From: Lachnospiraceae bacterium
GTDB lineage: Bacteria > Bacillota > Clostridia > Lachnospirales > Lachnospiraceae
Length of the DNA stretch: 64,000 bases
Assembly: GCA_017938315.1 (NCBI GenBank)
Contig: JAGBBV010000030.1
Coordinates: forward strand, 248,001 to 312,000
Reading direction: 5' to 3'
Of the stretch, positions 1 through 64,000 are shown piece by piece (the stretch's first letter is position 1; each line of letters starts with the position of its first letter). The notes beneath the pieces were generated by a model, which was not told the origin of the DNA, ran no database searches, and saw only the letters and a program-made list of their open reading frames with translations. The position numbers and the translations under genes were made by a program.

Positions 1-2
1 TT

Positions 3-935
3 TTACTATGCAATTTTATTATTTTTCTGTTTGTTAGTATATTATTAAAAAAGTGTAAGTTAAGTAAGCTGTCGGCAATATTGCAAAGCAATGAAAAAAT
101 TATAGTAATTTCTGTCATAATGATTTTGATTAGTGTGATTTATTGCCTAATAAATTATAGACAAGACAGAGGATTGGATCTTGCATATTACATTGTGCTG
201 TTAATCAGCGTGTTTTTGATTATAATAGCATCAGTAGATATAGGAAAACATAAAATGAAGGCGAAAGAAATTGAGACAGAACTTCGTCTTCACAAGCTTT
301 ATGAACAATCTTTTCAAAACTTAATTGATGAAATATGTGCAAGACAGCATGAATTTGACAATCATATCAACACAATATATAGTCAACACTTTCTATTTGA
401 TACGTATGAGGAACTGGTAGAAGCCCAGAAGAAATATTGTGATAACATTGTGGCTGTAAATAGCTATAATAAATTACTTTCAAAAGGTAATCCTACAGTG
501 CTGGGGTTCTTATACGGGAAACTACATGAATTGGAAAAGAAAGGAATTAGACCAATATATAATATTCATATTGATAATTTGGAAAGTCATGTTCCAATAT
601 ATAGAATTATAGAAATATTGGGTAATTTAATTAATAATGCAATAGAGGAACTCTTAAAAGAACAAGATTTGCATGACCTCAAAATAGTGTTGCTGGAGAA
701 TGATGAAGAAATAGTAATAAATGTTGGTAATCCCTGTAGAGATATTGACTATCAAAAAATACATAATTTTTTTCAAAAGGGCTATAGCAAAAAAGGTGAA
801 AAACGTGGATATGGTTTGTATAATGTGAAAAAAATATGTGAAGATTATAATATTATTTTAGAAACAACTATTGAAGCAGAAGAAAATATTGATTGGATAC
901 AATTTTCCCTATTAATAAAAAAGCCCTTAGCGTGA
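3..935 (+). CDS. AgrC-like GHKL sensor histidine kinase, 5' end outside window
   Basis: Membrane histidine kinase of the AgrC/HPK10 type, expected to sense the peptide made by the adjacent agrBD pair. The reading frame is open from base 3, so the TTG at 81 is probably internal: bases 3-50 encode a hydrophobic run (LLCNFIIFLFVSILL) that would be another membrane helix, and two more follow near 99-155 and 190-235. The H box QHEFDNH has its first His codon at 348; the N box NLINNAIEEL lies at about 621-650 and the glycine box GYGLYNV at about 807-827. The C-terminal catalytic half is therefore complete, while some sensor helices are missing to the left. The stop codon sits inside a hairpin shared with agrD. 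The family and function are solid; the true start is not visible. Confidence 0.88.
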   Translation, partial: LLCNFIIFLFVSILLKKCKLSKLSAILQSNEKIIVISVIMILISVIYCLINYRQDRGLDLAYYIVLLISVFLIIIASVDIGKHKMKAKEIETELRLHKLYEQSFQNLIDEICARQHEFDNHINTIYSQHFLFDTYEELVEAQKKYCDNIVAVNSYNKLLSKGNPTVLGFLYGKLHELEKKGIRPIYNIHIDNLESHVPIYRIIEILGNLINNAIEELLKEQDLHDLKIVLLENDEEIVINVGNPCRDIDYQKIHNFFQKGYSKKGEKRGYGLYNVKKICEDYNIILETTIEAEENIDWIQFSLLIKKPLA

Positions 936-941
936 AGGGCT
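915..941 (-). terminator. Terminator of agrBD, between convergent genes
   Basis: Stem AGCCCTT (922-928) and AAGGGCT (935-941) with a 6-base loop. Read on the minus strand it is followed by six T, the pattern of an intrinsic terminator for agrBD. The TGA stop of the kinase (933-935) lies inside the hairpin. Confidence 0.75.
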
Positions 942-947
942 GATTTA

Positions 948-1079
948 CTATTCTTCTTCTTGAGGATATGGATATTCCCCTAAAAAAAGAATGCATGGTA
1001 AATCACAACCGATAAACCAGGAAAAAGCCATACAAGCACATAAAAGCGGTTTGGTTAATGCAATAAATTTCTGTTTCAT
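948..1079 (-). CDS. agrD: AgrD-like cyclic-lactone autoinducer precursor (43 aa)
   Basis: Precursor of a thiolactone signalling peptide. The 43-residue product has an N-terminal amphipathic/hydrophobic leader (MKQKFIALTKPLLCAC...), a core around GCDLPCILFL and an acidic, proline-rich tail GEYPYPQEEE. The layout matches S. aureus AgrD, where the ring CDFIM is followed by a DEVEVPKEL tail; by analogy the ring here would be C29-I-L-F-L33, with cleavage after L33 and CDLP or less as the exocyclic tail. The start is the ATG at 1079, preceded by AAAGGAG and overlapping the agrB stop as ATGA; the longer frame up to 1151 runs into agrB and is not credible. The exact mature peptide is inference. Confidence 0.85.
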   Translation of the reverse strand: MKQKFIALTKPLLCACMAFSWFIGCDLPCILFLGEYPYPQEEE

Positions 1080-1618
1080 GTTTGTTCTCCTTTCTTTCGT
1101 ATTTTTGCAAAAATAAGTTGCAAAGTATGTACTACTATAATCCAGAAACAAATTGGCATATATTTGTTATCCGGAATAATAGATGAAATAATAAAAAACA
1201 ATAAAATAATGATTAGGGCGCGTAAGCGTCCTTTTTTTATACGCTCTTCACTTAATGGAACGTGCACATCGGATGTGACCGGACCAAAGCAATAATTGAT
1301 AATCATACATAAGAAAAGTAATGGGAATCTCAAACCGGTAGGTATGTGGATAAGTGGTAAAAACCGGATGCAAAGCAGCATATACAAAAAGGAAGATAGC
1401 AGGCACGTAAGATATGTTTTGCAGTGGTATCCGCCTGTGGAAGTACGTAGGAGGAGTAAGATGCCTACAGCAACTGCATATACATCCAAAATGTCATAAA
1501 AACAAATACCCATAAAGAGTAATTTGCTGAACTCTGAAAGCAATGTTTTACCCAGATGTGAAAGTTGCGCAACCTGATAATCCGAAAATCCATAATTACT
1601 TTTCAAAAACTCTTTCAT
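1076..1618 (-). CDS. agrB: AgrB-like autoinducer-processing membrane protease
   Basis: Integral membrane cysteine endopeptidase that cuts and cyclises AgrD. The 180-residue length is typical for the family. The active-site region reads RTSTGGYHCKTYLTC: His65 and Cys72 have the seven-residue spacing of the His/Cys pair of S. aureus AgrB (H77/C84). About four to five hydrophobic helices follow (about 40-57, 68-85, 95-112, 134-148, 155-170). The gene is translated with AAGAGG about 7 bases upstream and is coupled to agrD by an ATGA overlap. It is divergent from the LytTR regulator and opposed to the kinase, so the cassette order is kinase> <agrD <agrB regulator>. Confidence 0.93.
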   Translation of the reverse strand: MKEFLKSNYGFSDYQVAQLSHLGKTLLSEFSKLLFMGICFYDILDVYAVAVGILLLLRTSTGGYHCKTYLTCLLSSFLYMLLCIRFLPLIHIPTGLRFPLLFLCMIINYCFGPVTSDVHVPLSEERIKKGRLRALIIILLFFIISSIIPDNKYMPICFWIIVVHTLQLIFAKIRKKGEQT

Positions 1619-1648
1619 AAAAAGCCTCTTTTGTATTCATATAGGCGT

Positions 1649-1677
1649 ATTATAGATTTTGGAAATTGCATTTTCGG
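1649..1677 (-). promoter_or_regulatory. Promoter of agrBD with weak -35
   Basis: On the minus strand a perfect TATAAT (1654-1649) lies 17 bases from CCGAAA (1677-1672), a poor -35. A strong -10 with a poor -35 is the usual layout of a promoter that needs an activator, which would fit control by the adjacent LytTR regulator. Confidence 0.55.
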
Positions 1678-1712
1678 ATTTGGGAGCCCAATCCTATGTA
1701 TTATTGGTTGGG
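1676..1712. promoter_or_regulatory. Candidate regulator-binding region upstream of agrBD
   Basis: An imperfect inverted repeat GGATTTGGGAGCCCAATCC (1676-1694) abuts the weak -35 of the agrBD promoter, and a further ATTGGTTGGG lies at 1703-1712. TTGGG cores recur at 1680, 1708 and 1771. It does not match the S. aureus AgrA consensus, so assignment to the LytTR regulator is inference from position. Confidence 0.35.
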
Positions 1713-1846
1713 TGAAAGAAAAGACTAAATTTGACATAAAATAGCGAATTTTAGCAAAAAATAGAAGCGATTGGGAAAAACGGGAAAGAAAGGATGACAT
1801 ACTATGAGAAAATAGCTTATTAAGAAACATACATGGAGGAAGTCTC

Positions 1847-2566
1847 TTGAAAACAACAGTGGCTATTTTGGCTAGTGATTTGACATTTGCAAAGCAATTA
1901 GCAGAAAAAATAAAATGTTATGGAAAAAAATACAGATACTATTTTAAGACGACTTGCTTTCAAAACCCGGAAGATATTCAAACAGACCAAAGCCCGTTTG
2001 ACATATTGGTAATGGATACGCAGTTTAAAGAGACAGAAAAGGATGGCATTAAATGGGCATATGAACAAAAGCCGGCAGAGAAGTACTATCATCTCATATA
2101 TGTTTCCGGTCAGGAAGAGAGAGTATTTGAGGCTTTTAAGACAGGGCCTATAGCGTTTGTGAGGAAAAATTTCCTGGATGATGATTTGGAACAGGCCATC
2201 AAAATATATAGTGAGCGTTTTCCTTTTGCCCCCTCCTTTGCAATCCTTCCGGAAGGAAGAAAACGACATTTTTTTATGCCTGATAATATAGTATATTTAC
2301 ATTCTAATGGCCATTATATAGAGATTAATCTTTTTGACGGAGCAGAAAAAGTGATTCGCGGTAAAATGGATGTGATGGAGGATGTTTTAGCAGGTTATGG
2401 ATTTTTGCGGATACATAGTAGTTATTTGATTAATCTTAAGCACGTAAAGAAAGTTGACAGAAAGAAGATATTCTTTTCAGATGAAGAAGAAAGCATTATC
2501 AGTACAAAATACCGGGAAGGTGCTTGGGAACGACTTGGAATTTATAATTATGAAGAAATGACGTAA
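1847..2566 (+). CDS. LytTR-family response regulator (AgrA-like)
   Basis: Two-domain transcription factor, 239 residues. The receiver domain (about 1-122) has the phospho-acceptor Asp57 in FDILVMDTQF, the Ser at YVSG (about 87) and Lys107 in FVRKNF; the acidic pocket is reduced to D11. The C-terminal LytTR DNA-binding domain (about 138-232) carries the typical YLHSNGHYIEI and FLRIHSSYLINLKHV segments. Translation starts at TTG 1847, supported by GGAGGA at 1835-1840; no in-frame ATG has a comparable site. It is divergent from agrBD and is the natural partner of the kinase at the left edge, which it would link to agrBD expression. Confidence 0.9.
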   Translation: MKTTVAILASDLTFAKQLAEKIKCYGKKYRYYFKTTCFQNPEDIQTDQSPFDILVMDTQFKETEKDGIKWAYEQKPAEKYYHLIYVSGQEERVFEAFKTGPIAFVRKNFLDDDLEQAIKIYSERFPFAPSFAILPEGRKRHFFMPDNIVYLHSNGHYIEINLFDGAEKVIRGKMDVMEDVLAGYGFLRIHSSYLINLKHVKKVDRKKIFFSDEEESIISTKYREGAWERLGIYNYEEMT

Positions 2567-2647
2567 AAAACAGAACTAACTGAGACAGTATGATTATTGC
2601 CTAAAATTCTTGAAACAACAGAATGAAAATAAGTAAGGAGAACGCGC

Positions 2648-5002
2648 ATGAAAAAAATAAAATTTACAGGGGGCTTTTTTGAACAAGATACAGAGTTAAA
2701 GTTAATTGATGGATCTGATAATATATCTTTAATTTATGGTAAAAATGGAAGTGGTAAAAGTACCGTGGCAAAGGCAATTGCAAAAGCTAAAGGAATTGAT
2801 GTTTCTGATATTGCGAGTGCAAAATTGTATGATCAAGATGACAATGAAATTTTGGATACTTCTATTGTTCATGTTTTTAATGAAGACTATATAAATAATC
2901 GGGTGAAAATTTGCAGTGATGGTTTGAACGCAATTGTTCTTTTAGGAGAATTGGGAGAAATTGAAGAGAATATAAAGAAGGTGAAAACAGAAATTCATAA
3001 GGAAGAAGAAAATATAAAGAAGCAAGAAGAGGTTTGTGCAAAGTATAAAAAAGTAGATAGTCCTGAATCGCCGCAATATTTTAAGATGAAGATAAATATG
3101 GGAATATCTGGAGATTCTCATTGGGCGGAGAGAGAAAAAGTAATTAATAATGGAAAGAGAAATGCAAGCGTCAATGAAAGCGTAATTGCGTCTATACTTG
3201 CGACTAAAATAGTACATACAGAGGCAGAATTAAAGAAAACGTTTCATGAAAAAATGGAACTTCTGACACAAGTAAGAAAAAATCAAGCGGTAAAAATTTC
3301 AAATACTACACAATTAGAAATATCTGTTAATATTTTGGAATTAAGTGATTTGTTAAAAAAGCAGTTGCAAAAACCAGAGTTGAGCGAAAGAGAAAAGTAT
3401 TTACTAGCGTTGGTTGAACAGGGAAGAAGCAACCAGTTAGAAAGCATGAAAAATACATTTAGAAGTGAAAAAATTAGTTTTTGTCCGTTCTGTTTGCAAA
3501 CTGTTGATAAAAATTATAAGTTAAATTTATTGCATAGTATTGAATTAGTTTTATCTAAAGAGGTAGATGAACATAAAGAAAAGTTGAAAAAATTTTTGAG
3601 ACAAGAAATAGCGTTTGATTTTGGACAATATAAGGTTTTAGAATCAGATAATTTGGTATCTTGTGAAAAAAACTTAATTGACATCAATAATGAAATTATT
3701 AGAATTAATGGAATAATTCAAAGTAAAATAGATAATCCATATTTACCAATAGAGGAATTTGGTACTTGTTTGGAGTTACTAATAGAAAAATATGAGGAAG
3801 CAAGAAAAAGACTACAAGAAGAAATAGAGCAATATAACAGTGTATTATCTAATACTCAGAGATTGGTTTGTGATTTGCAGGAAATAAATAAAGAACTAGC
3901 TAGAATCGAAGTTAATGTACTATATGATTCATACTTAAAATTAACTGATCTGGAGCAAAAAGATGAGCTAAAGATGTCAGAGATAAGGAAGAAGTTGCAT
4001 GAGGCAAAAAACAAACTAGATTATTATAATAATAGAAAGAAAAATATAGATATTGCGGTAGGCCTTATTAATAAGAGTTTAAGATACGTTTTTTTCTCAA
4101 AAGAACGTTTGGAAATAAGGGTAGAAAAAGACAAATACAGATTATATTCAAATGGTTTGCCTGTAAAACCTAATAATGTTTCAGTCGGTGAACGAAATAT
4201 TATCGCATTATGTTATTTTTTTACAGAATTAATAACTAATCAGGAAATAAAAGATGGATATTCCAAAAAAATAATTCTTGTTATAGATGACCCTGTTTCA
4301 AGTTTTGATTTTGAAAATAAAGTTGGTATTATGTCATTACTAAAGTCAAAATTTACTCAAATTATTTTTGATAATAAAGAGAGCAGAATAGTAGTATTGA
4401 CCCATGATATGCAGTGTATGTTTGATTTGCAAAAAATTGCGGAAAAGATATGTGCAGAATATAAGGTGAAAAGTAACGGGAATAAAATTACATATAAAGG
4501 AAGTGAATTGCGAAATAAAAAGCTTATTGAGTTTAATTATAAGAGCCGTCATGAGTATAGTGAATTAATGAAACTAGTATATGATTATGCATTGGGTGAA
4601 AAGGATGGGCTTGAAAACATAATAGGAAACATAATGAGAAGGGTGTTGGAGGCATTTTCTACATTTTTATACAAGAAAGGTATTGACGAGATTTCTTTTG
4701 ATCCATCTATACTGGGGACTATTGAGAATGAAGAATGTATTGAATACTTTAAGAACCTTATGTATCGATTAGTGCTTAATGGCGAGAGTCATATGTTAGA
4801 AAGAACGAAAGCATTAGAGGACAATGAGTATCTGGAGTTTATGTCAGCTGAAGCGAAGGAAAGGACATCGAAAGAAATATTAAGTTTTATGTATTTGCTA
4901 AATAAACAACATGTATTGGCACATCTTGCTGAAAAAAGAGGAGTGCAAGAAAACTTGGAATGTTGGTGTGAGGAGATTAAAATGTTTCAGCAGAATACAT
5001 AG
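2648..5002 (+). CDS. AAA_13 / RloC-like ATPase with CxxC pair
   Basis: Large P-loop ATPase of the SMC/Rad50-like AAA_13 group, 784 residues. Walker A is GKNGSGKST (31-39), an ABC-type signature SVGER starts at residue 512, Walker B is ILVIDDPVSSFD with D547/D548, and the H-loop His is at about 586 (LTHD). The middle (about 95-470) is rich in Glu/Lys and looks coiled-coil, interrupted at C279-P-F-C282, in the place of a zinc hook. Such proteins include RloC, a relative of the anticodon nuclease PrrC, and other stand-alone defence ATPases. The C-terminus has RLVLNGESHMLE, resembling the N-x-x-SH motif common in this group; I cannot assign nuclease residues with certainty. AAGGAG precedes the ATG. 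Monocistronic, with its own terminator. Confidence 0.72.
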   Translation: MKKIKFTGGFFEQDTELKLIDGSDNISLIYGKNGSGKSTVAKAIAKAKGIDVSDIASAKLYDQDDNEILDTSIVHVFNEDYINNRVKICSDGLNAIVLLGELGEIEENIKKVKTEIHKEEENIKKQEEVCAKYKKVDSPESPQYFKMKINMGISGDSHWAEREKVINNGKRNASVNESVIASILATKIVHTEAELKKTFHEKMELLTQVRKNQAVKISNTTQLEISVNILELSDLLKKQLQKPELSEREKYLLALVEQGRSNQLESMKNTFRSEKISFCPFCLQTVDKNYKLNLLHSIELVLSKEVDEHKEKLKKFLRQEIAFDFGQYKVLESDNLVSCEKNLIDINNEIIRINGIIQSKIDNPYLPIEEFGTCLELLIEKYEEARKRLQEEIEQYNSVLSNTQRLVCDLQEINKELARIEVNVLYDSYLKLTDLEQKDELKMSEIRKKLHEAKNKLDYYNNRKKNIDIAVGLINKSLRYVFFSKERLEIRVEKDKYRLYSNGLPVKPNNVSVGERNIIALCYFFTELITNQEIKDGYSKKIILVIDDPVSSFDFENKVGIMSLLKSKFTQIIFDNKESRIVVLTHDMQCMFDLQKIAEKICAEYKVKSNGNKITYKGSELRNKKLIEFNYKSRHEYSELMKLVYDYALGEKDGLENIIGNIMRRVLEAFSTFLYKKGIDEISFDPSILGTIENEECIEYFKNLMYRLVLNGESHMLERTKALEDNEYLEFMSAEAKERTSKEILSFMYLLNKQHVLAHLAEKRGVQENLECWCEEIKMFQQNT

Positions 5003-5035
5003 AAAGTGATTAAAGAGTATATTGGATTGATTTGA

Positions 5036-5068
5036 TTGAGATGGTAGAACAAGCCATCTCAATTTTTT
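5036..5068 (+). terminator. Intrinsic terminator after the AAA ATPase gene
   Basis: Perfect 9-bp stem TTGAGATGG (5036-5044) / CCATCTCAA (5054-5062), 9-base loop, followed by six T. Confidence 0.88.
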
Positions 5069-5156
5069 GACTTTATTATTGATTTTTTGTAATTAACGTT
5101 TTCAATTCTTACATAAATAATATGCAGAGCTTGACAAAAGAAGGAATATGAAATGG

Positions 5157-5185
5157 TTGACTATCCGAATATGTGGTGCTAATAT
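5157..5185 (+). promoter_or_regulatory. Sigma-A promoter of the XRE/ORF6N operon
   Basis: TTGACT (5157-5162), 17-base spacer, TAATAT (5180-5185). It lies 71 bases upstream of the XRE start codon and its -10 touches the first of two near-identical repeats. Confidence 0.65.
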
Positions 5186-5234
5186 ATACGTAAATACGAT
5201 AGCAGATGCGAGAAGTGAATATACGTATATACGA
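5185..5234 (+). promoter_or_regulatory. Twin 15-bp operator candidates
   Basis: TATACGTAAATACGA (5185-5199) and TATACGTATATACGA (5220-5234) differ at one base and are spaced 35 bases apart. The second contains the perfect palindrome ATATACGTATAT (5219-5230). They sit at and just after the predicted start of transcription, directly ahead of the XRE regulator, as expected for an autorepressor site. Confidence 0.6.
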
Positions 5235-5255
5235 GAAAATAAGTGGAGGAATATT

Positions 5256-5633
5256 ATGATAATAAGTGAAAGAATTTTTAAAATCCTAAAGGATAAAAAT
5301 ATGTCACAGAATGCTTTTGCAAAACAGGTTGGATTGGCAAGTAGCACCATAAGTGATTGGAAGACAAAGAAGACGAATCCGTCAGCGGATAAGATTATGG
5401 ATATCTGTGTAGTGTTGGAAGTTACGCCGGAACAGTTGTTAACCGGAAAAGGCATTGATGAAGATTATGTAGAACATAAGCCTAAAAAGGTTAAAGAGGT
5501 GCTTGAACTATCAAAAACTGATATTCGCATTATCGAGGATATTCATGCCATGAAAGAGGTACAACGCAAAAGACTTTTGAAGTACATGGAGGCTTTGAAG
5601 CAGATAGAAGCATTGGAAGATTTTAAATACTAA
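5256..5633 (+). CDS. XRE-family helix-turn-helix regulator
   Basis: Small Cro/CI-type DNA-binding protein, 125 residues. The HTH is in residues about 6-62 (MSQNAFAKQVGLASSTISDW..., then KTNPSADKIMDICVVLEVTPEQLL); the rest is a charged C-terminal tail. The start is ATG 5256 because GTGGAGGA precedes it; a longer in-frame reading back to 5148 would cross the promoter and twin repeats and is rejected. It is followed after 15 bases by the ORF6N gene, so the two are probably co-transcribed, as in prophage-type regulatory modules. Likely an autorepressor acting on 5185-5234 (inference from position). Confidence 0.87.
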   Translation: MIISERIFKILKDKNMSQNAFAKQVGLASSTISDWKTKKTNPSADKIMDICVVLEVTPEQLLTGKGIDEDYVEHKPKKVKEVLELSKTDIRIIEDIHAMKEVQRKRLLKYMEALKQIEALEDFKY

Positions 5634-5648
5634 TGATTGGAGGATTAT

Positions 5649-6674
5649 ATGGCAGAAGGTACAGAAGTTGCTATTGTTTCAGAAGAAAATATACATGATA
5701 AAATCTATAATATACGTGGTCAAAAGGTAATGTTAGACTTTGAACTTGCGGAAATATATGGGTATGAAACAAAGAATTTTAATCGTCAAGTGAAAAATAA
5801 TTCTGCAAAATTTGAAGGTGAAGATTTTATGTTTCAATTATCAAAAGATGAATGGGAAAACTTGAGGTGCAAAAAATTCACCTCAAGTTGGGGTGGACTA
5901 AGGTATTTGCCGATGGCTTTTACAGAGCAAGGGATTTACATGCTCATGACAGTGCTAAGAGGAGACCTTGCCATAAAACAAAGTAGAGCATTGGTCCGCA
6001 CGTTTAAGAAGATGAAGGATTACATCACGGAAAATCGAGAATTAATCGGACAGAGAGAATATATACAGCTTTCTATGCAGACTGCGGAAAATGTACGCGA
6101 TATTGCAAAATTAAAATCAGATATCGGCTCTGTGGAGAAACAGATGAGTGATGTAATGGATCAACTTAGTGATGTGGTTACAAAATCGGATTTAGCAGAT
6201 ATGATGAACAGCTTTGTGGATGATGGAGATAATGGCTGGCTGATGTATAATACAAAGTATTGTACTGCTGATTTAGCATATTCCGACATATATACGCAAG
6301 CAAAGAAAACTATTTATGTGGTAGATAATTATATAGGATTACGTACATTAGTACTTTTGAAAAATGCACCTGTAGGTGTTAGTATCACTCTTTTTAGCGA
6401 TAATATAGGTGGCAGATTACATAGTATTGAATATAAAGATTTTTGTACAGAATATCCATCAATTAAAATGACACTGAAAAAGACTGGTGGAATTTATCAT
6501 GATAGATTTATTGTGCTGGATTATGGAACGGAAGATGAGAGGATTTTTTTATGTGGAGCATCTTCTAAAGATGCAGGAGCAAAGATAACTAGCATTGTAG
6601 AAGACTATGGAATAGAAAAATATAAAGTGCTTATAGATGCTCTACTTAAGAATACAAAACTTGTGCTTACATAA
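5649..6674 (+). CDS. ORF6N-domain protein with PLD-like C-terminal region
   Basis: Phage-type DNA-binding protein of about 341 residues. The N-terminal ORF6N domain (about 18-115) shows IRGQKVMLDFELAEIYGYET and FNRQVKNN, then a segment with FTEQGIYMLMTVLRG. A short coiled segment (about 135-190) leads to a C-terminal domain with HDRFIVLDYG and IFLCGASSKDAG, resembling the half-active-site of phospholipase D-like proteins attached to many ORF6N proteins. The start is ATG 5649: the TTG at 5637 lies in the ribosome site GGAGGA (5639-5644). ORF6N proteins are typical of phages and integrated elements, often as antirepressors; with the XRE gene this suggests a remnant or small module rather than a core function. 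Confidence 0.82.
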   Translation: MAEGTEVAIVSEENIHDKIYNIRGQKVMLDFELAEIYGYETKNFNRQVKNNSAKFEGEDFMFQLSKDEWENLRCKKFTSSWGGLRYLPMAFTEQGIYMLMTVLRGDLAIKQSRALVRTFKKMKDYITENRELIGQREYIQLSMQTAENVRDIAKLKSDIGSVEKQMSDVMDQLSDVVTKSDLADMMNSFVDDGDNGWLMYNTKYCTADLAYSDIYTQAKKTIYVVDNYIGLRTLVLLKNAPVGVSITLFSDNIGGRLHSIEYKDFCTEYPSIKMTLKKTGGIYHDRFIVLDYGTEDERIFLCGASSKDAGAKITSIVEDYGIEKYKVLIDALLKNTKLVLT

Positions 6675-6723
6675 GTGTAACTCTTTGCTATATGTTAGAA
6701 GTGTATTAGACGTTCTGGAAAAA

Positions 6724-6783
6724 TGAACCGTCCCTTCAATAGTTAGACGTTGGTCTGACTTTTGAGGACGGTTCACTTTTATT
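6724..6783. terminator. Bidirectional hairpin / REP-like element
   Basis: Perfect 10-bp arms TGAACCGTCC (6724-6733) and GGACGGTTCA (6766-6775) enclose a second stem GTTAGAC/GTCTGAC. T-rich tracts flank both sides, so it can end both the ORF6N gene and the opposing membrane protein gene. The GAACCGTCC core resembles repeated extragenic palindromes seen in many Clostridia. Confidence 0.6.
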
Positions 6784-8104
6784 TGAATGTAAATGTAAAT
6801 AAGAAAAACACAAGCAATGTAATAGCCACAAAAGCATAAGTGAAATATTTGATAATTTTTTCCCAAGTAGGATGTTCGTGGGTAAAGGCAGAAAGCCATA
6901 AACAATGACATACCAGTATGGGAAGAGCATATCGGATATCCATTGTCCAAACATACGGATATTCAATGCAAAAAGTATAGTAACTGATAAACTGCACTAC
7001 AAATAAAATAATAATGCTGATATTGGAGATAAGGAACTCCTTACTCTTTTTAAGTAGCCCGGGAAGGGCACATAAGGAGAGTGTAGTAAATACTGTCCAT
7101 ATAAATACCAGTGGATAAGCCACTACACGGATATAAATGTTATAGTTAAACCAGCTTTGACCGTATACAGCCGATTTGAGTAAGGCAGTGATGGGGTTGA
7201 CTTCCGTAAACCGGCCCTCAAATTGTACATAAATGTTTTGAAAACTGAAACGCCTGATATCAAAATCAAAAACCCGTTTCCACGTAGGTACATTGCCGAG
7301 ATAACCGATTGCATCGGTGCTGGTCCGATAGATGTAATTAATAGGTACGTCAAAAAGGATATAGTTTCGGATATACCACCACATTCCTAAGGGAAGAGAA
7401 ATGATCCCAAATAGAATTAGCTGTCCGAAAACTTTCATTTTGTATTTAAATAATCCGGCAAGAAAGATGAATGCCATTGGAAATGCTGCAATGGCGGCTG
7501 TTCCCTTTGAAGACATACCAAGACCGATAGACAGTGCACAGGCAATAATCAACTTGATGCTTGGAGACTGATACCATAGTAGGGAAAGATATATGGAGAG
7601 TATCGTAAATAAAAAGCAAAGAGCATCATTGTTAACGCTTCCGGATAATATAATAAATGTAGGATGGAACGCTATGATGAGAAATGGCAAATATAATGCT
7701 GCACCTTGAAAGTTCCACAGCTTTAATAGCTTCCAAACGATCCATATGCACAGTGTAATGTAAAGTAAGGGAAGCAGTTGCAATGGTTCATAATTTCCGT
7801 GCATACCGGGAAAAACTTTCCAGATAATAGTTAGGAAAGCAGCAGAAATCCAATGATGTAGAGGCGGATGCCAAAATTGAAAAGCCTCCCGCACATCAAA
7901 GTCTGGCAATTGAAAGTTTTGCATGTAATACGAGATGTACCCCAGATGACCGTAATAAGTATCAGGAGTACCCACATCATGCTGCATATCGAAAACAGAT
8001 ATGGAACAGATATAATATAATCTTACTAAAAGGCTGAGAACCATGACAAATAGTAAGAAGTATTTTTCATTTTTTAGATATTTATTAATGGATAACCTGT
8101 TCAT
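6779..8104 (-). CDS. ArnT/PMT-like membrane glycosyltransferase (GT-C)
   Basis: Polytopic membrane protein (441 residues, about 10-12 helices) of the dolichyl-phosphate-mannose mannosyltransferase/ArnT type, which moves a sugar from a polyprenyl phosphate to an acceptor outside the membrane. After the first helix comes an extracytoplasmic loop with HDVGTPDTYYGHLGYI and further on FQFWHPPLHHWI, matching the acidic and HPP motifs of the PMT_2 group. The ATG at 8104 overlaps the preceding TAA (TAATG) and has AAAGGTG upstream; the GTG at 8116 is too close to that site. It is third in a minus-strand operon after a GT2 enzyme that would make its lipid-linked donor. The transferred sugar is unknown. 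Confidence 0.8.
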   Translation of the reverse strand: MNRLSINKYLKNEKYFLLFVMVLSLLVRLYYICSISVFDMQHDVGTPDTYYGHLGYISYYMQNFQLPDFDVREAFQFWHPPLHHWISAAFLTIIWKVFPGMHGNYEPLQLLPLLYITLCIWIVWKLLKLWNFQGAALYLPFLIIAFHPTFIILSGSVNNDALCFLFTILSIYLSLLWYQSPSIKLIIACALSIGLGMSSKGTAAIAAFPMAFIFLAGLFKYKMKVFGQLILFGIISLPLGMWWYIRNYILFDVPINYIYRTSTDAIGYLGNVPTWKRVFDFDIRRFSFQNIYVQFEGRFTEVNPITALLKSAVYGQSWFNYNIYIRVVAYPLVFIWTVFTTLSLCALPGLLKKSKEFLISNISIIILFVVQFISYYTFCIEYPYVWTMDIRYALPILVCHCLWLSAFTHEHPTWEKIIKYFTYAFVAITLLVFFLFTFTFK

Positions 8105-9033
8105 TAGTAGCCACACCTTTTATGAATAATATATCTGGGTCGTCCTTTTATTTCATCATAAATTCTGGATATATAGTGCCCGATAATGCCTAAACTGATC
8201 ATCAGTACGCTTCCGATAATGAGGAGCAGTAGGATGACAGTGGTGAATCCTTCCAGTGCCGTGCCGGTAAAATAGCGGTACAGGGAATGGATAGCAAAGA
8301 TAATGGAAAACAAAAACATCATCCATCCCATCAGACTTACAAACTGCATAGGTGCACCGGAGAAAGAGGTGATGTTCCGTATGGCATATTTGGTAAGACT
8401 CCACATGGACCATTTGGAGGTGCCCACGGTACGTTCCTGCACTTCAAAGGAAACAGAAGTAGTTTTAAACCCAATCCAAGAGGAAAGGGCACGGAAAAAA
8501 GGCGCCCGCTCCGGAAGCAGTAATAAGGCTTCCACAGCTCTGCGGTCCAGCAACTTAAAGTCAGAGGCATCTGCCATATTGATTCCCGTAACCTTACTGA
8601 TAATGCCGTAAAAACGGTTTGCACAAAAGGTGTGAAGGGGATTTTCCTTTCCCCGGGATGATTTGACACCTTCTACTACCTCGTAACCTTGTTCCCATAA
8701 GCGGTACATTTCTACAATTGTAGCAGGGGGATGCTGCAAATCACAGTCCATAATCACACAGCAGGCACCGGCCGCGTTTTCAAGACCGGCAAAAATAGCG
8801 GATTCCTTACCAAAGTTTCTGGAAAAAGAAATGCCGCGGATTTCAGGATTGGAGGTGGAAAACTCTGCAATTTTAGAGTAAGTAGCATCTGAGGATCCAT
8901 CATCCACAAATAGTATTTCAAAAGGGATAGTATTCTTATTCAATATATCTTTTACAGCTTCAAATGTAGTGGCAATCATGTCCTGCTCGTTATAGGCGGG
9001 AATGATTACTGAAAGCAACTTGTCATTTTCCAT
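8104..9033 (-). CDS. GT2 polyprenyl-phosphate glycosyltransferase (GtrB/DPM1-like)
   Basis: Membrane-associated family 2 glycosyltransferase, about 309 residues, predicted to move a sugar from a nucleotide to undecaprenyl phosphate on the inner face. It opens with SVIIPAYNEQDMI, has FVDDGSSDATY, the metal-binding MDCDLQHPP and, later, RAPFFRALSSWIGF. Two C-terminal helices (about 230-252 and 262-288) are typical of GtrB-like enzymes. ATG 9033 has AAGGAAGG upstream; the TTG at 9042 would put the ribosome site on top of the codon. It overlaps its neighbours on both sides and would supply the donor for the GT-C proteins at 6779 and 9023. Confidence 0.88.
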   Translation of the reverse strand: MENDKLLSVIIPAYNEQDMIATTFEAVKDILNKNTIPFEILFVDDGSSDATYSKIAEFSTSNPEIRGISFSRNFGKESAIFAGLENAAGACCVIMDCDLQHPPATIVEMYRLWEQGYEVVEGVKSSRGKENPLHTFCANRFYGIISKVTGINMADASDFKLLDRRAVEALLLLPERAPFFRALSSWIGFKTTSVSFEVQERTVGTSKWSMWSLTKYAIRNITSFSGAPMQFVSLMGWMMFLFSIIFAIHSLYRYFTGTALEGFTTVILLLLIIGSVLMISLGIIGHYISRIYDEIKGRPRYIIHKRCGY

Positions 9034-10603
9034 GTTTTTCAATACCTTCCTTAATATTGGTCTTTCTATTTACTATAAAGTTTGAAATAAGAGTAGTCAA
9101 CTTGGTTAGTCCCCATGCAGCCATGGGCACACATAAAACAAAGTATCCAAGTCCATATCTGCCGCCGGCTTCCCAAATCAGATGAAACAGATAACCACCC
9201 AATACACATAGGGAAAGAAGTGTATTTTGCACTTTCCGCTCACGGAGATGATACAGGGCAAATACACTGCTTCCTAAAAGAACCAAAAAGTGATATAAGT
9301 TCATAATGCCTTCTAATAGGAGTCTGCCGTTTCCATATATCAGATAAAGGGCCAAGGGGGAATGGTCATTCCGATGACGGCTATACCATTCATTGGTAAT
9401 CTGAGCCTGATAACCGGGATCATTCCATTGGGAAATAAATTTTTTATAAAAAAAGGATAATCCGGACTTGGGTGATTCAATAAAGGAAGAAAGAGATTCT
9501 TTTATTGAATCTACGCATACTGCAGTGGTTTGCTTGGAATCATAATTATTTTGCGTATAAACATTCCAATTATATGCGTTATACCATCCGTTTTCTATAT
9601 ACTCGTTTTCCTGTAGTCCCATGGCAATCCATGCAACCTTTGGAATGCCGGAAGGCATTTCTGATATACCCGAAACATGTGAATAATGTGCATTAACACA
9701 TCCGTTTACGAAAGAAGGACCTATCAGTAAAAGAACTGCAAAAGCAAGAGTGACAAATTGGGGTTTATGAATAAATTTTAAAACTAATAACAGGATAAAG
9801 GCAACTAATAATACCATGTTATTGGATTTAAAAAGCACGGCCAAAGTCATGAGTAAAACTGCAGGAAAAAGATACTTTTTATGGTCGGTATTATAGTAGC
9901 GGATAAAATAATAAATGGCGGGAACGGCAAAGCCTAGACCGGGAATATCGCCATAAATAAAAGTGCTATATAAATATAGGGGTAGCAGTCCTATGCATAA
10001 GAAAGAAAGGGTTGCCTGCAGCTTATAGTCATGAAACAGTTCTTCTGTAATGCGGTGTAAATAATAAACGGAACAAATAATGGCGCCAACGTTTATAAGT
10101 TGCAAAAGGGTAAAATTTTCGATTCCGAATATATGGTAAATAAGCTGTAAGTAACCAATCATTCCCAATTGATGAGGATAGTGTACCAGATAGCCGTCAC
10201 CTGTAAGGGATGAATAATCACCACCTAAAAATGCTATGGCAATTTCACTTAATGCCTGACTGTCACAGGAAACATTTACACGAAAAAGGAAAATGATAAA
10301 CAAACATAAAAAAATGGTCCATGCAAGTGAAATTTTTTCCAAAAGAACACAAAATTTTGGAGAAATTTCTTTTCGGATAAGGAAAAAATAATATATCAAC
10401 AATAGGATGCCTGATATTGTAAGTAACAAAACCGGAGAATCGGCTTTGTAAAGAGGTTTCTCGGTATCCTGATATAATTCCATATATGTGGTTTGGAACA
10501 AAGAAAAAAACATATTGGCACAAACCAATATAAAAAATGGAATTGTATAGATTAAAGATATAAAATAAATGATGGACTCTTTTTTGGACATAAGTTGTTT
10601 CAT
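9023..10603 (-). CDS. GT-C-like multi-spanning membrane protein
   Basis: Large hydrophobic protein (526 residues, about 12 helices) with the general look of GT39/PMT-type glycosyltransferases. The first extracytoplasmic loop carries NVSCDSQALSE and a GGDYSS/HYPHQLG segment before a helix, and a C-terminal hydrophilic stretch holds the YNAYNWNVYTQN region. ATG 10603 is preceded by AAAGGAAAA. A longer frame to TTG 10663 is rejected because that TTG is the first triplet of a -35 box. First gene of a three-gene operon (GT-C, GT2, GT-C). No specific substrate can be named. Confidence 0.7.
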   Translation of the reverse strand: MKQLMSKKESIIYFISLIYTIPFFILVCANMFFSLFQTTYMELYQDTEKPLYKADSPVLLLTISGILLLIYYFFLIRKEISPKFCVLLEKISLAWTIFLCLFIIFLFRVNVSCDSQALSEIAIAFLGGDYSSLTGDGYLVHYPHQLGMIGYLQLIYHIFGIENFTLLQLINVGAIICSVYYLHRITEELFHDYKLQATLSFLCIGLLPLYLYSTFIYGDIPGLGFAVPAIYYFIRYYNTDHKKYLFPAVLLMTLAVLFKSNNMVLLVAFILLLVLKFIHKPQFVTLAFAVLLLIGPSFVNGCVNAHYSHVSGISEMPSGIPKVAWIAMGLQENEYIENGWYNAYNWNVYTQNNYDSKQTTAVCVDSIKESLSSFIESPKSGLSFFYKKFISQWNDPGYQAQITNEWYSRHRNDHSPLALYLIYGNGRLLLEGIMNLYHFLVLLGSSVFALYHLRERKVQNTLLSLCVLGGYLFHLIWEAGGRYGLGYFVLCVPMAAWGLTKLTTLISNFIVNRKTNIKEGIEKHGK

Positions 10604-10634
10604 GCTTCTATTTTCCTTTTTATTATCTATTGTT

Positions 10635-10663
10635 AGTATAGTGGTTTGGACATGTTTTTTCAA
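10635..10663 (-). promoter_or_regulatory. Promoter of the GT-C/GT2/GT-C operon
   Basis: Minus strand TTGAAA (10663-10658), 17-base spacer, TATACT (10640-10635). Transcription would begin near 10628, before the ribosome site of the gene starting at 10603. Confidence 0.65.
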
Positions 10664-10679
10664 GAAGGAATGAGAAGGT

Positions 10680-10708
10680 TTGACGAATAAAAGCAGGTAG
10701 TATAAAAT
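10680..10708 (+). promoter_or_regulatory. Promoter of the epimerase gene
   Basis: TTGACG (10680-10685), 17-base spacer, TAAAAT (10703-10708), upstream of the epimerase and divergent from the promoter at 10635-10663. Confidence 0.55.
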
Positions 10709-10754
10709 AAAAAATTAGAAGTATAAAGAATCGTAAACTGTGAGGGACATGATG

Positions 10755-11753
10755 ATGAATCAATTAGATACAACGAAAACTTATTTGATTACAGGCGGTG
10801 CCGGGTTTATTGGCTTCTATTTGTCGAAGGCATTGCTTGAAAAAGGAGCCACAGTAATCAGCATAGACAATATGAATGATTATTATGAGGTTTCATTAAA
10901 AGAGGATAGACTTGCCATTTTAAGTGGGTTTTCACAGTTTTATTTTGTGAAGGCAGACATTGCGGATAAAGATGTGCTGTTTGAAATTTTTAAACAGTAC
11001 AAACCACAGGTGGTAGTAAATTTGGCTGCGCAGGCAGGAGTGCGTTATAGTATTGATAATCCGGATGCTTATATACAGTCTAATTTGGTTGGTTTCTTTA
11101 ATATATTGGAGGCTTGCAGAAATTATCCTGTGGAACATTTGGTATTTGCCTCCTCCAGTTCCGTTTATGGAGGAAATAAGAAAGTGCCCTTTAGCACAGA
11201 TGACCAAGTGGATAAACCGGTAAGCTTATATGCTGCCACGAAAAAGTCTAATGAGCTTATGGCATATTCCTACAGTAAACTGTATAAGATACCTCTTACA
11301 GGACTGAGATTTTTTACGGTGTATGGACCTATGGGCAGACCGGATATGGCTTATTTTAAATTTGCCAAAAAGATTATGGCAGGAGAGCCCATCCAAGTGT
11401 ATAACAATGGTGATATGAGGCGTGACTTTACTTATATTGATGACATCGTAACAGGAATTGAAAATATTCTTTGTAATCCTCCGGCAGCAGATGAAAATGC
11501 GGCATATTACAAGATATATAATATCGGTAATAATCAGCCGGAAAAACTTATGGATTATATTTCCGTTTTGGAAAAATGCATTGGAAGAGAAGCAAAGAAA
11601 GAATTTCTCCCCATGCAGCCGGGAGATGTTTATGAGACCTATGCGGATGTCAGTGATTTAATGCGTGACTTTGATTTTAAACCGGCAACGACAATAGAGG
11701 AAGGCCTTTCTAAATTTGCTGAGTGGTTTTTGGAATATTACAACTTTAAATAA
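10755..11753 (+). CDS. NAD-dependent sugar epimerase, UDP-glucuronate 4-epimerase type
   Basis: Extended short-chain dehydrogenase/reductase of about 333 residues acting on a nucleotide sugar in the cytoplasm. It has the NAD-binding GGAGFIG motif near the N-terminus, SIDNMNDYY, then AAQAGVRYSIDNP, the catalytic SSSSVYG and YAATK (Tyr/Lys pair), and RRDFTYIDDIV. AAQAGVRYS and YGPMGRPDMA are characteristic of UDP-glucuronate 4-epimerases (CapI/LpsL type), so UDP-galacturonate is the likely product. Three tandem ATG codons lie at 10749-10757 after GTGAGGGA; I chose the last for spacing. It has its own promoter and is a single gene, between two membrane glycosyltransferase operons that could use the product. 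Confidence 0.85.
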   Translation: MNQLDTTKTYLITGGAGFIGFYLSKALLEKGATVISIDNMNDYYEVSLKEDRLAILSGFSQFYFVKADIADKDVLFEIFKQYKPQVVVNLAAQAGVRYSIDNPDAYIQSNLVGFFNILEACRNYPVEHLVFASSSSVYGGNKKVPFSTDDQVDKPVSLYAATKKSNELMAYSYSKLYKIPLTGLRFFTVYGPMGRPDMAYFKFAKKIMAGEPIQVYNNGDMRRDFTYIDDIVTGIENILCNPPAADENAAYYKIYNIGNNQPEKLMDYISVLEKCIGREAKKEFLPMQPGDVYETYADVSDLMRDFDFKPATTIEEGLSKFAEWFLEYYNFK

Positions 11754-11802
11754 AGAAGCAGTTCTATAAAAAGAATCACAAGTATAAAATTATATTAAGA
11801 TT

Positions 11803-11833
11803 TTTTTAAGGTTGGCGAAAGAATCCTTAAAAA
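11803..11833 (+). terminator. AT-rich hairpin after the epimerase gene
   Basis: TTTTTAAGG (11803-11811) pairs with CCTTAAAAA (11825-11833) across a 13-base loop. Stability is low and no clean T-run follows, so a role as terminator is uncertain. Confidence 0.3.
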
Positions 11834-11931
11834 GATGGTTTTAATCTATGTTTTTGATGAAAATGTGATATGCTTATACATACAAAAGAGGTAAGGGAAT
11901 TGACTAAGTGAGTAGGAAGAGGAGTGAAAAG

Positions 11932-12984
11932 ATGAAGAGATGTATAAGTAAATTGTTGCTGTTGGCGATGGCAGTTACCTTGCTAACCGGATGTGGATCC
12001 ACTAAGGTTAACGATGGTAATAAAACCATGCAGGAAAATGTTGTGCTTACGGAAACGGGAGAGGTGCTGGTAAAAGAGCAGCCTACTGCAGAACCGGAAA
12101 AAACCAAGGAGCCGGAGAAAGTAAATGATATATCTCTTGAGGAACAAGTGCATGTCCAGAAAGAACATATCAGTATTGGCGATGTAGAAATTGATGTGCC
12201 GCTTGCACAGGAAGAAATTGTTGAACAGGAACCGGTAGAAGCAACGGGAAACGATTTGCAGATAGTTTTTTTGGGGGACAGTATTTTTGACTCTCATCGT
12301 GACGGTACAGGAATCCCTTATCTGACCGCAGTCCAATGTGAGGCAGATGTTTATAACTTGGCTATCGGAGGAACCAGTGCAACTGTAGAAGTTGGTGAAC
12401 AGATAGAGAGTGAAAAGTGGGAATCACGTTCGTTGGTAGGTGTGGTGAAAGCCTTAAAGGGGGAAATTACCACAGATATATTTAAGAATTATAATGCAAA
12501 AAGAGTACTGGATGATCCTAATGCTGATTTTTCAAAGACGGACTATTTTGTGGTAGAGTACGGAATCAATGATTTCTTTCAGGCTGCACCATTAGATAAT
12601 CTGGATGCGACCTATGATTTTACTACCTACGTTGGAGCATTGAGGTATGCGGTAACAAATTTGCGTGAGATAGCACCGGATGCTACCATTATTTTGTGTA
12701 GCCCTCATTATTGTCAGTTCTTCGATGGGAATAGGTATATAGGGGACAGCAATATCCTAAATAACGGATATGGCACTTTGTTTGACTACAAAGGGAAATG
12801 CCTATACGTGGCCAAGGAACAACAGACAGAATCATTAGATGCCTATTTCGATTTGGGGATTGATGGATATACGGCAAAGCAGTATTTGGAAGACGGGATT
12901 CACCTGACGGCTGAAGGCAGACAACTTTATGCAGACACGTTAGCAAAGAAAATCTTAAAACTGGAAGAAACAAAAAATAATTAA
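11932..12984 (+). CDS. SGNH/GDSL-hydrolase lipoprotein
   Basis: Secreted, lipid-anchored SGNH-fold esterase, about 350 residues. The signal ends in a lipobox, LLTGC, with the lipidated Cys21; an acidic/Glu-Pro-rich linker (about 30-100) follows. The catalytic set looks complete: block I FLGDSIFD (Ser), Gly in GGTSA, block III EYGINDFF (Asn) and block V DGIHLTAEG (Asp/His). Such enzymes remove or transfer acetyl groups on polysaccharide outside the cell. ATG 11932 is chosen over the upstream GTG at 11908 because GAGGAG lies just before it and the signal peptide begins there. It is a monocistronic gene with its own terminator. The paralogue at 51071 has lost key residues. Confidence 0.87.
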   Translation: MKRCISKLLLLAMAVTLLTGCGSTKVNDGNKTMQENVVLTETGEVLVKEQPTAEPEKTKEPEKVNDISLEEQVHVQKEHISIGDVEIDVPLAQEEIVEQEPVEATGNDLQIVFLGDSIFDSHRDGTGIPYLTAVQCEADVYNLAIGGTSATVEVGEQIESEKWESRSLVGVVKALKGEITTDIFKNYNAKRVLDDPNADFSKTDYFVVEYGINDFFQAAPLDNLDATYDFTTYVGALRYAVTNLREIAPDATIILCSPHYCQFFDGNRYIGDSNILNNGYGTLFDYKGKCLYVAKEQQTESLDAYFDLGIDGYTAKQYLEDGIHLTAEGRQLYADTLAKKILKLEETKNN

Positions 12985-12997
12985 TGAAAATGAAAGC

Positions 12998-13040
12998 GGA
13001 TGTTTATCATGATGCAAGTTGCTGGTAAACATCCTTTTTA
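12998..13040 (+). terminator. Terminator after the SGNH lipoprotein gene
   Basis: GGATGTTTA (12998-13006) pairs with TAAACATCC (13026-13034), followed by a T-rich tract. Confidence 0.8.
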
Positions 13041-13068
13041 TTTATGAATAGGACAAAAATAATGTGGC

Positions 13069-13097
13069 TTGACATGAAAAAAGGTGTACGAGATAAT
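13069..13097 (+). promoter_or_regulatory. Promoter of VTC/DUF4956/CotH module 1
   Basis: Consensus TTGACA (13069-13074), 17-base spacer, GATAAT (13092-13097), 35 bases upstream of the VTC start codon. Confidence 0.75.
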
Positions 13098-13131
13098 GGA
13101 AAAGAAACGGAAATAATCTGTGAGGAGTAAA

Positions 13132-13803
13132 ATGTATAGGGTAGAAGACAAATTCGGATGTAGCCGTGCAGAGTTATATCATTTGCAAAAGCGTTTGGGG
13201 TATGTATTAGAATCGGATTCTAATGAAAATAATATAGAAGGCTATAAAGTAAGTAGTTTGTATTTTGATGATTTACAGGACTCATGCCTACGGGACACTA
13301 TAGAAGGATATCGAAGCAGAAGGAAATACCGTATCCGGATTTATAATGATTCCTTTGACGCGATTAAATTAGAGGTAAAAGAGAAACAAAATAACAGAAT
13401 ATATAAATTATCCAGAACCATTACAAAGGAGGAAATGGATAGACTCATTTGCGGTGAATGCATTGACTGCACTTATGGGCAGGACGATCCTGCCACACTT
13501 TTTAATCTGGCTATCAAGGAGACCGACCTCAGACCTAAGGTGATTGTGACATATGAAAGGAAAGCCTTTGTATATGACTGGGGCAATGTTCGCATTACGC
13601 TGGATAGAAACGTAAGAGGGAGTAATGATATATTACACTTTGGAAAAAAAGAACTAGCATACGATTTTGTGAGAGAGTGTGATGCGGTATTGGAAGTAAA
13701 GTATGATGAATTTATACCGCAATTTATTTTACAATTATTGGAACTTGGAAATATGAAACAGACAGCATATTCTAAATATCAATTATGCAGAGAATTGTTT
13801 TAA
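13132..13803 (+). CDS. VTC-domain polyphosphate polymerase-like protein (copy 1)
   Basis: Cytosolic VTC-domain protein, 223 residues, related to the catalytic core of yeast Vtc4, which makes polyphosphate from ATP. It keeps the family signature: SSLYFDD, the basic strand RRKYRIRIY, KLEVKEK, VTYERKAF, RITLDRNV and LEVKYDEFIP, which line the triphosphate tunnel. The start is ATG 13132 after TGAGGAG; GTG 13120 overlaps that site. First gene of a three-gene operon with a DUF4956 membrane protein and a CotH kinase-like protein; the same trio recurs at 26263-29190. Enzymatic activity is inferred from the family. Confidence 0.87.
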   Translation: MYRVEDKFGCSRAELYHLQKRLGYVLESDSNENNIEGYKVSSLYFDDLQDSCLRDTIEGYRSRRKYRIRIYNDSFDAIKLEVKEKQNNRIYKLSRTITKEEMDRLICGECIDCTYGQDDPATLFNLAIKETDLRPKVIVTYERKAFVYDWGNVRITLDRNVRGSNDILHFGKKELAYDFVRECDAVLEVKYDEFIPQFILQLLELGNMKQTAYSKYQLCRELF

Positions 13804-13833
13804 GAAAAATGAATGAAGGAGAGGAATAAGGTT

Positions 13834-14514
13834 ATGTCAACAAAAGATGTGATAAAAAATAATATATTGGAAAGTCTTTCGGGAGGCACCTATTTAGATG
13901 CAAAAACCGTTTTGGGAATTTTATTTTTTGCAGCGCTGATAGGTGTATATGTGTATCTGGTTTATCGTTTTTCTGCGAAAAAGGCTTTTTATTCTAAGGA
14001 TTTAAATATTACCATGGCGGGAATGCCTATAGTCGTAGCGGCCATTATGATTGCCATGCAGGCAAACTTACTGGTTTCCCTTGGTATGGTAGGTGCTTTA
14101 TCTATTGTAAGATTCCGTACGGCTGTGAAGAATCCTCTTGACTTACTCTTTTTGTTTTGGACAATCAGTGCGGGTATTATCTGTGGAGTTAATTTAAAGG
14201 CATTGGTGCTGGTACTGTGCGCCGTAATGACAATCCTTATTTTGGTTTTACAGACGGTTCCGCAGATGAGTACGCCTTCTGTGCTGGTAATCAGGGGAGA
14301 TGCTAAGGAAGCTGACTGGGAAGAGATAAAGGCTTGTGTGCAGGAACACACAAAGACAGCAAAGTTGCAGACAGAAGGCTTTAAGGCAGGCCAAATGGAA
14401 TTGATTTACGAAGTGAGAGAAAAGGCCGGCTCCGGGCTGATTAGCGAACTGCAGAAATATGAACACCTGCAAGGAGTAAATTTGCTGAAACATGATGGAG
14501 AATTTCGTGTATAG
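13834..14514 (+). CDS. DUF4956 membrane protein (copy 1)
   Basis: Membrane protein of about 226 residues with four hydrophobic helices in its first 130 residues and a soluble C-terminal domain. The signature SLGMVGALSIVRFRTAVK between helices is the hallmark of DUF4956 and is nearly identical in the second copy at 28516. The family is of unknown function but is regularly found beside VTC-domain proteins; a role in anchoring the polymerase or moving its product through the membrane is a reasonable guess only. ATG 13834 is chosen because its N-terminus (STKDVIKNNILE) aligns with that of the paralogue; the ATG at 13813 is part of the AAGGAGAGG ribosome region. Confidence 0.85.
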   Translation: MSTKDVIKNNILESLSGGTYLDAKTVLGILFFAALIGVYVYLVYRFSAKKAFYSKDLNITMAGMPIVVAAIMIAMQANLLVSLGMVGALSIVRFRTAVKNPLDLLFLFWTISAGIICGVNLKALVLVLCAVMTILILVLQTVPQMSTPSVLVIRGDAKEADWEEIKACVQEHTKTAKLQTEGFKAGQMELIYEVREKAGSGLISELQKYEHLQGVNLLKHDGEFRV

Positions 14515-14526
14515 GATGAAAGTGAT

Positions 14527-16488
14527 ATGAAAAAAACAATAGGATTGTTCATCGTATTGGCAACAATTCTGCTGGGACTCTGTTTCGTAGAAAATAAAAA
14601 GAACGAAGTGGTTTTGGTTGATGGGGAAAGAACGCCCTTTTCCATTCGGCTGCATTACGATATGGGAGAACTTATGGTGCATCCATGGTATGACGAAACG
14701 GCAGGAGTATGGTATGTGTTTCTTCCCGGCTATGTTGACTTGGAAGAGGCAGATTGCAGCCAGTTAAAACAGGGTGACTTTTTTGTGGATGGCGAAAAAC
14801 AAAATCGCCGGTTCACCTGGCAGGATAATATGCAATATGAAATTTCATACTGTGGACAAACCATGCAGGTTGTATTTTTGAAAGAGGAAAATTTGTCCAA
14901 TCTGTTTATAGAAACGCAAAGCGGTACAAACGATGTCATCAGGGCGGCCAAGGAAAATGTGGAGAAAGGCCATATTGTTTCTTTGGACCACCGGGGAAAT
15001 GTCCAGTATGACGGAAAAATGAAAGAGATTTCAGGACACGGAAATGCATGGCAGTTTTATGATAAGAGAGCTTATGATATTAAATTAAATGGGAAGGCTA
15101 CTTTAGCGGGCATTGATGGTGGCAACCAGTGGAAACTTCTTCATTTGTGGAATGACGGAGATAAAATTCATTCGAAACTGGCTTTTGACATTGCACAGAT
15201 TTTAGGGGCAGATTACACGCCGGATGCCACATGGGTAAATGTTTACTTAAACGGTGAGTATCATGGAATGTATTTGCTTACCACGGCAGTGCGGGATAAA
15301 GATGTTTTTAATACAAAGGACGTCCTCTTTTTAGAAAAGGACTTGGAAGACCGCTATACATTAGAAGAACATGTAGTATCGGAAGAAGGGAACGGGTTTG
15401 TGATTCATAGACCCAAAGAAGTGACGGAAGAAGAAAAAGAAAAAATCGGGCAGTTGGTGCAAGAGGTAGAGAATTCTATTGCAGACGGAAACCTGCAGCA
15501 AGAACTGATTGATGTTGATTCTTTTGCCACACAATTCTTGGTGGATGAAATTACATTAAACAGTGACGGGTTTGAAACCAGCACGTATTTATATCGGACT
15601 GCAGAGGGAAAACCTTTTTGTGCCGGTCCTGCATGGGACTATGACGGAGCTTTCGGTGAATACTTACACACAAGTGAGAATCATGTAAATCCCGGACAAT
15701 CTGTTTTAGACGGAGAGCCTACAGAACTGACCTGGTATCAGAAACTGTATGATAATCCGGAGTTTTTGGATACAGTAATAGGAAAATATGAAGCAGCAAT
15801 GCCACAGCTTAGAAAACTGTATGAGGAAAATATAGATTTATATGCACGGTATATAGCCACATCAGTCAGAAATGATGATATCAGATGGGGCGGGTATAAT
15901 GAGACACTTCCCAGAACAGGAAACTATCAGACATGGGAAAACGATGTCAGATATTTGAAATATTTCTGCACGGCCAGGTATAATGCCTTGATGGAGAGGT
16001 GGAGGATAGAAGGAGATAAGATTGCTTTTGAAACTACCGGAGAAGACCATAAGGTTAAAGTACTCTATGGCGGAAAAGAGACAGTGATAGAGGTGCGTGA
16101 CGGAGAGACATTAAAACCCCAGCAGCTTGATGAAATATGTACAAGAGAGGGTTGCGTGACAAAAATCGCCTACAGCGAGGAACCATACAGTGAATATATG
16201 CCGGTACTGGAAGACTTTGCCATAAAGGTGGAGGCAAGGCCTACTGTGGATGAGACGGAAGAGTATAAATATGTGCATATACCTAAGGACATCTTTGCGG
16301 AAAACTATGATTATGTTTCTGTGTTTATGATAGACTCTGGTGGTAATATGGAAAATCTGCAGGTGGCGGAGCCCCTTTCGGACATTTATTTAGAACTTGA
16401 TAAAGAGCAAACAGGTACCATTGCAATCTATGTTTTTGGTGATGCGACGGGGACTACAGTGCTGGAAGAAGTAGTAATAGAATATTAA
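14527..16488 (+). CDS. CotH-family kinase-like protein, secreted (copy 1)
   Basis: CotH-family protein of 653 residues. A single N-terminal hydrophobic helix (about 3-22) acts as signal anchor, so the kinase-like domain is outside the cell. Core motifs of the family are present: a YDIKLNGKATL segment, WKLLHLWNDGDKIHSKLAFD (the conserved W...D...K pattern), YLNGEYHGMYLL, and the metal-site region GPAWDYDGAFGE. The final 120 residues (about 500-653) form one or two small beta-rich domains not needed for kinase activity. B. subtilis CotH phosphorylates spore-coat proteins; the target here is unknown. Third gene of the VTC-DUF4956-CotH operon, which ends at the hairpin 16497-16518. Confidence 0.85.
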   Translation: MKKTIGLFIVLATILLGLCFVENKKNEVVLVDGERTPFSIRLHYDMGELMVHPWYDETAGVWYVFLPGYVDLEEADCSQLKQGDFFVDGEKQNRRFTWQDNMQYEISYCGQTMQVVFLKEENLSNLFIETQSGTNDVIRAAKENVEKGHIVSLDHRGNVQYDGKMKEISGHGNAWQFYDKRAYDIKLNGKATLAGIDGGNQWKLLHLWNDGDKIHSKLAFDIAQILGADYTPDATWVNVYLNGEYHGMYLLTTAVRDKDVFNTKDVLFLEKDLEDRYTLEEHVVSEEGNGFVIHRPKEVTEEEKEKIGQLVQEVENSIADGNLQQELIDVDSFATQFLVDEITLNSDGFETSTYLYRTAEGKPFCAGPAWDYDGAFGEYLHTSENHVNPGQSVLDGEPTELTWYQKLYDNPEFLDTVIGKYEAAMPQLRKLYEENIDLYARYIATSVRNDDIRWGGYNETLPRTGNYQTWENDVRYLKYFCTARYNALMERWRIEGDKIAFETTGEDHKVKVLYGGKETVIEVRDGETLKPQQLDEICTREGCVTKIAYSEEPYSEYMPVLEDFAIKVEARPTVDETEEYKYVHIPKDIFAENYDYVSVFMIDSGGNMENLQVAEPLSDIYLELDKEQTGTIAIYVFGDATGTTVLEEVVIEY

Positions 16489-16496
16489 TGGGAAAT

Positions 16497-16518
16497 GAGG
16501 GACTGACATCAGTCCCTC
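16497..16518 (+). terminator. Hairpin after CotH copy 1
   Basis: Perfect 10-bp inverted repeat GAGGGACTGA (16497-16506) / TCAGTCCCTC (16509-16518). The tail TTCTT is short, so termination may be partial. Confidence 0.6.
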
Positions 16519-16521
16519 TTC

Positions 16522-16550
16522 TTGACCGAAATAGCATATCGTGGTACGAT
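16522..16550 (+). promoter_or_regulatory. Promoter of the 16581-23555 operon
   Basis: TTGACC (16522-16527), 17-base spacer, TACGAT (16545-16550), directly after the preceding hairpin. Confidence 0.55.
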
Positions 16551-16580
16551 TAGTTAAAATGTGGATAAGGCGGTTTGAAA

Positions 16581-18107
16581 ATGGAAAAGACGAATAAACG
16601 CAAAGAAATCATTGTTATTCTGATTTTGATGGGAATATATCTTATTATAAACGGTATTTTTTTGGCTGGACATGAACATTGGCGTGACGAAGCGAATGTA
16701 TGGCTGGTGGCAAGAGATAATACACCATTTGAAGTGATTAAGGAAATCAGATGGCAGGGGCATCCCTGCTTGTGGTACTTTATTGTGATGCCCTTTGCGA
16801 AACTGGGATTTCCGTTTGAAACCATCAGCGTGTTAAGCTATCTGTTTATGACAACGGTTGCCTGTATCTTTATGCTTAAGGCACCTTTCCATATGATAAC
16901 TAAGACAATTTGTTTATTTAGTCCCATATTTACTTATTATTATCCGGTAGTGGCAAGAAACTATTGCGTATTGGTATTGCTGCTATTATTACTTGCACAC
17001 TTTTATCCCAAAAGAAATGAAAAGAGTATCTTATATGGCGTGCTTTTGGGACTTCTGGTACAAGCAGATACATTGGGACTTGTGGTGTCTGGCTTTATTT
17101 CCCTTATGTGGCTGTGGGAATGTGTATATACGAGTGTGAAGAAAAAAATAAAGGCTCCATTGTTTACTGGAGCCAAGGGCTTATGGATTCCTTTAGCCAG
17201 CTTTTTCTTTTGGGTATATCAGTTTTCGGGAGTTTCAGAAAGTCCCCTTTATTTAAATAGAAAGTTTTCTCCCGGAGAATTGTTGAGGGAAATGAGCATT
17301 TTTGCAAAATATATTTTGAACAGAATGACCGGTATGGAAGACGGATTTAATTTTATTGTGGTCATTTTGTTTTTGACGACAGGTGTATTAGTAGCGGTTG
17401 TAATGAAAAATGCATGGCCTACAATTGTTGTGTTAGGATTATTTGTTTTCCAGGTAATATTTAGCTTGATGATTTATCAGCTACACATCTGGCACTATAT
17501 TATGCTATGCTTTACAATTATTTGGAGTTTTTGGCTTGGCTGTGACAAGCGAAATGCAGCAGAATATCCGGAGGAAAAAAAGATTCCTTACGCCAAGGCT
17601 GGTAAAGCAGTAAGCGTGTTGGCTCAATTAGTGCTGGTTGTTCTTGGTGTGACGATGTTTTTGATGTGGATTTCACCTGAAGAGCCTTCCAATATAGCAA
17701 ATGCATATAACGGACTTTACTCTGACGGAAAAAATACAGCTGCTTATATAAAAGAGAATGTAGATGCAGAAGAATTGATTATCACAACGGATGTTTCGGA
17801 AGCTGCATCAGTGGTGGCATATTTGAATCGTGATTACCGGTTCTATTTTGCCGGTAATGGCGAAGCAGAAACGTTTTCCAGTTATAGAAATGAGCAGAAT
17901 GCACCCATTGCATATGCGCAGCTTTTAGAATGGATTGAAAATAATTTTCCGGAAAAAGAGTATTTCTATTTGATGGAATGCAGTACCAACTGTTTGACAG
18001 AGATTTCGAAGAATGATAAAGATGCATGGGAACTCTGCTATCAGACACCGGAAAAGACAGCAAGAAGTGAAGAATATAGTCTATACAAAATAGCATTAAC
18101 AAAATAG
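16581..18107 (+). CDS. GT-C-like multi-spanning membrane protein (RDE/GHP motifs)
   Basis: Polytopic protein (508 residues, about 10 helices) of the GT39-like kind. After helix 1 the outside loop carries GHEHWRDEANVWLVARD, with the acidic pair expected at a GT-C active site, and then RWQGHPCLWYFI, a pattern shared by family 39 relatives. A C-terminal extracytoplasmic region (about 380-508) has mixed alpha/beta character. ATG 16581 is preferred to TTG 16575 on spacing from AAGG. It heads a six-gene operon with an FAD oxidoreductase, two GT2 enzymes, an aminotransferase and a second membrane protein, which suggests it transfers a lipid-linked, perhaps amino, sugar. Confidence 0.75.
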   Translation: MEKTNKRKEIIVILILMGIYLIINGIFLAGHEHWRDEANVWLVARDNTPFEVIKEIRWQGHPCLWYFIVMPFAKLGFPFETISVLSYLFMTTVACIFMLKAPFHMITKTICLFSPIFTYYYPVVARNYCVLVLLLLLLAHFYPKRNEKSILYGVLLGLLVQADTLGLVVSGFISLMWLWECVYTSVKKKIKAPLFTGAKGLWIPLASFFFWVYQFSGVSESPLYLNRKFSPGELLREMSIFAKYILNRMTGMEDGFNFIVVILFLTTGVLVAVVMKNAWPTIVVLGLFVFQVIFSLMIYQLHIWHYIMLCFTIIWSFWLGCDKRNAAEYPEEKKIPYAKAGKAVSVLAQLVLVVLGVTMFLMWISPEEPSNIANAYNGLYSDGKNTAAYIKENVDAEELIITTDVSEAASVVAYLNRDYRFYFAGNGEAETFSSYRNEQNAPIAYAQLLEWIENNFPEKEYFYLMECSTNCLTEISKNDKDAWELCYQTPEKTARSEEYSLYKIALTK

Positions 18108-18129
18108 CAAAGAAGAGAAGGAAACTTTT

Positions 18130-19269
18130 ATGAATTGCAAATACGACAAAATCATAATCGGTGCCGGTTTATATGGAATGTATGCTGCCAAGTTTTGTGC
18201 AGACAGGGGAGAAAAGGTGCTGGTTTTGGAATATGACAAAGCTCCTTTTCAGAGAGCCACATACATTAATCAGGCCAGGGTGCATATGGGCTACCATTAT
18301 CCCAGAAGTTTAACCACTGCCATTAAATCGGCAGGGTATTTTAAAAGATTTGTGGAAGATTTCGGTTTTTGCATTCATGATAAATTTGATCAGGTATATG
18401 CCACGTCAGAAAAATTTTCATGGACGGATGCCAGACAGTTTATGGATTTTTGCAAGGCTGCAGGCATACGATGCGATGAGGTGGCTGCTTCCAAATATTT
18501 TAATGATGGTATGTGTGATGGCGCATTTATGACGCAGGAATATACCTATGATGCAAAAATATTGCAGAAATATTATGAGGAACAATTCTTAGGATTAGAA
18601 AATGTAACTTTTGTTTATGAAGCCAGAATCGATAAAATCATAAAGCGCGGACAGGCATTTGAAGTTTGGACGACAGATGGAAAGTGCTATGAAGCCCCCG
18701 TTGTTTTAAATGCAACCTATGCATCTGTGAATCAGATTATCGACAAGGTGGAAGGAATTCCCAAAACTTTATTTGATATTAAGTATGAACTTTGCGAAAT
18801 TATTTTGTGTGAGCCTTCGGATAAACTAAGAGGCACAGGAATTACGGTGATGGATGGCCCGTTTTTCTCTATTATGCCATTTGGTAAGACGGGACTTCAC
18901 TCATTGACATCTGTGACCTTTACGCCCCATGTAACTTCTTATGATGCGGTACCTACATTCGGATGCCAAAGTGGTATGGAAGAAAGGGTTTGTTGCACGA
19001 AAGAATCTCTTGGGAACTGTAATTTGTGTCCGAACAAACCTGATTCGGCATGGGATTATATGTCTCACTTAGCAGATAAATATTTAAAAGAGGAATATGG
19101 ATATACTTACCGGGAATCTTTGTATTCCATGAAACCTATCTTGAAATCATCAGAAGTTGATGATTCGAGACCCACGGCTATTAAGGTGCTCAGTGAAGGT
19201 CCTACTTTTATCAGTGTATTATCAGGTAAGATTAATACGGTTTATGATTTGGATGAGTATTTAGTATAA
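18130..19269 (+). CDS. FAD-dependent oxidoreductase (DAO-like)
   Basis: Soluble flavoprotein of 379 residues. The N-terminal dinucleotide fold is clear (IIIGAGLYGMYAAKF, then VLVLEYDKAPFQRAT), followed by a DAO-type substrate domain with ARVHMGYHYPRS. A cysteine cluster (CCTKESLGNCNLCPNK, near residue 296-311) is unusual for the family and could hold a metal or a disulfide. The C-terminal FAD contact region reads GPTFISVLSGKIN. Its place between a GT-C gene and two GT2 genes points to oxidation of a sugar or lipid-linked sugar, possibly preparing a keto-sugar for the aminotransferase at 20962; this is inference. The substrate is not known. Confidence 0.75.
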   Translation: MNCKYDKIIIGAGLYGMYAAKFCADRGEKVLVLEYDKAPFQRATYINQARVHMGYHYPRSLTTAIKSAGYFKRFVEDFGFCIHDKFDQVYATSEKFSWTDARQFMDFCKAAGIRCDEVAASKYFNDGMCDGAFMTQEYTYDAKILQKYYEEQFLGLENVTFVYEARIDKIIKRGQAFEVWTTDGKCYEAPVVLNATYASVNQIIDKVEGIPKTLFDIKYELCEIILCEPSDKLRGTGITVMDGPFFSIMPFGKTGLHSLTSVTFTPHVTSYDAVPTFGCQSGMEERVCCTKESLGNCNLCPNKPDSAWDYMSHLADKYLKEEYGYTYRESLYSMKPILKSSEVDDSRPTAIKVLSEGPTFISVLSGKINTVYDLDEYLV

Positions 19270-19290
19270 ACAAAGAGAAGGAAATAAAAA

Positions 19291-20235
19291 ATGCAAAAAG
19301 AGAAAAAATTCATTTCGTTGGTGGTATATCTTCATAACGTGGAGAGCTATATTGAATATTTTTTGGACAAAATTCTTCCGGTTTGTGAAGCGCATTTTGA
19401 AAAGTACGAAATTGTGTGTGTCAATGACGGATGTAGTGACGGCACCATAGAGATTGTAAAAGAGTATATGGAAAAAAACAAGGTGGGCGCCATGATGAAC
19501 ATTATTCACATGAGCTTTTTCCAGGGCCTTGAAAGTGCCATGAATGCAGGGCGCGACATTGCTATCGGTGATTTTGTGTACGAGTTTGATGATGTGTTTG
19601 TAGACTATGAGCCGGATATGCTGGTAAAAGTATATGAGAAACTCTTAGAGGGGAATGATATCGTAGCTGCAAGAAGCATGGGAAAACAGCGGATTACATC
19701 AAAACTCTTTTATTCCTTGTATAATATGACAAGCCGCGGAAGAGGACAAATCGGTCCGGAAACCTTCCGCATCGTTTCAAGGCGCGCTATTAACAGAATT
19801 AAGTCCATGGGGCAGTATATTCCCTACCGCAAGGCAGTGTATATGAATTGTGGGCTTAAGAATGCAACGCTTGCCTATGAAAGCAAAGACAGAAACGCAA
19901 GAGTGAAAAATAAGATTGTGGCATCAGAGAGGACGTCACTTGCGCTTGATTCTTTCATTTACTTTACCAGTGCACTTGAAAAGGTATCTGCAGTGATTAG
20001 TGGTGTCTTTTTGCTTGTGACAGTAGGAATGGGGATATATATTATTGCAGATTTCTTTAACGCAAACAAACCGGTAGAAGGCTGGCTTTCCACCATGAGT
20101 TTCCTGGCACTTGGATTTTTTGGTGTGTTTGCATTACTTACAATTATTTTGAAATACTTATCGGTTATGCTGAATTTGATTTTCAAAAATCAGAGATATT
20201 TGGTTGCAGATATAGAAAAGGTGGTTAAAAGATGA
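19291..20235 (+). CDS. GT2 polyprenyl-phosphate glycosyltransferase
   Basis: Family 2 glycosyltransferase of 314 residues with an N-terminal catalytic domain (SLVVYLHNVESYIE, CVNDGCSDGT, EFDDVFVDYEPDM as the acidic metal-binding region) and two C-terminal helices (about 230-252 and 270-292), the layout of enzymes that load sugars on undecaprenyl phosphate. The usual DxD appears as DDVF with flanking acids, so its active site is slightly divergent. It overlaps the next GT2 gene by ATGA, and the two may work as a pair or make two different donors. Confidence 0.82.
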   Translation: MQKEKKFISLVVYLHNVESYIEYFLDKILPVCEAHFEKYEIVCVNDGCSDGTIEIVKEYMEKNKVGAMMNIIHMSFFQGLESAMNAGRDIAIGDFVYEFDDVFVDYEPDMLVKVYEKLLEGNDIVAARSMGKQRITSKLFYSLYNMTSRGRGQIGPETFRIVSRRAINRIKSMGQYIPYRKAVYMNCGLKNATLAYESKDRNARVKNKIVASERTSLALDSFIYFTSALEKVSAVISGVFLLVTVGMGIYIIADFFNANKPVEGWLSTMSFLALGFFGVFALLTIILKYLSVMLNLIFKNQRYLVADIEKVVKR

Positions 20236-20978
20236 GTGAAATGAGCATCAACCTTCTGTTTCCGGTTTTAAATGAGAGACTTCGTCTCCGAAACGGAATA
20301 GAAAAGTCTATGGAATATTTGAAACAAAATGTGACGATTCCGTATAAACTGACCATTCTGGATAATGGATCAGATGATGAAACTCCGGAGATTGGAACGG
20401 AACTTGAAAAGAAGTACCAGGAAGTTTCCTATGTGAGAGTGGGAGAACGGGGAGTGGGTGTTGCTTTCCGAAAAGGAATTGAGTTAAATGAATGTGATAT
20501 TGTGGGATATATGGATATCGATTTATCTACAGACTTAAAATATCTTGGCAAGACCATTGAAATGTTTCAAAACGAACCGGAACTTCAATATGTCAATGGT
20601 AGCAGATTCAGCAAGGAGTCGGACACCAAAGGACGTAAGTGGTATCGGAAAATCACGTCCATGGGATTGGTCTTTTTGTTAAAAACAGTTTTTCATATGA
20701 AAGCAACAGATGCCGTGTGTGGTTTTACATTCCTCCGTAAGGATGCAGCGGAGAGACTGGTGGCTGAGAGCAGTAACGACAATGGCTGGTTTTACACCAT
20801 AGAGTTTCTTCTTCGGGCAGAACGTGATGGCATGGTGATTTATGACATGCCGGTAGAGTGGCAGGAAGATTATAATACCACGGTAAAAATTTGGAAAACC
20901 ATTAAAAATTATTTGATTCAGATTTATAAGTTAAAGAAGGCTTTTAAGGAAGAGGATAAAAATGTTAAAAAGAATTGA
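20232..20978 (+). CDS. GT2 glycosyltransferase, dolichyl-phosphate-glucose type, soluble
   Basis: Family 2 glycosyltransferase of 248 residues. Motifs include NLLFPVLNERLRL, LDNGSDDETPE, the metal-binding YMDIDLSTDL and CGFTFLRKDAAERL, the last typical of Alg5/DPM-like polyprenyl-phosphate sugar synthases. Unlike its neighbour it has no membrane helices. Translationally coupled to 19291 (ATGA) and overlapping the aminotransferase by 17 bases, so the genes are tightly co-translated. It may form a complex with the membrane-bound GT2. Confidence 0.82.
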   Translation: MSEMSINLLFPVLNERLRLRNGIEKSMEYLKQNVTIPYKLTILDNGSDDETPEIGTELEKKYQEVSYVRVGERGVGVAFRKGIELNECDIVGYMDIDLSTDLKYLGKTIEMFQNEPELQYVNGSRFSKESDTKGRKWYRKITSMGLVFLLKTVFHMKATDAVCGFTFLRKDAAERLVAESSNDNGWFYTIEFLLRAERDGMVIYDMPVEWQEDYNTTVKIWKTIKNYLIQIYKLKKAFKEEDKNVKKN

Positions 20979-22065
20979 TTTAACCAGAGATTATCAAAAG
21001 CACAAAGAAGAATATAAGAAAGCGATTGAAGCAGTTTGTGAGGAAACTGCTTTTTCCGGCGGAAGGTTTGCGGATGAATTTGATAAAGAATTTGCATCTT
21101 ACTGTGGTGTTCCTTATGCGGTGGGTGTCAACAATGGTACCAGTGCTCTTCACTGCGCAATGGTAGCCCTAGGAATCGGAGCAGGAGATGAAGTGATTGT
21201 GCCTGCCAATACGTATATTGCCACGGCTTGGGGCGTAACCTATACAGGAGCGACACCTGTATTCGTGGACTGCACGGCAGATACATGGGAGATAGATCCG
21301 GATAGGATAGAAGAGAAGATTACGGATAGGACGAAGGCAATTATCGGGGTGCATTTGTATGGGCAGCCTTTTGAATTTAACAAGGTAAAAGCCATAGCAG
21401 ATAAATACAATCTTTACGTGGTAGAAGATTGTGCACAGGCACATGGAGCCCTCTATGAAGGTAAGATGGTTGGTGGACTTGGAGAACTTGGCTGTTTTAG
21501 TTTTTATCCGGGCAAAAACCTCTATGCCTTTGGTGAAGGTGGTAGCGTGACCTGCTATAAAAAAGAATACTTTGACCTTATGACAACCATGAAAAACCAA
21601 GGCTGTCAGGTGCGCTATTATCATGATATGATAGGATATAATTATCGTTTGGAAGGGCTTCAAGGGGCTGTCCTGAGTGTAAGCCTTAAATATTTGCCGG
21701 AGTGGACAAGACGCAGACAAAAAATTGGGGAGCGCTATCTTGCAGAGATTAAGAATCCGCTGTTTACCATGCAGAGTCATCCGGAAAATACGCAGCCGGT
21801 TTATCATTTGTTTGTGGTAACTGTAGAGAATCCGGATGATTTGATTGCATACATGGAAGGAAAAGGAATGGAATGTAATAAACATTATCCGGTGCCTTGC
21901 CATTTACAGAAAGCTTATGAAAACCTGGGATATCAAAGAGGAGATTGCCCCAATGCGGAATATTTGGCAAGCCATTGTGTGACATTACCGTTATTCCCGG
22001 AGATGACAGATGACGAGGTGTCAATGGTAATCGATGCATGTAACGCATATACAGGAAAGCAGTGA
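20962..22065 (+). CDS. DegT/DnrJ/EryC1/StrS aminotransferase
   Basis: PLP-dependent sugar aminotransferase of 367 residues. It converts a keto-sugar nucleotide (or related intermediate) to an amino sugar. Visible motifs: SGGRFADEFDKEF, GVNNGTSALHCAMVALG, the aspartate in YVVEDCAQAHGA that contacts the PLP ring, and FYPGKNLYAFGEGG, where the Lys forms the PLP Schiff base. The sequence resembles the VioA/FdtB class that uses dTDP-sugars, but the substrate cannot be fixed from sequence. Its operon offers an oxidoreductase upstream and two GT2 enzymes to load the product on a lipid, so an ArnB-like place in a lipid-linked amino-sugar route is plausible. Confidence 0.9.
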   Translation: MLKRIDLTRDYQKHKEEYKKAIEAVCEETAFSGGRFADEFDKEFASYCGVPYAVGVNNGTSALHCAMVALGIGAGDEVIVPANTYIATAWGVTYTGATPVFVDCTADTWEIDPDRIEEKITDRTKAIIGVHLYGQPFEFNKVKAIADKYNLYVVEDCAQAHGALYEGKMVGGLGELGCFSFYPGKNLYAFGEGGSVTCYKKEYFDLMTTMKNQGCQVRYYHDMIGYNYRLEGLQGAVLSVSLKYLPEWTRRRQKIGERYLAEIKNPLFTMQSHPENTQPVYHLFVVTVENPDDLIAYMEGKGMECNKHYPVPCHLQKAYENLGYQRGDCPNAEYLASHCVTLPLFPEMTDDEVSMVIDACNAYTGKQ

Positions 22066-22067
22066 AA

Positions 22068-23555
22068 ATGGAAATGAAAAAAGGAAAAGAGTGTAAATTT
22101 ACATTTAGGAGTGTGGCATTTTTCTTGACAATTGTATACATGGTAAGCTTGATTCCACTATTATGGATTAGTTTCTATAATTATCCCAGTGCAGATGATT
22201 ATTCTATTGGAAGCAATTGCAGACAGATATGGGTACAAAGCCATAATATTTTTGCAGTGCTATGGGGCGGCGTTGTGCGTGCAGTGGAGGATTGGCTGAG
22301 TTGGATGGGGTATTTTACATCTAATTTTTTAATGGCAGTACCGCCAAGTACTTTCGGAGAAAGATGTTATGTTTTGACAGCGTGGATTATTCTTTTTGCC
22401 CTCAGCTTTTCTACATGCTATTTTCTGAAGATGATTTTTGTAAAAGTATTTCACGCAGACAAATATGTAAGCCATAGTGTGAGTATGCTGATGCTGTTTG
22501 TTACGGTGCAGTGCATGGTGGGAAGAGTGGAGGCTTTTTACTGGTATAGTGGGGCAGCCAATTATATGCTGGTTCACAGTATGAGTTTACTCTTTTATGG
22601 ATTGCTGATTTCTTTACTATATGATAAAGGAAAAAAACGGATATCCAAGTTGACGATAGCATCTTTTCTGGGCTTTTTAGTTGGTGGTGGCAATCAAATG
22701 ACAGCTTTAAATGTAGCAATTGTGTTGTTTGTTGCTATAGGCTTAGGCATGTTGTTTAAGAAATGGAATGAACATAAAGGACTATTTATTCCCATTATAT
22801 TGTTTTATATCGGGTTTGTATTAAATGTAGTAGCACCGGGAAATTGGGTACGTGCAGAAGGTGTAGGAGGCATGAATCCTATCAAGGCAGTGTTGGTTTC
22901 TTTTTACTATTGCCTTGATTATTGCGTTGAAGAATGGTCCGGCTGGCCCATAGTTATTATGGTGGTAGCCCTTGTGCCGCTGTTTTGGAAAATGGTTTCA
23001 AAAACAGAATTCAAATTTTCATATCCGCTGATAGTAGTAGTGTTTGGCTACTGTCTTGTGTCAGCCATGATGACGCCACCGTTATTTGCTGTTGGTAATA
23101 TGGAAGCTGCAAGATTACAGGCAGTGACCTTTGCAATGTATCTGCTGGTACTCACGTTGTGTGAAGGATACGTGGTAGGATGGGTGCAGAAAAAAATGCA
23201 AAAAGAAAAGCCGGAAACTGTTGGAAAATTTTCGGTTAATGAAACTTGGTGCTTACTAAGCTGCCTATTATTTTTTGTGGCAGCGGCAGGCATAACAATT
23301 ATACCGGAACCACATTATTTCACGGCATCTTCTGCGGTTGCGAGTTTGACCGATGGAAGTGCTAAAGAATATGGTGATGCACTGAAGGAACGTATGGTGC
23401 TTTACAACAGTGGACAAAAGGATATTGTGGTACAACCTTTGCCCACACAGCCTAATCTTCTTTATTTTTCTGACATTAAGGAAGACGCAGGTGATTGGGA
23501 AAATGGGGGATTGTGCAGATATTACGGGATAGATTCTGTAAGAGTGAAAAAATAA
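22068..23555 (+). CDS. DUF6056 multi-spanning membrane protein
   Basis: Membrane protein of 495 residues, about 10-12 helices, of the DUF6056 group, which is thought to be GT-C-like. The loop after helix 1 holds YNYPSADDYSIG, with the conserved acidic pair, and the next loops are rich in Trp and Tyr. The C-terminal soluble part (about 420-495) resembles the end domains of such proteins. ATG 22068 sits 8-9 bases from AGGAAAG; a GTG at 22062, overlapping the aminotransferase stop as GTGA, is the alternative. Last gene of its operon, ended by a strong terminator. Confidence 0.78.
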   Translation: MEMKKGKECKFTFRSVAFFLTIVYMVSLIPLLWISFYNYPSADDYSIGSNCRQIWVQSHNIFAVLWGGVVRAVEDWLSWMGYFTSNFLMAVPPSTFGERCYVLTAWIILFALSFSTCYFLKMIFVKVFHADKYVSHSVSMLMLFVTVQCMVGRVEAFYWYSGAANYMLVHSMSLLFYGLLISLLYDKGKKRISKLTIASFLGFLVGGGNQMTALNVAIVLFVAIGLGMLFKKWNEHKGLFIPIILFYIGFVLNVVAPGNWVRAEGVGGMNPIKAVLVSFYYCLDYCVEEWSGWPIVIMVVALVPLFWKMVSKTEFKFSYPLIVVVFGYCLVSAMMTPPLFAVGNMEAARLQAVTFAMYLLVLTLCEGYVVGWVQKKMQKEKPETVGKFSVNETWCLLSCLLFFVAAAGITIIPEPHYFTASSAVASLTDGSAKEYGDALKERMVLYNSGQKDIVVQPLPTQPNLLYFSDIKEDAGDWENGGLCRYYGIDSVRVKK

Positions 23556-23575
23556 GTTAATAATTTCTTAATATT

Positions 23576-23607
23576 AAAAGCGGAACCTTTTAAATGGTTC
23601 CGCTTTT
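23576..23607. terminator. Strong intrinsic terminator
   Basis: AAAAGCGGAACC (23576-23587) pairs perfectly with GGTTCCGCTTTT (23596-23607), loop of 8 bases. It closes the operon 16581-23555. The 156 bases after it hold no clear promoter. Confidence 0.92.
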
Positions 23608-23763
23608 GTGTATACTATAAATAGTAATAGGCGGTAAAACCAAGCTTTTAAAGAAATGCGTATTCATTAAAGTTTGAAAATGATCTTTCTTGAAAATGCT
23701 TTTCGGTGAAAAGACAGGTGCGTGATAGAAGAGCGGAAATAAAAGAATAGGGAGAAGAAATAA

Positions 23764-25164
23764 GTGTTTGTTTCATTCTATTTTCTTGTCTTTTTGGTGA
23801 TAACGGTACTTCTTTTTTTTAGTGTTAAAAAAACATGGAGACCCCAAGTTCTTTTGGCGACAAGCTATTTTATTTGCGGCGCAATTTCTGCATATGCCTT
23901 AATTGCAATGCTTGGGGTAACAGTCATATCCTATTTTGTAGCCATAAAAATAGAAAAATATTTTGACGAGAAAAAGGACGGGGAAGCTAAGCTAATTTTG
24001 ACGATAGCAGTCATTGGCACGCTGCTATTCCTTGTGAGATATAAATATACTCCGAATACTTTACAATTAATAGGAATCTCCTTTTATACATTTCAGGCAA
24101 TTGCTTATATGGTAGATGTATATCGGAGAAAATACAAATCGGAGAAAAATTTTGTTTATTTGGCATTATTTTTTTCATTATTTGCAAAGCTTATAAGTGG
24201 ACCTATAGAGCGTGGGGACAAGTTATTACCTCAACTAAAGTGGCTGGAGAAGGTCCGTTTTGGAAATAGGGCAAGACTCTCTACAGCATTTACATATATG
24301 TTGTGGGGGTATTTTATGAAGATGGTAGTAGCTGATAGATTGGCTGTTACCGTAAATGCTATTTTCCATAGCCCACAATTCTTTGATAGTTTTTGGCTGT
24401 TTCTGGGGGCTTTTTTTTACACAATCCAGATTTATTGTGATTTCGCAGGATATTCCTATATTGCTATAGGATGTGCCAGATTATTTGGAATTCATCTCAC
24501 CCATAATTTTGAGACACCATATTGTTCAAAAAGTATAATAGAGTTTTGGAAATGTTGGCATATTTCTTTAAGCAGCTGGCTGAAGGAATATTTATATATT
24601 CCTTTAGGAGGAAACAAAAAAGGAGAACTTAGGAAGTATGGAAATCTTATAATTGTGTTTGTGCTTTGCGGCATTTGGCATGGTGTGGGTCTTAACTTTG
24701 TGGTATGGGGATTGATTCATGGAGTTTATTCGGTTATCAATCACATTTGGAGAAAATATCATAAGCAATCGCAGAAGTGTATTTGGGGGATTGTTTCATG
24801 GATAACGACCTTTACTTCTGTTATGATAGCATGGATTTTTTTCAGGGCACCCGACTTAAAAAATGCAGGCATATACTTCTGGCGGATACTGACAGTAGGA
24901 ATGAATGTAAACAGTATAAGAGAAGGTGCAATGCAACTTAATTTAAATGATGTAGAAATTGCTGTAATCGCAGTGGGAATTATTGTTGTGATGGTGATGG
25001 ACTATATTTGTAATCGGAAGCAAATCCATTTGCCGGAACTTATTCAACATAGAGGGAATGCAATGCGTTACTTGATTTTCTACTTGCTGATAATTGCTAT
25101 TTTTGTCTTTGGCATATATGGACCGGGATATCATGCAGAACAGTTTATTTATATGCAATTTTAA
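23764..25164 (+). CDS. MBOAT-family O-acyltransferase (copy 1)
   Basis: Membrane-bound O-acyltransferase of 466 residues, AlgI/DltB-like, which passes acyl groups from the cytoplasm across the membrane for O-acylation of a surface polymer. About ten helices; the catalytic-His region is CGIWHGVGLNFVVWGLIHG and the conserved segment YCDFAGYSYIAIG plus FWKCWHISLSSWLKEYLYIP and PLGGNKKG are typical. The GTG start at 23764 follows AGGGAGAAG. It is followed after 11 bases by an SGNH-type partner, as in AlgI-AlgJ/X or PatA-PatB systems, and begins a long operon that continues through the second CotH/VTC/DUF4956 module. Confidence 0.92.
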   Translation: MFVSFYFLVFLVITVLLFFSVKKTWRPQVLLATSYFICGAISAYALIAMLGVTVISYFVAIKIEKYFDEKKDGEAKLILTIAVIGTLLFLVRYKYTPNTLQLIGISFYTFQAIAYMVDVYRRKYKSEKNFVYLALFFSLFAKLISGPIERGDKLLPQLKWLEKVRFGNRARLSTAFTYMLWGYFMKMVVADRLAVTVNAIFHSPQFFDSFWLFLGAFFYTIQIYCDFAGYSYIAIGCARLFGIHLTHNFETPYCSKSIIEFWKCWHISLSSWLKEYLYIPLGGNKKGELRKYGNLIIVFVLCGIWHGVGLNFVVWGLIHGVYSVINHIWRKYHKQSQKCIWGIVSWITTFTSVMIAWIFFRAPDLKNAGIYFWRILTVGMNVNSIREGAMQLNLNDVEIAVIAVGIIVVMVMDYICNRKQIHLPELIQHRGNAMRYLIFYLLIIAIFVFGIYGPGYHAEQFIYMQF

Positions 25165-25175
25165 AAGGGAAAGCT

Positions 25176-26219
25176 ATGAGAAGTGAAAATAAAAAGCATT
25201 TGATACGAATAGGTGCAATTACTATTTTTGCGGTTACAATATATATGTTGACAGCAGTGCTGGGATTCAAGTCACCTCACGGGATCAATCAATTGGAAGG
25301 ATTATATAAACAACCAAAAGGAACAATAGATGTAGTGTTCATGGGAACGAGCCACATACACTGTGGTGTCAATACCGGGCTGCTATGGGAAAAGTACGGA
25401 ATGGCTTCTTATGATTACAGCGGTGCAGAACAACCGCTTTGGATGACATACCATTATTTAAAGGAATTGTATAAATATCAGTCGCCTGAAGTAGTGGTAA
25501 TCGATTTGTTTGCACCTGCAAGGATTAAGGAGGATTATCAGTATACATGGATGAATGAGAATATCCATGGCATGCGTTTTTCGCTAAATAAGCTTCAGAT
25601 GATGTTTGCCAGTATGGAGCCACATATGATTAGTAAATATTTTCCATCATTTGCCTCTTATCACAGTAGATATGATGATTTGGAAAAAGGGGATTTTAAC
25701 GATTTTTTTTGGAATGACCATGAGCAAATTGCTTTTAAAGGATATACTCCTTATTTTAAAAAGGAACCACAGGACAAACCTGAAATAGAGACAACTGAGC
25801 AGGGTGGTTTAACAGAAAAATCTGAGAAGTATTTACGGAAAATAATAAAATATACAAAGGAACAGGGGAGTGAACTTGCATTTATAGTAGTTCCATATAT
25901 TATGACAGAAAGTGATAAAGAAACATATAATGAGATTTGCCGGATTGCGAGAGAAGAAGATGTTTTTTTTGTGGATTATAATGAGTGCTATAAAGAAATA
26001 GGGTTGGATTTTGCGAATGATTTTAATGATAATTCACACTTGAATTACTGGGGAAGCTGTAAATTTACATCATTCTTAGGAGAAAATTTGAGAGCTAATT
26101 TCCATATTTCAAACAAAGCCGGATGGGAAGGCTATGAATCGTGGGATGAGAATACAAAGCTAATTTTAGAAGAATTGGAGATTTGGAAAGAAGAAACCTT
26201 TTCAAATCTCCTATTTTGA
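25176..26219 (+). CDS. SGNH-type acyltransfer partner of MBOAT copy 1
   Basis: Membrane-anchored SGNH/AlgX-like protein, 347 residues. One N-terminal helix (about 9-28) places the rest outside. Block I is VVFMGTSHIHCG (Ser in GTSH as nucleophile), and the C-terminal block is NDNSHLNYWG, supplying the Asp/His. Proteins of this type take the acyl group delivered by the MBOAT partner and put it on the sugar. The short spacing to the MBOAT gene supports a two-component unit. Which polymer is acylated is not shown by the sequence. Confidence 0.83.
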   Translation: MRSENKKHLIRIGAITIFAVTIYMLTAVLGFKSPHGINQLEGLYKQPKGTIDVVFMGTSHIHCGVNTGLLWEKYGMASYDYSGAEQPLWMTYHYLKELYKYQSPEVVVIDLFAPARIKEDYQYTWMNENIHGMRFSLNKLQMMFASMEPHMISKYFPSFASYHSRYDDLEKGDFNDFFWNDHEQIAFKGYTPYFKKEPQDKPEIETTEQGGLTEKSEKYLRKIIKYTKEQGSELAFIVVPYIMTESDKETYNEICRIAREEDVFFVDYNECYKEIGLDFANDFNDNSHLNYWGSCKFTSFLGENLRANFHISNKAGWEGYESWDENTKLILEELEIWKEETFSNLLF

Positions 26220-26262
26220 TGTACAATTTTAAGGATGGGGTAAAGTTTGAAAAGGATTATAT

Positions 26263-27819
26263 ATGAAGAAATTAAAATTATTTGTAATAATAATGTCATG
26301 CTTATTTTTGGTGGTATATTTAAACTATAATAAATTGGAGAATAGCCTTAATCATACAGTGATGGACACCAAAGTGCTGTCGCCGGAAGAAATAGAATTG
26401 AGGCTGGAAACAAAGGAAAAAACATTTATTTGGCCTGAGATTACCATAAATGGCGGTAGGGTTCCGTATGATTTAGATTTAAATATGTTACTGATTCCGC
26501 AGAGTATGGCAGAAAGTGAAATGACAGGTACACTAAGCGTGCCGGACGGAGAATTATTTTTTGCAGCAGACGAAGCACTTGAGGACAAGCAAAGTGCATT
26601 AAGCGAAAACAAACGTTTTTCTCTATATTGGGTTAGGGATAATATTTGCTTTGAGTATAATGTATACTTTACGGGAATGCCTGTCATGTGGATGATAACG
26701 GAAAGCGTTGATGAGCTGGAAGTTTCACACGGAACAGTTGAAATTTATGACCCATATCATAGTAATTTGCAGGTGCAGAAATCTGCTTGTAACTGGCATC
26801 GGCGTGGTGCCACCACATTGCAATATGAAAAATCCAGTTATCGGTTGACACTAACAGAACAAAAGTTATCCTTGCTTGGTATGAGGAAGGATGATGATTG
26901 GATGATGCATGCATTGTATGATGATGATGGTTTGATTCACAATAAATTGTCATATGAAGTATGGCAGAAAATAGCTAGCACAAATAACGTACCTAATGAT
27001 GAAGGCATTTCCATGGAGTATGTGGAAGTGTTCAAAGATGGTTATTATCAAGGTGTATATGGAATCTCGGAAAGAATTGACGAAAAAGAACTGGGTTTGA
27101 ATGAGAAGGACATTCTTTATAAATGCAAGTGGGACAGAGAACCTACAGAAGATGATTTCTACAGCGAACTTACAGAGGAAATGACTCCGTCTTTTGAGTG
27201 GAAGTATCCTGATAATTTCCAGATGGAGAATTGGGAACCACTTAGGAAATGGACAGATTTTTATTGCATGGGAGAACTAAATGATTATGAATCAGGAAAA
27301 GCTCTTTTAAATATGCAAAATGCGATTGACTATAACATATTTAATTTGTTAATCTGTGGCATGGACAACACTATGAAAAATATATATTTCTGGGCAGATT
27401 ATCAAGGAGATGGGACCTATCGCTTTATCAAAATACCTTGGGATTTAAATATGACATGGGGCAATTCATGGATTGATGATATCACCTATAAGTTCAATAA
27501 GTATCAGGAGAAGACTTTGAATAACCAGTGGGGGTGGACAAATGATATGGATACTTTGTATCAAGCAAACCCCGGAGAAATCGGAGAACTACTCAAAGTG
27601 CGCTGGCAGGAACTGCGACAGGATGTTCTTACAAAAGAAGTATTATATAGTTTGGCAGACGCGGAATTTTCATATTTACATGGTTCCGGTGCATATGCAA
27701 GAAATTATCAAAAATGGCCGGCTGAAACTGATTATTGGTTAGATAACTATATCTATGAATATATTGATAAAAAAATTGATTATTTAGATGAATACTTCGG
27801 ACAGATGGGAGAGCCATAA
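26263..27819 (+). CDS. CotH-family kinase-like protein (copy 2)
   Basis: CotH-family protein, 518 residues, with an N-terminal signal anchor (about 4-22). Conserved elements: SACNWHRRGATTL, YRLTLTEQKLSLLGMRKDDD, the W...D...K run WMMHALYDDDGLIHNKLSYE, FKDGYYQGVYGISERI and the metal-site region PWDLNMTWGNSW. It lacks the long C-terminal extension of copy 1 and has an N-terminal beta-rich domain (about 55-165) instead. The stop overlaps the start of the VTC gene (TAATG), so it is part of the same unit as the polyphosphate polymerase-like protein, here in the order CotH-VTC-DUF4956. The target of phosphorylation is unknown. Confidence 0.83.
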   Translation: MKKLKLFVIIMSCLFLVVYLNYNKLENSLNHTVMDTKVLSPEEIELRLETKEKTFIWPEITINGGRVPYDLDLNMLLIPQSMAESEMTGTLSVPDGELFFAADEALEDKQSALSENKRFSLYWVRDNICFEYNVYFTGMPVMWMITESVDELEVSHGTVEIYDPYHSNLQVQKSACNWHRRGATTLQYEKSSYRLTLTEQKLSLLGMRKDDDWMMHALYDDDGLIHNKLSYEVWQKIASTNNVPNDEGISMEYVEVFKDGYYQGVYGISERIDEKELGLNEKDILYKCKWDREPTEDDFYSELTEEMTPSFEWKYPDNFQMENWEPLRKWTDFYCMGELNDYESGKALLNMQNAIDYNIFNLLICGMDNTMKNIYFWADYQGDGTYRFIKIPWDLNMTWGNSWIDDITYKFNKYQEKTLNNQWGWTNDMDTLYQANPGEIGELLKVRWQELRQDVLTKEVLYSLADAEFSYLHGSGAYARNYQKWPAETDYWLDNYIYEYIDKKIDYLDEYFGQMGEP

Positions 27820-28502
27820 TGAATTACAGACATGAATTAAAATTTATAGTGTCTGACCTGGAACTAAATATTTTAAAATATCGGTTGATGCCTTTAATGC
27901 ATGAAGACAGACACCAAAAAGGTGGCGTATATAACATCAGAAGTTTGTATTTTGATGACTTCTATGATACGTGTATGCATGAAAATGAAGACGGAATAGA
28001 TAATCGAAAAAAATACCGGATTCGTATTTACAATGGAAGTGACCATGTCATTAAGCTGGAGAAGAAAATAAAAGTCCGGGGAATGACGAGAAAGATAAGC
28101 ACCGGTATTGATAAAGAAAAGTGTTTGACCTACATGAAAGGGGAAACGCTTATTCCAAACAAAGACAGCACGGATTTAGAAAGAGAATTTTATGCTGAAA
28201 TCAAAATGAATGGTATGCATCCTGTGAGCATTGTGGAGTATGAGCGAACCGCGTTTGTGGACTTTAGAGGAAATACAAGAATTACTTTTGACAGGAACAT
28301 CAGTGGAAGTGAAAAGATTGCTTCTTTTTTTGATAAGCCGGTACTGACACCGTTATTACCAAAGGGAAAACATATTTTAGAAGTAAAATATGATGAATTG
28401 ATTCCTGAATATTTATTACAGGTGCTAGATATTGGAAGTCTACAGAGAACTGCCTTTTCAAAATATTATTTATCACGAAATTATCAAAATACTTGGAAAT
28501 AA
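27819..28502 (+). CDS. VTC-domain polyphosphate polymerase-like protein (copy 2)
   Basis: Second VTC-domain protein, 227 residues. It has RSLYFDDFYD, the basic strand RKKYRIRIY, IKLEKKIK, VEYERTAF, RITFDRNI and LEVKYDELIP, all as in copy 1, but the middle loop differs. A 1-base overlap with the CotH stop (TAATG) couples translation. It is thus expected to polymerise phosphate from ATP, or to bind polyphosphate, next to the DUF4956 membrane protein that follows 13 bases later. Activity is by family inference. Confidence 0.87.
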   Translation: MNYRHELKFIVSDLELNILKYRLMPLMHEDRHQKGGVYNIRSLYFDDFYDTCMHENEDGIDNRKKYRIRIYNGSDHVIKLEKKIKVRGMTRKISTGIDKEKCLTYMKGETLIPNKDSTDLEREFYAEIKMNGMHPVSIVEYERTAFVDFRGNTRITFDRNISGSEKIASFFDKPVLTPLLPKGKHILEVKYDELIPEYLLQVLDIGSLQRTAFSKYYLSRNYQNTWK

Positions 28503-28515
28503 GGGAGGAGAATAA

Positions 28516-29190
28516 ATGAATTTCGGAGATGTAATTAAGAAGTCTGTGTTGGAAGGTTTTACATATTCAGACTTATCTACTACTAAAATTTTAACGACTT
28601 TGCTTATAACGTTTGCCATAGCAGTGTACATTTTCTGTGTATATAAGTTAGTCACAAAAAGTGCTTTCTATTTCAAAAGCTTTAATGTATCAATGGCTAT
28701 TATTTCTGTGGTTACTGCAGGAATTATTTTGGCGATGCAATCCAGTATTGTGATTTCCCTTGGTATGGTTGGTGCGCTTTCTATTGTAAGATTCCGTACA
28801 GCTATTAAAGACCCTATGGATTTGTTGTTTCTGTTTTGGTCTATTGGAACAGGCATCATTTGTGGGGCGGGATTATATAAGATTGCTGTAATCCTGGCAG
28901 TTCTTATAACAGTAGGAATCTTAATTTTAGACCTGTTCCCTATTAGAATGAGTCCATATTTACTGATAATAAATGCTTCTTCTAAAGAAACTGAAAGCGA
29001 AATCAAAGATACTTTAAAAGAGATGAAAGTGGGATATAAATTGAAATCAAAAAATATCACCAAAGAAGGGATGGACCTCATCTTAGAAGTAAAAACAAAA
29101 CAGGAAACAGAAGTTGTGGATGCTATTTCCGAGATGGAAGGTATTGTAGCAGTTTCTTTGCTCGCACATGATGGAGAGATAAAAGGTTAG
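28516..29190 (+). CDS. DUF4956 membrane protein (copy 2)
   Basis: Second DUF4956 protein, 224 residues, four helices followed by a soluble C-terminal domain. The motif SLGMVGALSIVRFRTAIK and the following DLLFLFWSIGTGIICG match copy 1 almost residue for residue; the two genes also share long runs of identical bases here (about 28755-28805 against 14069-14119), showing duplication or strong constraint. GGGAGGAG lies 5 bases before the ATG. Family function unknown. Confidence 0.86.
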   Translation: MNFGDVIKKSVLEGFTYSDLSTTKILTTLLITFAIAVYIFCVYKLVTKSAFYFKSFNVSMAIISVVTAGIILAMQSSIVISLGMVGALSIVRFRTAIKDPMDLLFLFWSIGTGIICGAGLYKIAVILAVLITVGILILDLFPIRMSPYLLIINASSKETESEIKDTLKEMKVGYKLKSKNITKEGMDLILEVKTKQETEVVDAISEMEGIVAVSLLAHDGEIKG

Positions 29191-29200
29191 AGGAGTAACA

Positions 29201-31150
29201 ATGACAAAAACAGGAAAAAGTGTTTGTTGTGGAAGTATAGTATTTGCGTTATTTGCAATGATGCGTAACTTCATAGCGGTGAGCAATATGTTATTCTATT
29301 TGATGGCATGTGTATTTTTTGTCTTAGGCACATTGATGACATATTTGTTTTTGGATTCGAAAGGTAGAGAAAATAGAGCACTGGGAAATACGCTGTGGTC
29401 TGTATTGCCGATAGTAACATTGATTGTTTGGATGATTTTATTTTTTATAAACGAGACAGATATAGCACCGGAACAGTCTTTGGATTCAAAAGCGTTGATT
29501 CGAAATTATTTTTCTTTTCCCCTATGGTTTACGATAACAGCGGTAGGAGTGTTGATTTGCCTGTTTCTATTGCGGAATCAGCCGAAAGACGAAACAAGAA
29601 GAATTAGAACAGCAATACGTGTGATTATTTCAATACTTTTTACACTGGGAACAGCGGTTCAGTTTTACGCGCCAAATATTTTCATGGATGTGCAAGGTGG
29701 GACTTATCACAGTCATGCCTATACAAACAGCATTATTAACACATGCTGGTTAATACCATATAGTGAACACAACCAGGCTCTTTATGGACATTATGGCATT
29801 CTTTTTATGCCTGCGCTGAAGGCATTGCATAGCATTCTGGGAATAGATTATTTGACAGGAATCTTTCTGGTAAGTGCTATTATTGCCGGTGTTTCCATAC
29901 TTTTGTTTGCATGGGTGTTAAACTACTTTGCAAAGAATGAAATTATTTTTTATTTGGGCATATTTTCCATAGGTGAATATTATTTTATGCTGATGCAAGG
30001 CGGAGTATTTTTGCAAGTACACCCTCATCGCATGATTTTTCCGATAATTATGGCAGCACTAGCCTTGTGGGAATATAGAAAGGCGAAAAAATATAATGTT
30101 TTGGCCATTTTGCTTATTGCATTATCAATTGTCTGGTCGACGGAAGTAGGACTTGTTATAATGGTTGCATTTGCACTTTACCGATGGGTGCAAGGTATAA
30201 TGGACGGAAAACGGTTTTTGCCGGCCAAAATATTAAAATTATTGCCTCAAATATTGTTTTTTATAGTTGTTCCTTTTGTGATATCATATATAATTGTAAA
30301 TGGATATAATATTGCAGTAGGCGGTGAGTTGCTAGATATAAAAGAATTTTTATTTCCGCTTATTTCTGAACGGGGATATATAAGTGATATAGAACTTCCA
30401 CTTCCTGATGTTACGCACGCATGGATTGGTACGTCAATACTGTTTTTGGGAACCGTGTGGGTAGCAGCACGTCCTATATTATTTCCCCGAGAAAATGAAA
30501 ATCCAAAGGACAGACCTTTTTATTTTCTGCTGGGTGTTATGAGCCTGGGATTGATGCTCTATTACATTAACCGTCCTGTGGAAGGAAGTTTGTTTATCAT
30601 TATGTATTTTATGCTTATTATGCAAGTTATTATTTTGCAGAAAGCACAGAATAAATATATGGCATGGAAACAAAACAAAGAACCAATTTTTGCAGGACAA
30701 AATACATTTGTTTTTCTTGCATTGAGAGTAATTACTACGTTAATATTATTTGTAATGACATTTGATTCCTTGTATTCTATGCCCAAGGCCTGGAAAGCGT
30801 CAGCAGAAACAATTTGGAGAAGAGATGAACTGAAAGCATTTGCGGAACAAATTTATGTGGAGATTCCGCCCGATGCCGTGTCATTTGGAGAAGGAGTGCC
30901 GGAACTGTTGTCAATGGTGGATAGAGATACGCACCTTCATACAACAGAATGGTCATATCGTAATATGCCGTTTGATACAATGAAAGAAATACGATATAGT
31001 ATAGATGATGAAAAATGGCTGTTTTGCTCACAGGAAAGTTTATATTACTTCCAATTGGAATGTCCGGGATTAACAGATCATTATAATTTACACGGCATGC
31101 TTGAATATGATAGCAGACAGTTCGCACTATGGGAAAGAATAGAAGAATAA
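29201..31150 (+). CDS. Large multi-spanning membrane protein, GT-C-like
   Basis: Membrane protein of 649 residues with about 12-14 helices and a C-terminal extracytoplasmic region (about 535-649). The large loop after helix 5 reads GGTYHSHAYTNSII and NQALYGHYGILFMPAL, a layout like GT-C enzymes where a polar loop ends in a helix entered by HYG or HP. The family cannot be named. AGGAG precedes the ATG, and it follows the DUF4956 gene by 10 bases, so it belongs to the long operon starting at 23764. Probably moves a lipid-linked sugar or polymer unit; inference. Confidence 0.65.
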   Translation: MTKTGKSVCCGSIVFALFAMMRNFIAVSNMLFYLMACVFFVLGTLMTYLFLDSKGRENRALGNTLWSVLPIVTLIVWMILFFINETDIAPEQSLDSKALIRNYFSFPLWFTITAVGVLICLFLLRNQPKDETRRIRTAIRVIISILFTLGTAVQFYAPNIFMDVQGGTYHSHAYTNSIINTCWLIPYSEHNQALYGHYGILFMPALKALHSILGIDYLTGIFLVSAIIAGVSILLFAWVLNYFAKNEIIFYLGIFSIGEYYFMLMQGGVFLQVHPHRMIFPIIMAALALWEYRKAKKYNVLAILLIALSIVWSTEVGLVIMVAFALYRWVQGIMDGKRFLPAKILKLLPQILFFIVVPFVISYIIVNGYNIAVGGELLDIKEFLFPLISERGYISDIELPLPDVTHAWIGTSILFLGTVWVAARPILFPRENENPKDRPFYFLLGVMSLGLMLYYINRPVEGSLFIIMYFMLIMQVIILQKAQNKYMAWKQNKEPIFAGQNTFVFLALRVITTLILFVMTFDSLYSMPKAWKASAETIWRRDELKAFAEQIYVEIPPDAVSFGEGVPELLSMVDRDTHLHTTEWSYRNMPFDTMKEIRYSIDDEKWLFCSQESLYYFQLECPGLTDHYNLHGMLEYDSRQFALWERIEE

Positions 31151-31175
31151 AATATCGGATAAAAGGAGATTAAAT

Positions 31176-32156
31176 ATGCCAGTAAGATATCATAATTTTG
31201 GAGGAAGAATCGGTTGGGAGATGCAGAAAAGATTACCTAAACTATCCTCTGAAAGTTATTTAAAACTTCAGTTTTTAACCAGAAATAAGCTGCAGAAAGA
31301 GTACATTGAATACTTCATGAACAGTGAAGAAACTCCTATGCCTTTAGTAGTCAATTTAGAGACCATTAACCGTTGTAACAGTACCTGTTCTTTCTGCACG
31401 GCAAACAAAAATGCAGAGAAACGTCAGTACAAGCGTATGGAAGATGATTTGTTTTACAGTATTATTGATCAGCTTCATGACTGGGGATATAAAGGACATT
31501 TAACACTTTATGGAAATAACGAACCTTTCCTTGATACCAGAATTGTGGAGTTTCATAAGTACTGCAGAGAAAAGCTTCCGGATAGCTTCATTTTCCTCTC
31601 AACTAATGGACTTCTTTTGACAGTGGACAAATTAAAGGAAATTGTACCCTATGTGGATCAGTTTATTATCAATAATTATTGTAGGGATATGAAGTTACAT
31701 GATAATGTTAAGGAAGTTTACGATTATGTCAAAGCACATCCGGAAGAGTTTAAAGATGTGGATATTTTGATACAGATGCGTTATATGGATGCTGTACTCA
31801 CCAATCGTGCCGGAAGCGCACCGAATAAGCAGAATACACAGAAGATTATTAAAGAGACATGTTTAATGCCCTATACAGATATGTTTATCTTCCCTGACGG
31901 AAGAATGGGCATTTGTTGCTGTGATAATTTTGAAGTAACTAATTTGGCAGATTTGACGCAAGTGCCACTAAAAGAGGCATGGAGTAGCGATGAGTACAAA
32001 AAACTGCGTGAGACAATACGGACAAGCCGAAGTGACTACGGGTTCTGTAAATATTGTGACTTCATTGATGCAGGACTTCGTATGGATGCTGTTGATGATA
32101 CTTTAAAGAATCGTGAGGCAAATCACGGAGCCAGACAGTCCTTATTCAGAAAATAG
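31176..32156 (+). CDS. Radical SAM/SPASM-domain protein
   Basis: Radical S-adenosylmethionine enzyme of 326 residues. The cluster motif is C67-NST-C71-SF-C74, binding a 4Fe-4S cluster for SAM cleavage. The C-terminal part contains Cys in CLMPYTDMFIFPDG, MGICCCDNFEV and FCKYCDF, the pattern of a SPASM domain with one or two extra clusters. No precursor peptide gene is visible nearby, so a role in peptide maturation is not supported; a sugar or lipid modification fits the context better. Last gene of the 23764 operon; its final 15 bases overlap the end of the opposing HAD gene. Confidence 0.87.
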   Translation: MPVRYHNFGGRIGWEMQKRLPKLSSESYLKLQFLTRNKLQKEYIEYFMNSEETPMPLVVNLETINRCNSTCSFCTANKNAEKRQYKRMEDDLFYSIIDQLHDWGYKGHLTLYGNNEPFLDTRIVEFHKYCREKLPDSFIFLSTNGLLLTVDKLKEIVPYVDQFIINNYCRDMKLHDNVKEVYDYVKAHPEEFKDVDILIQMRYMDAVLTNRAGSAPNKQNTQKIIKETCLMPYTDMFIFPDGRMGICCCDNFEVTNLADLTQVPLKEAWSSDEYKKLRETIRTSRSDYGFCKYCDFIDAGLRMDAVDDTLKNREANHGARQSLFRK

Positions 32157-32822
32157 AAGCGGATATTGAGTTCGGCGCTGGAATTTATGCTTCCTTAAAA
32201 TCAAATAATCTGTACCGGCTGATATGGCTGCCTGGCCGTCTTTGCTTTGGCGGTCACCAATCATAAGCACTTTGGAAGGTTCTGTGATACCATAAACAGA
32301 CATGATATAGGTAAGACCTTTAGGGTCCGGTTTCATACAGCCAATTTCTTCCTGTCCGCCATAAAAGCATGGAATGGCAGGGAGCTTAAGAGCATCACGT
32401 TTGTCAATAGCCGGATAATCAGAATAAATCACCACCTGTTTTTTTCGCAGGTGGTATTTTTTTATGATTTCAAAGAGTGTATGGTCCCGATACTTGCAAA
32501 TGATAGAGAGTGGTTTGTTATAAATCCATTCTTTTACAGCCTTTTCGATGTCTGCTGGAGATTTTCCTGTTTGTGAAGCTAAATATCTATACTGAGCGTT
32601 GTCAATATCTGCATCAGAATTATCGGAAGAAACCTTAACTTCATTCCATTGCTCCCGCAATTTGCGGAATTTTAGAACAGTTATCATTTCCGAAAGACCT
32701 CCTGGTTTTAAGCATGAGCAAATCATTTTAAAAGCCATATGAATTTGTAAGGGACGCTGAAAATAAAGCGTCCCATCCATGTCAAATATGATTAATTCGT
32801 ATTCGTTAATATTCTTTTTCAT
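32142..32822 (-). CDS. HAD-superfamily hydrolase
   Basis: Haloacid dehalogenase-type phosphatase, about 226 residues. Motif I is IIFDMDGTLY (nucleophile Asp), motif II includes VIYSDYP, and motif IV is MIGDRQSKDGQAA; the helical cap lies between. ATG 32822 has better spacing from AAAGG than ATG 32825. It is third in the operon FAD oxidoreductase - UbiA - HAD. In the mycobacterial route, phosphoribosyl-lipid must lose its 5-phosphate, and a HAD enzyme beside the UbiA homologue could do this; inference from position. Confidence 0.85.
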   Translation of the reverse strand: MKKNINEYELIIFDMDGTLYFQRPLQIHMAFKMICSCLKPGGLSEMITVLKFRKLREQWNEVKVSSDNSDADIDNAQYRYLASQTGKSPADIEKAVKEWIYNKPLSIICKYRDHTLFEIIKKYHLRKKQVVIYSDYPAIDKRDALKLPAIPCFYGGQEEIGCMKPDPKGLTYIMSVYGITEPSKVLMIGDRQSKDGQAAISAGTDYLILRKHKFQRRTQYPLLFSE

Positions 32823-32854
32823 CATAATTCCTTTGGTTTCAATATACAGAGAAC

Positions 32855-33781
32855 TTACAGGTTAATTAAGTGCGGATCACTGAATGAATGTAAAGAAGGA
32901 ATGTCTACCAGTGTCAGCAAAATAAAGATAGCAATTACAAGACCTACAATCATTAGAAGTTTTTTCTCTTTGTATAGCTTTTCGGGCTTTTGCACGGCAG
33001 AGTCTTCGTTGAATGCCATCATAACATAATAGGCAAACAGTAAAAACATAAAAGGCATGGCAACCACATATTCGATACGGTATTTTACAAGAAAGATGCC
33101 GATACAGAAAGTGGCACACAGTGCATAAAAGAAAGAAGAACCAAATAATGTTTTTTCTGTGTAATATTTAAAGGATTTCCGATATAAACCGGCTACTTCC
33201 GGATTATTAATCATCCGATATTCTGCAAGACGCTTGGTGCCCATAAGGAATGCGCCGGCCATCCAGTAACCGATTAAAATACTTACAGGCGGAATGACAC
33301 AGTCTGTTATTATAAACCAGCCGAGAAGCAAACGGATCATATTATTAACTGATTCAGAAAGTACGTCAAGGAAGATGATATCTTTGCTTCTGATGGGTTT
33401 AACATTATAGATTAGTCCCATTACAAGAAGCCATATTTCCATGGCGAGAAACAAATAATTGATACACAATGATAAAAGAATACCGAGCGCTGCAAAAATC
33501 AGATATTCTATAAGTACAAATTTAAACTTTACATTTCCACCTACCACAGGACGATATTTTTTTGTGGGATGAAACTTATCAAACTCTGCATCCAGCCATT
33601 CGTTTATTACGTAATTGGCAGAAGCAATAAAGCAGGTAGCCAAAAAACCGATAATCATGTAAAACACATTGGCGGAACGTTGGCTTTCGTCTAATAGAAG
33701 GATTGCCACAGCGATACCGGGAATAATAAATGCATTTTTAATCCAATGATCAAGTCTTGCAATTTTAATGTAATCTTTCAT
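32855..33781 (-). CDS. UbiA-family prenyltransferase, phosphoribosyl-polyprenyl-phosphate synthase type
   Basis: UbiA-superfamily membrane enzyme, 308 residues, eight or nine helices. The first metal/phosphate site is NEWLDAEFD (N60, D64, D68) followed by HPTKKYRP; the D..HP.K..RP pattern distinguishes decaprenyl-phosphate phosphoribosyltransferase (Rv3806c type) from quinone prenyltransferases. The second site is YNVKPIRSKDIIFLDVLSES. The product would be polyprenyl-phosphoryl-5-phosphoribose, precursor of lipid-linked ribose or arabinose used by GT-C enzymes. It lies between an FAD oxidoreductase and a HAD hydrolase, a fitting context. Exact substrate is inference. Confidence 0.82.
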   Translation of the reverse strand: MKDYIKIARLDHWIKNAFIIPGIAVAILLLDESQRSANVFYMIIGFLATCFIASANYVINEWLDAEFDKFHPTKKYRPVVGGNVKFKFVLIEYLIFAALGILLSLCINYLFLAMEIWLLVMGLIYNVKPIRSKDIIFLDVLSESVNNMIRLLLGWFIITDCVIPPVSILIGYWMAGAFLMGTKRLAEYRMINNPEVAGLYRKSFKYYTEKTLFGSSFFYALCATFCIGIFLVKYRIEYVVAMPFMFLLFAYYVMMAFNEDSAVQKPEKLYKEKKLLMIVGLVIAIFILLTLVDIPSLHSFSDPHLINL

Positions 33782-33808
33782 GAGGTACTCCTAAGAATGA
33801 TTTGTATA

Positions 33809-35383
33809 TTAGTCAACTTCAGCCTCGTTTTGTTTGGCTTCTTCATGATATTCTTTCTCTGTGTTAACGCTCCAGATGTTCGTTTTATCTTTTTCACCGG
33901 ATAAAATATTTTTTACAGTCTCAAAAGAGGTTACCATGGAATGATCAATATTATTGTATCTGTGCTGACCGTTACGGCCTACGCAGTATAGGTTGTCAAT
34001 TGTCTTAAGATAATCAACCAGAGTATCAATTTCATCGTAAGTGTCAAAGTAAGCAGGATAAGCTTTCTTTACTTTTTCCATATGAGTATCAATTACCACG
34101 TCAGCACTGCTAATCAGTCCTAATTTAATCATTTCGTCAATACCGATTTTGGAGAATTCCTCTTCTGACATATTCCAGAATTCATCACCTTCATTAACAA
34201 AGTATTCAAGACCAATCCATACAGTGTTTTCTAAATCTTTAATCATGTAAGGAGACCAGTTGTTATAAATCTGAAAACGTCCCAGCTTAACATTACGGTC
34301 CTGAACATATACCCAACAGTCGGGCACAATATTGCTGACAGTCTTGATGTCTGTTTTATTAACAAGGTTAATCTTAGGAACTAAAACACCTAAAGTCATA
34401 TAATCACGGTAAGGAAGTCCTGCGGCAATCCGTGCAGGTTCGGAAGGAACATCATTCATGCCTTCAACTAAATCTTTGACAGGCATGGAGGAAATAATGT
34501 AATCTCCTTCCATGGTACACTCTTCGCCGTTCATTTCATAACTAAGGCCTGTAAGAAGGTTGTCCGCGTTTTTGTGAATCTTGGTTACCTTGGCATTTTT
34601 ATAGATGGTACCGCCAAGCTTTATAATTTCTTCTGCAGTGACATCCCAAAGCTGACCGGGACCTAATTTCGGGTATTTAAACTCTTCTATCAGAGAAGTT
34701 TCTACTTTACGGTTTTTAACTTTGAATATTTTTCCAAAGATATCTTTGATAATGGCAATAATAGAAAGTCCCTTTACGCGCTGTGCTCCCCAGGAAGCAT
34801 CAATCTCACGGGGATGACGTCCCCAGAGGTTTGCCGTGTAGTATTCAAAAAACATAGAATATAGTTTGCGACCAAAGCGATTAATATAAAAGTTTTCAAG
34901 GTTATCTTCGGGTAATTTGCGGAACAGGGAAGCAAGATAACTAAAGCCTACTTGCATGGTTGTAAAAAAGCCCATGTTTTTGAGGGTTTCCCATTTCAGT
35001 GAAACGGGATAATCATAAAATTTGGAGTCAAAAAGAATACGTGATACGCGGTGTCTGGTGAGCATAACACGATCTTCCTTTTCCGGATCCGGACCGCCTT
35101 TGGAGAGAGGCATGGGACGATTTAAAATAATATCATCATAGGTAGGATGTCCTTGCATGGGAAGCATATTGTCCCACCAAGCATTTACCTCAGGAATTTT
35201 GGAGAAGAAACGGTGTCCGCCCATATCCATGCGGTTTCCTTTATAATTTACTGTTTTAGAAATTCCACCAAAGCAGTCGCTTTCTTCAAAAACTACTACT
35301 TCAATGTCATCAGATTTTGTTAACAGTTCATATGCTGCGGTGAGTCCTGCAGGACCCGCTCCAATAATCAGAGCTTTTTTCAT
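33809..35383 (-). CDS. FAD/NAD(P)-binding oxidoreductase, mutase/protoporphyrinogen-oxidase-like
   Basis: Flavoprotein of 524 residues. The N-terminal FAD fold is clear ([15 protein letters not shown], then [17 protein letters not shown] with the GGxS turn, and [13 protein letters not shown]). The overall form resembles amine-oxidase/UDP-galactopyranose-mutase-like enzymes, including [18 protein letters not shown] and, near the C-terminus, [15 protein letters not shown], which holds the FAD. Such proteins occur in many polysaccharide loci with UbiA-type genes, and their reaction is often not known. First gene of the minus-strand operon with UbiA and HAD, with its own promoter. Confidence 0.82.
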
Positions 35384-35421
35384 AGTGTATTTTACCTTTC
35401 AAAAATCTTTTGCTAAATTAT

Positions 35422-35450
35422 ATTTTAACATAATTTAGAAATAGTGTCTA
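35422..35450 (-). promoter_or_regulatory. Promoter of the FAD/UbiA/HAD operon
   Basis: Minus strand TAGACA (35450-35445), 17-base spacer, TAAAAT (35427-35422), with an overlapping TATAAT further down. About 45 bases upstream of the ATG at 35383. Confidence 0.55.
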
Positions 35451-35482
35451 CTAATGCTAGATGGTCATTACAAGACAAAAAA

Positions 35483-36880
35483 TTAATTTGTGGTTATTTT
35501 ATAGACATCAAAAGCCAGATGCCTATAGTAGAAAGTTCCATATTCTTCTGATTTTTTTCCTGCAGACGATATTATTTGGCTATCAAAGGAACTTCCCTGG
35601 TCAAAAAACCAGTAGGTGTCATAGCCACTGTAAGCAGAAAATAATTCAGAATTAAATTCTCCTACGTATATCCGCTCGGCATGGGGAACAAAATATTCTA
35701 CACACATGCATAAAAAGTCATCGTCAAATTCGTTGACTACAATGACAGCATCCCCTGCTTTTATTTGTTGATTAGTAAAGCCATGCGTTAACTTTGTTGT
35801 ATCATTTAGATTTGCCGAAAGGGAACTTTGATAATGGACAAGTCCGATAATTGCAATAACAGTACATAAAATAATCACAATTATTTTATGAAAATCTTTC
35901 ATGCAGCTGCTGATGGCCAGAAATAAAAGGCACACGGGCATGATTAGGTAACGACTGAGCATAATTGGTTTTACAAAGATTCCCCACATGGTACATAGTA
36001 AATATATTCCCCAAAGAGCACTGCAACATACACATACCCAATAATAATGAGTGTCCTTTGATTGAATAAATTTTATGAAAGCATATAGCGTCATTAAAAA
36101 TATAAGAAGCAGATAAAACAATTCACTTCCCGGGATGCTGCTATAAAAAAGCTCTTTCAAGGTGCCTAATTTGGAACTGGGTGCAGCAATCCAGCTACCG
36201 TTTGATTCGTTGATTTGAAATGCTGCAACAAATAACCATGGCAAATATGTAAGCACGGTGACAGCATAGCAGATGAGACAGTTAATGATTTGTTTTTTGT
36301 CCCGTTTAAAAATGTAGAAAACCAATATACCTACATATAAGAATATCATGGTAAGTACAACATAATATTGAGTGTATGCTCCAAGAAGGCTTGTGACGGT
36401 AAATAAAATCCATGTTTTCTTCGTTGGAGCTGTTAACAAATAATAACTAAGCACACCACTAAAGAGAGTGAATACCGTAGCCCATCCATACATTCTGGCT
36501 TCCGTAGACTTTTGGAGCATAAAAGGGGTTAAATATATAATAAAACTGTAAAAATACATTGCTTTGAGCCCAAAATGCTTTTTAACAAATGAACTGCCGA
36601 TGATTAGCATAACTAAGAGTGCAAGAAGCGAAAATAGTCTTGCACCCATCAAACTTCCGCCGGTCAGTTTGTGAACCGGCCACATCATAAGGTAATATAA
36701 AAAAGGTGATGTGTCATGAATTAATTCGTGGACATAATCAGGCCATGAAAGGCGCCCCCATATCATGGTATAAAATTCATCGTTATTTATGCTGTATCTG
36801 GGACACAAACTAAATGCCATTGCCATAAACAGGCATATGATGATAAGAGCATGAGAATGTTTCTTTAGCAATTGTTGCAT
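35483..36880 (-). CDS. PMT_2-like GT-C membrane glycosyltransferase
   Basis: Polytopic membrane protein, 465 residues, about 11 helices. The loop after helix 1 holds SINNDEFYTMIWGR with the acidic pair, and DTSPFLYYLMMWP next to helix 2, both diagnostic of the PMT_2 group (dolichyl-phosphate-mannose-type glycosyltransferases). A C-terminal soluble domain of about 100 residues follows. GGAGG precedes the ATG by 6 bases. It is upstream of, and in the same direction as, the FAD/UbiA/HAD operon, so it may use the lipid-linked pentose those make (inference). Divergent from the DUF6020 gene. Confidence 0.82.
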   Translation of the reverse strand: MQQLLKKHSHALIIICLFMAMAFSLCPRYSINNDEFYTMIWGRLSWPDYVHELIHDTSPFLYYLMMWPVHKLTGGSLMGARLFSLLALLVMLIIGSSFVKKHFGLKAMYFYSFIIYLTPFMLQKSTEARMYGWATVFTLFSGVLSYYLLTAPTKKTWILFTVTSLLGAYTQYYVVLTMIFLYVGILVFYIFKRDKKQIINCLICYAVTVLTYLPWLFVAAFQINESNGSWIAAPSSKLGTLKELFYSSIPGSELFYLLLIFLMTLYAFIKFIQSKDTHYYWVCVCCSALWGIYLLCTMWGIFVKPIMLSRYLIMPVCLLFLAISSCMKDFHKIIVIILCTVIAIIGLVHYQSSLSANLNDTTKLTHGFTNQQIKAGDAVIVVNEFDDDFLCMCVEYFVPHAERIYVGEFNSELFSAYSGYDTYWFFDQGSSFDSQIISSAGKKSEEYGTFYYRHLAFDVYKITTN

Positions 36881-36927
36881 AGTAGCCTCCTAGGTAAACG
36901 GTATCAAACGGCAAATATGTATATAAT

Positions 36928-36956
36928 TTGACAGAAGTATACGAATTGCGTATGAT
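36928..36956 (+). promoter_or_regulatory. Promoter of the DUF6020 gene with inverted repeat
   Basis: TTGACA (36928-36933), 17-base spacer, TATGAT (36951-36956). The spacer contains ATACG-AATTG-CGTAT (36939-36953), a perfect inverted repeat, so the promoter may be controlled. Confidence 0.68.
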
Positions 36957-37008
36957 AGACAATATTATATCACAATTTGCCAAATCTTAATAGGAGCATT
37001 TGCAGTAA

Positions 37009-38805
37009 ATGAAGAGATATTTTGATAGATTTATTTTAGTACAACTTTTACAAAGTTTCTTTACCACGTGGGCATTAATGAAGGTGGCGCATATGGAACC
37101 GGGTAATGTTTTTACAGCGGTATTTTTCCTGTCGGTTTTTGTTTTGTACGGGGCAATTAAACGCCGTGTAAATACAAGAGATATTTGCACAGTGAAGAAA
37201 ACCAAGACAGTTGCCGTCGCGCTATCTGTAATGTTTGCATTTTTCTATATGGTAGTGGATTACGTTTATTATATAAAAACATTAACAAATCTGATGTTTC
37301 AACTCATAATACTTACAGTAGTAAGTGTTGGATTAATCACATTATTCTATTATTTGATATTATTACTATTTTCATTTGTGGCTGGTGACGTGGAGTTTGC
37401 CCGCTTTTGGTATAGGGAGAAGACAGAGTGTTTTTATGACCGTTATGCAGGTCTTGTCAGTTTTCTGATTTGCATAGTTTGCTGGCTTCCCTACTTTTTG
37501 TATCTCTTTCCCGGCGTTATGACACCGGATAGTATTGTGCAGTTTGAACAGGTACTTGGACTTAGGGAATACAGCAATCACCATCCTATAGCACACACGT
37601 TATTAATAAAGTTTTTCTATAATATTGGAACTATCTTTACCACAAATAGGACAATTGCCATTTCGGTTTATACATTGTTTCAAATGTGCTTTATGGCAGG
37701 AGTGGTGTCATACTTTATAAAGATGTTGGCCGCATATCGGATCCGTATTTTGGTTCGAGTGATTGTAACACTGTTTTATGCGCTGGTACCTTATCATGCA
37801 GTATATTCTGTGACCATTTGGAAGGATATTTTGTTTGCAGGTGCGGTCCTTTTATTTGGGTGTAGTTTACTGCGTCTTTCAAAGAAAATTGCAGTTTCTG
37901 ACTGTTTGATTTTTGGTTTGTCGGGAATCATGGTTTGCCTATTCCGATCCAATGGGTGGTATGGTTTTGTACTCTGCGTTCCTTTTTTATTTTTCCATTT
38001 CCGGAAGAAAGCAAAAGCGATGTTTCCGGTTTTACTGACTATTTTAGCGACGGCAATTGTTGTAAAGTATCCGATTATGAACCGGGCAGGAGTAGTGCAA
38101 CCGGATTTCATTGAATCGTTATCTATTCCAACGCAGCAAATTGCGCATGTGATATGTAATGATAGGGAACTGACAGAAGAACAACTTGACTTACTGGAAA
38201 AGGTGATAGAAGTAGAACATGTAAAAGAACTGTATGTGCCCACAATTTCTGATAATATGAAAGAATTAGTGCGGGCAGGCAATCAGGATTACCTTGTGCA
38301 GCATAAAGGTGATTTCCTGAAATTATGGATAGAACTGGGATGTAAGTATCCGTGGGATTATTTGGAGGCTTACGTGAATCAGACCTATGGATTTTTTTAT
38401 CCGGATTCATTTTATCTTGTTGCGGAAGCAGAGGGGGTAAGCGGTAGCCGGCTTGGTGTTTCGCACACGCCGCTCATCAGAGGACCTCTTGTGGTGAAGG
38501 TAAAAGAAATATCCATCAAGCTGGGGAGTATGGTTCCCATTTACAGCTTATTATGGAGCATGGGAGTGGTCTTTTGGACATTGCTCTTCTGTATTGGTTG
38601 CGTTCTTGTCAGAAATGAAAAGGCAAAGCTGATTTATTATCTTCCCAGCCTTGCCCTATATCTTACGGTTATGATTGCGACACCTGTTGCAACCGAATTC
38701 CGTTATGTCTATTTTATGATATTTTCATTACCATTTTATTTATTGGCGGTAGTTCTTCAAGAACCGGATACGGTAAAGGAAAAACTGCCGGAAGAAAGTT
38801 CATAA
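37009..38805 (+). CDS. DUF6020 multi-spanning membrane protein
   Basis: Membrane protein of 598 residues with about 12-14 helices, of the DUF6020 group (GT-C-like in form). The loop after the middle helices is FPGVMTPDSIVQ, then EYSNHHPIAHTLLI: the acidic residue in PDS and the HHP motif are in the place expected for GT-C active sites. AGGAG lies 12 bases before the ATG. Its last 49 bases overlap the 3' end of the opposing rhamnosidase gene, an unusually large convergent overlap. Substrate unknown. Confidence 0.78.
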   Translation: MKRYFDRFILVQLLQSFFTTWALMKVAHMEPGNVFTAVFFLSVFVLYGAIKRRVNTRDICTVKKTKTVAVALSVMFAFFYMVVDYVYYIKTLTNLMFQLIILTVVSVGLITLFYYLILLLFSFVAGDVEFARFWYREKTECFYDRYAGLVSFLICIVCWLPYFLYLFPGVMTPDSIVQFEQVLGLREYSNHHPIAHTLLIKFFYNIGTIFTTNRTIAISVYTLFQMCFMAGVVSYFIKMLAAYRIRILVRVIVTLFYALVPYHAVYSVTIWKDILFAGAVLLFGCSLLRLSKKIAVSDCLIFGLSGIMVCLFRSNGWYGFVLCVPFLFFHFRKKAKAMFPVLLTILATAIVVKYPIMNRAGVVQPDFIESLSIPTQQIAHVICNDRELTEEQLDLLEKVIEVEHVKELYVPTISDNMKELVRAGNQDYLVQHKGDFLKLWIELGCKYPWDYLEAYVNQTYGFFYPDSFYLVAEAEGVSGSRLGVSHTPLIRGPLVVKVKEISIKLGSMVPIYSLLWSMGVVFWTLLFCIGCVLVRNEKAKLIYYLPSLALYLTVMIATPVATEFRYVYFMIFSLPFYLLAVVLQEPDTVKEKLPEESS

Positions 38806-41800
38806 ATTGCTTTATTGTCCACAACGCCTACAAATTTCACGCCATCATCGCCGGATATTTCTTTGCCACTTTCCAAATAGGTCTGATTTTCGGAAAGCGC
38901 AGGTAGAGATAAGGTGGCCGATGTGTTGGCAGGCACTTCAAAATGATATTCGTAGCCGTTTTCTGTCTGTACATAGCTGACTGAAATGATTCCGTAAATA
39001 CTGTCGTAGCTGCCACTTGCATGGGAAAGAGCACCGGTGGCTTGTGGTTCTAAGAAGAAGTGTTTATATCCGGGGTGGTTTTCATCACTCTTTATTCCCA
39101 AAACATCTGTATATAAGAAACTTGCCGGTGTGCCATAGGCATAGTGGTTCAGTGATCCATCGAGGGTATAGGTACCATCTCCGTTTTCGCTGTATGCGGT
39201 CCATTGCTCCCAGGTAGTAGTGGCTCCTTTTTTTACCTGATACAGAAGAGAAGGAGCTTCTTCCTGTAAAAGAAGGCGATAAGCGGCGTCGATTTTACCA
39301 TTTTCAGACAGTGCCGGAAGAAGATAGCCGATTCCGGAAAATCCTGCTTTCATATGGTAGTTGTGGGCTTCCAAGTTGGTAATCAGACAGTTTATTGCTT
39401 TTTCATGTAATTCCTCAGGATATAAGTCAAAGACAAGACCAAGGGAGAAGGCTGTCTGGGAATAACATTCAGTGGCACCTGTTTCCCATATGATAAAAGT
39501 ATCCTGCCAGGCTTTTTTGAAATTTTCAAAAGCCGAAGCATAATATTCGGCATCTTCGGTCCTTCCCAGAGCTGTTGCCATTTTGGAGACCAGATGAGCA
39601 CTATATGCACACCATGCAGTATCCGATAATTCCGGTGTCGTAGATTCCAAAGCCAAATGATCACCATATCCGCCCTCATAAAAACGAATATAATCCTCGC
39701 TTGTTAAAATTAACATATCTACCCATTTGCAAAGAGCATCATAGTTTTCTTCTACAATTGCAAGATCCCCAAACTGTTGGTACAAATTCCATGTGATGAC
39801 TACCGGTGCATCGCCCCAGCAGTTGTTACTGCCGGTGCCGTTACGCCCATCCTTGTCAGCTCCAAAATTTCTGGGAGCCATATCGGGGAAAGAACCGCCA
39901 TTCGTCTGAAGTAGCCGCATTTCTTCTAGATATTTCCGATAAAAGTTATAAGTATCTGCGTGATAAGATGCTGTGAGTGAAAAAATTTGTGCATCTCCTG
40001 CCCAACCATGGCGTTCATCACGCTGGGGACAGTCGGTGGGGGAGTCCAAAAAATTGCCCTGTTGGCTTCTGATGGTATTTTCATAATACTTATTTAATAA
40101 TTCGTTGGAACAGCTAAAGCTTCCGGTTTGCGTAAGGTCGGAAGAGAGAACCAGTGCACATACTTCTTCTGTAGAAGGCGCTTTGTCCATACCTGTTACC
40201 TGCATATAGCGGAAACCGTGGAAGGTGTATTTGGGCTCGAAAGTTTCGCCCTCCTCATTTCCCTTCATCACATAATAGTCAGTGGCTTTTGCGGTTAAAA
40301 GGTTTTTGGTCCAGATGGTACCGGGCACATCATCAGCGTTGGCAAGAGTCTCTGTGTTGAGTTCTTCACCATAGCGCAAAGTGATCACATCTCCCTGGGA
40401 CCCTGTTAAATGAACTCTTACAGTTCCTACGATATTTTCTCCAAAATCGTAGACATATACGCCCTCTGTAGGCTCTGAAACGGATATGGGGGTGAGTTCT
40501 TTGATGCAGACAATAGGTTCGTTTTCCTTGGCTGTTAGAGGCAGGGAATCATAACCTTCATCCACTGCGTTTGTTGCTGCTGGAAGCCAGTCATTACCTG
40601 CAGTATAGTCTACAGTATCAAAACCGGTTTGCTCATAGTTGGCATCATAGAACTGTCCTTGATAAATGTCGTCACTGCGGATGGGGCCATTTGCGTAGCA
40701 TAAAAAGCTTTCGTCCGTGACAATGGTTTCACATGTTCCGTCTTCGTAACAAATTTCAATCATGCCCTTAAGGGCATTGGTATCGCCCCATGGACTATAG
40801 ATTTCAGGATAGCCTACGGCACGGTCATACCAGCCGTGCAGGAGTGTAAGGCCTAAGACGTTTTTATTGCCTTTAGAAAGCAGTGAGGTAATGTCATAAG
40901 TGACATAAGAAAGCTGCTGATTGTATGCTAATTTCCCCGGGCTGAAGTAGTCATCAGCAACAGCACTTCCGTTTACGGAAGCGGAAAAACTGCCCAGTGC
41001 TGTCATGTAGAGACGGGCACTTTGAATGGGTTTGTCAGCTGTTTCAAATTCTTTTCTGAAAAGCGGGGCAGGTGATTCGTATCCCGGTGTAAGGACCATT
41101 CCGCTTTTGATGCGAAGTTTTCCGTTTTGTACTGTCACATAATAAGGGGAAAAAATGCTTTCCTCAGATTCAAAGTCTTCCTGATAGAGGATATTGCCTG
41201 CTTCATCGGTTATCAGGAGATTGTCCAGATAAGCAAAGGCATTGCTTCGGGATTTGTAGTAACCGATGCTACCGACAGGGGTGCTTTTGATGGGAAAGTC
41301 GCCTACCGGTGTGCCGTTAATGGTTACAGACAGGTTATCGTTATCTACGGAAAGTGTCACAGCAAAGAGGGAACTGCCATCTACTATATGTGTAATATCT
41401 GCCTCCTGCGTGGAGAGATATTCGCCCTGCATTTCATGCAACGAAAAGAGTGCCTCTTCCGGCTTGTTTGTGATTGCACAGACATAGAGATGTCCATATT
41501 CACCTTCTTTTGCTCCAAATACAAAGCCGGCTGTTGTATCGGTTATTTCCATATCGTACTTTATTTCATAAACCCGGGAATCATTGCCGTGTGTATAAGC
41601 AGGTGCATCACTTGAGGCAGAGATCCATTTTGCATCACTCATGCCGCCTCCCATGAGGCCTGTCTCAAACCATGCTTCTTCAGATGCGGTGTAAGGAGTA
41701 TCTGTTTCATCCCAGACGGTGACTGACCAGTAGTAACGCATTTTAGGACGAAGAGAATCTCCGGTATAGGAAATACCAACGGAATTGGAATCAGTGATTT

Positions 41801-42125
41801 TACCACTATCCCAGACATATTTGCCTTCTGCAAGGGAAACTTCATCTTCAGCAAGAGTAATACGATATGCACTTTGCATGGCACCGCGCGTTGAAGAGGT
41901 CATCTGCCAACTGAAAGTTGGGTTAGGCTCATCCAGTCCTAAAGGGTTAGTGAGATGATTTGTTTTTAAGTTGACAATGGAGGTGGAATGAACGTGTTGT
42001 AACCCATCGTTTCTTTGCTTTATAAAATAAAGCATGGTGACTGCAAGGACGAACACAATTATGATAAGAGCAAGAAAACAAAGAAGGGCTTTCTTGTTTT
42101 TGATTGACTTTTTGGGTGTGGTCAT
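38757..42125 (-). CDS. Membrane-anchored GH78 alpha-L-rhamnosidase
   Basis: Very large (1122 residues) family 78 glycoside hydrolase that removes terminal alpha-L-rhamnose. One N-terminal helix (about 13-34) anchors it outside. Order: fibronectin-like N-terminal segment (NPLGLDEPNPTFSWQM), an inserted laminin-G/concanavalin-like domain (about 165-315), rhamnosidase N-terminal beta domain, the catalytic (alpha/alpha)6 barrel with DCPQRDERHGWAGDA (about 693-707), and a C-terminal beta domain. As the window also has rml genes, it may trim the cell's own rhamnan or act on plant rhamnosides. AAAGGAG precedes the ATG. Monocistronic, divergent from 42283. A secreted enzyme kept on the cell rather than released. 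Confidence 0.9.
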   Translation of the reverse strand: MTTPKKSIKNKKALLCFLALIIIVFVLAVTMLYFIKQRNDGLQHVHSTSIVNLKTNHLTNPLGLDEPNPTFSWQMTSSTRGAMQSAYRITLAEDEVSLAEGKYVWDSGKITDSNSVGISYTGDSLRPKMRYYWSVTVWDETDTPYTASEEAWFETGLMGGGMSDAKWISASSDAPAYTHGNDSRVYEIKYDMEITDTTAGFVFGAKEGEYGHLYVCAITNKPEEALFSLHEMQGEYLSTQEADITHIVDGSSLFAVTLSVDNDNLSVTINGTPVGDFPIKSTPVGSIGYYKSRSNAFAYLDNLLITDEAGNILYQEDFESEESIFSPYYVTVQNGKLRIKSGMVLTPGYESPAPLFRKEFETADKPIQSARLYMTALGSFSASVNGSAVADDYFSPGKLAYNQQLSYVTYDITSLLSKGNKNVLGLTLLHGWYDRAVGYPEIYSPWGDTNALKGMIEICYEDGTCETIVTDESFLCYANGPIRSDDIYQGQFYDANYEQTGFDTVDYTAGNDWLPAATNAVDEGYDSLPLTAKENEPIVCIKELTPISVSEPTEGVYVYDFGENIVGTVRVHLTGSQGDVITLRYGEELNTETLANADDVPGTIWTKNLLTAKATDYYVMKGNEEGETFEPKYTFHGFRYMQVTGMDKAPSTEEVCALVLSSDLTQTGSFSCSNELLNKYYENTIRSQQGNFLDSPTDCPQRDERHGWAGDAQIFSLTASYHADTYNFYRKYLEEMRLLQTNGGSFPDMAPRNFGADKDGRNGTGSNNCWGDAPVVITWNLYQQFGDLAIVEENYDALCKWVDMLILTSEDYIRFYEGGYGDHLALESTTPELSDTAWCAYSAHLVSKMATALGRTEDAEYYASAFENFKKAWQDTFIIWETGATECYSQTAFSLGLVFDLYPEELHEKAINCLITNLEAHNYHMKAGFSGIGYLLPALSENGKIDAAYRLLLQEEAPSLLYQVKKGATTTWEQWTAYSENGDGTYTLDGSLNHYAYGTPASFLYTDVLGIKSDENHPGYKHFFLEPQATGALSHASGSYDSIYGIISVSYVQTENGYEYHFEVPANTSATLSLPALSENQTYLESGKEISGDDGVKFVGVVDNKAIYELSSGSFSFTVSGS

Positions 42126-42157
42126 GATATACGACTCCTTTTTGCAATAATACCTTA

Positions 42158-42186
42158 ATTATAAAAGATTCATAGGAAGGTATCAA
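42158..42186 (-). promoter_or_regulatory. Promoter of the rhamnosidase gene
   Basis: Minus strand TTGATA (42186-42181), 17-base spacer, perfect TATAAT (42163-42158). Confidence 0.7.
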
Positions 42187-42214
42187 TGCAAATTGAAACA
42201 AAAATGAGAAATAG

Positions 42215-42247
42215 GCACTAGTGCTTGCATGAAATTTAGTGTAAAAT
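42215..42247 (+). promoter_or_regulatory. Weak promoter with palindrome for 42283
   Basis: TAAAAT (42242-42247) lies 17 bases from the weak -35 TAGTGC (42219-42224), which is part of the perfect palindrome GCACTAGTGC (42215-42224). This could be an operator between the divergent rhamnosidase and GT-C genes. Confidence 0.4.
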
Positions 42248-42282
42248 AAAAATAGTATGTCAAAAGGAAGGATTATATCCAA

Positions 42283-43797
42283 ATGAAAAAAATAAATTGG
42301 AAATATATAAAAGTGGGGTATTTTCTTTTGGCGGCATTTTTGATTATATTGTTTGCCAGCCGCTCATCATTTTTGTACCCTTGCAATAATTGGAACGATG
42401 CAAATAGCTATTTTTCTGTAGGCAAGGCACTATTTAATGGGAAAGTTCCGTACAGAGACGTGTTTGACCAAAAAGGAATGTACCTCTACTTTTTTTATGG
42501 ACTTGCTTATTTAGTTTCTCATACTACTTTTGCGGGTGTTTTTTTGATGGAAGTTATACTGGCGACTTTTGATATTGCAGGTATTTGTAAGATATTAAAG
42601 TTGTTTGTAAAGGAAAAGACAGCACTGATTTTAACACCTATGGTGCTTGCGGTGAGCTTTGCTTCTTATAGTTTTTATTGGGGCGGATGTGCAGAAGAGG
42701 TATGTCTTCCGTTTATCATTTGGGGCTTGTACTTTTCACTTGCATATTTTAAAAATGATTATCCTGATAAGGAAATGCCCAAAAGGACATTGTTTATTGG
42801 CGGATTGCTTGCAGGAATGGTTGCAAATATTAAGTTTACATCGCTTGGATTTTTCTTTGCATGGATGATGTGTGTTGCATTTTCTTTTCTTGTAAAAAAG
42901 AATTTTTTCGGAGCGGTAAAAGCATGCCTGATTTTTTTGGCGGGAATGCTGATTCCTTTTGTTCCGTGGTTTATTTATTTTGCAATTCATAATGCACTTT
43001 ACTATTGGTATTGGGGATATGTGTGGGTTAATGTGTTTGCCTACAGCAACTTAAATAATGAAGGACCGAGTCTATTTGAGCGTATCTATATTTTGGCTAA
43101 AATTCTATATTGGCTTATTATTCAAAATTTTGGATATTTTGTATTTATAATACCCGGTGTACTTGCTTTCTTTTTCGGAAAAGGGAAGAAAATACTGGAA
43201 CGTTTTAATATATTGGCGTTATGCTTTTTTCTGTTCATCGGAATATATATAGGTGGTTTGCAACTTCCTTATTATGCATTGCCGTTAAGCGTATTTGCCG
43301 TTTTGGGATTTGCTCTTCTGGGACGGATCATCGAGTGGATACTGAAAAAAACAGGTATGGTTTTCCTGAAAAAGAGTGCCGTGCTTGTGACTTTAAGTTT
43401 CTTGTCCATAGTTGTAAGTACATGTTTTATATACTTTACTTCTATGAACACACCCTTTATGAAGGAAAAGAGAGAAGATATGTTTCTCTATAAATTTAAG
43501 GAGATTGTGGAGCAGGAAGAAAACCCCACACTTCTTAATATAAGCTGTCTCGATGCCGGTCTCTATACAGTTTGCGACATAGTGCCTACCTGCCAATGGT
43601 TCCAGACCCAGACGGTAATTATGGAAACTGTGCTCGGGGAGCAGGAACGTTATATTAGAGAAGGCCTTATCAGCTTTATCATTGCGAGGGATGAATATCC
43701 GCAGGCAATATGGGAGCGGTATGAATTGGTGGCACAGGAACCTTGGTATCACGAAGGAACGGAATTCACATATTATTTATTTAAAAGGAAAGAGTAA
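42283..43797 (+). CDS. GT-C-like multi-spanning membrane protein (NDA motif)
   Basis: Membrane protein of 504 residues, about 10-11 helices. The loop after helix 1 reads CNNWNDANSYFSVGKAL and KVPYRDVFDQKGMYLYFFYG, matching mannosyltransferase-like/GT87-like proteins that use a polyprenyl-phosphate sugar. The C-terminal soluble domain (about 400-504) is alpha/beta. AAGGAAGGA precedes the ATG. Its stop is 3 bases before the DUF6077 gene, so it starts the operon 42283-48279. Confidence 0.77.
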   Translation: MKKINWKYIKVGYFLLAAFLIILFASRSSFLYPCNNWNDANSYFSVGKALFNGKVPYRDVFDQKGMYLYFFYGLAYLVSHTTFAGVFLMEVILATFDIAGICKILKLFVKEKTALILTPMVLAVSFASYSFYWGGCAEEVCLPFIIWGLYFSLAYFKNDYPDKEMPKRTLFIGGLLAGMVANIKFTSLGFFFAWMMCVAFSFLVKKNFFGAVKACLIFLAGMLIPFVPWFIYFAIHNALYYWYWGYVWVNVFAYSNLNNEGPSLFERIYILAKILYWLIIQNFGYFVFIIPGVLAFFFGKGKKILERFNILALCFFLFIGIYIGGLQLPYYALPLSVFAVLGFALLGRIIEWILKKTGMVFLKKSAVLVTLSFLSIVVSTCFIYFTSMNTPFMKEKREDMFLYKFKEIVEQEENPTLLNISCLDAGLYTVCDIVPTCQWFQTQTVIMETVLGEQERYIREGLISFIIARDEYPQAIWERYELVAQEPWYHEGTEFTYYLFKRKE

Positions 43798-43800
43798 AGT

Positions 43801-44880
43801 ATGATCGTATTACAAATAATCAGTCTCATATTCTGGCTGTTTGCAGTTCCCTTTGCCATGGGACTGTTGCCGGTAAGTTTGCTTCCGGAAAAGGACAGAA
43901 CGCCGGGATGCATATTTTTGTCAGGATATCTGGTACTGTTTGCACTGTTTGAACTAATCGGGATACCGGTTGCGATTTTAAAAGTATATAACGGATTTTC
44001 GACTTTGTGCATAATCTTTGCCATAGCAGCGGTTTTGCTTGGGGCCTTTGGTGTATTTTATACCTTGTCTATGCGTAAGAAAGGATATAACCTTTCCATA
44101 AACCTTGATAGGAAAGCATGGACGTGGGAAGATAAGATTTACATGTTGCTATTCTTACTATTGGTAGGATTCCAGCTTTATATGTCCTTTACCAGGGCGT
44201 CCTTTGACGGGGATGACTCTTATTATAATGTGCAGGGCCTGATTGCACAGCAGATAGATACCTTATACCGGATTAATCCAAATACCGGTATCAGCGCACC
44301 CCTGGATGCCCGTCATGCATTGGCGCTGTTTCCTATCTGGGAGGCCTTTGTGGGAAAGATGAGCGGGATTCATATGACCATTGTGGCACACAGTATTGTG
44401 CCCTTTGTGCTTTTGCCTCTTACTTATCTGGTTTATTACAAAATCGGGCAGAGACTGTTTCGGGAAAAGAGAGACAGGCTTCCGGTATTTATGGTGTTGA
44501 TGGCACTTTTCCAGATGTTTGGAAATGTATCCATTTATACCAATGAAACCTTTTTACTGACCAGGACGTGGCAGGGTAAATCGGTTGCGGGAAATTTCAT
44601 ATTGCCGGCAGTCTTTTGGATTTTCTTTTGTCTGTTTGACAAGGAAAAGGAAAAGCGGGAAAAGAGAGAGCAGACCGGCTATTGGCTGCTCCTTGCAGTT
44701 CTAAATCTGGCAGCAGGAGTGAGCAGTTCCCTGGCTGTTATGTTATGTGCTCTTTTGGTTGCGGGACTTGCTTTTTTGTTTATGATAAAAGAGAAAAGCT
44801 TTGGTGTTTTGGTGAAGGCAGGATTTGCCTGCATTCCGGCAGCAATGTATGTGCTGACCTATTTACTAATCGGCCGTTAA
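43801..44880 (+). CDS. DUF6077-type membrane protein, N-terminal part of a split gene
   Basis: N-terminal 359 residues of a DUF6077-like membrane protein, about ten helices; the loop SFDGDDSYYNVQGLIAQQ holds the acidic cluster expected in GT-C-like enzymes. It ends at a TAA (44878-44880) in the middle of what looks like a membrane domain (YVLTYLLIGR). The same frame continues without another stop to 45705, only eight codons separating this stop from the ATG at 44905. The combined length, about 634 residues, would be normal for such proteins, while each part alone is short. Either a nonsense mutation has broken the gene, or two polypeptides assemble. Confidence 0.72.
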   Translation: MIVLQIISLIFWLFAVPFAMGLLPVSLLPEKDRTPGCIFLSGYLVLFALFELIGIPVAILKVYNGFSTLCIIFAIAAVLLGAFGVFYTLSMRKKGYNLSINLDRKAWTWEDKIYMLLFLLLVGFQLYMSFTRASFDGDDSYYNVQGLIAQQIDTLYRINPNTGISAPLDARHALALFPIWEAFVGKMSGIHMTIVAHSIVPFVLLPLTYLVYYKIGQRLFREKRDRLPVFMVLMALFQMFGNVSIYTNETFLLTRTWQGKSVAGNFILPAVFWIFFCLFDKEKEKREKREQTGYWLLLAVLNLAAGVSSSLAVMLCALLVAGLAFLFMIKEKSFGVLVKAGFACIPAAMYVLTYLLIGR

Positions 44881-44904
44881 GGAAAGGCAGAAAGGTGTTA
44901 TCCT

Positions 44905-45705
44905 ATGTTTGGAATTTTTATGGAAAGCCTTGTGATTTTCAAATTATATACAGGCCTTAAGTTTCTGGTAGTGCTTTTTGCAGTAGCATGGGCATATCTT
45001 CTGATGACGGAAAAGGATAAGAAGATAAGACTGTTGCTTGTGTATACGCCCCTACTTATTTTGCTGTTGTTCTTATGTCCCATCAGCAGAAAAGGCTTTG
45101 TGGCACTGGGACTTGACGGGGAAACCTATTACAGGATTCTTTGGACCATTCCCATGGGGCTTGTGACGGTTTACGGTGCCTGCCGTTTGTTTGGAAGGCA
45201 TAAGAGAATTGGACTTATTGTGACAGCGGCACTGATTGTTTTTTGCGGAAAGTATGTGTATGACAGCCCTTATATGACAAAGGCTGAAAATTTGTATCAT
45301 ATTCCTGATACTGCCATTAAGATTTGTGATCTAATTGCCCCGGAGGGGGAAGAGGGCCACGTAATGGTGGTAGTGCCGGAAGAACTGGTCTATTTTATAC
45401 GCCAGTATAATGCTAAGATTAAGATGCCTTACGGAAGAGAAATGGTTGCCAGCCAGTGGAACTATTACCACCCGGTGCATGAAGCCATGGAAGAGTCCGA
45501 GGAACTTGTTTTTGAAGATTTGCTGGAAACCACCAGAGCAGAAAATTGTCAATATATTGTTGTATCACCTACCAGAAAAGTAAAAGATGACCCGAAAGAG
45601 TTAGGGCTTTTATCGGTGGCAACGGTTGACGGATATCGTGTTTATAAAGACCCGGTTGCAGCTGCCGCAGTTGAAGAAATTAATCAGTATTACAAAGAGG
45701 ATTAA
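44905..45705 (+). CDS. C-terminal part of the split DUF6077-type gene
   Basis: 266-residue product with four helices at the N-terminus (about 8-27, 40-60, 80-97, 104-122) and a soluble C-terminal domain (about 140-266; YRILWTIPMG and YIVVSPTRKV visible). It lies in the same frame as the gene at 43801, separated from it only by TAA and eight sense codons. AAAGGTG lies about 9 bases before its ATG and could allow restart of translation. Taken alone it has no recognisable active site, which supports the split-gene view. Followed after 3 bases by an MBOAT gene. Confidence 0.68.
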   Translation: MFGIFMESLVIFKLYTGLKFLVVLFAVAWAYLLMTEKDKKIRLLLVYTPLLILLLFLCPISRKGFVALGLDGETYYRILWTIPMGLVTVYGACRLFGRHKRIGLIVTAALIVFCGKYVYDSPYMTKAENLYHIPDTAIKICDLIAPEGEEGHVMVVVPEELVYFIRQYNAKIKMPYGREMVASQWNYYHPVHEAMEESEELVFEDLLETTRAENCQYIVVSPTRKVKDDPKELGLLSVATVDGYRVYKDPVAAAAVEEINQYYKED

Positions 45706-45708
45706 ACA

Positions 45709-47151
45709 ATGTCATTTCACTCATATGCATTTGTGCTTGCATTCCTTCCCATTGCAGTCCTGGGATTTCACTTCAAGAAAAAAATAGGAAATACCGGCTC
45801 GACGAAGTTTTTTTTAGTGCTGCTGTCACTGATATTCCTGGGATTTTCGGATGTCCGGAATGTAGTGATACTGCTTTTAAGCATGCTTGTAAATTATTTG
45901 GTTTTCATGGCGATGCAAAAGAGCGGGAAAAAGAAAATTTTACTTGCCATAGGCATTTTACTTAATTTACTGGCACTGTTTTATTTTAAATATACAGATT
46001 CTCTGTTTGTGCCTTTGGGAATCAGTTTTTTTACCTTCTCGCAGATTGCATTTCTGATGGAGAACTATCGTGGAGAACTTTCCAATATGTCTCTTTCAAA
46101 TTACAGCGTCTATGTCACATTTTTTCCGAAGATGGTGCAGGGGCCGATTATGCTTCCCGGAGAGATGGAGAAGCAGCTTGATGAAGCAATAGAAAAGAAG
46201 GCTGACTGGGAGGCAAGTTTTAAAGGCTTTGCACTCTTTGTGCTGGGTCTGTCCAAAAAGGTTTTGCTTGCAGATACTTTTGGCGTGGCAGTAAATCACG
46301 GTTATACCAATTTATCATCTCTTTCATCAGGAGATGCATGGATTTTGATGCTTTCCTATACGCTGCAAATTTATTTTGATTTCAGCGGCTATTGTGATAT
46401 GGCTATGGGTGTATCTCAGATGATGGGATTTTCACTGCCCATTAATTTTGACTCGCCCTATAAAGCAAATAATATTTTGGAGTTTTGGAAGCGGTGGCAT
46501 ATGACATTAACCCGCTTTTTTACCAAATACCTGTATATCCCGTTGGGCGGAAACCGTAAGGGCGAGGTGCGTACTTATTTAAATATGCTGATAATCTTTT
46601 TTGTCAGCGGTATCTGGCATGGAGCGGGGCTTACTTTTATCCTGTGGGGAATGCTTCATGGGATTTTGTATGTGGTTACCAAGTGGCTTAAATCCCGTAG
46701 AGGGGATGCAAAGCAGGCACAGCAGAGTGACGCAAAGTTTTTTGGCACAGCAGGGCACGTGCTGTCGGTGGCATGCACTTTTTTGTATGTGAATATTGCA
46801 TGGATATTTTTCAGGGCATCTACTTTGCAGGAAGCGTTATCCGTGCTGAAAAAGATGTTTTCTTTTGAATTTAGGAAAATTAATCTGAATTTTGCCAAGT
46901 GCTTTGAACTTGATGAATTTTGGTATGTGATGAAAGTGCTAAAGATGGACCGGTTTGACTGGGCCCATTATGTGCTGATGGTACTTTTACTCCTGGTAGC
47001 ACTGGCGATTGTATTTTTTGGAAAAACAGCACCCAAAATTAGCGAAAAGATAAAGCCGACGGTTTTGAGTTCCTGCGTGCTTGCAGTACTTTTGGTGTGG
47101 TGTATTTTGTCATTCTCCAATGTGAGTAGTTTTATTTATGTGAATTTCTGA
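45709..47151 (+). CDS. MBOAT-family O-acyltransferase (copy 2)
   Basis: Second AlgI/DltB-like O-acyltransferase, 480 residues, about ten helices. The catalytic region is SGIWHGAGLTFILWGMLHG, with YFDFSGYCDMAMG, FWKRWHMTLTRFFTKYLYIP and PLGGNRKGE upstream. It differs enough from copy 1 (23764) to be an old paralogue, not a recent copy. An AGAGG site overlaps the end of the preceding gene. The next gene is an SGNH-type partner, so this is a second complete O-acylation unit, probably for another sugar or polymer. Confidence 0.92.
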   Translation: MSFHSYAFVLAFLPIAVLGFHFKKKIGNTGSTKFFLVLLSLIFLGFSDVRNVVILLLSMLVNYLVFMAMQKSGKKKILLAIGILLNLLALFYFKYTDSLFVPLGISFFTFSQIAFLMENYRGELSNMSLSNYSVYVTFFPKMVQGPIMLPGEMEKQLDEAIEKKADWEASFKGFALFVLGLSKKVLLADTFGVAVNHGYTNLSSLSSGDAWILMLSYTLQIYFDFSGYCDMAMGVSQMMGFSLPINFDSPYKANNILEFWKRWHMTLTRFFTKYLYIPLGGNRKGEVRTYLNMLIIFFVSGIWHGAGLTFILWGMLHGILYVVTKWLKSRRGDAKQAQQSDAKFFGTAGHVLSVACTFLYVNIAWIFFRASTLQEALSVLKKMFSFEFRKINLNFAKCFELDEFWYVMKVLKMDRFDWAHYVLMVLLLLVALAIVFFGKTAPKISEKIKPTVLSSCVLAVLLVWCILSFSNVSSFIYVNF

Positions 47152-47172
47152 TAAAGGATTTGGAATAGAGAT

Positions 47173-48279
47173 ATGCAGAAAGAGAAAAAAGATATGGTAA
47201 AAAAGAAAAAGCATTTATCTTATAAAGGTGCACTCTTGTCAGTAGTGTTGCTTGCTCTTTTGGCGTGTCTTTTTGCAGGTGCGCTGGTGGTGCTTGTGGA
47301 TCCGTTTTTTCATTATCATAAGCCTCTTAAAGGGTTTCCTTACCAGGTAGACAATCAATTATCCCAAAATCCCGGCATGGCGAAAAATATGGAGTATGAC
47401 AGCGTTATTTTGGGCTCTTCCATGACGGTAAACTTTAATACCAACTGGTTTGAGGAACTTATGGGACTTAATACCATCAAATTAAGCTACAGTGCTGCGT
47501 TCCCCAAAGACCAGGCCAATATCATGGAAATTGTGTTTGAAAATAATCCTGATGTGAAAAAAGTTTTTCTGGGAATTGATGTGATTACTTATATGGGAGA
47601 TGTGGATCAGACCAAGTATCCCATTCCTGAATATTTGTATGATGATAAATTGATCAATGATATTTATTATGTTTTAAATAAAGACGTGCTGTTAAATTAT
47701 ATCCTGCGCCCTATTGCTGATCCGGAACCTACAGACCTTGCTACGGTTTACGAGAGCTGGTGGACCGAGGAGTATTATAGTGAGGAATGGGTGCTGCATA
47801 ACTATACATCGCCGGAGCAGGTGGCAGAAGAGACAGATGTGATGCAGTATCTGGAAGCGGTAAAGAAAAATTTGGATGTGAATATTTGTCCTTTTATTGA
47901 GGAGCATCCTGACACGGAATTTGTGATTTTCTTTCCACCCTACAGCATCCTGTTTTGGAATAACGTGTTAAAGGAAAATCATTTGGATGCCACCATTATG
48001 GAATACCGTTATATTGCTGAAAAGTTAAATGTTTATGACAATGTGGAGGTGTATTTCTTCCCCGACAGGGAAGATATCGTGCTTGACCTAAACCATTATG
48101 CGGATTACAGCCATTATCATCCTAAGTTCAACCGCTTTATGACGGAGTGCTTTGTGGATGGAACGGGACTTGTAGCGAAGAATGGCAGCAGTGAAGGGAA
48201 GCCTATTGATGAGTATTTGACGCATATGCTTTCCATGGTGGAAGAATTTGATTTTGAAGCTCTTTTGAGTAAAAAATAG
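47173..48279 (+). CDS. SGNH-type acyltransfer partner of MBOAT copy 2
   Basis: Membrane-anchored SGNH-like protein of 368 residues. The N-terminus is very basic (about 1-18), then comes one helix (about 19-43) and the extracytoplasmic domain. Block I is DSVILGSSMTVNFN, with Ser in GSS, and the last block is DYSHYHPKFNRFM with the Asp/His pair. It matches copy 1 in layout but not in detail. Ends the 42283 operon; its TAG stop lies within the terminator 48272-48311. Confidence 0.8.
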   Translation: MQKEKKDMVKKKKHLSYKGALLSVVLLALLACLFAGALVVLVDPFFHYHKPLKGFPYQVDNQLSQNPGMAKNMEYDSVILGSSMTVNFNTNWFEELMGLNTIKLSYSAAFPKDQANIMEIVFENNPDVKKVFLGIDVITYMGDVDQTKYPIPEYLYDDKLINDIYYVLNKDVLLNYILRPIADPEPTDLATVYESWWTEEYYSEEWVLHNYTSPEQVAEETDVMQYLEAVKKNLDVNICPFIEEHPDTEFVIFFPPYSILFWNNVLKENHLDATIMEYRYIAEKLNVYDNVEVYFFPDREDIVLDLNHYADYSHYHPKFNRFMTECFVDGTGLVAKNGSSEGKPIDEYLTHMLSMVEEFDFEALLSKK

Positions 48280-48311
48280 TAGTGGTTGTCTGAAAACTCA
48301 CTACTATTTTT
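48272..48311. terminator. Bidirectional terminator holding two stop codons
   Basis: A perfect 13-bp stem AAAAATAGTAGTG (48272-48284) / CACTACTATTTTT (48299-48311) with a 14-base loop. The left arm contains the stop of 47173 and the right arm touches the stop of the small minus-strand ORF at 48310, so it ends both. Confidence 0.85.
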
Positions 48312-48480
48312 ATTTTATGAAAGTTCCGTAAATTTTCTCCTTTAAAGCAGTACGCAAATTGGCAGAAGCGTTGCGAGCGGGAATATCTTGTACTCCGGCG
48401 CACCTTAATTCTTCAATTTTAATTAATTTTTCTCTAAGTTCTAATTGTTTTTCACACTGGTCATAAGTAATAATCTCCAT
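48310..48480 (-). CDS. Small conserved-looking ORF, 56 aa, unknown
   Basis: A 56-residue protein, MEIITYDQCEKQ..., charged and probably helical (LELREKLIKIEELRC), ending KEKIYGTFIK. The ATG at 48480 is preceded by AAAGGAG, which overlaps the end of the MerR-methyltransferase gene, so the two form an operon with 17 bases between. No known motif is visible; the beginning is faintly like small antitoxin-type proteins but there is no toxin gene beside it. Translation is likely from the ribosome site and the terminator that follows, but the function is unknown. Confidence 0.65.
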   Translation of the reverse strand: MEIITYDQCEKQLELREKLIKIEELRCAGVQDIPARNASANLRTALKEKIYGTFIK

Positions 48481-48497
48481 GATAAAAGCGTTCTCCT

Positions 48498-49673
48498 TTA
48501 ATATTTTTTTGCGATAAAAATCCCCGCCTCTTTGGTTACATAAAAGCCATTCTTTACCTTAGATTTGACAAAAGTCTTAAATTCGTCATAGTTGTCAATG
48601 ATATATTGGTTTTGATTTCCGTGACAGGAAAGGATATAGGAAATCAGGGCTTCCGGGTCGGTTACATTTAGGGAATCTTCGTAATCACGCCAACTGACGC
48701 TGAAAAATACTTCTTCAAGGATATCTTTTCCGTTTTCTTTTCCGAATTTTTCATAAAGGCTATCTGCGGACAGCACAATTCTGTCATCGAATTTGGTAAC
48801 TAATTCACTGATTTCTTTCATGTGATTGTTCCCATATGTTCCGAAAATGGCAATGCCGTCTTTTTTTAATACCCGGTAGATTTCGCTACAGGCCTTGCCA
48901 ATATCTTCACAATAAAACATGACATGATTGGCAATCACCACGTCAAAGCTACCATCTGCAAAAGGGAGCATCTGACAGTCGCAGACGCAGAAACGGAAAG
49001 ACCCGTTTGCAGCATCAAAGCGTCTTTTTACGTCACGGATCATGCCCTCTGAAATATCAGACAAGGTTACGTTGACGTTTTTAGGAAGGTCATAGCCATT
49101 CCATAAGGAACCGTCGCCGCAGCCTACCTCCAAGACATGCATTCCTTCGTTAAGAGCAATATTTTCAAGAACCCAGGGAAACCACAATTGTTTATTCTGG
49201 GAAAACAAAGTATGTAATTGTATCCGGGCAGAAATGTTGGACGCATTTTTGTACTGGTTTACAAGGCTTGATTCCATTCGGCTTAAGTTGATGATATCAA
49301 ACATCTGTGCCCAGTCGGCTTTCTGGTTATTTTTTAATTTTTCAGCCACACCGAGGATGGATTTCGACACTAAATCAAGCTGCTCAATACGGTTTTCTAC
49401 AAGCTTGTGCTGGATTTCCAGAGACTTTGCGATGTGCAGGTTGTCGTCATCGATAATCATTTCTTTGATTTCATGCAAAGAAAACCCCAGATATTTTAAC
49501 AAAAGGATTTGCTGCAGCTTGCCCAGGTCTTCTTCGTTGTAAAGTCTGGTACCGGTTGGCAGGACGCAGGAGGGCTTTAGGATGTTTTTTTCATCGTAAT
49601 AGCGGAGTGTTTTCTTGGTAATATTCGTCTTTTTGGCAAATTCGCCGGAAGTGTAATAGCCTTCTCTTTTCAT
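48498..49673 (-). CDS. MerR regulator fused to SAM methyltransferase
   Basis: 391-residue fusion. The N-terminal MerR-type HTH is in residues 6-75 (YYTSGEFAKKTNITKKTLRY, then YLGFSLHEIKEMI), followed by a helical dimerisation segment (about 80-120). From about 160 comes a class I SAM-dependent methyltransferase, with motif I HVLEVGCGDGSLW (179-191), then VTLSDISEGM, LPFADGSFDVVIANHVMFY and EIYRVLKKDG. It may control a promoter in response to a small molecule that it also methylates, or use the domain as a sensor. AGGAAAC precedes the ATG. Divergent from 49822. Confidence 0.88.
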   Translation of the reverse strand: MKREGYYTSGEFAKKTNITKKTLRYYDEKNILKPSCVLPTGTRLYNEEDLGKLQQILLLKYLGFSLHEIKEMIIDDDNLHIAKSLEIQHKLVENRIEQLDLVSKSILGVAEKLKNNQKADWAQMFDIINLSRMESSLVNQYKNASNISARIQLHTLFSQNKQLWFPWVLENIALNEGMHVLEVGCGDGSLWNGYDLPKNVNVTLSDISEGMIRDVKRRFDAANGSFRFCVCDCQMLPFADGSFDVVIANHVMFYCEDIGKACSEIYRVLKKDGIAIFGTYGNNHMKEISELVTKFDDRIVLSADSLYEKFGKENGKDILEEVFFSVSWRDYEDSLNVTDPEALISYILSCHGNQNQYIIDNYDEFKTFVKSKVKNGFYVTKEAGIFIAKKY

Positions 49674-49742
49674 AAGTGTTTCCTCGTATAAAGATTGTCG
49701 ATAATCAGCGATGTCTTAACGTTTTTTTTACGGGTAAAAATA

Positions 49743-49770
49743 TTGACTTTTTCTACTAAAAATATAAAAT
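49743..49770 (+). promoter_or_regulatory. Promoter of the zinc-ribbon gene
   Basis: TTGACT (49743-49748), 16-base spacer, TAAAAT (49765-49770). AAATATTG and CAATATTT form an inverted repeat flanking it (49737-49744 and 49791-49798). Confidence 0.45.
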
Positions 49771-49821
49771 TATTTTGTAACTAAACAGACAATATTTGTG
49801 AAATAAAAGGGGAATTTTACT

Positions 49822-50175
49822 ATGATGTATATGCATTATTGCAAATGTTGTCACCATGTTTTTATGCTAAACGGACATAAAATGATATGTCCCAAGTGTA
49901 CGGATGCGCTGACGGAGCTTCGCATTTCCTATTTGGACTATGTGAACTTAAACCCTCAGCAGAGAGCAGCCTTCAAGGAGTCCTGTGCGGATGAAGAGCA
50001 GTTACATAAAATGAAGGCTAACTACCGTATGTACAAATACAGCAAATGGTATAAGGAACTCCAGTCTCAAAATGAGAACAACCTGCCCATTACTGTTTTG
50101 CTGTCATCAAAGGCGAAGAAAAATATGAGTGACAAAATTCTTGCAACAGAAGAAATTGCCGGATTTGCCGGTTAG
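49822..50175 (+). CDS. Small zinc-ribbon-like protein, unknown function
   Basis: 117-residue cytosolic protein. The N-terminus has CKCCHH and, 15 residues later, CPKC, which together could bind zinc (a short zinc-ribbon). The following region is charged and helical (LNPQQRAAFKESC, YRMYKYSKWYKEL). It may be a small nucleic-acid-binding or regulatory protein; no family can be named. An AGGGG site lies 8 bases before the first ATG (a second ATG follows directly). Monocistronic, with its own promoter and terminator. Confidence 0.72.
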   Translation: MMYMHYCKCCHHVFMLNGHKMICPKCTDALTELRISYLDYVNLNPQQRAAFKESCADEEQLHKMKANYRMYKYSKWYKELQSQNENNLPITVLLSSKAKKNMSDKILATEEIAGFAG

Positions 50176-50187
50176 TCAAAAACGCCT

Positions 50188-50227
50188 AAGAGCTGCCTTG
50201 TTCGTTGAACTGGCAGCTCTTTTATTT
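50188..50227 (+). terminator. Terminator after the zinc-ribbon gene
   Basis: AAGAGCTGCC (50188-50197) pairs with GGCAGCTCTT (50212-50221), followed by TTATTT. Confidence 0.85.
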
Positions 50228-50233
50228 GTTGTA

Positions 50234-50569
50234 TTACAAATGATAAACGGCAATACCTGCAAAGATAAACAGCATGCCAAGAAGTTTCTTTTTGGTTATT
50301 TTTTCTTGAAAGAAGAAATAACTTAAAATAAGAACCATGATATAGCCGGTGGCTTCAATGATTTGTACGTGGGTAAATTCCATGCCGCCGTAGGCGATAA
50401 TGGTCATAAACATGGAGATAAACATCATTCCGTATCCACAGATAACGTACACATTTAAATATTCCCTAAGCCAGGAACTGTATGTTTTTTCTGCACTTTT
50501 CTTTAACAAAATCTGGGAGAAGGAGGCAATTAATACGGATACAAGTAAAACAATCATATGTAAATTCAT
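50234..50569 (-). CDS. SMR/EamA-like half-transporter (ArnE/ArnF-like)
   Basis: 111-residue membrane protein with four helices, SMR/EamA type. It opens with IVLLVSVLIASFSQILLKKSA, where Gln and Lys in the first helix are as in ArnE/ArnF-type flippases of undecaprenyl-phosphate sugars, and ends in FFFQEKITKKKLLG, the typical EamA ending. It overlaps its partner gene by ATGA, so the two likely form a heterodimer. In a locus full of GT-C enzymes needing lipid-linked sugars outside, a flippase is a fitting role; drug export is the other option. Confidence 0.75.
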   Translation of the reverse strand: MNLHMIVLLVSVLIASFSQILLKKSAEKTYSSWLREYLNVYVICGYGMMFISMFMTIIAYGGMEFTHVQIIEATGYIMVLILSYFFFQEKITKKKLLGMLFIFAGIAVYHL

Positions 50570-50925
50570 GCTTTTTCGCCCTCCTTATTGTTTAAAATCA
50601 CAATGCCTGCGATGACAAGCAAAATACCGGCAACCTTCGTGACCGTAATTTGCTCTTTGAATAAAAACGCACCCCAAAGCATTCCCCAAATGAGTGTGAT
50701 GGCTTTATTGGCATAGGCAACGGACAATTCAAATTTTTTAATAATTTGCTGCCATAAAAGGGCATAAATGCCTAAAATGACAAGTTCCAGTCCATAAAAC
50801 ATGATAAAAGCAAAACTGAAACGTTCCTCACCGGATGCAAGTTTTGCAACAATGCTGTTGATGCTGTAAATAAAGAATACAGTTTGCAACATAAGAATAT
50901 CTTTTACATTTACTCTCTTTTTCAT
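50566..50925 (-). CDS. SMR/EamA-like half-transporter, partner
   Basis: 119-residue four-helix membrane protein of the SMR/EamA type. Helix 1 is IVAKLASG-ending and the C-terminal half has AYANKAITLIWGMLWG and FLFKEQITVTKVAGI, as in EamA repeats. With the next gene (ATGA overlap) it makes an asymmetric pair equal to one small transporter, as in ArnE/ArnF or paired SMR systems. Possible substrate: a polyprenyl-phosphate sugar. The alternative, a drug or guanidinium exporter, cannot be excluded. Confidence 0.75.
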   Translation of the reverse strand: MKKRVNVKDILMLQTVFFIYSINSIVAKLASGEERFSFAFIMFYGLELVILGIYALLWQQIIKKFELSVAYANKAITLIWGMLWGAFLFKEQITVTKVAGILLVIAGIVILNNKEGEKA

Positions 50926-51070
50926 TGCTTAAATCCTCTCGTATGTACTCCTAATGATTTTATCATAGGAAATTCTTAACGTATATTAATTTTTTATGAA
51001 TATATGGATTTTTTTCTCCAATAATAGTAAAATAACAAGGAAATGCAAAGGATGCAAGGAGAGATTTTTT

Positions 51071-52075
51071 ATGAATAACGAACAAAGCACAGCTGCTGAA
51101 AATGAAAAAAAAGGCGGATTTAAAATTAATTTTCATATTGTAATTATTGTGGCGATATTATTGATTGCTGTATTTTCAGTTTACAGACTGATGCGCTGGA
51201 ATCAGGGGACGACGGTGGAAGAGAGTGAAGTAGAGGTGGATCCTTCTGCTTTTGATGTAGAAACCTTGGACATGATTATTCCTATGGATGCGTCCAGACT
51301 GGAAGGACGTGAAGATGACGGCGAGACTACGATTTTGTGTATTGGAAACAATGCGTTTGCAGATAAAAGAGGCGAAGGGGGTCTGGCATCTTTGATTGCA
51401 GAAAAGACAGATGCCACGGTATATGATTGTGCGTTTCCGGATTCTTCCGTTGCCTGTAAGTATCCTATTTACAACCCGGAATATACCCGGGATCATTTCA
51501 ATTTCTACTATGTAATAGAATGTTTCAGAAATAATGAGTTTACGGCCATTAATTCCATTGCCGGAGACGAACCTGATCCCAGATATCAGGAAGCAGTGGA
51601 CGTGATGAAAACGGTTGATATGGAAGCGGTGGATGTGATGATTGTGATGTACGACAGCACAGACTACAATCAGGAAACCCCTTCCGATAATCCGGACAGT
51701 CCTTATGACGTTACCGCTTTTACCGGTGCCATCCGTGCCACACTTAACAATATTAAAACTACATGGCCTCATATCCGTGTGTTTGTGATGTCGCCTACTT
51801 ATGCGCAGTATAAAGATGCGGACGGTAATCTTTATAACGGAACCTTAAAGGATTTAGGAAACGGAACATTAAATCATTATCTTGTAAAAGAAGCGGAAGC
51901 GGTGATGGATAGTGGGGTATCTTTTGTTGATAACTATTACGGAACCATCAACGAAGATAACTTCGAAGAATATTTGGAAGACCATTATCATCTCAATGAT
52001 AAAGGACGTGAGAAGGTAGCTGACCGTATTGCTGAGATTATCAATACCCGGATGGGAGTAGTGAGTTCGAAATAA
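51071..52075 (+). CDS. Degenerate SGNH-fold membrane-anchored protein
   Basis: 334-residue protein with one N-terminal helix (about 23-41) and an extracytoplasmic SGNH-like domain. It follows the layout of the lipoprotein at 11932 but block I is LCIGNNAFA in place of GDS, so the nucleophile Ser is lost, and block III is MYDSTDYN in place of GIND. Block V retains the Asp/His pair in DHYHLNDKG. It may bind sugar or acyl groups without hydrolysing them. ATG 51071 follows AAGGAGAG; an in-frame start at 50996 has no ribosome site. Confidence 0.78.
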   Translation: MNNEQSTAAENEKKGGFKINFHIVIIVAILLIAVFSVYRLMRWNQGTTVEESEVEVDPSAFDVETLDMIIPMDASRLEGREDDGETTILCIGNNAFADKRGEGGLASLIAEKTDATVYDCAFPDSSVACKYPIYNPEYTRDHFNFYYVIECFRNNEFTAINSIAGDEPDPRYQEAVDVMKTVDMEAVDVMIVMYDSTDYNQETPSDNPDSPYDVTAFTGAIRATLNNIKTTWPHIRVFVMSPTYAQYKDADGNLYNGTLKDLGNGTLNHYLVKEAEAVMDSGVSFVDNYYGTINEDNFEEYLEDHYHLNDKGREKVADRIAEIINTRMGVVSSK

Positions 52076-52106
52076 ATATATTTATAAAAAAATAAAAAAG
52101 TACTTG

Positions 52107-52130
52107 AAGGTGCCCTTAGGGCACCTTTTA
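52107..52130 (+). terminator. Terminator after the degenerate SGNH gene
   Basis: AAGGTGCCC (52107-52115) pairs with GGGCACCTT (52119-52127) over a 3-base loop. Confidence 0.75.
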
Positions 52131-52155
52131 TAATGTCTTTAGAGCACGAAAAGGA

Positions 52156-52184
52156 TTGTGCTGGTATTGCAAAAATGATATAAT
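52156..52184 (+). promoter_or_regulatory. Promoter of the GH25 lysozyme gene
   Basis: TTGTGC (52156-52161), 17-base spacer, perfect TATAAT (52179-52184). Confidence 0.7.
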
Positions 52185-52236
52185 ATTGGGGAGTGTGTTC
52201 AGCTATTAAGAAGAAATGAGCGAAGGAGTTACATAA

Positions 52237-54708
52237 ATGAGTTTTTTGAACCATAAGAGTAAAAAAAGAAAAGTTCAGAGATCAAAAGATATAGAGTGGA
52301 TGGACTTCGATGTAGACGAAGAATACGACTACGAGGAAGACGATGAATACTACGCTGAAGACGACGGCGGGTATTACGAAGAAGATGAATACTACGGCGA
52401 TGAAGACGGCGAGTACTACGAAGATGAAGAATACTATGCTGAGGACGACGGCGGGTACTACGAAGATGAAGGATACTATGCTGAGGACGACGGCGGGTAC
52501 TATGAAGATGAAGAATACTATGCTGATGAAGATGAAGAGTATTATGCCGATGAAGACGATGAGTATTACGAAGATGACGGATACTATGAGGAGGAGCCTA
52601 CGGGCTTTAGGAAAGTAATTGCATTCTTTACCAATATGAGTGCCGTTGACCACATCACACTTTTTATGGGGGTTGTGATTTTACTGGTTGCCGGAACGGT
52701 GGGAGTGGTAATGCTTGGCAATAAGTTAAATGCAGATCAGATTGCTACTTTTGCAGAGGTTGGTGTGGGAATGGAAGATATTCCCGTTATCGGTGAAAGT
52801 GGATTGCTTGCCATTGCAGATGCCCAGCTTGCCAAAGAAATTGCGGCAGGAATGACAGAGGAAGAGCCGGTAGTAGAGGAAGTAAATGGAAAGACAACTG
52901 TCACACTGAATATGACCTCTATCCAAAAAGACTTAAAGATTAAATTTACCAATAAAAAATCAGGAAAGTTAGTGCCAAATATTTCTTTTGAAGTAGAAAT
53001 CACCAAACCTTCAGGGGATACTTATCAGATGAAGGATGATGATAAGGATGGTATTATTTATCAGAAAGATATTGAACCGGGAAAATATGAAGTGGCAATT
53101 GTGGGACCGGAAGACTTAGAGGATTATACCTTTAGTACTGAGCCGGTGTCCATCACCGTCCGTGATACCATTGAATATAAAAAGGTAGAAATTGCAGACG
53201 AAATCAAGACAGAAGCTCAGGTAAATGTGGCGGTGGAAGATACGAAGGTGAATGAAACCGTGGTGGAATCTGTCAATACGGATACCGTAGAGTGGGTAGA
53301 ATCTACCAAGACCTTGATTGAAGGAACAGAAGAGACCATAGAAAGCTATGAAAAGGTTGATAAGAAGAACATTGTGGATCCCACAGAAAAGGCTGCTATA
53401 GGCTTCCGCCTGCTGACAGCACCGGATGGACCGGAGCCTACCCAGGAGCCGGAACCCACAGAGGAACCCACACCGGAACCAACAGAGGAACCGGAGCCTA
53501 CCCAGGAGCCGGACCCCACTCAGGAGCCGGATCCCACAGAGGAACCGAAGCCGACAGAAGCCCCCACAGTAGCTCCAACGGAAAGCCCTGCGGCAACACC
53601 CACGGCAGCACCTACGGCAAGCCCAACAGCAACCCCAGCGGCAACACCCACGGCAGTGCCTACGACAACCCCTACAGCAAGTCCTACGGCAACGCCTACA
53701 GGAAGTCCTACAGCAACGCCTACGGGAAGTCCTACAGCAACACCTACAGCAACCCCTACGGCAGCGCCTACAGCGACACCCACGGCAACACCTACAGCGA
53801 AACCCACGGAACATCCTGCTAAGACAGATACAAAGAGCAATTTAAAGACCACTTCCGGGGAAAAACTTTATGTAAAGGGCAGTGACGGAAAATTCAGGGA
53901 AGCAAAATATGCGGATTACTTTAATGGAGACATTAAATCCTTCTATAAAAAAGTAACAAAGACTACCGGTGAATACCGTTACACAGGATGGCAGACCATA
54001 GACGGTTCTACGTACTTTTTTGATAAAAACGGAAATAAGGTAACAGGGGAACAGGTTATCCAGGGTGCAAAATATAACTTTAATGCCAACGGCGTACTTG
54101 ACAGCGGTTCCGGAAACTTAGGTATTGACGTTTCTAAGTGGAACGGAAATATTGACTGGAATGCAGTGAAAAATAGTGGAGTTTCCTATGTTATCATCAG
54201 ATGCGGATATCGTGGTTCAACAACAGGAGCTTTGATTGAAGATCCCACCTTTAAGAAAAATATCCAAGGTGCACAGAATGCAGGCCTTAAGGTAGGAATT
54301 TATTTCTTTACCCAGGCGATGAATGAAGTGGAGGCAGTGGAAGAAGCGTCCATGGTACTCAGCTTAATCAAAGGCTTTAATATCACATACCCGGTATTTC
54401 TCGACGTAGAAGCCAGTCATGGCCGTGCAGATGCTATTAATCCGGCTACCAGAACAGCAGTGTGTAAGGCTTTCTGCCAGACAATCCAGAATTCCGGTTA
54501 TAAGGCAGGTATTTATGCAAATAAGACATGGTTTGAAAGTTACATGGATACACCAAGCCTGACAGGATATAAACTGTGGCTTGCCCAGTATGCGGCAGCA
54601 CCCACATATTCACGTACCAGATATGATATGTGGCAATACTCCTCTAAGGGAAAAGTGACCGGTATAAACGGAAATGTAGATATGAATATCAGTTACATGG
54701 GATACTAA
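52237..54708 (+). CDS. Membrane-anchored GH25 lysozyme with acidic Tyr-rich N-terminal tail
   Basis: 823-residue wall hydrolase. Order: a short basic start (1-16), an acidic tyrosine-rich repeat region (about 20-120, 14-residue repeats), one helix (about 139-161) placing the repeats inside the cell, an outside linker with a beta-sandwich of Cna type (about 225-300), a Pro/Thr-rich repeat (about 398-528), a wall-binding-type repeat (GWQTIDGSTYFFDKNGNKV, about 585-610) and a GH25 domain (627-823). The catalytic residues are visible: D631 in GIDVSKW and D723/E725 in FLDVEAS. GH25 cuts the MurNAc-GlcNAc bond in peptidoglycan. AAGGAG precedes the ATG. The acidic cytoplasmic part is very unusual for this family. 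The gene directly precedes rmlB. Confidence 0.9.
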   Translation: MSFLNHKSKKRKVQRSKDIEWMDFDVDEEYDYEEDDEYYAEDDGGYYEEDEYYGDEDGEYYEDEEYYAEDDGGYYEDEGYYAEDDGGYYEDEEYYADEDEEYYADEDDEYYEDDGYYEEEPTGFRKVIAFFTNMSAVDHITLFMGVVILLVAGTVGVVMLGNKLNADQIATFAEVGVGMEDIPVIGESGLLAIADAQLAKEIAAGMTEEEPVVEEVNGKTTVTLNMTSIQKDLKIKFTNKKSGKLVPNISFEVEITKPSGDTYQMKDDDKDGIIYQKDIEPGKYEVAIVGPEDLEDYTFSTEPVSITVRDTIEYKKVEIADEIKTEAQVNVAVEDTKVNETVVESVNTDTVEWVESTKTLIEGTEETIESYEKVDKKNIVDPTEKAAIGFRLLTAPDGPEPTQEPEPTEEPTPEPTEEPEPTQEPDPTQEPDPTEEPKPTEAPTVAPTESPAATPTAAPTASPTATPAATPTAVPTTTPTASPTATPTGSPTATPTGSPTATPTATPTAAPTATPTATPTAKPTEHPAKTDTKSNLKTTSGEKLYVKGSDGKFREAKYADYFNGDIKSFYKKVTKTTGEYRYTGWQTIDGSTYFFDKNGNKVTGEQVIQGAKYNFNANGVLDSGSGNLGIDVSKWNGNIDWNAVKNSGVSYVIIRCGYRGSTTGALIEDPTFKKNIQGAQNAGLKVGIYFFTQAMNEVEAVEEASMVLSLIKGFNITYPVFLDVEASHGRADAINPATRTAVCKAFCQTIQNSGYKAGIYANKTWFESYMDTPSLTGYKLWLAQYAAAPTYSRTRYDMWQYSSKGKVTGINGNVDMNISYMGY
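52354..52593 (+). repeat. In-frame 42-bp tandem repeats, acidic/Tyr-rich
   Basis: Four 42-base units begin at 52354, 52396, 52438 and 52480, coding the 14-residue unit AEDDGGYYEDExYY; shorter 24-base units follow from 52522. Units at 52438 and 52480 are nearly identical, which suggests recent change in copy number. Confidence 0.85.
53431..53815 (+). repeat. In-frame Pro/Thr/Ala repeat
   Basis: Low-complexity coding repeat, first PEPTxEP type, then ATPTAxPTA type with many near-identical 12-base units. It forms a wall-spanning linker in the lysozyme. Confidence 0.85.
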
Positions 54709-54732
54709 AAATAAACAGAAACGGAGAAAGTT

Positions 54733-55818
54733 ATGAGAACTTATTTGGTAACAGGCGGAGCCGGATTTATCGGTTCAAACTACATTCATTACATGTTTAA
54801 AAAATATGACAACGAAATCAGAATTATCAATGTGGATGTGCTTACTTACGCAGGAAACCTTGAGAATTTAAAGGATGTAGAAAAGAGAGACAATTATACA
54901 TTTATAAAAGCAGATATCTGTGACAAAGAAGCCATTGCAAAAATATTTGCAGAGAATGACATTGACAGAGTGGTGCATTTTGCGGCAGAAAGCCATGTGG
55001 ACAGAAGCATCGAAACTCCGGAGGTATTTGTGCAGACAAACGTACTTGGTACAGCAGTTATGTTAAACTGCGCAAAAGCTGCATGGGAACTTCCCGACGG
55101 AAGCTTTAAAGAGGGAAAGAAATTTCTTCATGTATCAACGGATGAAGTGTATGGTTCCCTTCCCGATGACGAAAACGCGTTTTTCTATGAGACGTCACCT
55201 TATGATCCTCACAGTCCTTATTCTGCAAGTAAGGCAAGTTCCGATATGCTGGTAAAGGCATATATGGATACTTATAAATTCCCGGCGAATATCACCAATT
55301 GTTCCAATAATTACGGACCCTTTCAGTTCCCGGAGAAATTTATTCCCCTTATGATTAACAATGCCCTTCAGGGAAAGAATCTTCCCGTATACGGCGACGG
55401 CAAGAATGTGCGTGACTGGCTTTATGTGGAAGACCATGCAAAGGCAATTGACATGGTACAGGAAAAGGGAAAATTGTTTGAAACCTATAATGTAGGCGGA
55501 CACAATGAAAAGCAGAATATCGAAATTCTTCATATTATTTTGGATACCTTACAGGATATGCTTCCGGAAGGCGATCCCAGAAAAGAACTTGTCAGTGAAA
55601 AGTTAATTACTTATGTGGCTGACAGAAAAGGACATGACAGAAGATATGCCATTGCCCCGGATAAGATTAAAGCAGAAATCGGCTGGGAGCCTGAAACCAT
55701 GTTTAAGGAAGGCATCAGAAAAACCATCAAGTGGTATTTTGAAAATGAAGACTGGATGAAAAATGCAACCAGCGGAGACTATCAGAAATATTATGATGCA
55801 ATGTATAAAAATAGGTAA
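54733..55818 (+). CDS. rmlB: dTDP-glucose 4,6-dehydratase
   Basis: RmlB (RfbB), 361 residues, cytosolic, second step of dTDP-L-rhamnose synthesis: dTDP-glucose to dTDP-4-keto-6-deoxyglucose. The NAD-binding motif GGAGFIGS is at the N-terminus; HFAAESHVDRSI, the active-site STDEVYG and the YSASK Tyr/Lys pair are diagnostic, as are NNYGPFQFPEK and DRKGHDRRYAI. The length is normal. CGGAGAAAG precedes the ATG. It follows the lysozyme gene by 24 bases with no terminator, so both may be transcribed from 52156. It heads the rhamnan-type operon. Confidence 0.95.
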   Translation: MRTYLVTGGAGFIGSNYIHYMFKKYDNEIRIINVDVLTYAGNLENLKDVEKRDNYTFIKADICDKEAIAKIFAENDIDRVVHFAAESHVDRSIETPEVFVQTNVLGTAVMLNCAKAAWELPDGSFKEGKKFLHVSTDEVYGSLPDDENAFFYETSPYDPHSPYSASKASSDMLVKAYMDTYKFPANITNCSNNYGPFQFPEKFIPLMINNALQGKNLPVYGDGKNVRDWLYVEDHAKAIDMVQEKGKLFETYNVGGHNEKQNIEILHIILDTLQDMLPEGDPRKELVSEKLITYVADRKGHDRRYAIAPDKIKAEIGWEPETMFKEGIRKTIKWYFENEDWMKNATSGDYQKYYDAMYKNR

Positions 55819-55829
55819 GGAGTAACATT

Positions 55830-56723
55830 ATGAATGGAACAAAGGAAGCAGGAAAGATAAGTAATTTTTTTTCCAGATGCTTTAATTATGTCTATAGAAA
55901 AAAATATGAGAAATTAGTAAAACAGAAAATTGTCGGTGAAAGAAAAACAAGTATGTCAGATGATAATAAATATCCGATGTTCTGTGATATTGCATCTGAA
56001 AATAAAATGATTTTTAAAACTTTTCGCAGAAATTCAATATACAATGAAATTCTGGAGCATGTTACGCAAGAAGAGGGACAAAAGTATTTAGATATTATAA
56101 ATAACAACAAACTTGTGAAATTTGACGAAGCAGATTGGCAAAACTTTTGTTTGAACGATTTGTGTGGAAAACCATATATGTTCCCTTATGAGATAAATGG
56201 ACATATCACTGACATATCTCCGACAACAATGAGATATGCCAAAGTATTATCAGACATCATCACACTGTTTGACACAGAAAAGATTAATAAAGTGGCAGAA
56301 ATTGGAATTGGTTATGCCGGACAGTGCCGTATGCTGATGAGTTATATGAAAAATATTGAAAAATATAGTTTATATGATTTGCCTGAAGTCCTTAAACTGG
56401 CAAAACGATACCTTAATGAAGTGCATGACATTAGCAAAATTGAATTCATTGACGGAACAAATATTCAAAAAGAAGGCAAATATGATTTTGTTATTAGCAA
56501 TTATGCTTTCTCCGAATTGGTTCGTGAAGTTCAGGATATTTATTTGAAGAATGTAATTTTAAAAGCGAAGGCAGGGTATATCACATGGAATGCTCTTTCC
56601 CGCGATGTGCTAGATGGATATAGCGTTGAACAATTATTGGAGATAATTCCTGGCTCATCGGTTATTGATGAAAAACCCTTAACAGCTCCTGAAAATTGCA
56701 TTATTATTTGGGGAAATAAATAA
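55830..56723 (+). CDS. Putative sugar O-methyltransferase
   Basis: 297-residue SAM-dependent methyltransferase-like protein; KVAEIGIGYAGQCRML is motif I, followed by YSLYDLPEVLKLAKRYL and DFVISNYAFSEL. This pattern matches the putative sugar O-methyltransferase family of polysaccharide clusters. Its bases are more AT-rich than those of the flanking rml genes and it sits between rmlB and rmlA, which suggests a later insertion into the cluster. AAGGAG precedes the ATG. It may methylate a sugar of the exported polymer, perhaps rhamnose. Confidence 0.75.
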   Translation: MNGTKEAGKISNFFSRCFNYVYRKKYEKLVKQKIVGERKTSMSDDNKYPMFCDIASENKMIFKTFRRNSIYNEILEHVTQEEGQKYLDIINNNKLVKFDEADWQNFCLNDLCGKPYMFPYEINGHITDISPTTMRYAKVLSDIITLFDTEKINKVAEIGIGYAGQCRMLMSYMKNIEKYSLYDLPEVLKLAKRYLNEVHDISKIEFIDGTNIQKEGKYDFVISNYAFSELVREVQDIYLKNVILKAKAGYITWNALSRDVLDGYSVEQLLEIIPGSSVIDEKPLTAPENCIIIWGNK

Positions 56724-56748
56724 AGAAAATGTAGCGGAGGTATTTTAG

Positions 56749-57618
56749 ATGAAAGGTATTATTTTAGCAGGAGGATCCGGAACCAGACTATATCCCCTGA
56801 CAAAGGCTATCAGCAAACAGATTATGCCGGTTTATGACAAACCCATGATTTATTATCCTTTATCCACATTAATGCTTGCGGGAATCAGGGAAGTGCTCAT
56901 AATTTCCACACCCAGGGATCTGCCGGTGTTTGAAGAACTGTTAGGAGACGGAAGCCAGCTTGGTATGAAGTTTGCTTATGCAGTGCAGGAAGTGCCGAGA
57001 GGCCTTGCGGATGCCTTTATTATTGGTGCGGATTTCATCGGAGAAGACAGCGTTGCATTAGTTTTAGGTGACAATATTTTCTACGGACAGAGCTTTTCCA
57101 AGGTGCTTCGTGAAGTGGCAGGAAGAGAGAGCGGAGCTACCATTTTCGGATACTATGTGCGTGACCCCAGAGAGTACGGCGTAGTAGAATTTGATGAAAA
57201 CGGTAAGGCCCTTTCCATTGAGGAAAAGCCACAGCATCCTAAGAGCAATTATGCGGTGCCGGGACTCTATTTCTATGATAATGATGTAGTGGAAATTGCG
57301 AAGAACGTAAAACCCTCCGCAAGAGGTGAAATTGAAATTACAAGCATTAATAATGAATATTTAAGAAGAGGAACTCTCCGTGTAGAGACACTGGGAAGAG
57401 GCTTTGCATGGTTAGATACGGGAAATCATGATTCCCTTCTTGATGCGGCAGACTTTGTATCCGCTTTCCAGAAGCGTCAGGGTCTTTACATTTCTTGCAT
57501 TGAAGAAATCGCTTACAAGAGAGGATTTATTGATAAAGAACAGCTTTTAAAACTTGCTGAACCGCTGATGAAGACAGATTACGGTAAATATATGAAAGAA
57601 GTGGCAGAAGGTCTGTAA
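56749..57618 (+). CDS. rmlA: Glucose-1-phosphate thymidylyltransferase
   Basis: RmlA (RfbA), 289 residues, first step of dTDP-rhamnose synthesis: dTTP + glucose-1-phosphate to dTDP-glucose + pyrophosphate. The nucleotide-binding [34 protein letters not shown] and [20 protein letters not shown] are all there; [12 protein letters not shown] is the C-terminal signature. Length and motifs are normal. CGGAGG precedes the ATG. Separated from rmlB only by the O-methyltransferase. Confidence 0.96.
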
Positions 57619-57641
57619 AAAAGAAATAGGAGATAAAAGTA

Positions 57642-58208
57642 ATGGGAAAGATAACAGTAGAAACATGTGCGATTGAAGGACTCAAGGTCATTACCCCCAC
57701 AGTGTTTGGTGACAGTCGCGGCTATTTCATGGAAAGCTATAATTATAATGATTATAAAGAGGCAGGAATTGACCAGATTTTTGTGCAGGACAACCAGTCA
57801 TCATCCGTAAAAAATGTTTTAAGAGGACTTCATTTCCAGATAAATTATCCTCAGGACAAACTGGTAAGAGTGATTTCCGGTGAAGTTTTTGACGTGGCGG
57901 TGGATTTACGTCCCGGTTCTGCAACATACGGAAAGTGGTATGGAGTGGTACTTTCTGCGGAAAATAAAAAGCAGTTTTTTATTCCTAAGAATTTTGCACA
58001 TGGATTCGTAGTGCTTTCCGATTACGCAGAGTTTGCTTATAAATGTACGGACTTCTACCATCCCAATGATGAAGGAGGTCTTAAATTTGATGATCCGGAC
58101 ATTGGAATTGAATGGCCCATTGCTCCCGGAACAGAGCTTATTATGTCTGATAAGGATAAAAAATGGGGCGGCATCAAAGAATATACCCAAAGCAGAAAGA
58201 ATGGATAG
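57642..58208 (+). CDS. rmlC: dTDP-4-dehydrorhamnose 3,5-epimerase
   Basis: RmlC (RfbC), 188 residues, cupin-fold enzyme for the third step. FGDSRGYFMESYN, DNQSSSVKNVLRGLHFQ (catalytic His in GLHFQ) and FIPKNFAHGFVVLSD are typical. The final reductase RmlD is not in the window, so the route is completed elsewhere or beyond the right edge. AGGAGA precedes the ATG. Confidence 0.95.
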   Translation: MGKITVETCAIEGLKVITPTVFGDSRGYFMESYNYNDYKEAGIDQIFVQDNQSSSVKNVLRGLHFQINYPQDKLVRVISGEVFDVAVDLRPGSATYGKWYGVVLSAENKKQFFIPKNFAHGFVVLSDYAEFAYKCTDFYHPNDEGGLKFDDPDIGIEWPIAPGTELIMSDKDKKWGGIKEYTQSRKNG

Positions 58209-58214
58209 GTAGAG

Positions 58215-59246
58215 ATGAAAAATAATAAAGAAAAAAGTGGGGTATCCCGTCTGAAAAATATTCCGAGACCCCTTGGAATTGCAGTTTTCTATATTGTTTG
58301 TCTGCTTCTTGCGATTACCATACTGACACACAGTAATCCCCTGGCGCCGGACCAGCATACGGAAGCGTTAAAGAAATATTGTGCTTGTGCACTCCTTGCA
58401 CTGGCCTGCATTATTTTTGGAATTTATTATGACAGAATCTTTATTATTCCGAGAGAATTGTTTCAGAGCAGGGAGCTGATTTGGAAACTGGCAAAGAATG
58501 ATTTTAAAAAGCGGTATGCAGGTTCTTATCTGGGATTTGTGTGGGCACTTATCCAGCCGGTGGTGACTGTAGTGATGTACTGGATCGTGTTTGATGTGAT
58601 TTTCAACACGCGAAGTGAAATGGTAGCAAGTGGTGTGGAAGTTCCTTATGTGCTGTTTTTGACGGCAGGACTTGTGCCGTGGTTTTATTTTTCGGAAATG
58701 ATTACTAATGGTACAAATGCGCTCCTTGAATATAGTTATCTGGTAAAGAAGGTTGTGTTTAATATCAGTATCTTACCCATTATCAAGCTCATTGCGGCAA
58801 CCTTCATTCATATATTTTTCGTAGTGATTTTACTGGTTGTGGCAGCGATTTACGGATATTTCCCCACGATTAATATGCTACAGCTGATTTATTACAGCTT
58901 TTGTGCTTTTGTGCTGGTGCTTGCGGCAAGCTATTGCACCTGTGCAATTGTTGTCTTTTTCAGGGACTTGGCACAGATTATTAACATAGCCCTTCAGGTG
59001 GGCATGTGGGCAACTCCTATTCTTTGGAATATTGATATGTTCCATGACGATAAGGTGATTACGCTTCTTAAGCTAAATCCTCTTGTATATATAGTGAATG
59101 GATACAGGGAAGCAATTTACGGAAACAATTGGTTTTTTGACCATTTTTATTCTTCTACTTATTTTTGGATTTTCACGGTGACGCTGTTTTGCGTGGGAAC
59201 CTTGATATTTAAGAGACTGAAAGTACATTTTGCGGATGTAATGTAA
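58215..59246 (+). CDS. Polysaccharide ABC transporter permease (Wzm/TagG-like)
   Basis: 343-residue ABC-2 type permease for export of a completed, lipid-linked polysaccharide. The ABC-2 core starts about residue 80 (LIWKLAKNDFKKRYAGSYLG, a conserved cytoplasmic start) and has six helices, with MYWIVFDVIF and VPYVLFLTAGLVPW visible. The first 75 residues, with two additional helices, are an extension not usual in Wzm. It pairs with the ATPase downstream (18 bases) and with rml genes upstream, so it would export a rhamnose-containing polymer. Confidence 0.92.
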   Translation: MKNNKEKSGVSRLKNIPRPLGIAVFYIVCLLLAITILTHSNPLAPDQHTEALKKYCACALLALACIIFGIYYDRIFIIPRELFQSRELIWKLAKNDFKKRYAGSYLGFVWALIQPVVTVVMYWIVFDVIFNTRSEMVASGVEVPYVLFLTAGLVPWFYFSEMITNGTNALLEYSYLVKKVVFNISILPIIKLIAATFIHIFFVVILLVVAAIYGYFPTINMLQLIYYSFCAFVLVLAASYCTCAIVVFFRDLAQIINIALQVGMWATPILWNIDMFHDDKVITLLKLNPLVYIVNGYREAIYGNNWFFDHFYSSTYFWIFTVTLFCVGTLIFKRLKVHFADVM

Positions 59247-59264
59247 GCAGAAAAGGAAAGAAGC

Positions 59265-60590
59265 ATGGAAAACAAGAAAGAAATTGCCATACAGGTGGAA
59301 AATCTTGAAAAAGCCTATAAATTGTATGACAAGCCTTCGGACAGACTGAAAGAAGCCCTGATGCCCGGCAAAAAGAAAAAGTACAAAGAAAAGTATGCGC
59401 TAAAGGGTGTGGATATGACCATTTACAAAGGGGAGACAGTGGGAATTATCGGAACCAACGGTTCCGGAAAATCCACAATCCTTAAAATCATCACAGGAGT
59501 TTTAAACCCCAGTGGCGGTGATGTATATGTAAACGGACGTATCTCTGCACTGCTTGAACTTGGTGCCGGCTTTAATATGGAGTACAACGGTATTGAAAAT
59601 GTCTATCTAAATGGTACCATGATGGGCTTTTCCAAAAAAGAAATCGATGCAAAAATGGATGATATTTTAGGCTTTGCAGATATCGGAGACTATGTATATC
59701 AGCCGGTAAAAACTTATTCCAGTGGTATGTTTGTACGACTGGCTTTTGCTGTTGCCATCAACATTGAGCCGGAAATTTTGATTGTGGATGAGGCTCTCTC
59801 TGTAGGTGACGTCTTTTTCCAGGCAAAATGCTATCATAAATTTGAAGAATTTAAAGAGATGGGAAAGACCATCGTGTTTGTAAGCCATGATCTGAGCAGT
59901 ATCAGCAAGTACTGTGACAGGGTAGTGCTTTTAAACCAGGGTGTAAAACTTGGTGAAGGAAGCCCCAAAGAGATGATTGATACATACAAGCAGGTGCTTG
60001 TGGGACAGTATCAGCCGGATACACAGGATGATCATAACCTGCTTGATGATAAGGACATAGAAGCAGCTGCAGCAGCCTTAGCAAGCCATAAAAAGAAGGA
60101 ACCGCAGGAAGTAAATGCCAATGTGGTAAACCCTGAGCTTTTAGAGTATGGTACAAAGGCAGCTGTGATTGAAGAATATAAAATTACAGATGATGAGGGC
60201 AGAAATACCGGCGCTATCATGAAAGGAAAAGAATGCAGTGTCCACATGAAAGTGCGTTTCTTTGAGGATATCGAAGCTCCTATTTTTGCATTTACCATTA
60301 AAAATGTGAGAGGTGTGGAGATCACAGGCACCAATACCATGATTGAAAAAGCCTTTTTGTCTTCTGTGAAAGCAGGAAGCATAAAGGAAATTGTGTTTAC
60401 GCAAAAAATAGATTTACAGGGAGGGGAATATTTGCTTTCCCTTGGTGTTACAGGATTTGAAAAGGAAGAATTTCAGGTATATCACAGACTGTATGATGTG
60501 CTGAACATTACTGTGATTTCTGATAAAGATACCGTAGGTTACTATGATATGAATTCGCAGATAGAAGTAAAGGATGCGGGAGAAGAGTAA
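59265..60590 (+). CDS. Polysaccharide ABC transporter ATPase with Wzt-like cargo-binding domain
   Basis: 441-residue ATPase. Walker A GTNGSGKST (63-71), signature YSSGMFVRL (about 152), Walker B ILIVDEALSVGD, H-loop FVSHD. It is longer than simple TagH-type ATPases: after about residue 265 comes an additional beta-sandwich (about 300-441) of the Wzt C-terminal type that recognises the modified end of the polymer chain (VFFEDIEAPIFAF-like region and IDLQGGEYLLSLGV). It overlaps the next gene by TAATG. That gene encodes a WbdD-like chain-end enzyme, so the C-terminal domain probably reads its mark. Confidence 0.93.
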   Translation: MENKKEIAIQVENLEKAYKLYDKPSDRLKEALMPGKKKKYKEKYALKGVDMTIYKGETVGIIGTNGSGKSTILKIITGVLNPSGGDVYVNGRISALLELGAGFNMEYNGIENVYLNGTMMGFSKKEIDAKMDDILGFADIGDYVYQPVKTYSSGMFVRLAFAVAINIEPEILIVDEALSVGDVFFQAKCYHKFEEFKEMGKTIVFVSHDLSSISKYCDRVVLLNQGVKLGEGSPKEMIDTYKQVLVGQYQPDTQDDHNLLDDKDIEAAAAALASHKKKEPQEVNANVVNPELLEYGTKAAVIEEYKITDDEGRNTGAIMKGKECSVHMKVRFFEDIEAPIFAFTIKNVRGVEITGTNTMIEKAFLSSVKAGSIKEIVFTQKIDLQGGEYLLSLGVTGFEKEEFQVYHRLYDVLNITVISDKDTVGYYDMNSQIEVKDAGEE

Positions 60591-62698
60591 TGAAGCAGGA
60601 ACAGGAAAAAATAAAGCCGTTACATTTGAAACAGGAAGAATTAATCAGTGCGTTGCCGAAGGAAATCGGCAACGTTAAATTAGATTACGGACATTATCCG
60701 GGCAGGGACCTTTACAGCGACGGAAGTATTGAAGATGAACTTTTGGCCATTGTAAAGAACTCGTCAAGAGTGGAATTTCCTAAGATCATTGAGGAAAAGG
60801 GCAGTTGGCCCATTTTATATCATTTGTCTCCCCTCAGAGCAAATATTGTAGATTTTTTGCCCATAGGAAAAGAGCATAAGGTGCTTGAAATCGGTTCCGG
60901 ATGCGGTGCCATCACGGATAAGCTTTCTGAAAAGGCAGGGGAAGTAACTTGCGTTGAGCTTTCTGCAAAGAGAAGTCATATTAATGCCTATCGCAACCAG
61001 GATAGGGATAATATTACCATTCATGTAGGAAACTTTAGCGACATTGAGCCAAAGCTTCCTTCTGATTATGACTTTGTATGCCTGATAGGTGTGTTTGAGT
61101 ATGCCAATTCTTATATGCAGACAAAGACACCTTATGAAGATTTCTTGAAAATCATGCATAAGCATGTAAAAAATAACGGAAGTTTGGTAATTGCCATAGA
61201 GAATAAATTTGGATTAAAGTACTTTGCAGGATGCAAAGAAGACCATGTGGGAACTTATTTTTCCGGCCTGGAAGGCTATCCTGAGGGTGGCAGTGCCAGA
61301 ACCTTTACCAGAAGCGGATTGGAAAGAATTATGAAAAACTGTGATATCGATGAGTATTCATTCTACTATCCATATCCGGATTACAAATTCCCTACCGTGA
61401 TTTACTCTGATAAGAGATTGCCGCAAGTGGGAGAACTTACAAATAACATGCGTAATTTTGATAGAGACAGAATGCTTCTTTTTAACGAGAAGTATGTCTT
61501 TGACGGAATTATCACAGACAAGCTGTTTGATATCTTTACAAACTCCTATATGGTAATCATTGGCAAACAGCCGGAGACTATTTATGCAAAGTATTCCAAT
61601 GACAGGGCAGAGGAATATATGCTTCGCACGGAACTTACAGAGACAAAAACGGGGAAAGAAATCCGCAAGATTCCCCTCACGCCGGATGCCAAAACGCATG
61701 TAAAGAAAATGGAGCACTATTATGATGCGCTTACTATGCGTTATGCTGGAAGCGGGCTTTCCATCAACGCCTGTAAATGGCTGGAAGATGCAGGATATGC
61801 GGTATTTCCTTATGAAAAGGGAAGAACCTTGGAAGCCCTTTTGGATGAGTGCTTAGAGCGCGATGATATGGATGGCTTTTACCGGCTCTTTGACAAGTAT
61901 TTGGAATACATTTCCTTTAATGAAGAGAGGGCTGTTACCGATTATGATCTGATATTTGCCAACATATTGGTAGATGGTGATCAGTGGACAGTGATTGATT
62001 ATGAGTGGACCAAGGAGGAGAAGATTTCTTCAAAAGAGATTGCTTTCCGCGCGGTTTATTGCTACATTTTAGAGGAAGAAAAACGAAATAAATTAAATCT
62101 TGATTATATAATTAAGAAACTCAGCATCACCCCTGCAGAGGCGGATGAATATCGGGAGAAGGAACTGAAGTTTCAAAAGAGTGTCACAGGAAAACGTAAG
62201 TCCATGGGGGAAATCAGAGCCACTATCGGAACCTACAGTGTGGATCCTAAGATGCTTATGGAAAGATATCTGCAGGAGATATTGGATAAGCGGATCCAGG
62301 TATATGTGAACAGTGGAAATGGTTTCTCGGAGGAAGAATCTTATTATCTGCCGGATGTTTATGTGGAAGAAAACCTCATTGAGGCAGAAATTCCATTTGA
62401 CGGTAATGTGACACAGCTTAGGGTTGACCCTGCGGACAGATGTTGCATTGTAAAGATTAAAACAATGCTGGTAAATGGACAGGCTGTTCCCATGAACAAA
62501 AAATACCTGATAACCAACGGAAAAGCCTTGGAAAATGATACCTATGTGTTTGCAACCGGTGACCCAAACATGACAGTTATGGTGAGTGAGCTTCCTATGA
62601 GCGGAGAAAATACGTTATCCGTAGAACTGGAGATTGCATATCTTCCGGAAGGAATCGCAGCAGGAATGGCTACGGGTAAGAAAGGATTCTTCCGTTAA
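60590..62698 (+). CDS. WbdD-like methyltransferase-kinase (chain-end modifier)
   Basis: 702-residue protein. N-terminal class I SAM methyltransferase (about 75-240): HKVLEIGSGCGAITDKL, then VELSAKRSHINAY and FVCLIGVFEYANSY. A kinase-like fold follows (about 330-530) with the catalytic-loop-like YDLIFANILVDG and the metal-binding VIDYEW, like the D/N and DFG positions of eukaryotic-type kinases. A third, beta-rich region lies at about 585-702. E. coli WbdD has the same order: methyltransferase then kinase, which caps O-antigen chains and sets length. Translation is coupled with the Wzt-like gene (TAATG), supporting that role. The kinase activity is inferred. Confidence 0.75.
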   Translation: MKQEQEKIKPLHLKQEELISALPKEIGNVKLDYGHYPGRDLYSDGSIEDELLAIVKNSSRVEFPKIIEEKGSWPILYHLSPLRANIVDFLPIGKEHKVLEIGSGCGAITDKLSEKAGEVTCVELSAKRSHINAYRNQDRDNITIHVGNFSDIEPKLPSDYDFVCLIGVFEYANSYMQTKTPYEDFLKIMHKHVKNNGSLVIAIENKFGLKYFAGCKEDHVGTYFSGLEGYPEGGSARTFTRSGLERIMKNCDIDEYSFYYPYPDYKFPTVIYSDKRLPQVGELTNNMRNFDRDRMLLFNEKYVFDGIITDKLFDIFTNSYMVIIGKQPETIYAKYSNDRAEEYMLRTELTETKTGKEIRKIPLTPDAKTHVKKMEHYYDALTMRYAGSGLSINACKWLEDAGYAVFPYEKGRTLEALLDECLERDDMDGFYRLFDKYLEYISFNEERAVTDYDLIFANILVDGDQWTVIDYEWTKEEKISSKEIAFRAVYCYILEEEKRNKLNLDYIIKKLSITPAEADEYREKELKFQKSVTGKRKSMGEIRATIGTYSVDPKMLMERYLQEILDKRIQVYVNSGNGFSEEESYYLPDVYVEENLIEAEIPFDGNVTQLRVDPADRCCIVKIKTMLVNGQAVPMNKKYLITNGKALENDTYVFATGDPNMTVMVSELPMSGENTLSVELEIAYLPEGIAAGMATGKKGFFR

Positions 62699-62753
62699 AT
62701 CCATATTTGACGACGGGATAAACAAATAGCCGATTGGGAAAGGAGGAAAAGAC

Positions 62754-64000
62754 ATGAATCAGATTAAGAAGAGTTTGAAGCATATTCTTACAAAAAAACA
62801 AGAAAAAAGATATGAAAAAGAACTGAAAGAGAAGAAAATGTCTTATGATACCTGGATCAAGAGGCTGGAAAGTGAAATTGAAGTTGAAAGTGTTTTTGTG
62901 TCGGAAGAAGAAAAGTGTCTGACAAATGATTTTGGATGCAATTCATCTGAAAGTTGTAATGAAAAAAATGACGGATATCATGCAGAAAAAGGATGGGATT
63001 GTCGTTATTTCGAATTTTTTGAAGATAAAGAGCAAAAGGATGGCAAGCTTTCAGCCTTGCTGTTGCCGCCGGAGGTTACTGCCGGGGTAAGGGAAGAAAA
63101 ACTGGCGCAAATTTTGAAAAAAACCGATGCAGATGTTATTTTATTGCAGACTGCAGAGGGAAAAATGTCGGAATTTGCATTACCTATGTTTTATCGTGCT
63201 TTTATGGAAAATGAAAATATAATTTTGATTTACGGGGATGAAGATGTGGATAGAGAGGGACGCAGGGTAAGTCCCTGGCTAAAACCTGATTGGTCGCCGG
63301 ATACTTTTTTATCTTCTTATTATTTTGGAAGTCTTGTTGCGGTGAGAAGAGAAAAATTGCTGAAAGCAGCAGAGGATGGCACTTTTTCGGGAGCGGAAAT
63401 AGAGAGCGTTCCGGCAATTTATGCACTTTTGGAGAAAATGCTTAAGGATAATGACGCTTTTACTACAAGGAAGAGTGCGGAAGAAGGTATAGTTTTCCAT
63501 ATCCCGGAGATTTTGTTCCATGCAGACAAAGAGGGATATCAGACTGTAAGAGGCTGGAGATTGCCGGAGCATAAAAATATAGAAAGAGAAAATGAACTGG
63601 TTTCGGTAATTATTCCTTCTAAAGATAATCCTGATGTGCTCTTTACTTGCATACATTCCCTTATAGAGAAAACAAAGTCAGCCAATCCTTATGAGATTGT
63701 GATTGTAGATAATGGGAGCAATGCTGAGAATAAACAGAAGATAGAAGCGGAAGTTTTAAAGTTAAATCAAAAGGGAAATGGTGGAAAAGAGGAAGCATAT
63801 ATCAAATATCACCATAAGCCCATGACTTTTAACTTTTCCCACATGTGTAATCTGGGCGCAAAACTGGCTAAGGGAGAGCTTTTGCTGTTTCTAAATGATG
63901 ATATGGAAATTGTTCAGGGTAATTGGCTGTCCCTGATGGTAGAAAAAGCAGTCCTTCCTTATGCGGGAGCAGTAGGTGCAAAGCTTTTGTATCCGGATTC
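62754..64000 (+). CDS. GT2 glycosyltransferase, rhamnan-type, 3' end outside window
   Basis: N-terminal 415 residues of a family 2 glycosyltransferase that runs off the right edge. The ATG at 62754 follows AAAGGAGG. An N-terminal region (about 1-85) is charged; a first degenerate GT-like domain follows, with IYGDEDVDREGRRVSPWLKP, the DEDxx.G...P..KP pattern of rhamnosyltransferase-like proteins. Then comes a canonical GT2 domain: SVIIPSKDNPDVLFTC, IVIVDNGSN, FNFSHMCNLGAKL and the metal-binding LLFLNDDMEIV. The frame has no stop up to base 64000. It should build the rhamnose polymer of the operon; linkage unknown. Confidence 0.82.
   Translation, partial: MNQIKKSLKHILTKKQEKRYEKELKEKKMSYDTWIKRLESEIEVESVFVSEEEKCLTNDFGCNSSESCNEKNDGYHAEKGWDCRYFEFFEDKEQKDGKLSALLLPPEVTAGVREEKLAQILKKTDADVILLQTAEGKMSEFALPMFYRAFMENENIILIYGDEDVDREGRRVSPWLKPDWSPDTFLSSYYFGSLVAVRREKLLKAAEDGTFSGAEIESVPAIYALLEKMLKDNDAFTTRKSAEEGIVFHIPEILFHADKEGYQTVRGWRLPEHKNIERENELVSVIIPSKDNPDVLFTCIHSLIEKTKSANPYEIVIVDNGSNAENKQKIEAEVLKLNQKGNGGKEEAYIKYHHKPMTFNFSHMCNLGAKLAKGELLLFLNDDMEIVQGNWLSLMVEKAVLPYAGAVGAKLLYPD

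Follow-up and report, generated by a model that had tools for sequence, protein, structure and literature searches.

Two divergent copies of a VTC, DUF4956 and CotH gene group in a Lachnospiraceae genome, and the near-obligate pairing of VTC with an MgtC-related membrane protein

The closest described relatives of the genes analysed here are the accessory cotH-PPP-DUF4956 genes found in Pel loci of Gram-positive bacteria (PMC7112168, PMC12345266), and in the available portion of PMC12345266 this trio could be located only in Pel loci. In this published work, deletion of DUF4956 in Streptococcus intermedius raised Pel and deletion of CotH lowered it, with no change reported for deletion of VTC; in their available parts, both papers suggest either that the genes regulate through phosphorylation or that they take part in phosphate metabolism. 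The differing deletion effects indicate that the members of the trio do not contribute equally to a single output in that organism. Two VTC genes and a CotH gene also appear in the available excerpt of PMC2879425. An earlier note had put the trio forward as a candidate for an undescribed system, a description that these three papers overturn. What our survey adds is the near-obligate pairing of VTC with DUF4956; the trio itself was already published.

Two divergent copies in one window

The window, by which we mean the whole analysed stretch of 64,000 nucleotides, belongs to a gut bacterium of the Lachnospiraceae, and all features given below lie on its plus strand. Open reading frames and Pfam searches confirm the presence of two permuted copies. 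Copy 1 spans 13120–16488 in the order VTC-DUF4956-CotH and encodes a VTC domain protein of the triphosphate-tunnel, polyphosphate-polymerase type (13120–13803, 227 aa; PF09359, E 1.3e-35), a DUF4956 membrane protein of the MgtC superfamily (13813–14514, 233 aa; PF16316, E 1.2e-14) and a CotH kinase-like protein with an N-terminal hydrophobic segment (14527–16488, 653 aa; PF08757, E 5.3e-40). Copy 2 spans 26263–29190 in the order CotH-VTC-DUF4956, and consists of a CotH kinase-like protein, again with an N-terminal hydrophobic segment (26263–27819, 518 aa; PF08757, E 3.6e-32), a VTC domain protein (27819–28502, 227 aa; PF09359, E 9.3e-35) and a DUF4956 membrane protein of the MgtC superfamily (28516–29190, 224 aa; PF16316, E 1.3e-10). 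All six genes are open at these coordinates, and at E 0.001 none of them matches a Pfam family other than the expected one. In copy 2 the CotH and VTC genes overlap by a single base, with which the CotH stop codon ends and the VTC gene begins. An in-frame ATG of the copy 1 VTC is located at 13132, the start given in the earlier note, where homologues from three other loci (L004, L015 and L043) begin, and the gene may start there instead of at 13120; the copy 1 DUF4956 may, by eye, start at 13834. A promoter-like site, TTGACA-17-GATAAT, lies upstream of copy 1 (13069–13097) with 11 of 12 consensus bases, but it is suggestive only, since about 0.9 such matches are expected in shuffles of the window when at most one mismatch is allowed. 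No RNA element was found in the window at the Rfam gathering score.

Identity between the copies is 40.8% for VTC, 43.2% for DUF4956 and 29% for CotH. As noted earlier, the two DUF4956 proteins share SLGMVGALSIVRFRTA, which is identical at 43 of 48 bases as against 54% for the whole gene. LEVKYDE is likewise found in both VTC proteins, whereas RKYRIRIY is not, copy 2 having KKYRIRIY; the stretch common to both is KYRIRIYN. A recent tandem duplication is ruled out by the 41%, 43% and 29% identities together with the different branches occupied in the VTC tree and, judged by their sequences, the two copies are old and separately inherited.

Copy 2 has a conserved neighbourhood. Upstream of it (23764–26219) are an MBOAT acyltransferase, assigned by Pfam, and a 347-aa protein with no Pfam match, both of which are also present in two other loci, L047 and L048. 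Downstream (29201–32156) are a 649-aa membrane protein with a relative in L047 (57%) and a radical SAM/SPASM protein, again assigned by Pfam, with relatives in L047 and L048 (83% and 85%).

Conserved residues and the ancestry of DUF4956

The mapped tunnel residues, whose loss from both VTC proteins the earlier note would have counted against its proposal, are kept in both. Residues K200, R264, R266, K281, Y359, R361 and R373 of Vtc4 correspond to K11, R71, R73, K87, Y145, R147 and R158 of the copy 1 VTC, the identical seven are retained in copy 2, and in a set of 50 VTCs each of them is conserved in 49 or all 50. R7 of the bacterial proteins aligns with Vtc4 R196, and the solved chains found for VTC were six of Vtc4 and one of Vtc2. 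The C-terminal profile placed no counterpart of Vtc4 E426 and K458 in the bacterial proteins. At position E9, where Vtc4 has T198, Glu is invariant (50/50). In the available part of PMC4641920 the acidic residues of tripolyphosphatases include Glu-4 of AtTTM3, the position to which E9 would correspond in our alignment. By Pfam the 227-aa proteins contain the VTC domain only, the SPX domain and the Vtc1-type membrane domain being absent. PPK1 is present in 46 of 60 genomes, and also in the genome of the window, for which we reject VTC as the sole polyphosphate maker.

It is conceivable, although unlikely, that VTC is another triphosphate-tunnel enzyme, either a hydrolase or a transferase to a non-polyphosphate acceptor, with DUF4956 presenting a membrane substrate. 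The invariant Glu at what would be the acidic-patch position of tripolyphosphatases points in this direction, as do the C-terminal catalytic residues that could not be mapped to Vtc4 and the presence of PPK1, by which polyphosphate could be made without VTC. However, the alignment of R7 with R196, the fit of all seven mapped tunnel residues to a polymerase and the set of solved chains argue for the polymerase.

The CotH proteins retain an aspartate pair (D347 and D371 in copy 1, D368 and D394 in copy 2) which we take to be equal to D228 and D251 of B. subtilis. Of 36 CotH proteins, 32 keep both aspartates and 35 have the hydrophobic N-terminal segment; the structure of spore-coat CotH (PDB 5jd9) was matched at E 2.9e-44. 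The CotH domain and the aspartate pair make the window proteins putative kinases. Ten further CotH places were sampled, chosen as lying away from any VTC. Three of them (L147, L148 and L149) encode short proteins of 352–364 aa without the hydrophobic N-terminus, four (L150, L152, L153 and L156) encode proteins with it, and three (L151, L154 and L155) were left unjudged at the N-terminus, the frame being cut or broken. The genomes of L150 and L156 have no VTC match. The idea that exported CotH depends on VTC is weakened by these VTC-distant proteins with a hydrophobic N-terminus (4/10 places).

The earlier description of DUF4956 as a four-helix membrane protein falls short, as the protein is not merely that. 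Alignment of DUF4956 with MgtC by hhalign gave 97.1% and E 7.5e-11; the 198 aligned columns take in the C-terminal domain, and the negative control of VTC against MgtC gave E 0.5. Nine of 41 DUF4956 proteins matched Pfam MgtC with E no higher than 0.01 (lowest 2.1e-5), and three DUF4956 places scored 22.8–27.2 bits, under its cut-off of 31.4 bits. The NCBIfam MgtC/SapB model matched the copy 2 protein at E 4.7e-4 (19.8 bits against a cut-off of 214 bits) and gave no match to that of copy 1. These profile comparisons make DUF4956 a remote homologue of MgtC, with shared ancestry across the membrane and tail parts. In the available part of PMC12345266, a DUF4956-like protein of Streptococcus had already been described as an MgtC transmembrane domain with an ACT domain.

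Co-occurrence and genomic setting

The three families, whose failure to occur together would have spoken against the earlier proposal, do co-occur. Across 149 genomes of the phylum, VTC and DUF4956 are confined to the identical 20, each of which has as many genes of one family as of the other; 25 of the 26 pairs are adjacent, the remaining one being split over two contigs. CotH is present in 18 of these 20 genomes, not always beside the pair (as in G139 and G082). Over 60 genomes, 115 of 118 VTC matches adjoin DUF4956, one more does so on inspection and the other two are fragments. Among 14 control genomes, both families occur in the same three, an actinobacterium, a Bacteroides and an archaeon. 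By profile, the control genome named Corynebacterium glutamicum contains CotH as well as VTC and DUF4956. Pairwise distances of VTC and DUF4956 correlate with r = 0.95 over 81 pairs. Exceptions are L138, which has CotH-DUF4956 and no VTC on the 8.5 kb retrieved, and L007, a VTC with no DUF4956 on 15 kb. VTC and DUF4956 are thus a near-obligate pair, whose rare separation points to one machine. CotH, in contrast, is a frequent but exchangeable third member: 21 pairs are without it and, where the three genes are together, all six possible orders are found. Three short fecal scaffolds, labelled 'UNVERIFIED' and recorded as phage, also contain DUF4956; we guess that they are bacterial DNA.

VTC relatives occur in three plasmid records, and the one plasmid inspected carries the trio. 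The copy 2 CotH is nearest to those of L011 and L016, whereas for the VTC and DUF4956 of this copy L048 and L047 come closest. Both the plasmid and this swapping of partners would suit a horizontally moved accessory cassette with separately acting proteins. Such a cassette is highly improbable, since equal gene counts and the correlated distances are hard to obtain by hitch-hiking and the genes stay together in all six orders.

PelG has no match in the genome of the window (97% complete; the Pel search consisted of PelG only), for which membership of a Pel locus is therefore rejected; the gene group is thus not confined to Pel loci. Eight of the 60 genomes contain PelG, which in these fragmented assemblies never shares a contig with a VTC match.

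In the window, GT-C, MBOAT and rhamnose genes surround the trio, and glycan loci house the window copies and some relatives. Using home-made models, we compared neighbour families at 60 of 80 loci (at least 12 kb) with 20 control regions from nine genomes, hand-placed away from known VTC matches and not random. GT2 and epimerase genes were each near 13/60 loci and 1/20 controls (p 0.17), GT-C genes near 11/60 and 0/20 (p 0.057), DegT near 9/60 and 0/20 (p 0.10) and MBOAT near 5/60 and 1/20 (p 1.0), while UbiA was found at none of either. By Pfam, two-component systems were the commonest families among 131 neighbours at 33 loci chosen to be diverse, as against ABC transporters among 119 control neighbours. 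No glycosyltransferase family is among the 25 best of 155 neighbour families at these 33 loci, a count that understates glycan genes because some GT-C-like neighbours have no Pfam match and only the best 25 families are considered. With two-component families first and enrichments at p of 0.057 or above, confinement of VTC-DUF4956 to glycan loci was not upheld. The suggested link to surface polymers therefore suits the window and some relatives and is not general across the 33 diverse loci.

The two-component genes, commonest among the listed matches, bear on a regulatory explanation, which is possible but rather doubtful. DUF4956 would tune ATP or phosphate handling in an MgtC-like manner, VTC would give a local phosphate or polyphosphate signal and CotH would phosphorylate surface-polymer machinery, so that the trio would control how much polysaccharide there is, without making a phosphate polymer for export. 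The opposite Pel changes in S. intermedius, with none reported for VTC, and the proposals of both Pel papers (in their available parts) agree with it; however, it leaves the equal numbers of VTC and DUF4956 unexplained.

A tentative mechanism and known systems

We tentatively favour a reading in which polyphosphate is made in the cytoplasm by an enzyme coupled to an MgtC-type membrane protein, while the kinase-like protein acts outside, although the case for it falls somewhat short of even. It builds on the families, conserved residues, near-obligate pairing, co-inheritance and hydrophobic N-termini described above. VTC and DUF4956 would be two halves of a single membrane machine, in which the cytoplasmic tunnel enzyme would build polyphosphate from ATP, like yeast Vtc4, and DUF4956, of the MgtC superfamily with an ACT-like tail, would anchor it at the membrane and either pass the growing chain outward or gate its synthesis. 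In most loci CotH, with its export or membrane-anchor signal, may act together with VTC and DUF4956 on a target outside the cell, which in the genome of the window would probably lie within the surface-glycan machinery. Against this reading stand the differing deletion effects in S. intermedius, L138 without VTC, L007 without DUF4956 nearby, the CotH of L150 and L156 in genomes without VTC, PPK1 in the genome of the window, and Glu E9 in place of Vtc4 T198. MgtC proteins are, in addition, not known to be polyphosphate channels.

A bolder and distinctly unlikely version is that bacteria and archaea own a polyphosphate synthase-exporter, a VTC-type polymerase coupled 1:1 to an MgtC-family protein, which in most loci would feed phosphate or polyphosphate to an outside CotH kinase. 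If true, it would assign a polyphosphate-linked transport role to DUF4956, and perhaps to the MgtC family as a whole, and account for the supply of an extracellular kinase where ATP is scarce.

PPK enzymes are usually credited with bacterial polyphosphate. In the available part of a review (PMC10657179), the map of VTC4 covers eukaryotes only. The occurrence of VTC in equal number with an MgtC-like protein in the phylum sample, and of both in three control genomes, suggests a second, membrane-linked polyphosphate route. The pairing also gives DUF4956 a partner that is easy to test and opens a new approach to the role of MgtC proteins, and the trio is now seen beyond Pel loci.

Compared with known systems, DUF4956 resembles the MgtC/SapB family in its remote homology over 198 columns, but has other invariant residues and scores under the Pfam MgtC cut-off. 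The window CotH proteins share the kinase-like domain and the two conserved aspartates with the Bacillus spore-coat kinase (PDB 5jd9), but are longer and have the hydrophobic N-terminus. The Pel-locus module has the same three families adjacent, whereas the genome of the window has no PelG match and the window has two divergent copies in differing order. C. perfringens NELoc-2, in the available excerpt of PMC2879425, also has two VTC genes, each followed by another gene, but a single CotH for the two pairs. That paper labels the genes next to VTC as tubulin/FtsZ, and from their size and position we infer that they are DUF4956. In the yeast VTC complex (Vtc1/Vtc3/Vtc4) the TTM exit opens onto a membrane channel, according to the available part of PMC9911596, which is in keeping with the coupling proposed here. 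Unlike this complex, the window VTC is without SPX and its separately encoded partner is MgtC-like instead of a Vtc1-type three-helix protein, but both systems join a tunnel polymerase with the same mapped residues to a membrane-protein partner.

Organization and setting of the two copies

Copy 1 of the trio comprises the genes for VTC (a polyphosphate-polymerase type protein, 13120-13803), DUF4956 (an MgtC-superfamily membrane protein, 13813-14514) and the kinase-like CotH (14527-16488), separated by 9 and 12 bases. Copy 2 begins with CotH (26263-27819), which overlaps VTC (27819-28502) by 1 base, and ends 13 bases farther on with DUF4956 (28516-29190). Gene coordinates and Pfam matches thus confirm the permutation described in the earlier note. 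A promoter-like site precedes copy 1 (13069-13097) and matches 11 of 12 consensus bases, about 0.9 matches with at most one mismatch being expected by chance per 64 kb. An inverted repeat is visible by eye 3' of the copy 1 CotH gene, and a terminator scan of the window sequence did not call it.

Around the copies lie genes for glycosyltransferases (GT-C and GT2), an epimerase, an aminotransferase of the DegT type and an acyltransferase of the MBOAT type. A second MBOAT gene follows farther along the window, together with genes for dTDP-sugars and for a Wzt-type transporter. The setting of the trio in its own genome (2.63 Mb, 40 contigs) is therefore a surface-glycan locus. The closest relatives of the window in our search are Lachnospiraceae.

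Within the same glycan region lies a large alpha-L-rhamnosidase gene (38757-42125, minus strand). The stretch 42283-48279 encodes the second MBOAT (45709), DUF6077 and unnamed proteins, in a gene order kept in the related locus L048. Downstream of the module, a rhamnose-type surface polysaccharide set (54733-60590) encodes a sugar dehydratase/epimerase, dTDP-4-dehydrorhamnose 3,5-epimerase and a Wzt-C ABC transporter protein. The window also encodes a GH25 lysozyme-like protein with a choline-binding repeat (52237-54708), a MerR-type regulator fused with a methyltransferase domain (48498-49673) and an AAA_13 protein of 784 aa (2648-5002); AAA_13-type ATPases include RloC-type defence proteins.

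A near-constant pair and a looser third member

Our survey of the own genome and 59 relatives gave 118 VTC, 116 DUF4956 and 140 CotH matches, counts that include some genes split into two. DUF4956 lies within 2.5 kb on the same strand for 115 of the 118 VTC matches, with VTC first in all 115. Inspection of the exceptions revealed one further pair (L137); of the two VTC matches then left, one is a partial gene at a contig edge and the other a fragment covering 77 positions of the profile. Two DUF4956 matches are unpaired: L139 lies where its contig ends, and L138 is arranged as CotH-DUF4956 with no VTC within the 8.5 kb fetched. The co-occurrence of the families anticipated earlier is borne out in a phylum sample of 149 genomes, where the 20 genomes with VTC are also the 20 with DUF4956, a coincidence with a chance of 3e-25 if relatedness is ignored. 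Each family has 26 matches there, in equal counts in all 20 genomes; 20 pairs have VTC first, five have DUF4956 first, and one is on two contigs, each member near a contig start. Of 14 control genomes, the three with VTC are likewise the three with DUF4956: Bacteroides ihuae, Corynebacterium glutamicum and Methanosarcina acetivorans.

In the best 80 of 94 related loci, 79 of 81 VTC genes adjoin DUF4956; of the others, L019 is at a contig end and L007 has no DUF4956 found on its 15 kb. Pairwise distances of VTC and DUF4956 correlate at 0.95 over 81 pairs, including the two of the window, a value reached by none of 999 permutations. We consider it highly likely that VTC and DUF4956 form a functional unit. 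For the 49 units with CotH, the correlations are 0.91 (VTC-DUF4956), 0.77 (VTC-CotH) and 0.83 (DUF4956-CotH). The nearest relative of copy 1, L003, has an identical gene order and is 84, 84 and 76% identical in VTC, DUF4956 and CotH. VTC and DUF4956 of copy 2 are nearest to L048 (63 and 76%) and L047 (59 and 71%), which have much of the copy 2 neighbourhood in common, whereas the closest relatives of the copy 2 CotH are in L011 and L016 (41%). L048 has no CotH at this neighbourhood and L047 is arranged VTC-DUF4956-CotH-VTC-DUF4956. Judged from sequence, the pair is a stable unit and CotH is the exchanged member.

Around the 115 pairs, CotH lies within 2 kb on the same strand upstream of 48 and downstream of 44; 23 have it on neither side, two of these having it inside. 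Overall it is close by in 94 pairs, and between VTC and DUF4956 in four. At the genome level, 40 of the 60 have both VTC and CotH, four VTC only and three CotH only; in the phylum sample, 18 of 21 genomes with CotH also have VTC. In G139, G142 and G096, the 7-9 kb of sequence retrieved with the pair contained no CotH. All six gene orders were observed: VTC-DUF-CotH, CotH-VTC-DUF and VTC-CotH-DUF in the 60-genome survey, CotH-DUF-VTC and DUF-CotH-VTC at L140 and L141, and DUF-VTC-CotH at L157. Permuted order thus characterizes the trio in general and is not peculiar to the window. On plasmid NZ_CP043029.1 (Pseudobutyrivibrio xylanivorans pNP95; L116), CotH-VTC-DUF4956 lies in the midst of genes for glycosyltransferases, acyltransferases and pyruvyl transferases.

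Properties of the three proteins

The best solved relatives of a 50-VTC profile are Vtc4 structures (3g3q, E 3.8e-9). Loss of the Vtc4 tunnel residues from both VTC copies, which would have counted against the reading of the earlier note, is not seen at the positions mapped: K200, R264, R266, K281, Y359, R361 and R373 have identical counterparts in copy 1, in copy 2 and in 49 or 50 of the 50 VTCs. Changing R264, R266 and E426 is reported to inactivate Vtc4 (PMC9911596, accessible text), and in the tripolyphosphatase AtTTM3 four glutamates are described as replacing basic residues of Vtc4 (PMC4641920, accessible text). Bacterial R7 aligns with Vtc4 R196 but E9 with T198, which on this alignment puts the bacterial VTCs close to, not identical with, the polymerase pattern; E9 would occupy the position of an acidic-patch glutamate. 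E192, K194, S218 and K219, invariant in 50 of 50 VTCs, presumably correspond to Vtc4 E426, K428, S457 and K458. VTC probably makes polyphosphate. Literature searches on VTC, CotH, MgtC and polyphosphate (most subscription journals outside coverage) turned up no title dealing with bacterial VTC biochemistry.

Both DUF4956 proteins of the window have about four hydrophobic segments. An hhalign comparison of 41 DUF4956 with 20 MgtC proteins gave 97.1% and E 7.5e-11 over 198 columns (controls: VTC against MgtC, E 0.5; DUF4956 against VTC, E 0.3). The Pfam MgtC model matches nine of the 41 at E 0.01 or better. Its five matches in 39 genomes are all under the model cut-off: three are DUF4956 places (G040, E 7.7e-6; G051, E 2.0e-5; G045, E 1.6e-4), one is in G066, outside the DUF4956 search, and one, in G052, is not at a DUF4956 place. 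With the NCBIfam MgtC/SapB model, copy 2 gives a match at E 4.7e-4 that falls far short of the cut-off, and copy 1 gives none. Searching solved structures with DUF4956 gave chance matches only. A Streptococcus DUF4956-like member is already described as MgtC plus an ACT domain (PMC12345266, accessible text). It is possible, at somewhat worse than even odds, that DUF4956 passes or gates polyphosphate.

The CotH profile, built from 36 of the 60 matches that the loci and window contain, recovers the structure of Bacillus CotH, 5jd9 (E 2.9e-44). Of these 36 proteins, 33 are encoded no more than 1.5 kb from VTC or DUF4956. Among the 36, the aspartate pair is complete in 32, the two from the window included, and 35 have a hydrophobic stretch at the N-terminus; the remaining one scores 1.76 against a threshold of 1.8. 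Of ten CotH places away from VTC, three encode short proteins (352-364 aa) that lack such a stretch and four encode proteins that have it; the N-terminus of the other three is not scorable. CotH seems rather likely to act outside the cell.

Pel loci, regulation and likeness to yeast VTC

The suggestion of an undescribed system does not hold, the trio being in print as Pel-locus accessory genes (accessible parts of PMC7112168 and PMC12345266). The former places cotH, poly-phosphate polymerase, DUF4956 and DUF4832 next to Pel genes in streptococci and clostridia; a C. perfringens locus with VTC/CotH genes is listed in PMC2879425 and PMC11677781, as far as their accessible text goes. A literature search on DUF4956 returned three papers, among them PMC10434189 and PMC6848847. 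In the accessible text of PMC12345266, the authors did not find trio synteny outside the Pel locus. We found no PelG match in the own genome or, overall, in 52 of the 60; 32 of the 40 genomes with all three families have none. Of the eight contigs with PelG, not one has a VTC match, though contig breaks could hide some links. These observations show that the trio occurs outside Pel loci.

PMC12345266 reports for S. intermedius that deleting the DUF4956-like gene raises Pel and lowers aggregation, that deleting CotH lowers both, and that deleting VTC brings no reported change. These genetics keep alive a regulatory reading, in which DUF4956 tunes ATP or phosphate and CotH phosphorylates the polymer machinery, as do two-component families, the commonest neighbours in 33 loci among the families listed; we give it a modest probability. 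Histidine kinase genes lie shortly upstream of the pair in L046 (6341-7795) and L049 (5899-7221). Where the group is not in a glycan locus, such two-component proteins may regulate it.

We favour a physical coupling of the soluble, polymerase-like VTC to the membrane protein DUF4956, which would best explain their equal numbers and side-by-side genes. Such an arrangement would resemble the yeast VTC complex in joining a polymerase with a membrane partner; in yeast, the tunnel exit is described as facing the membrane channel (PMC9911596, accessible text).
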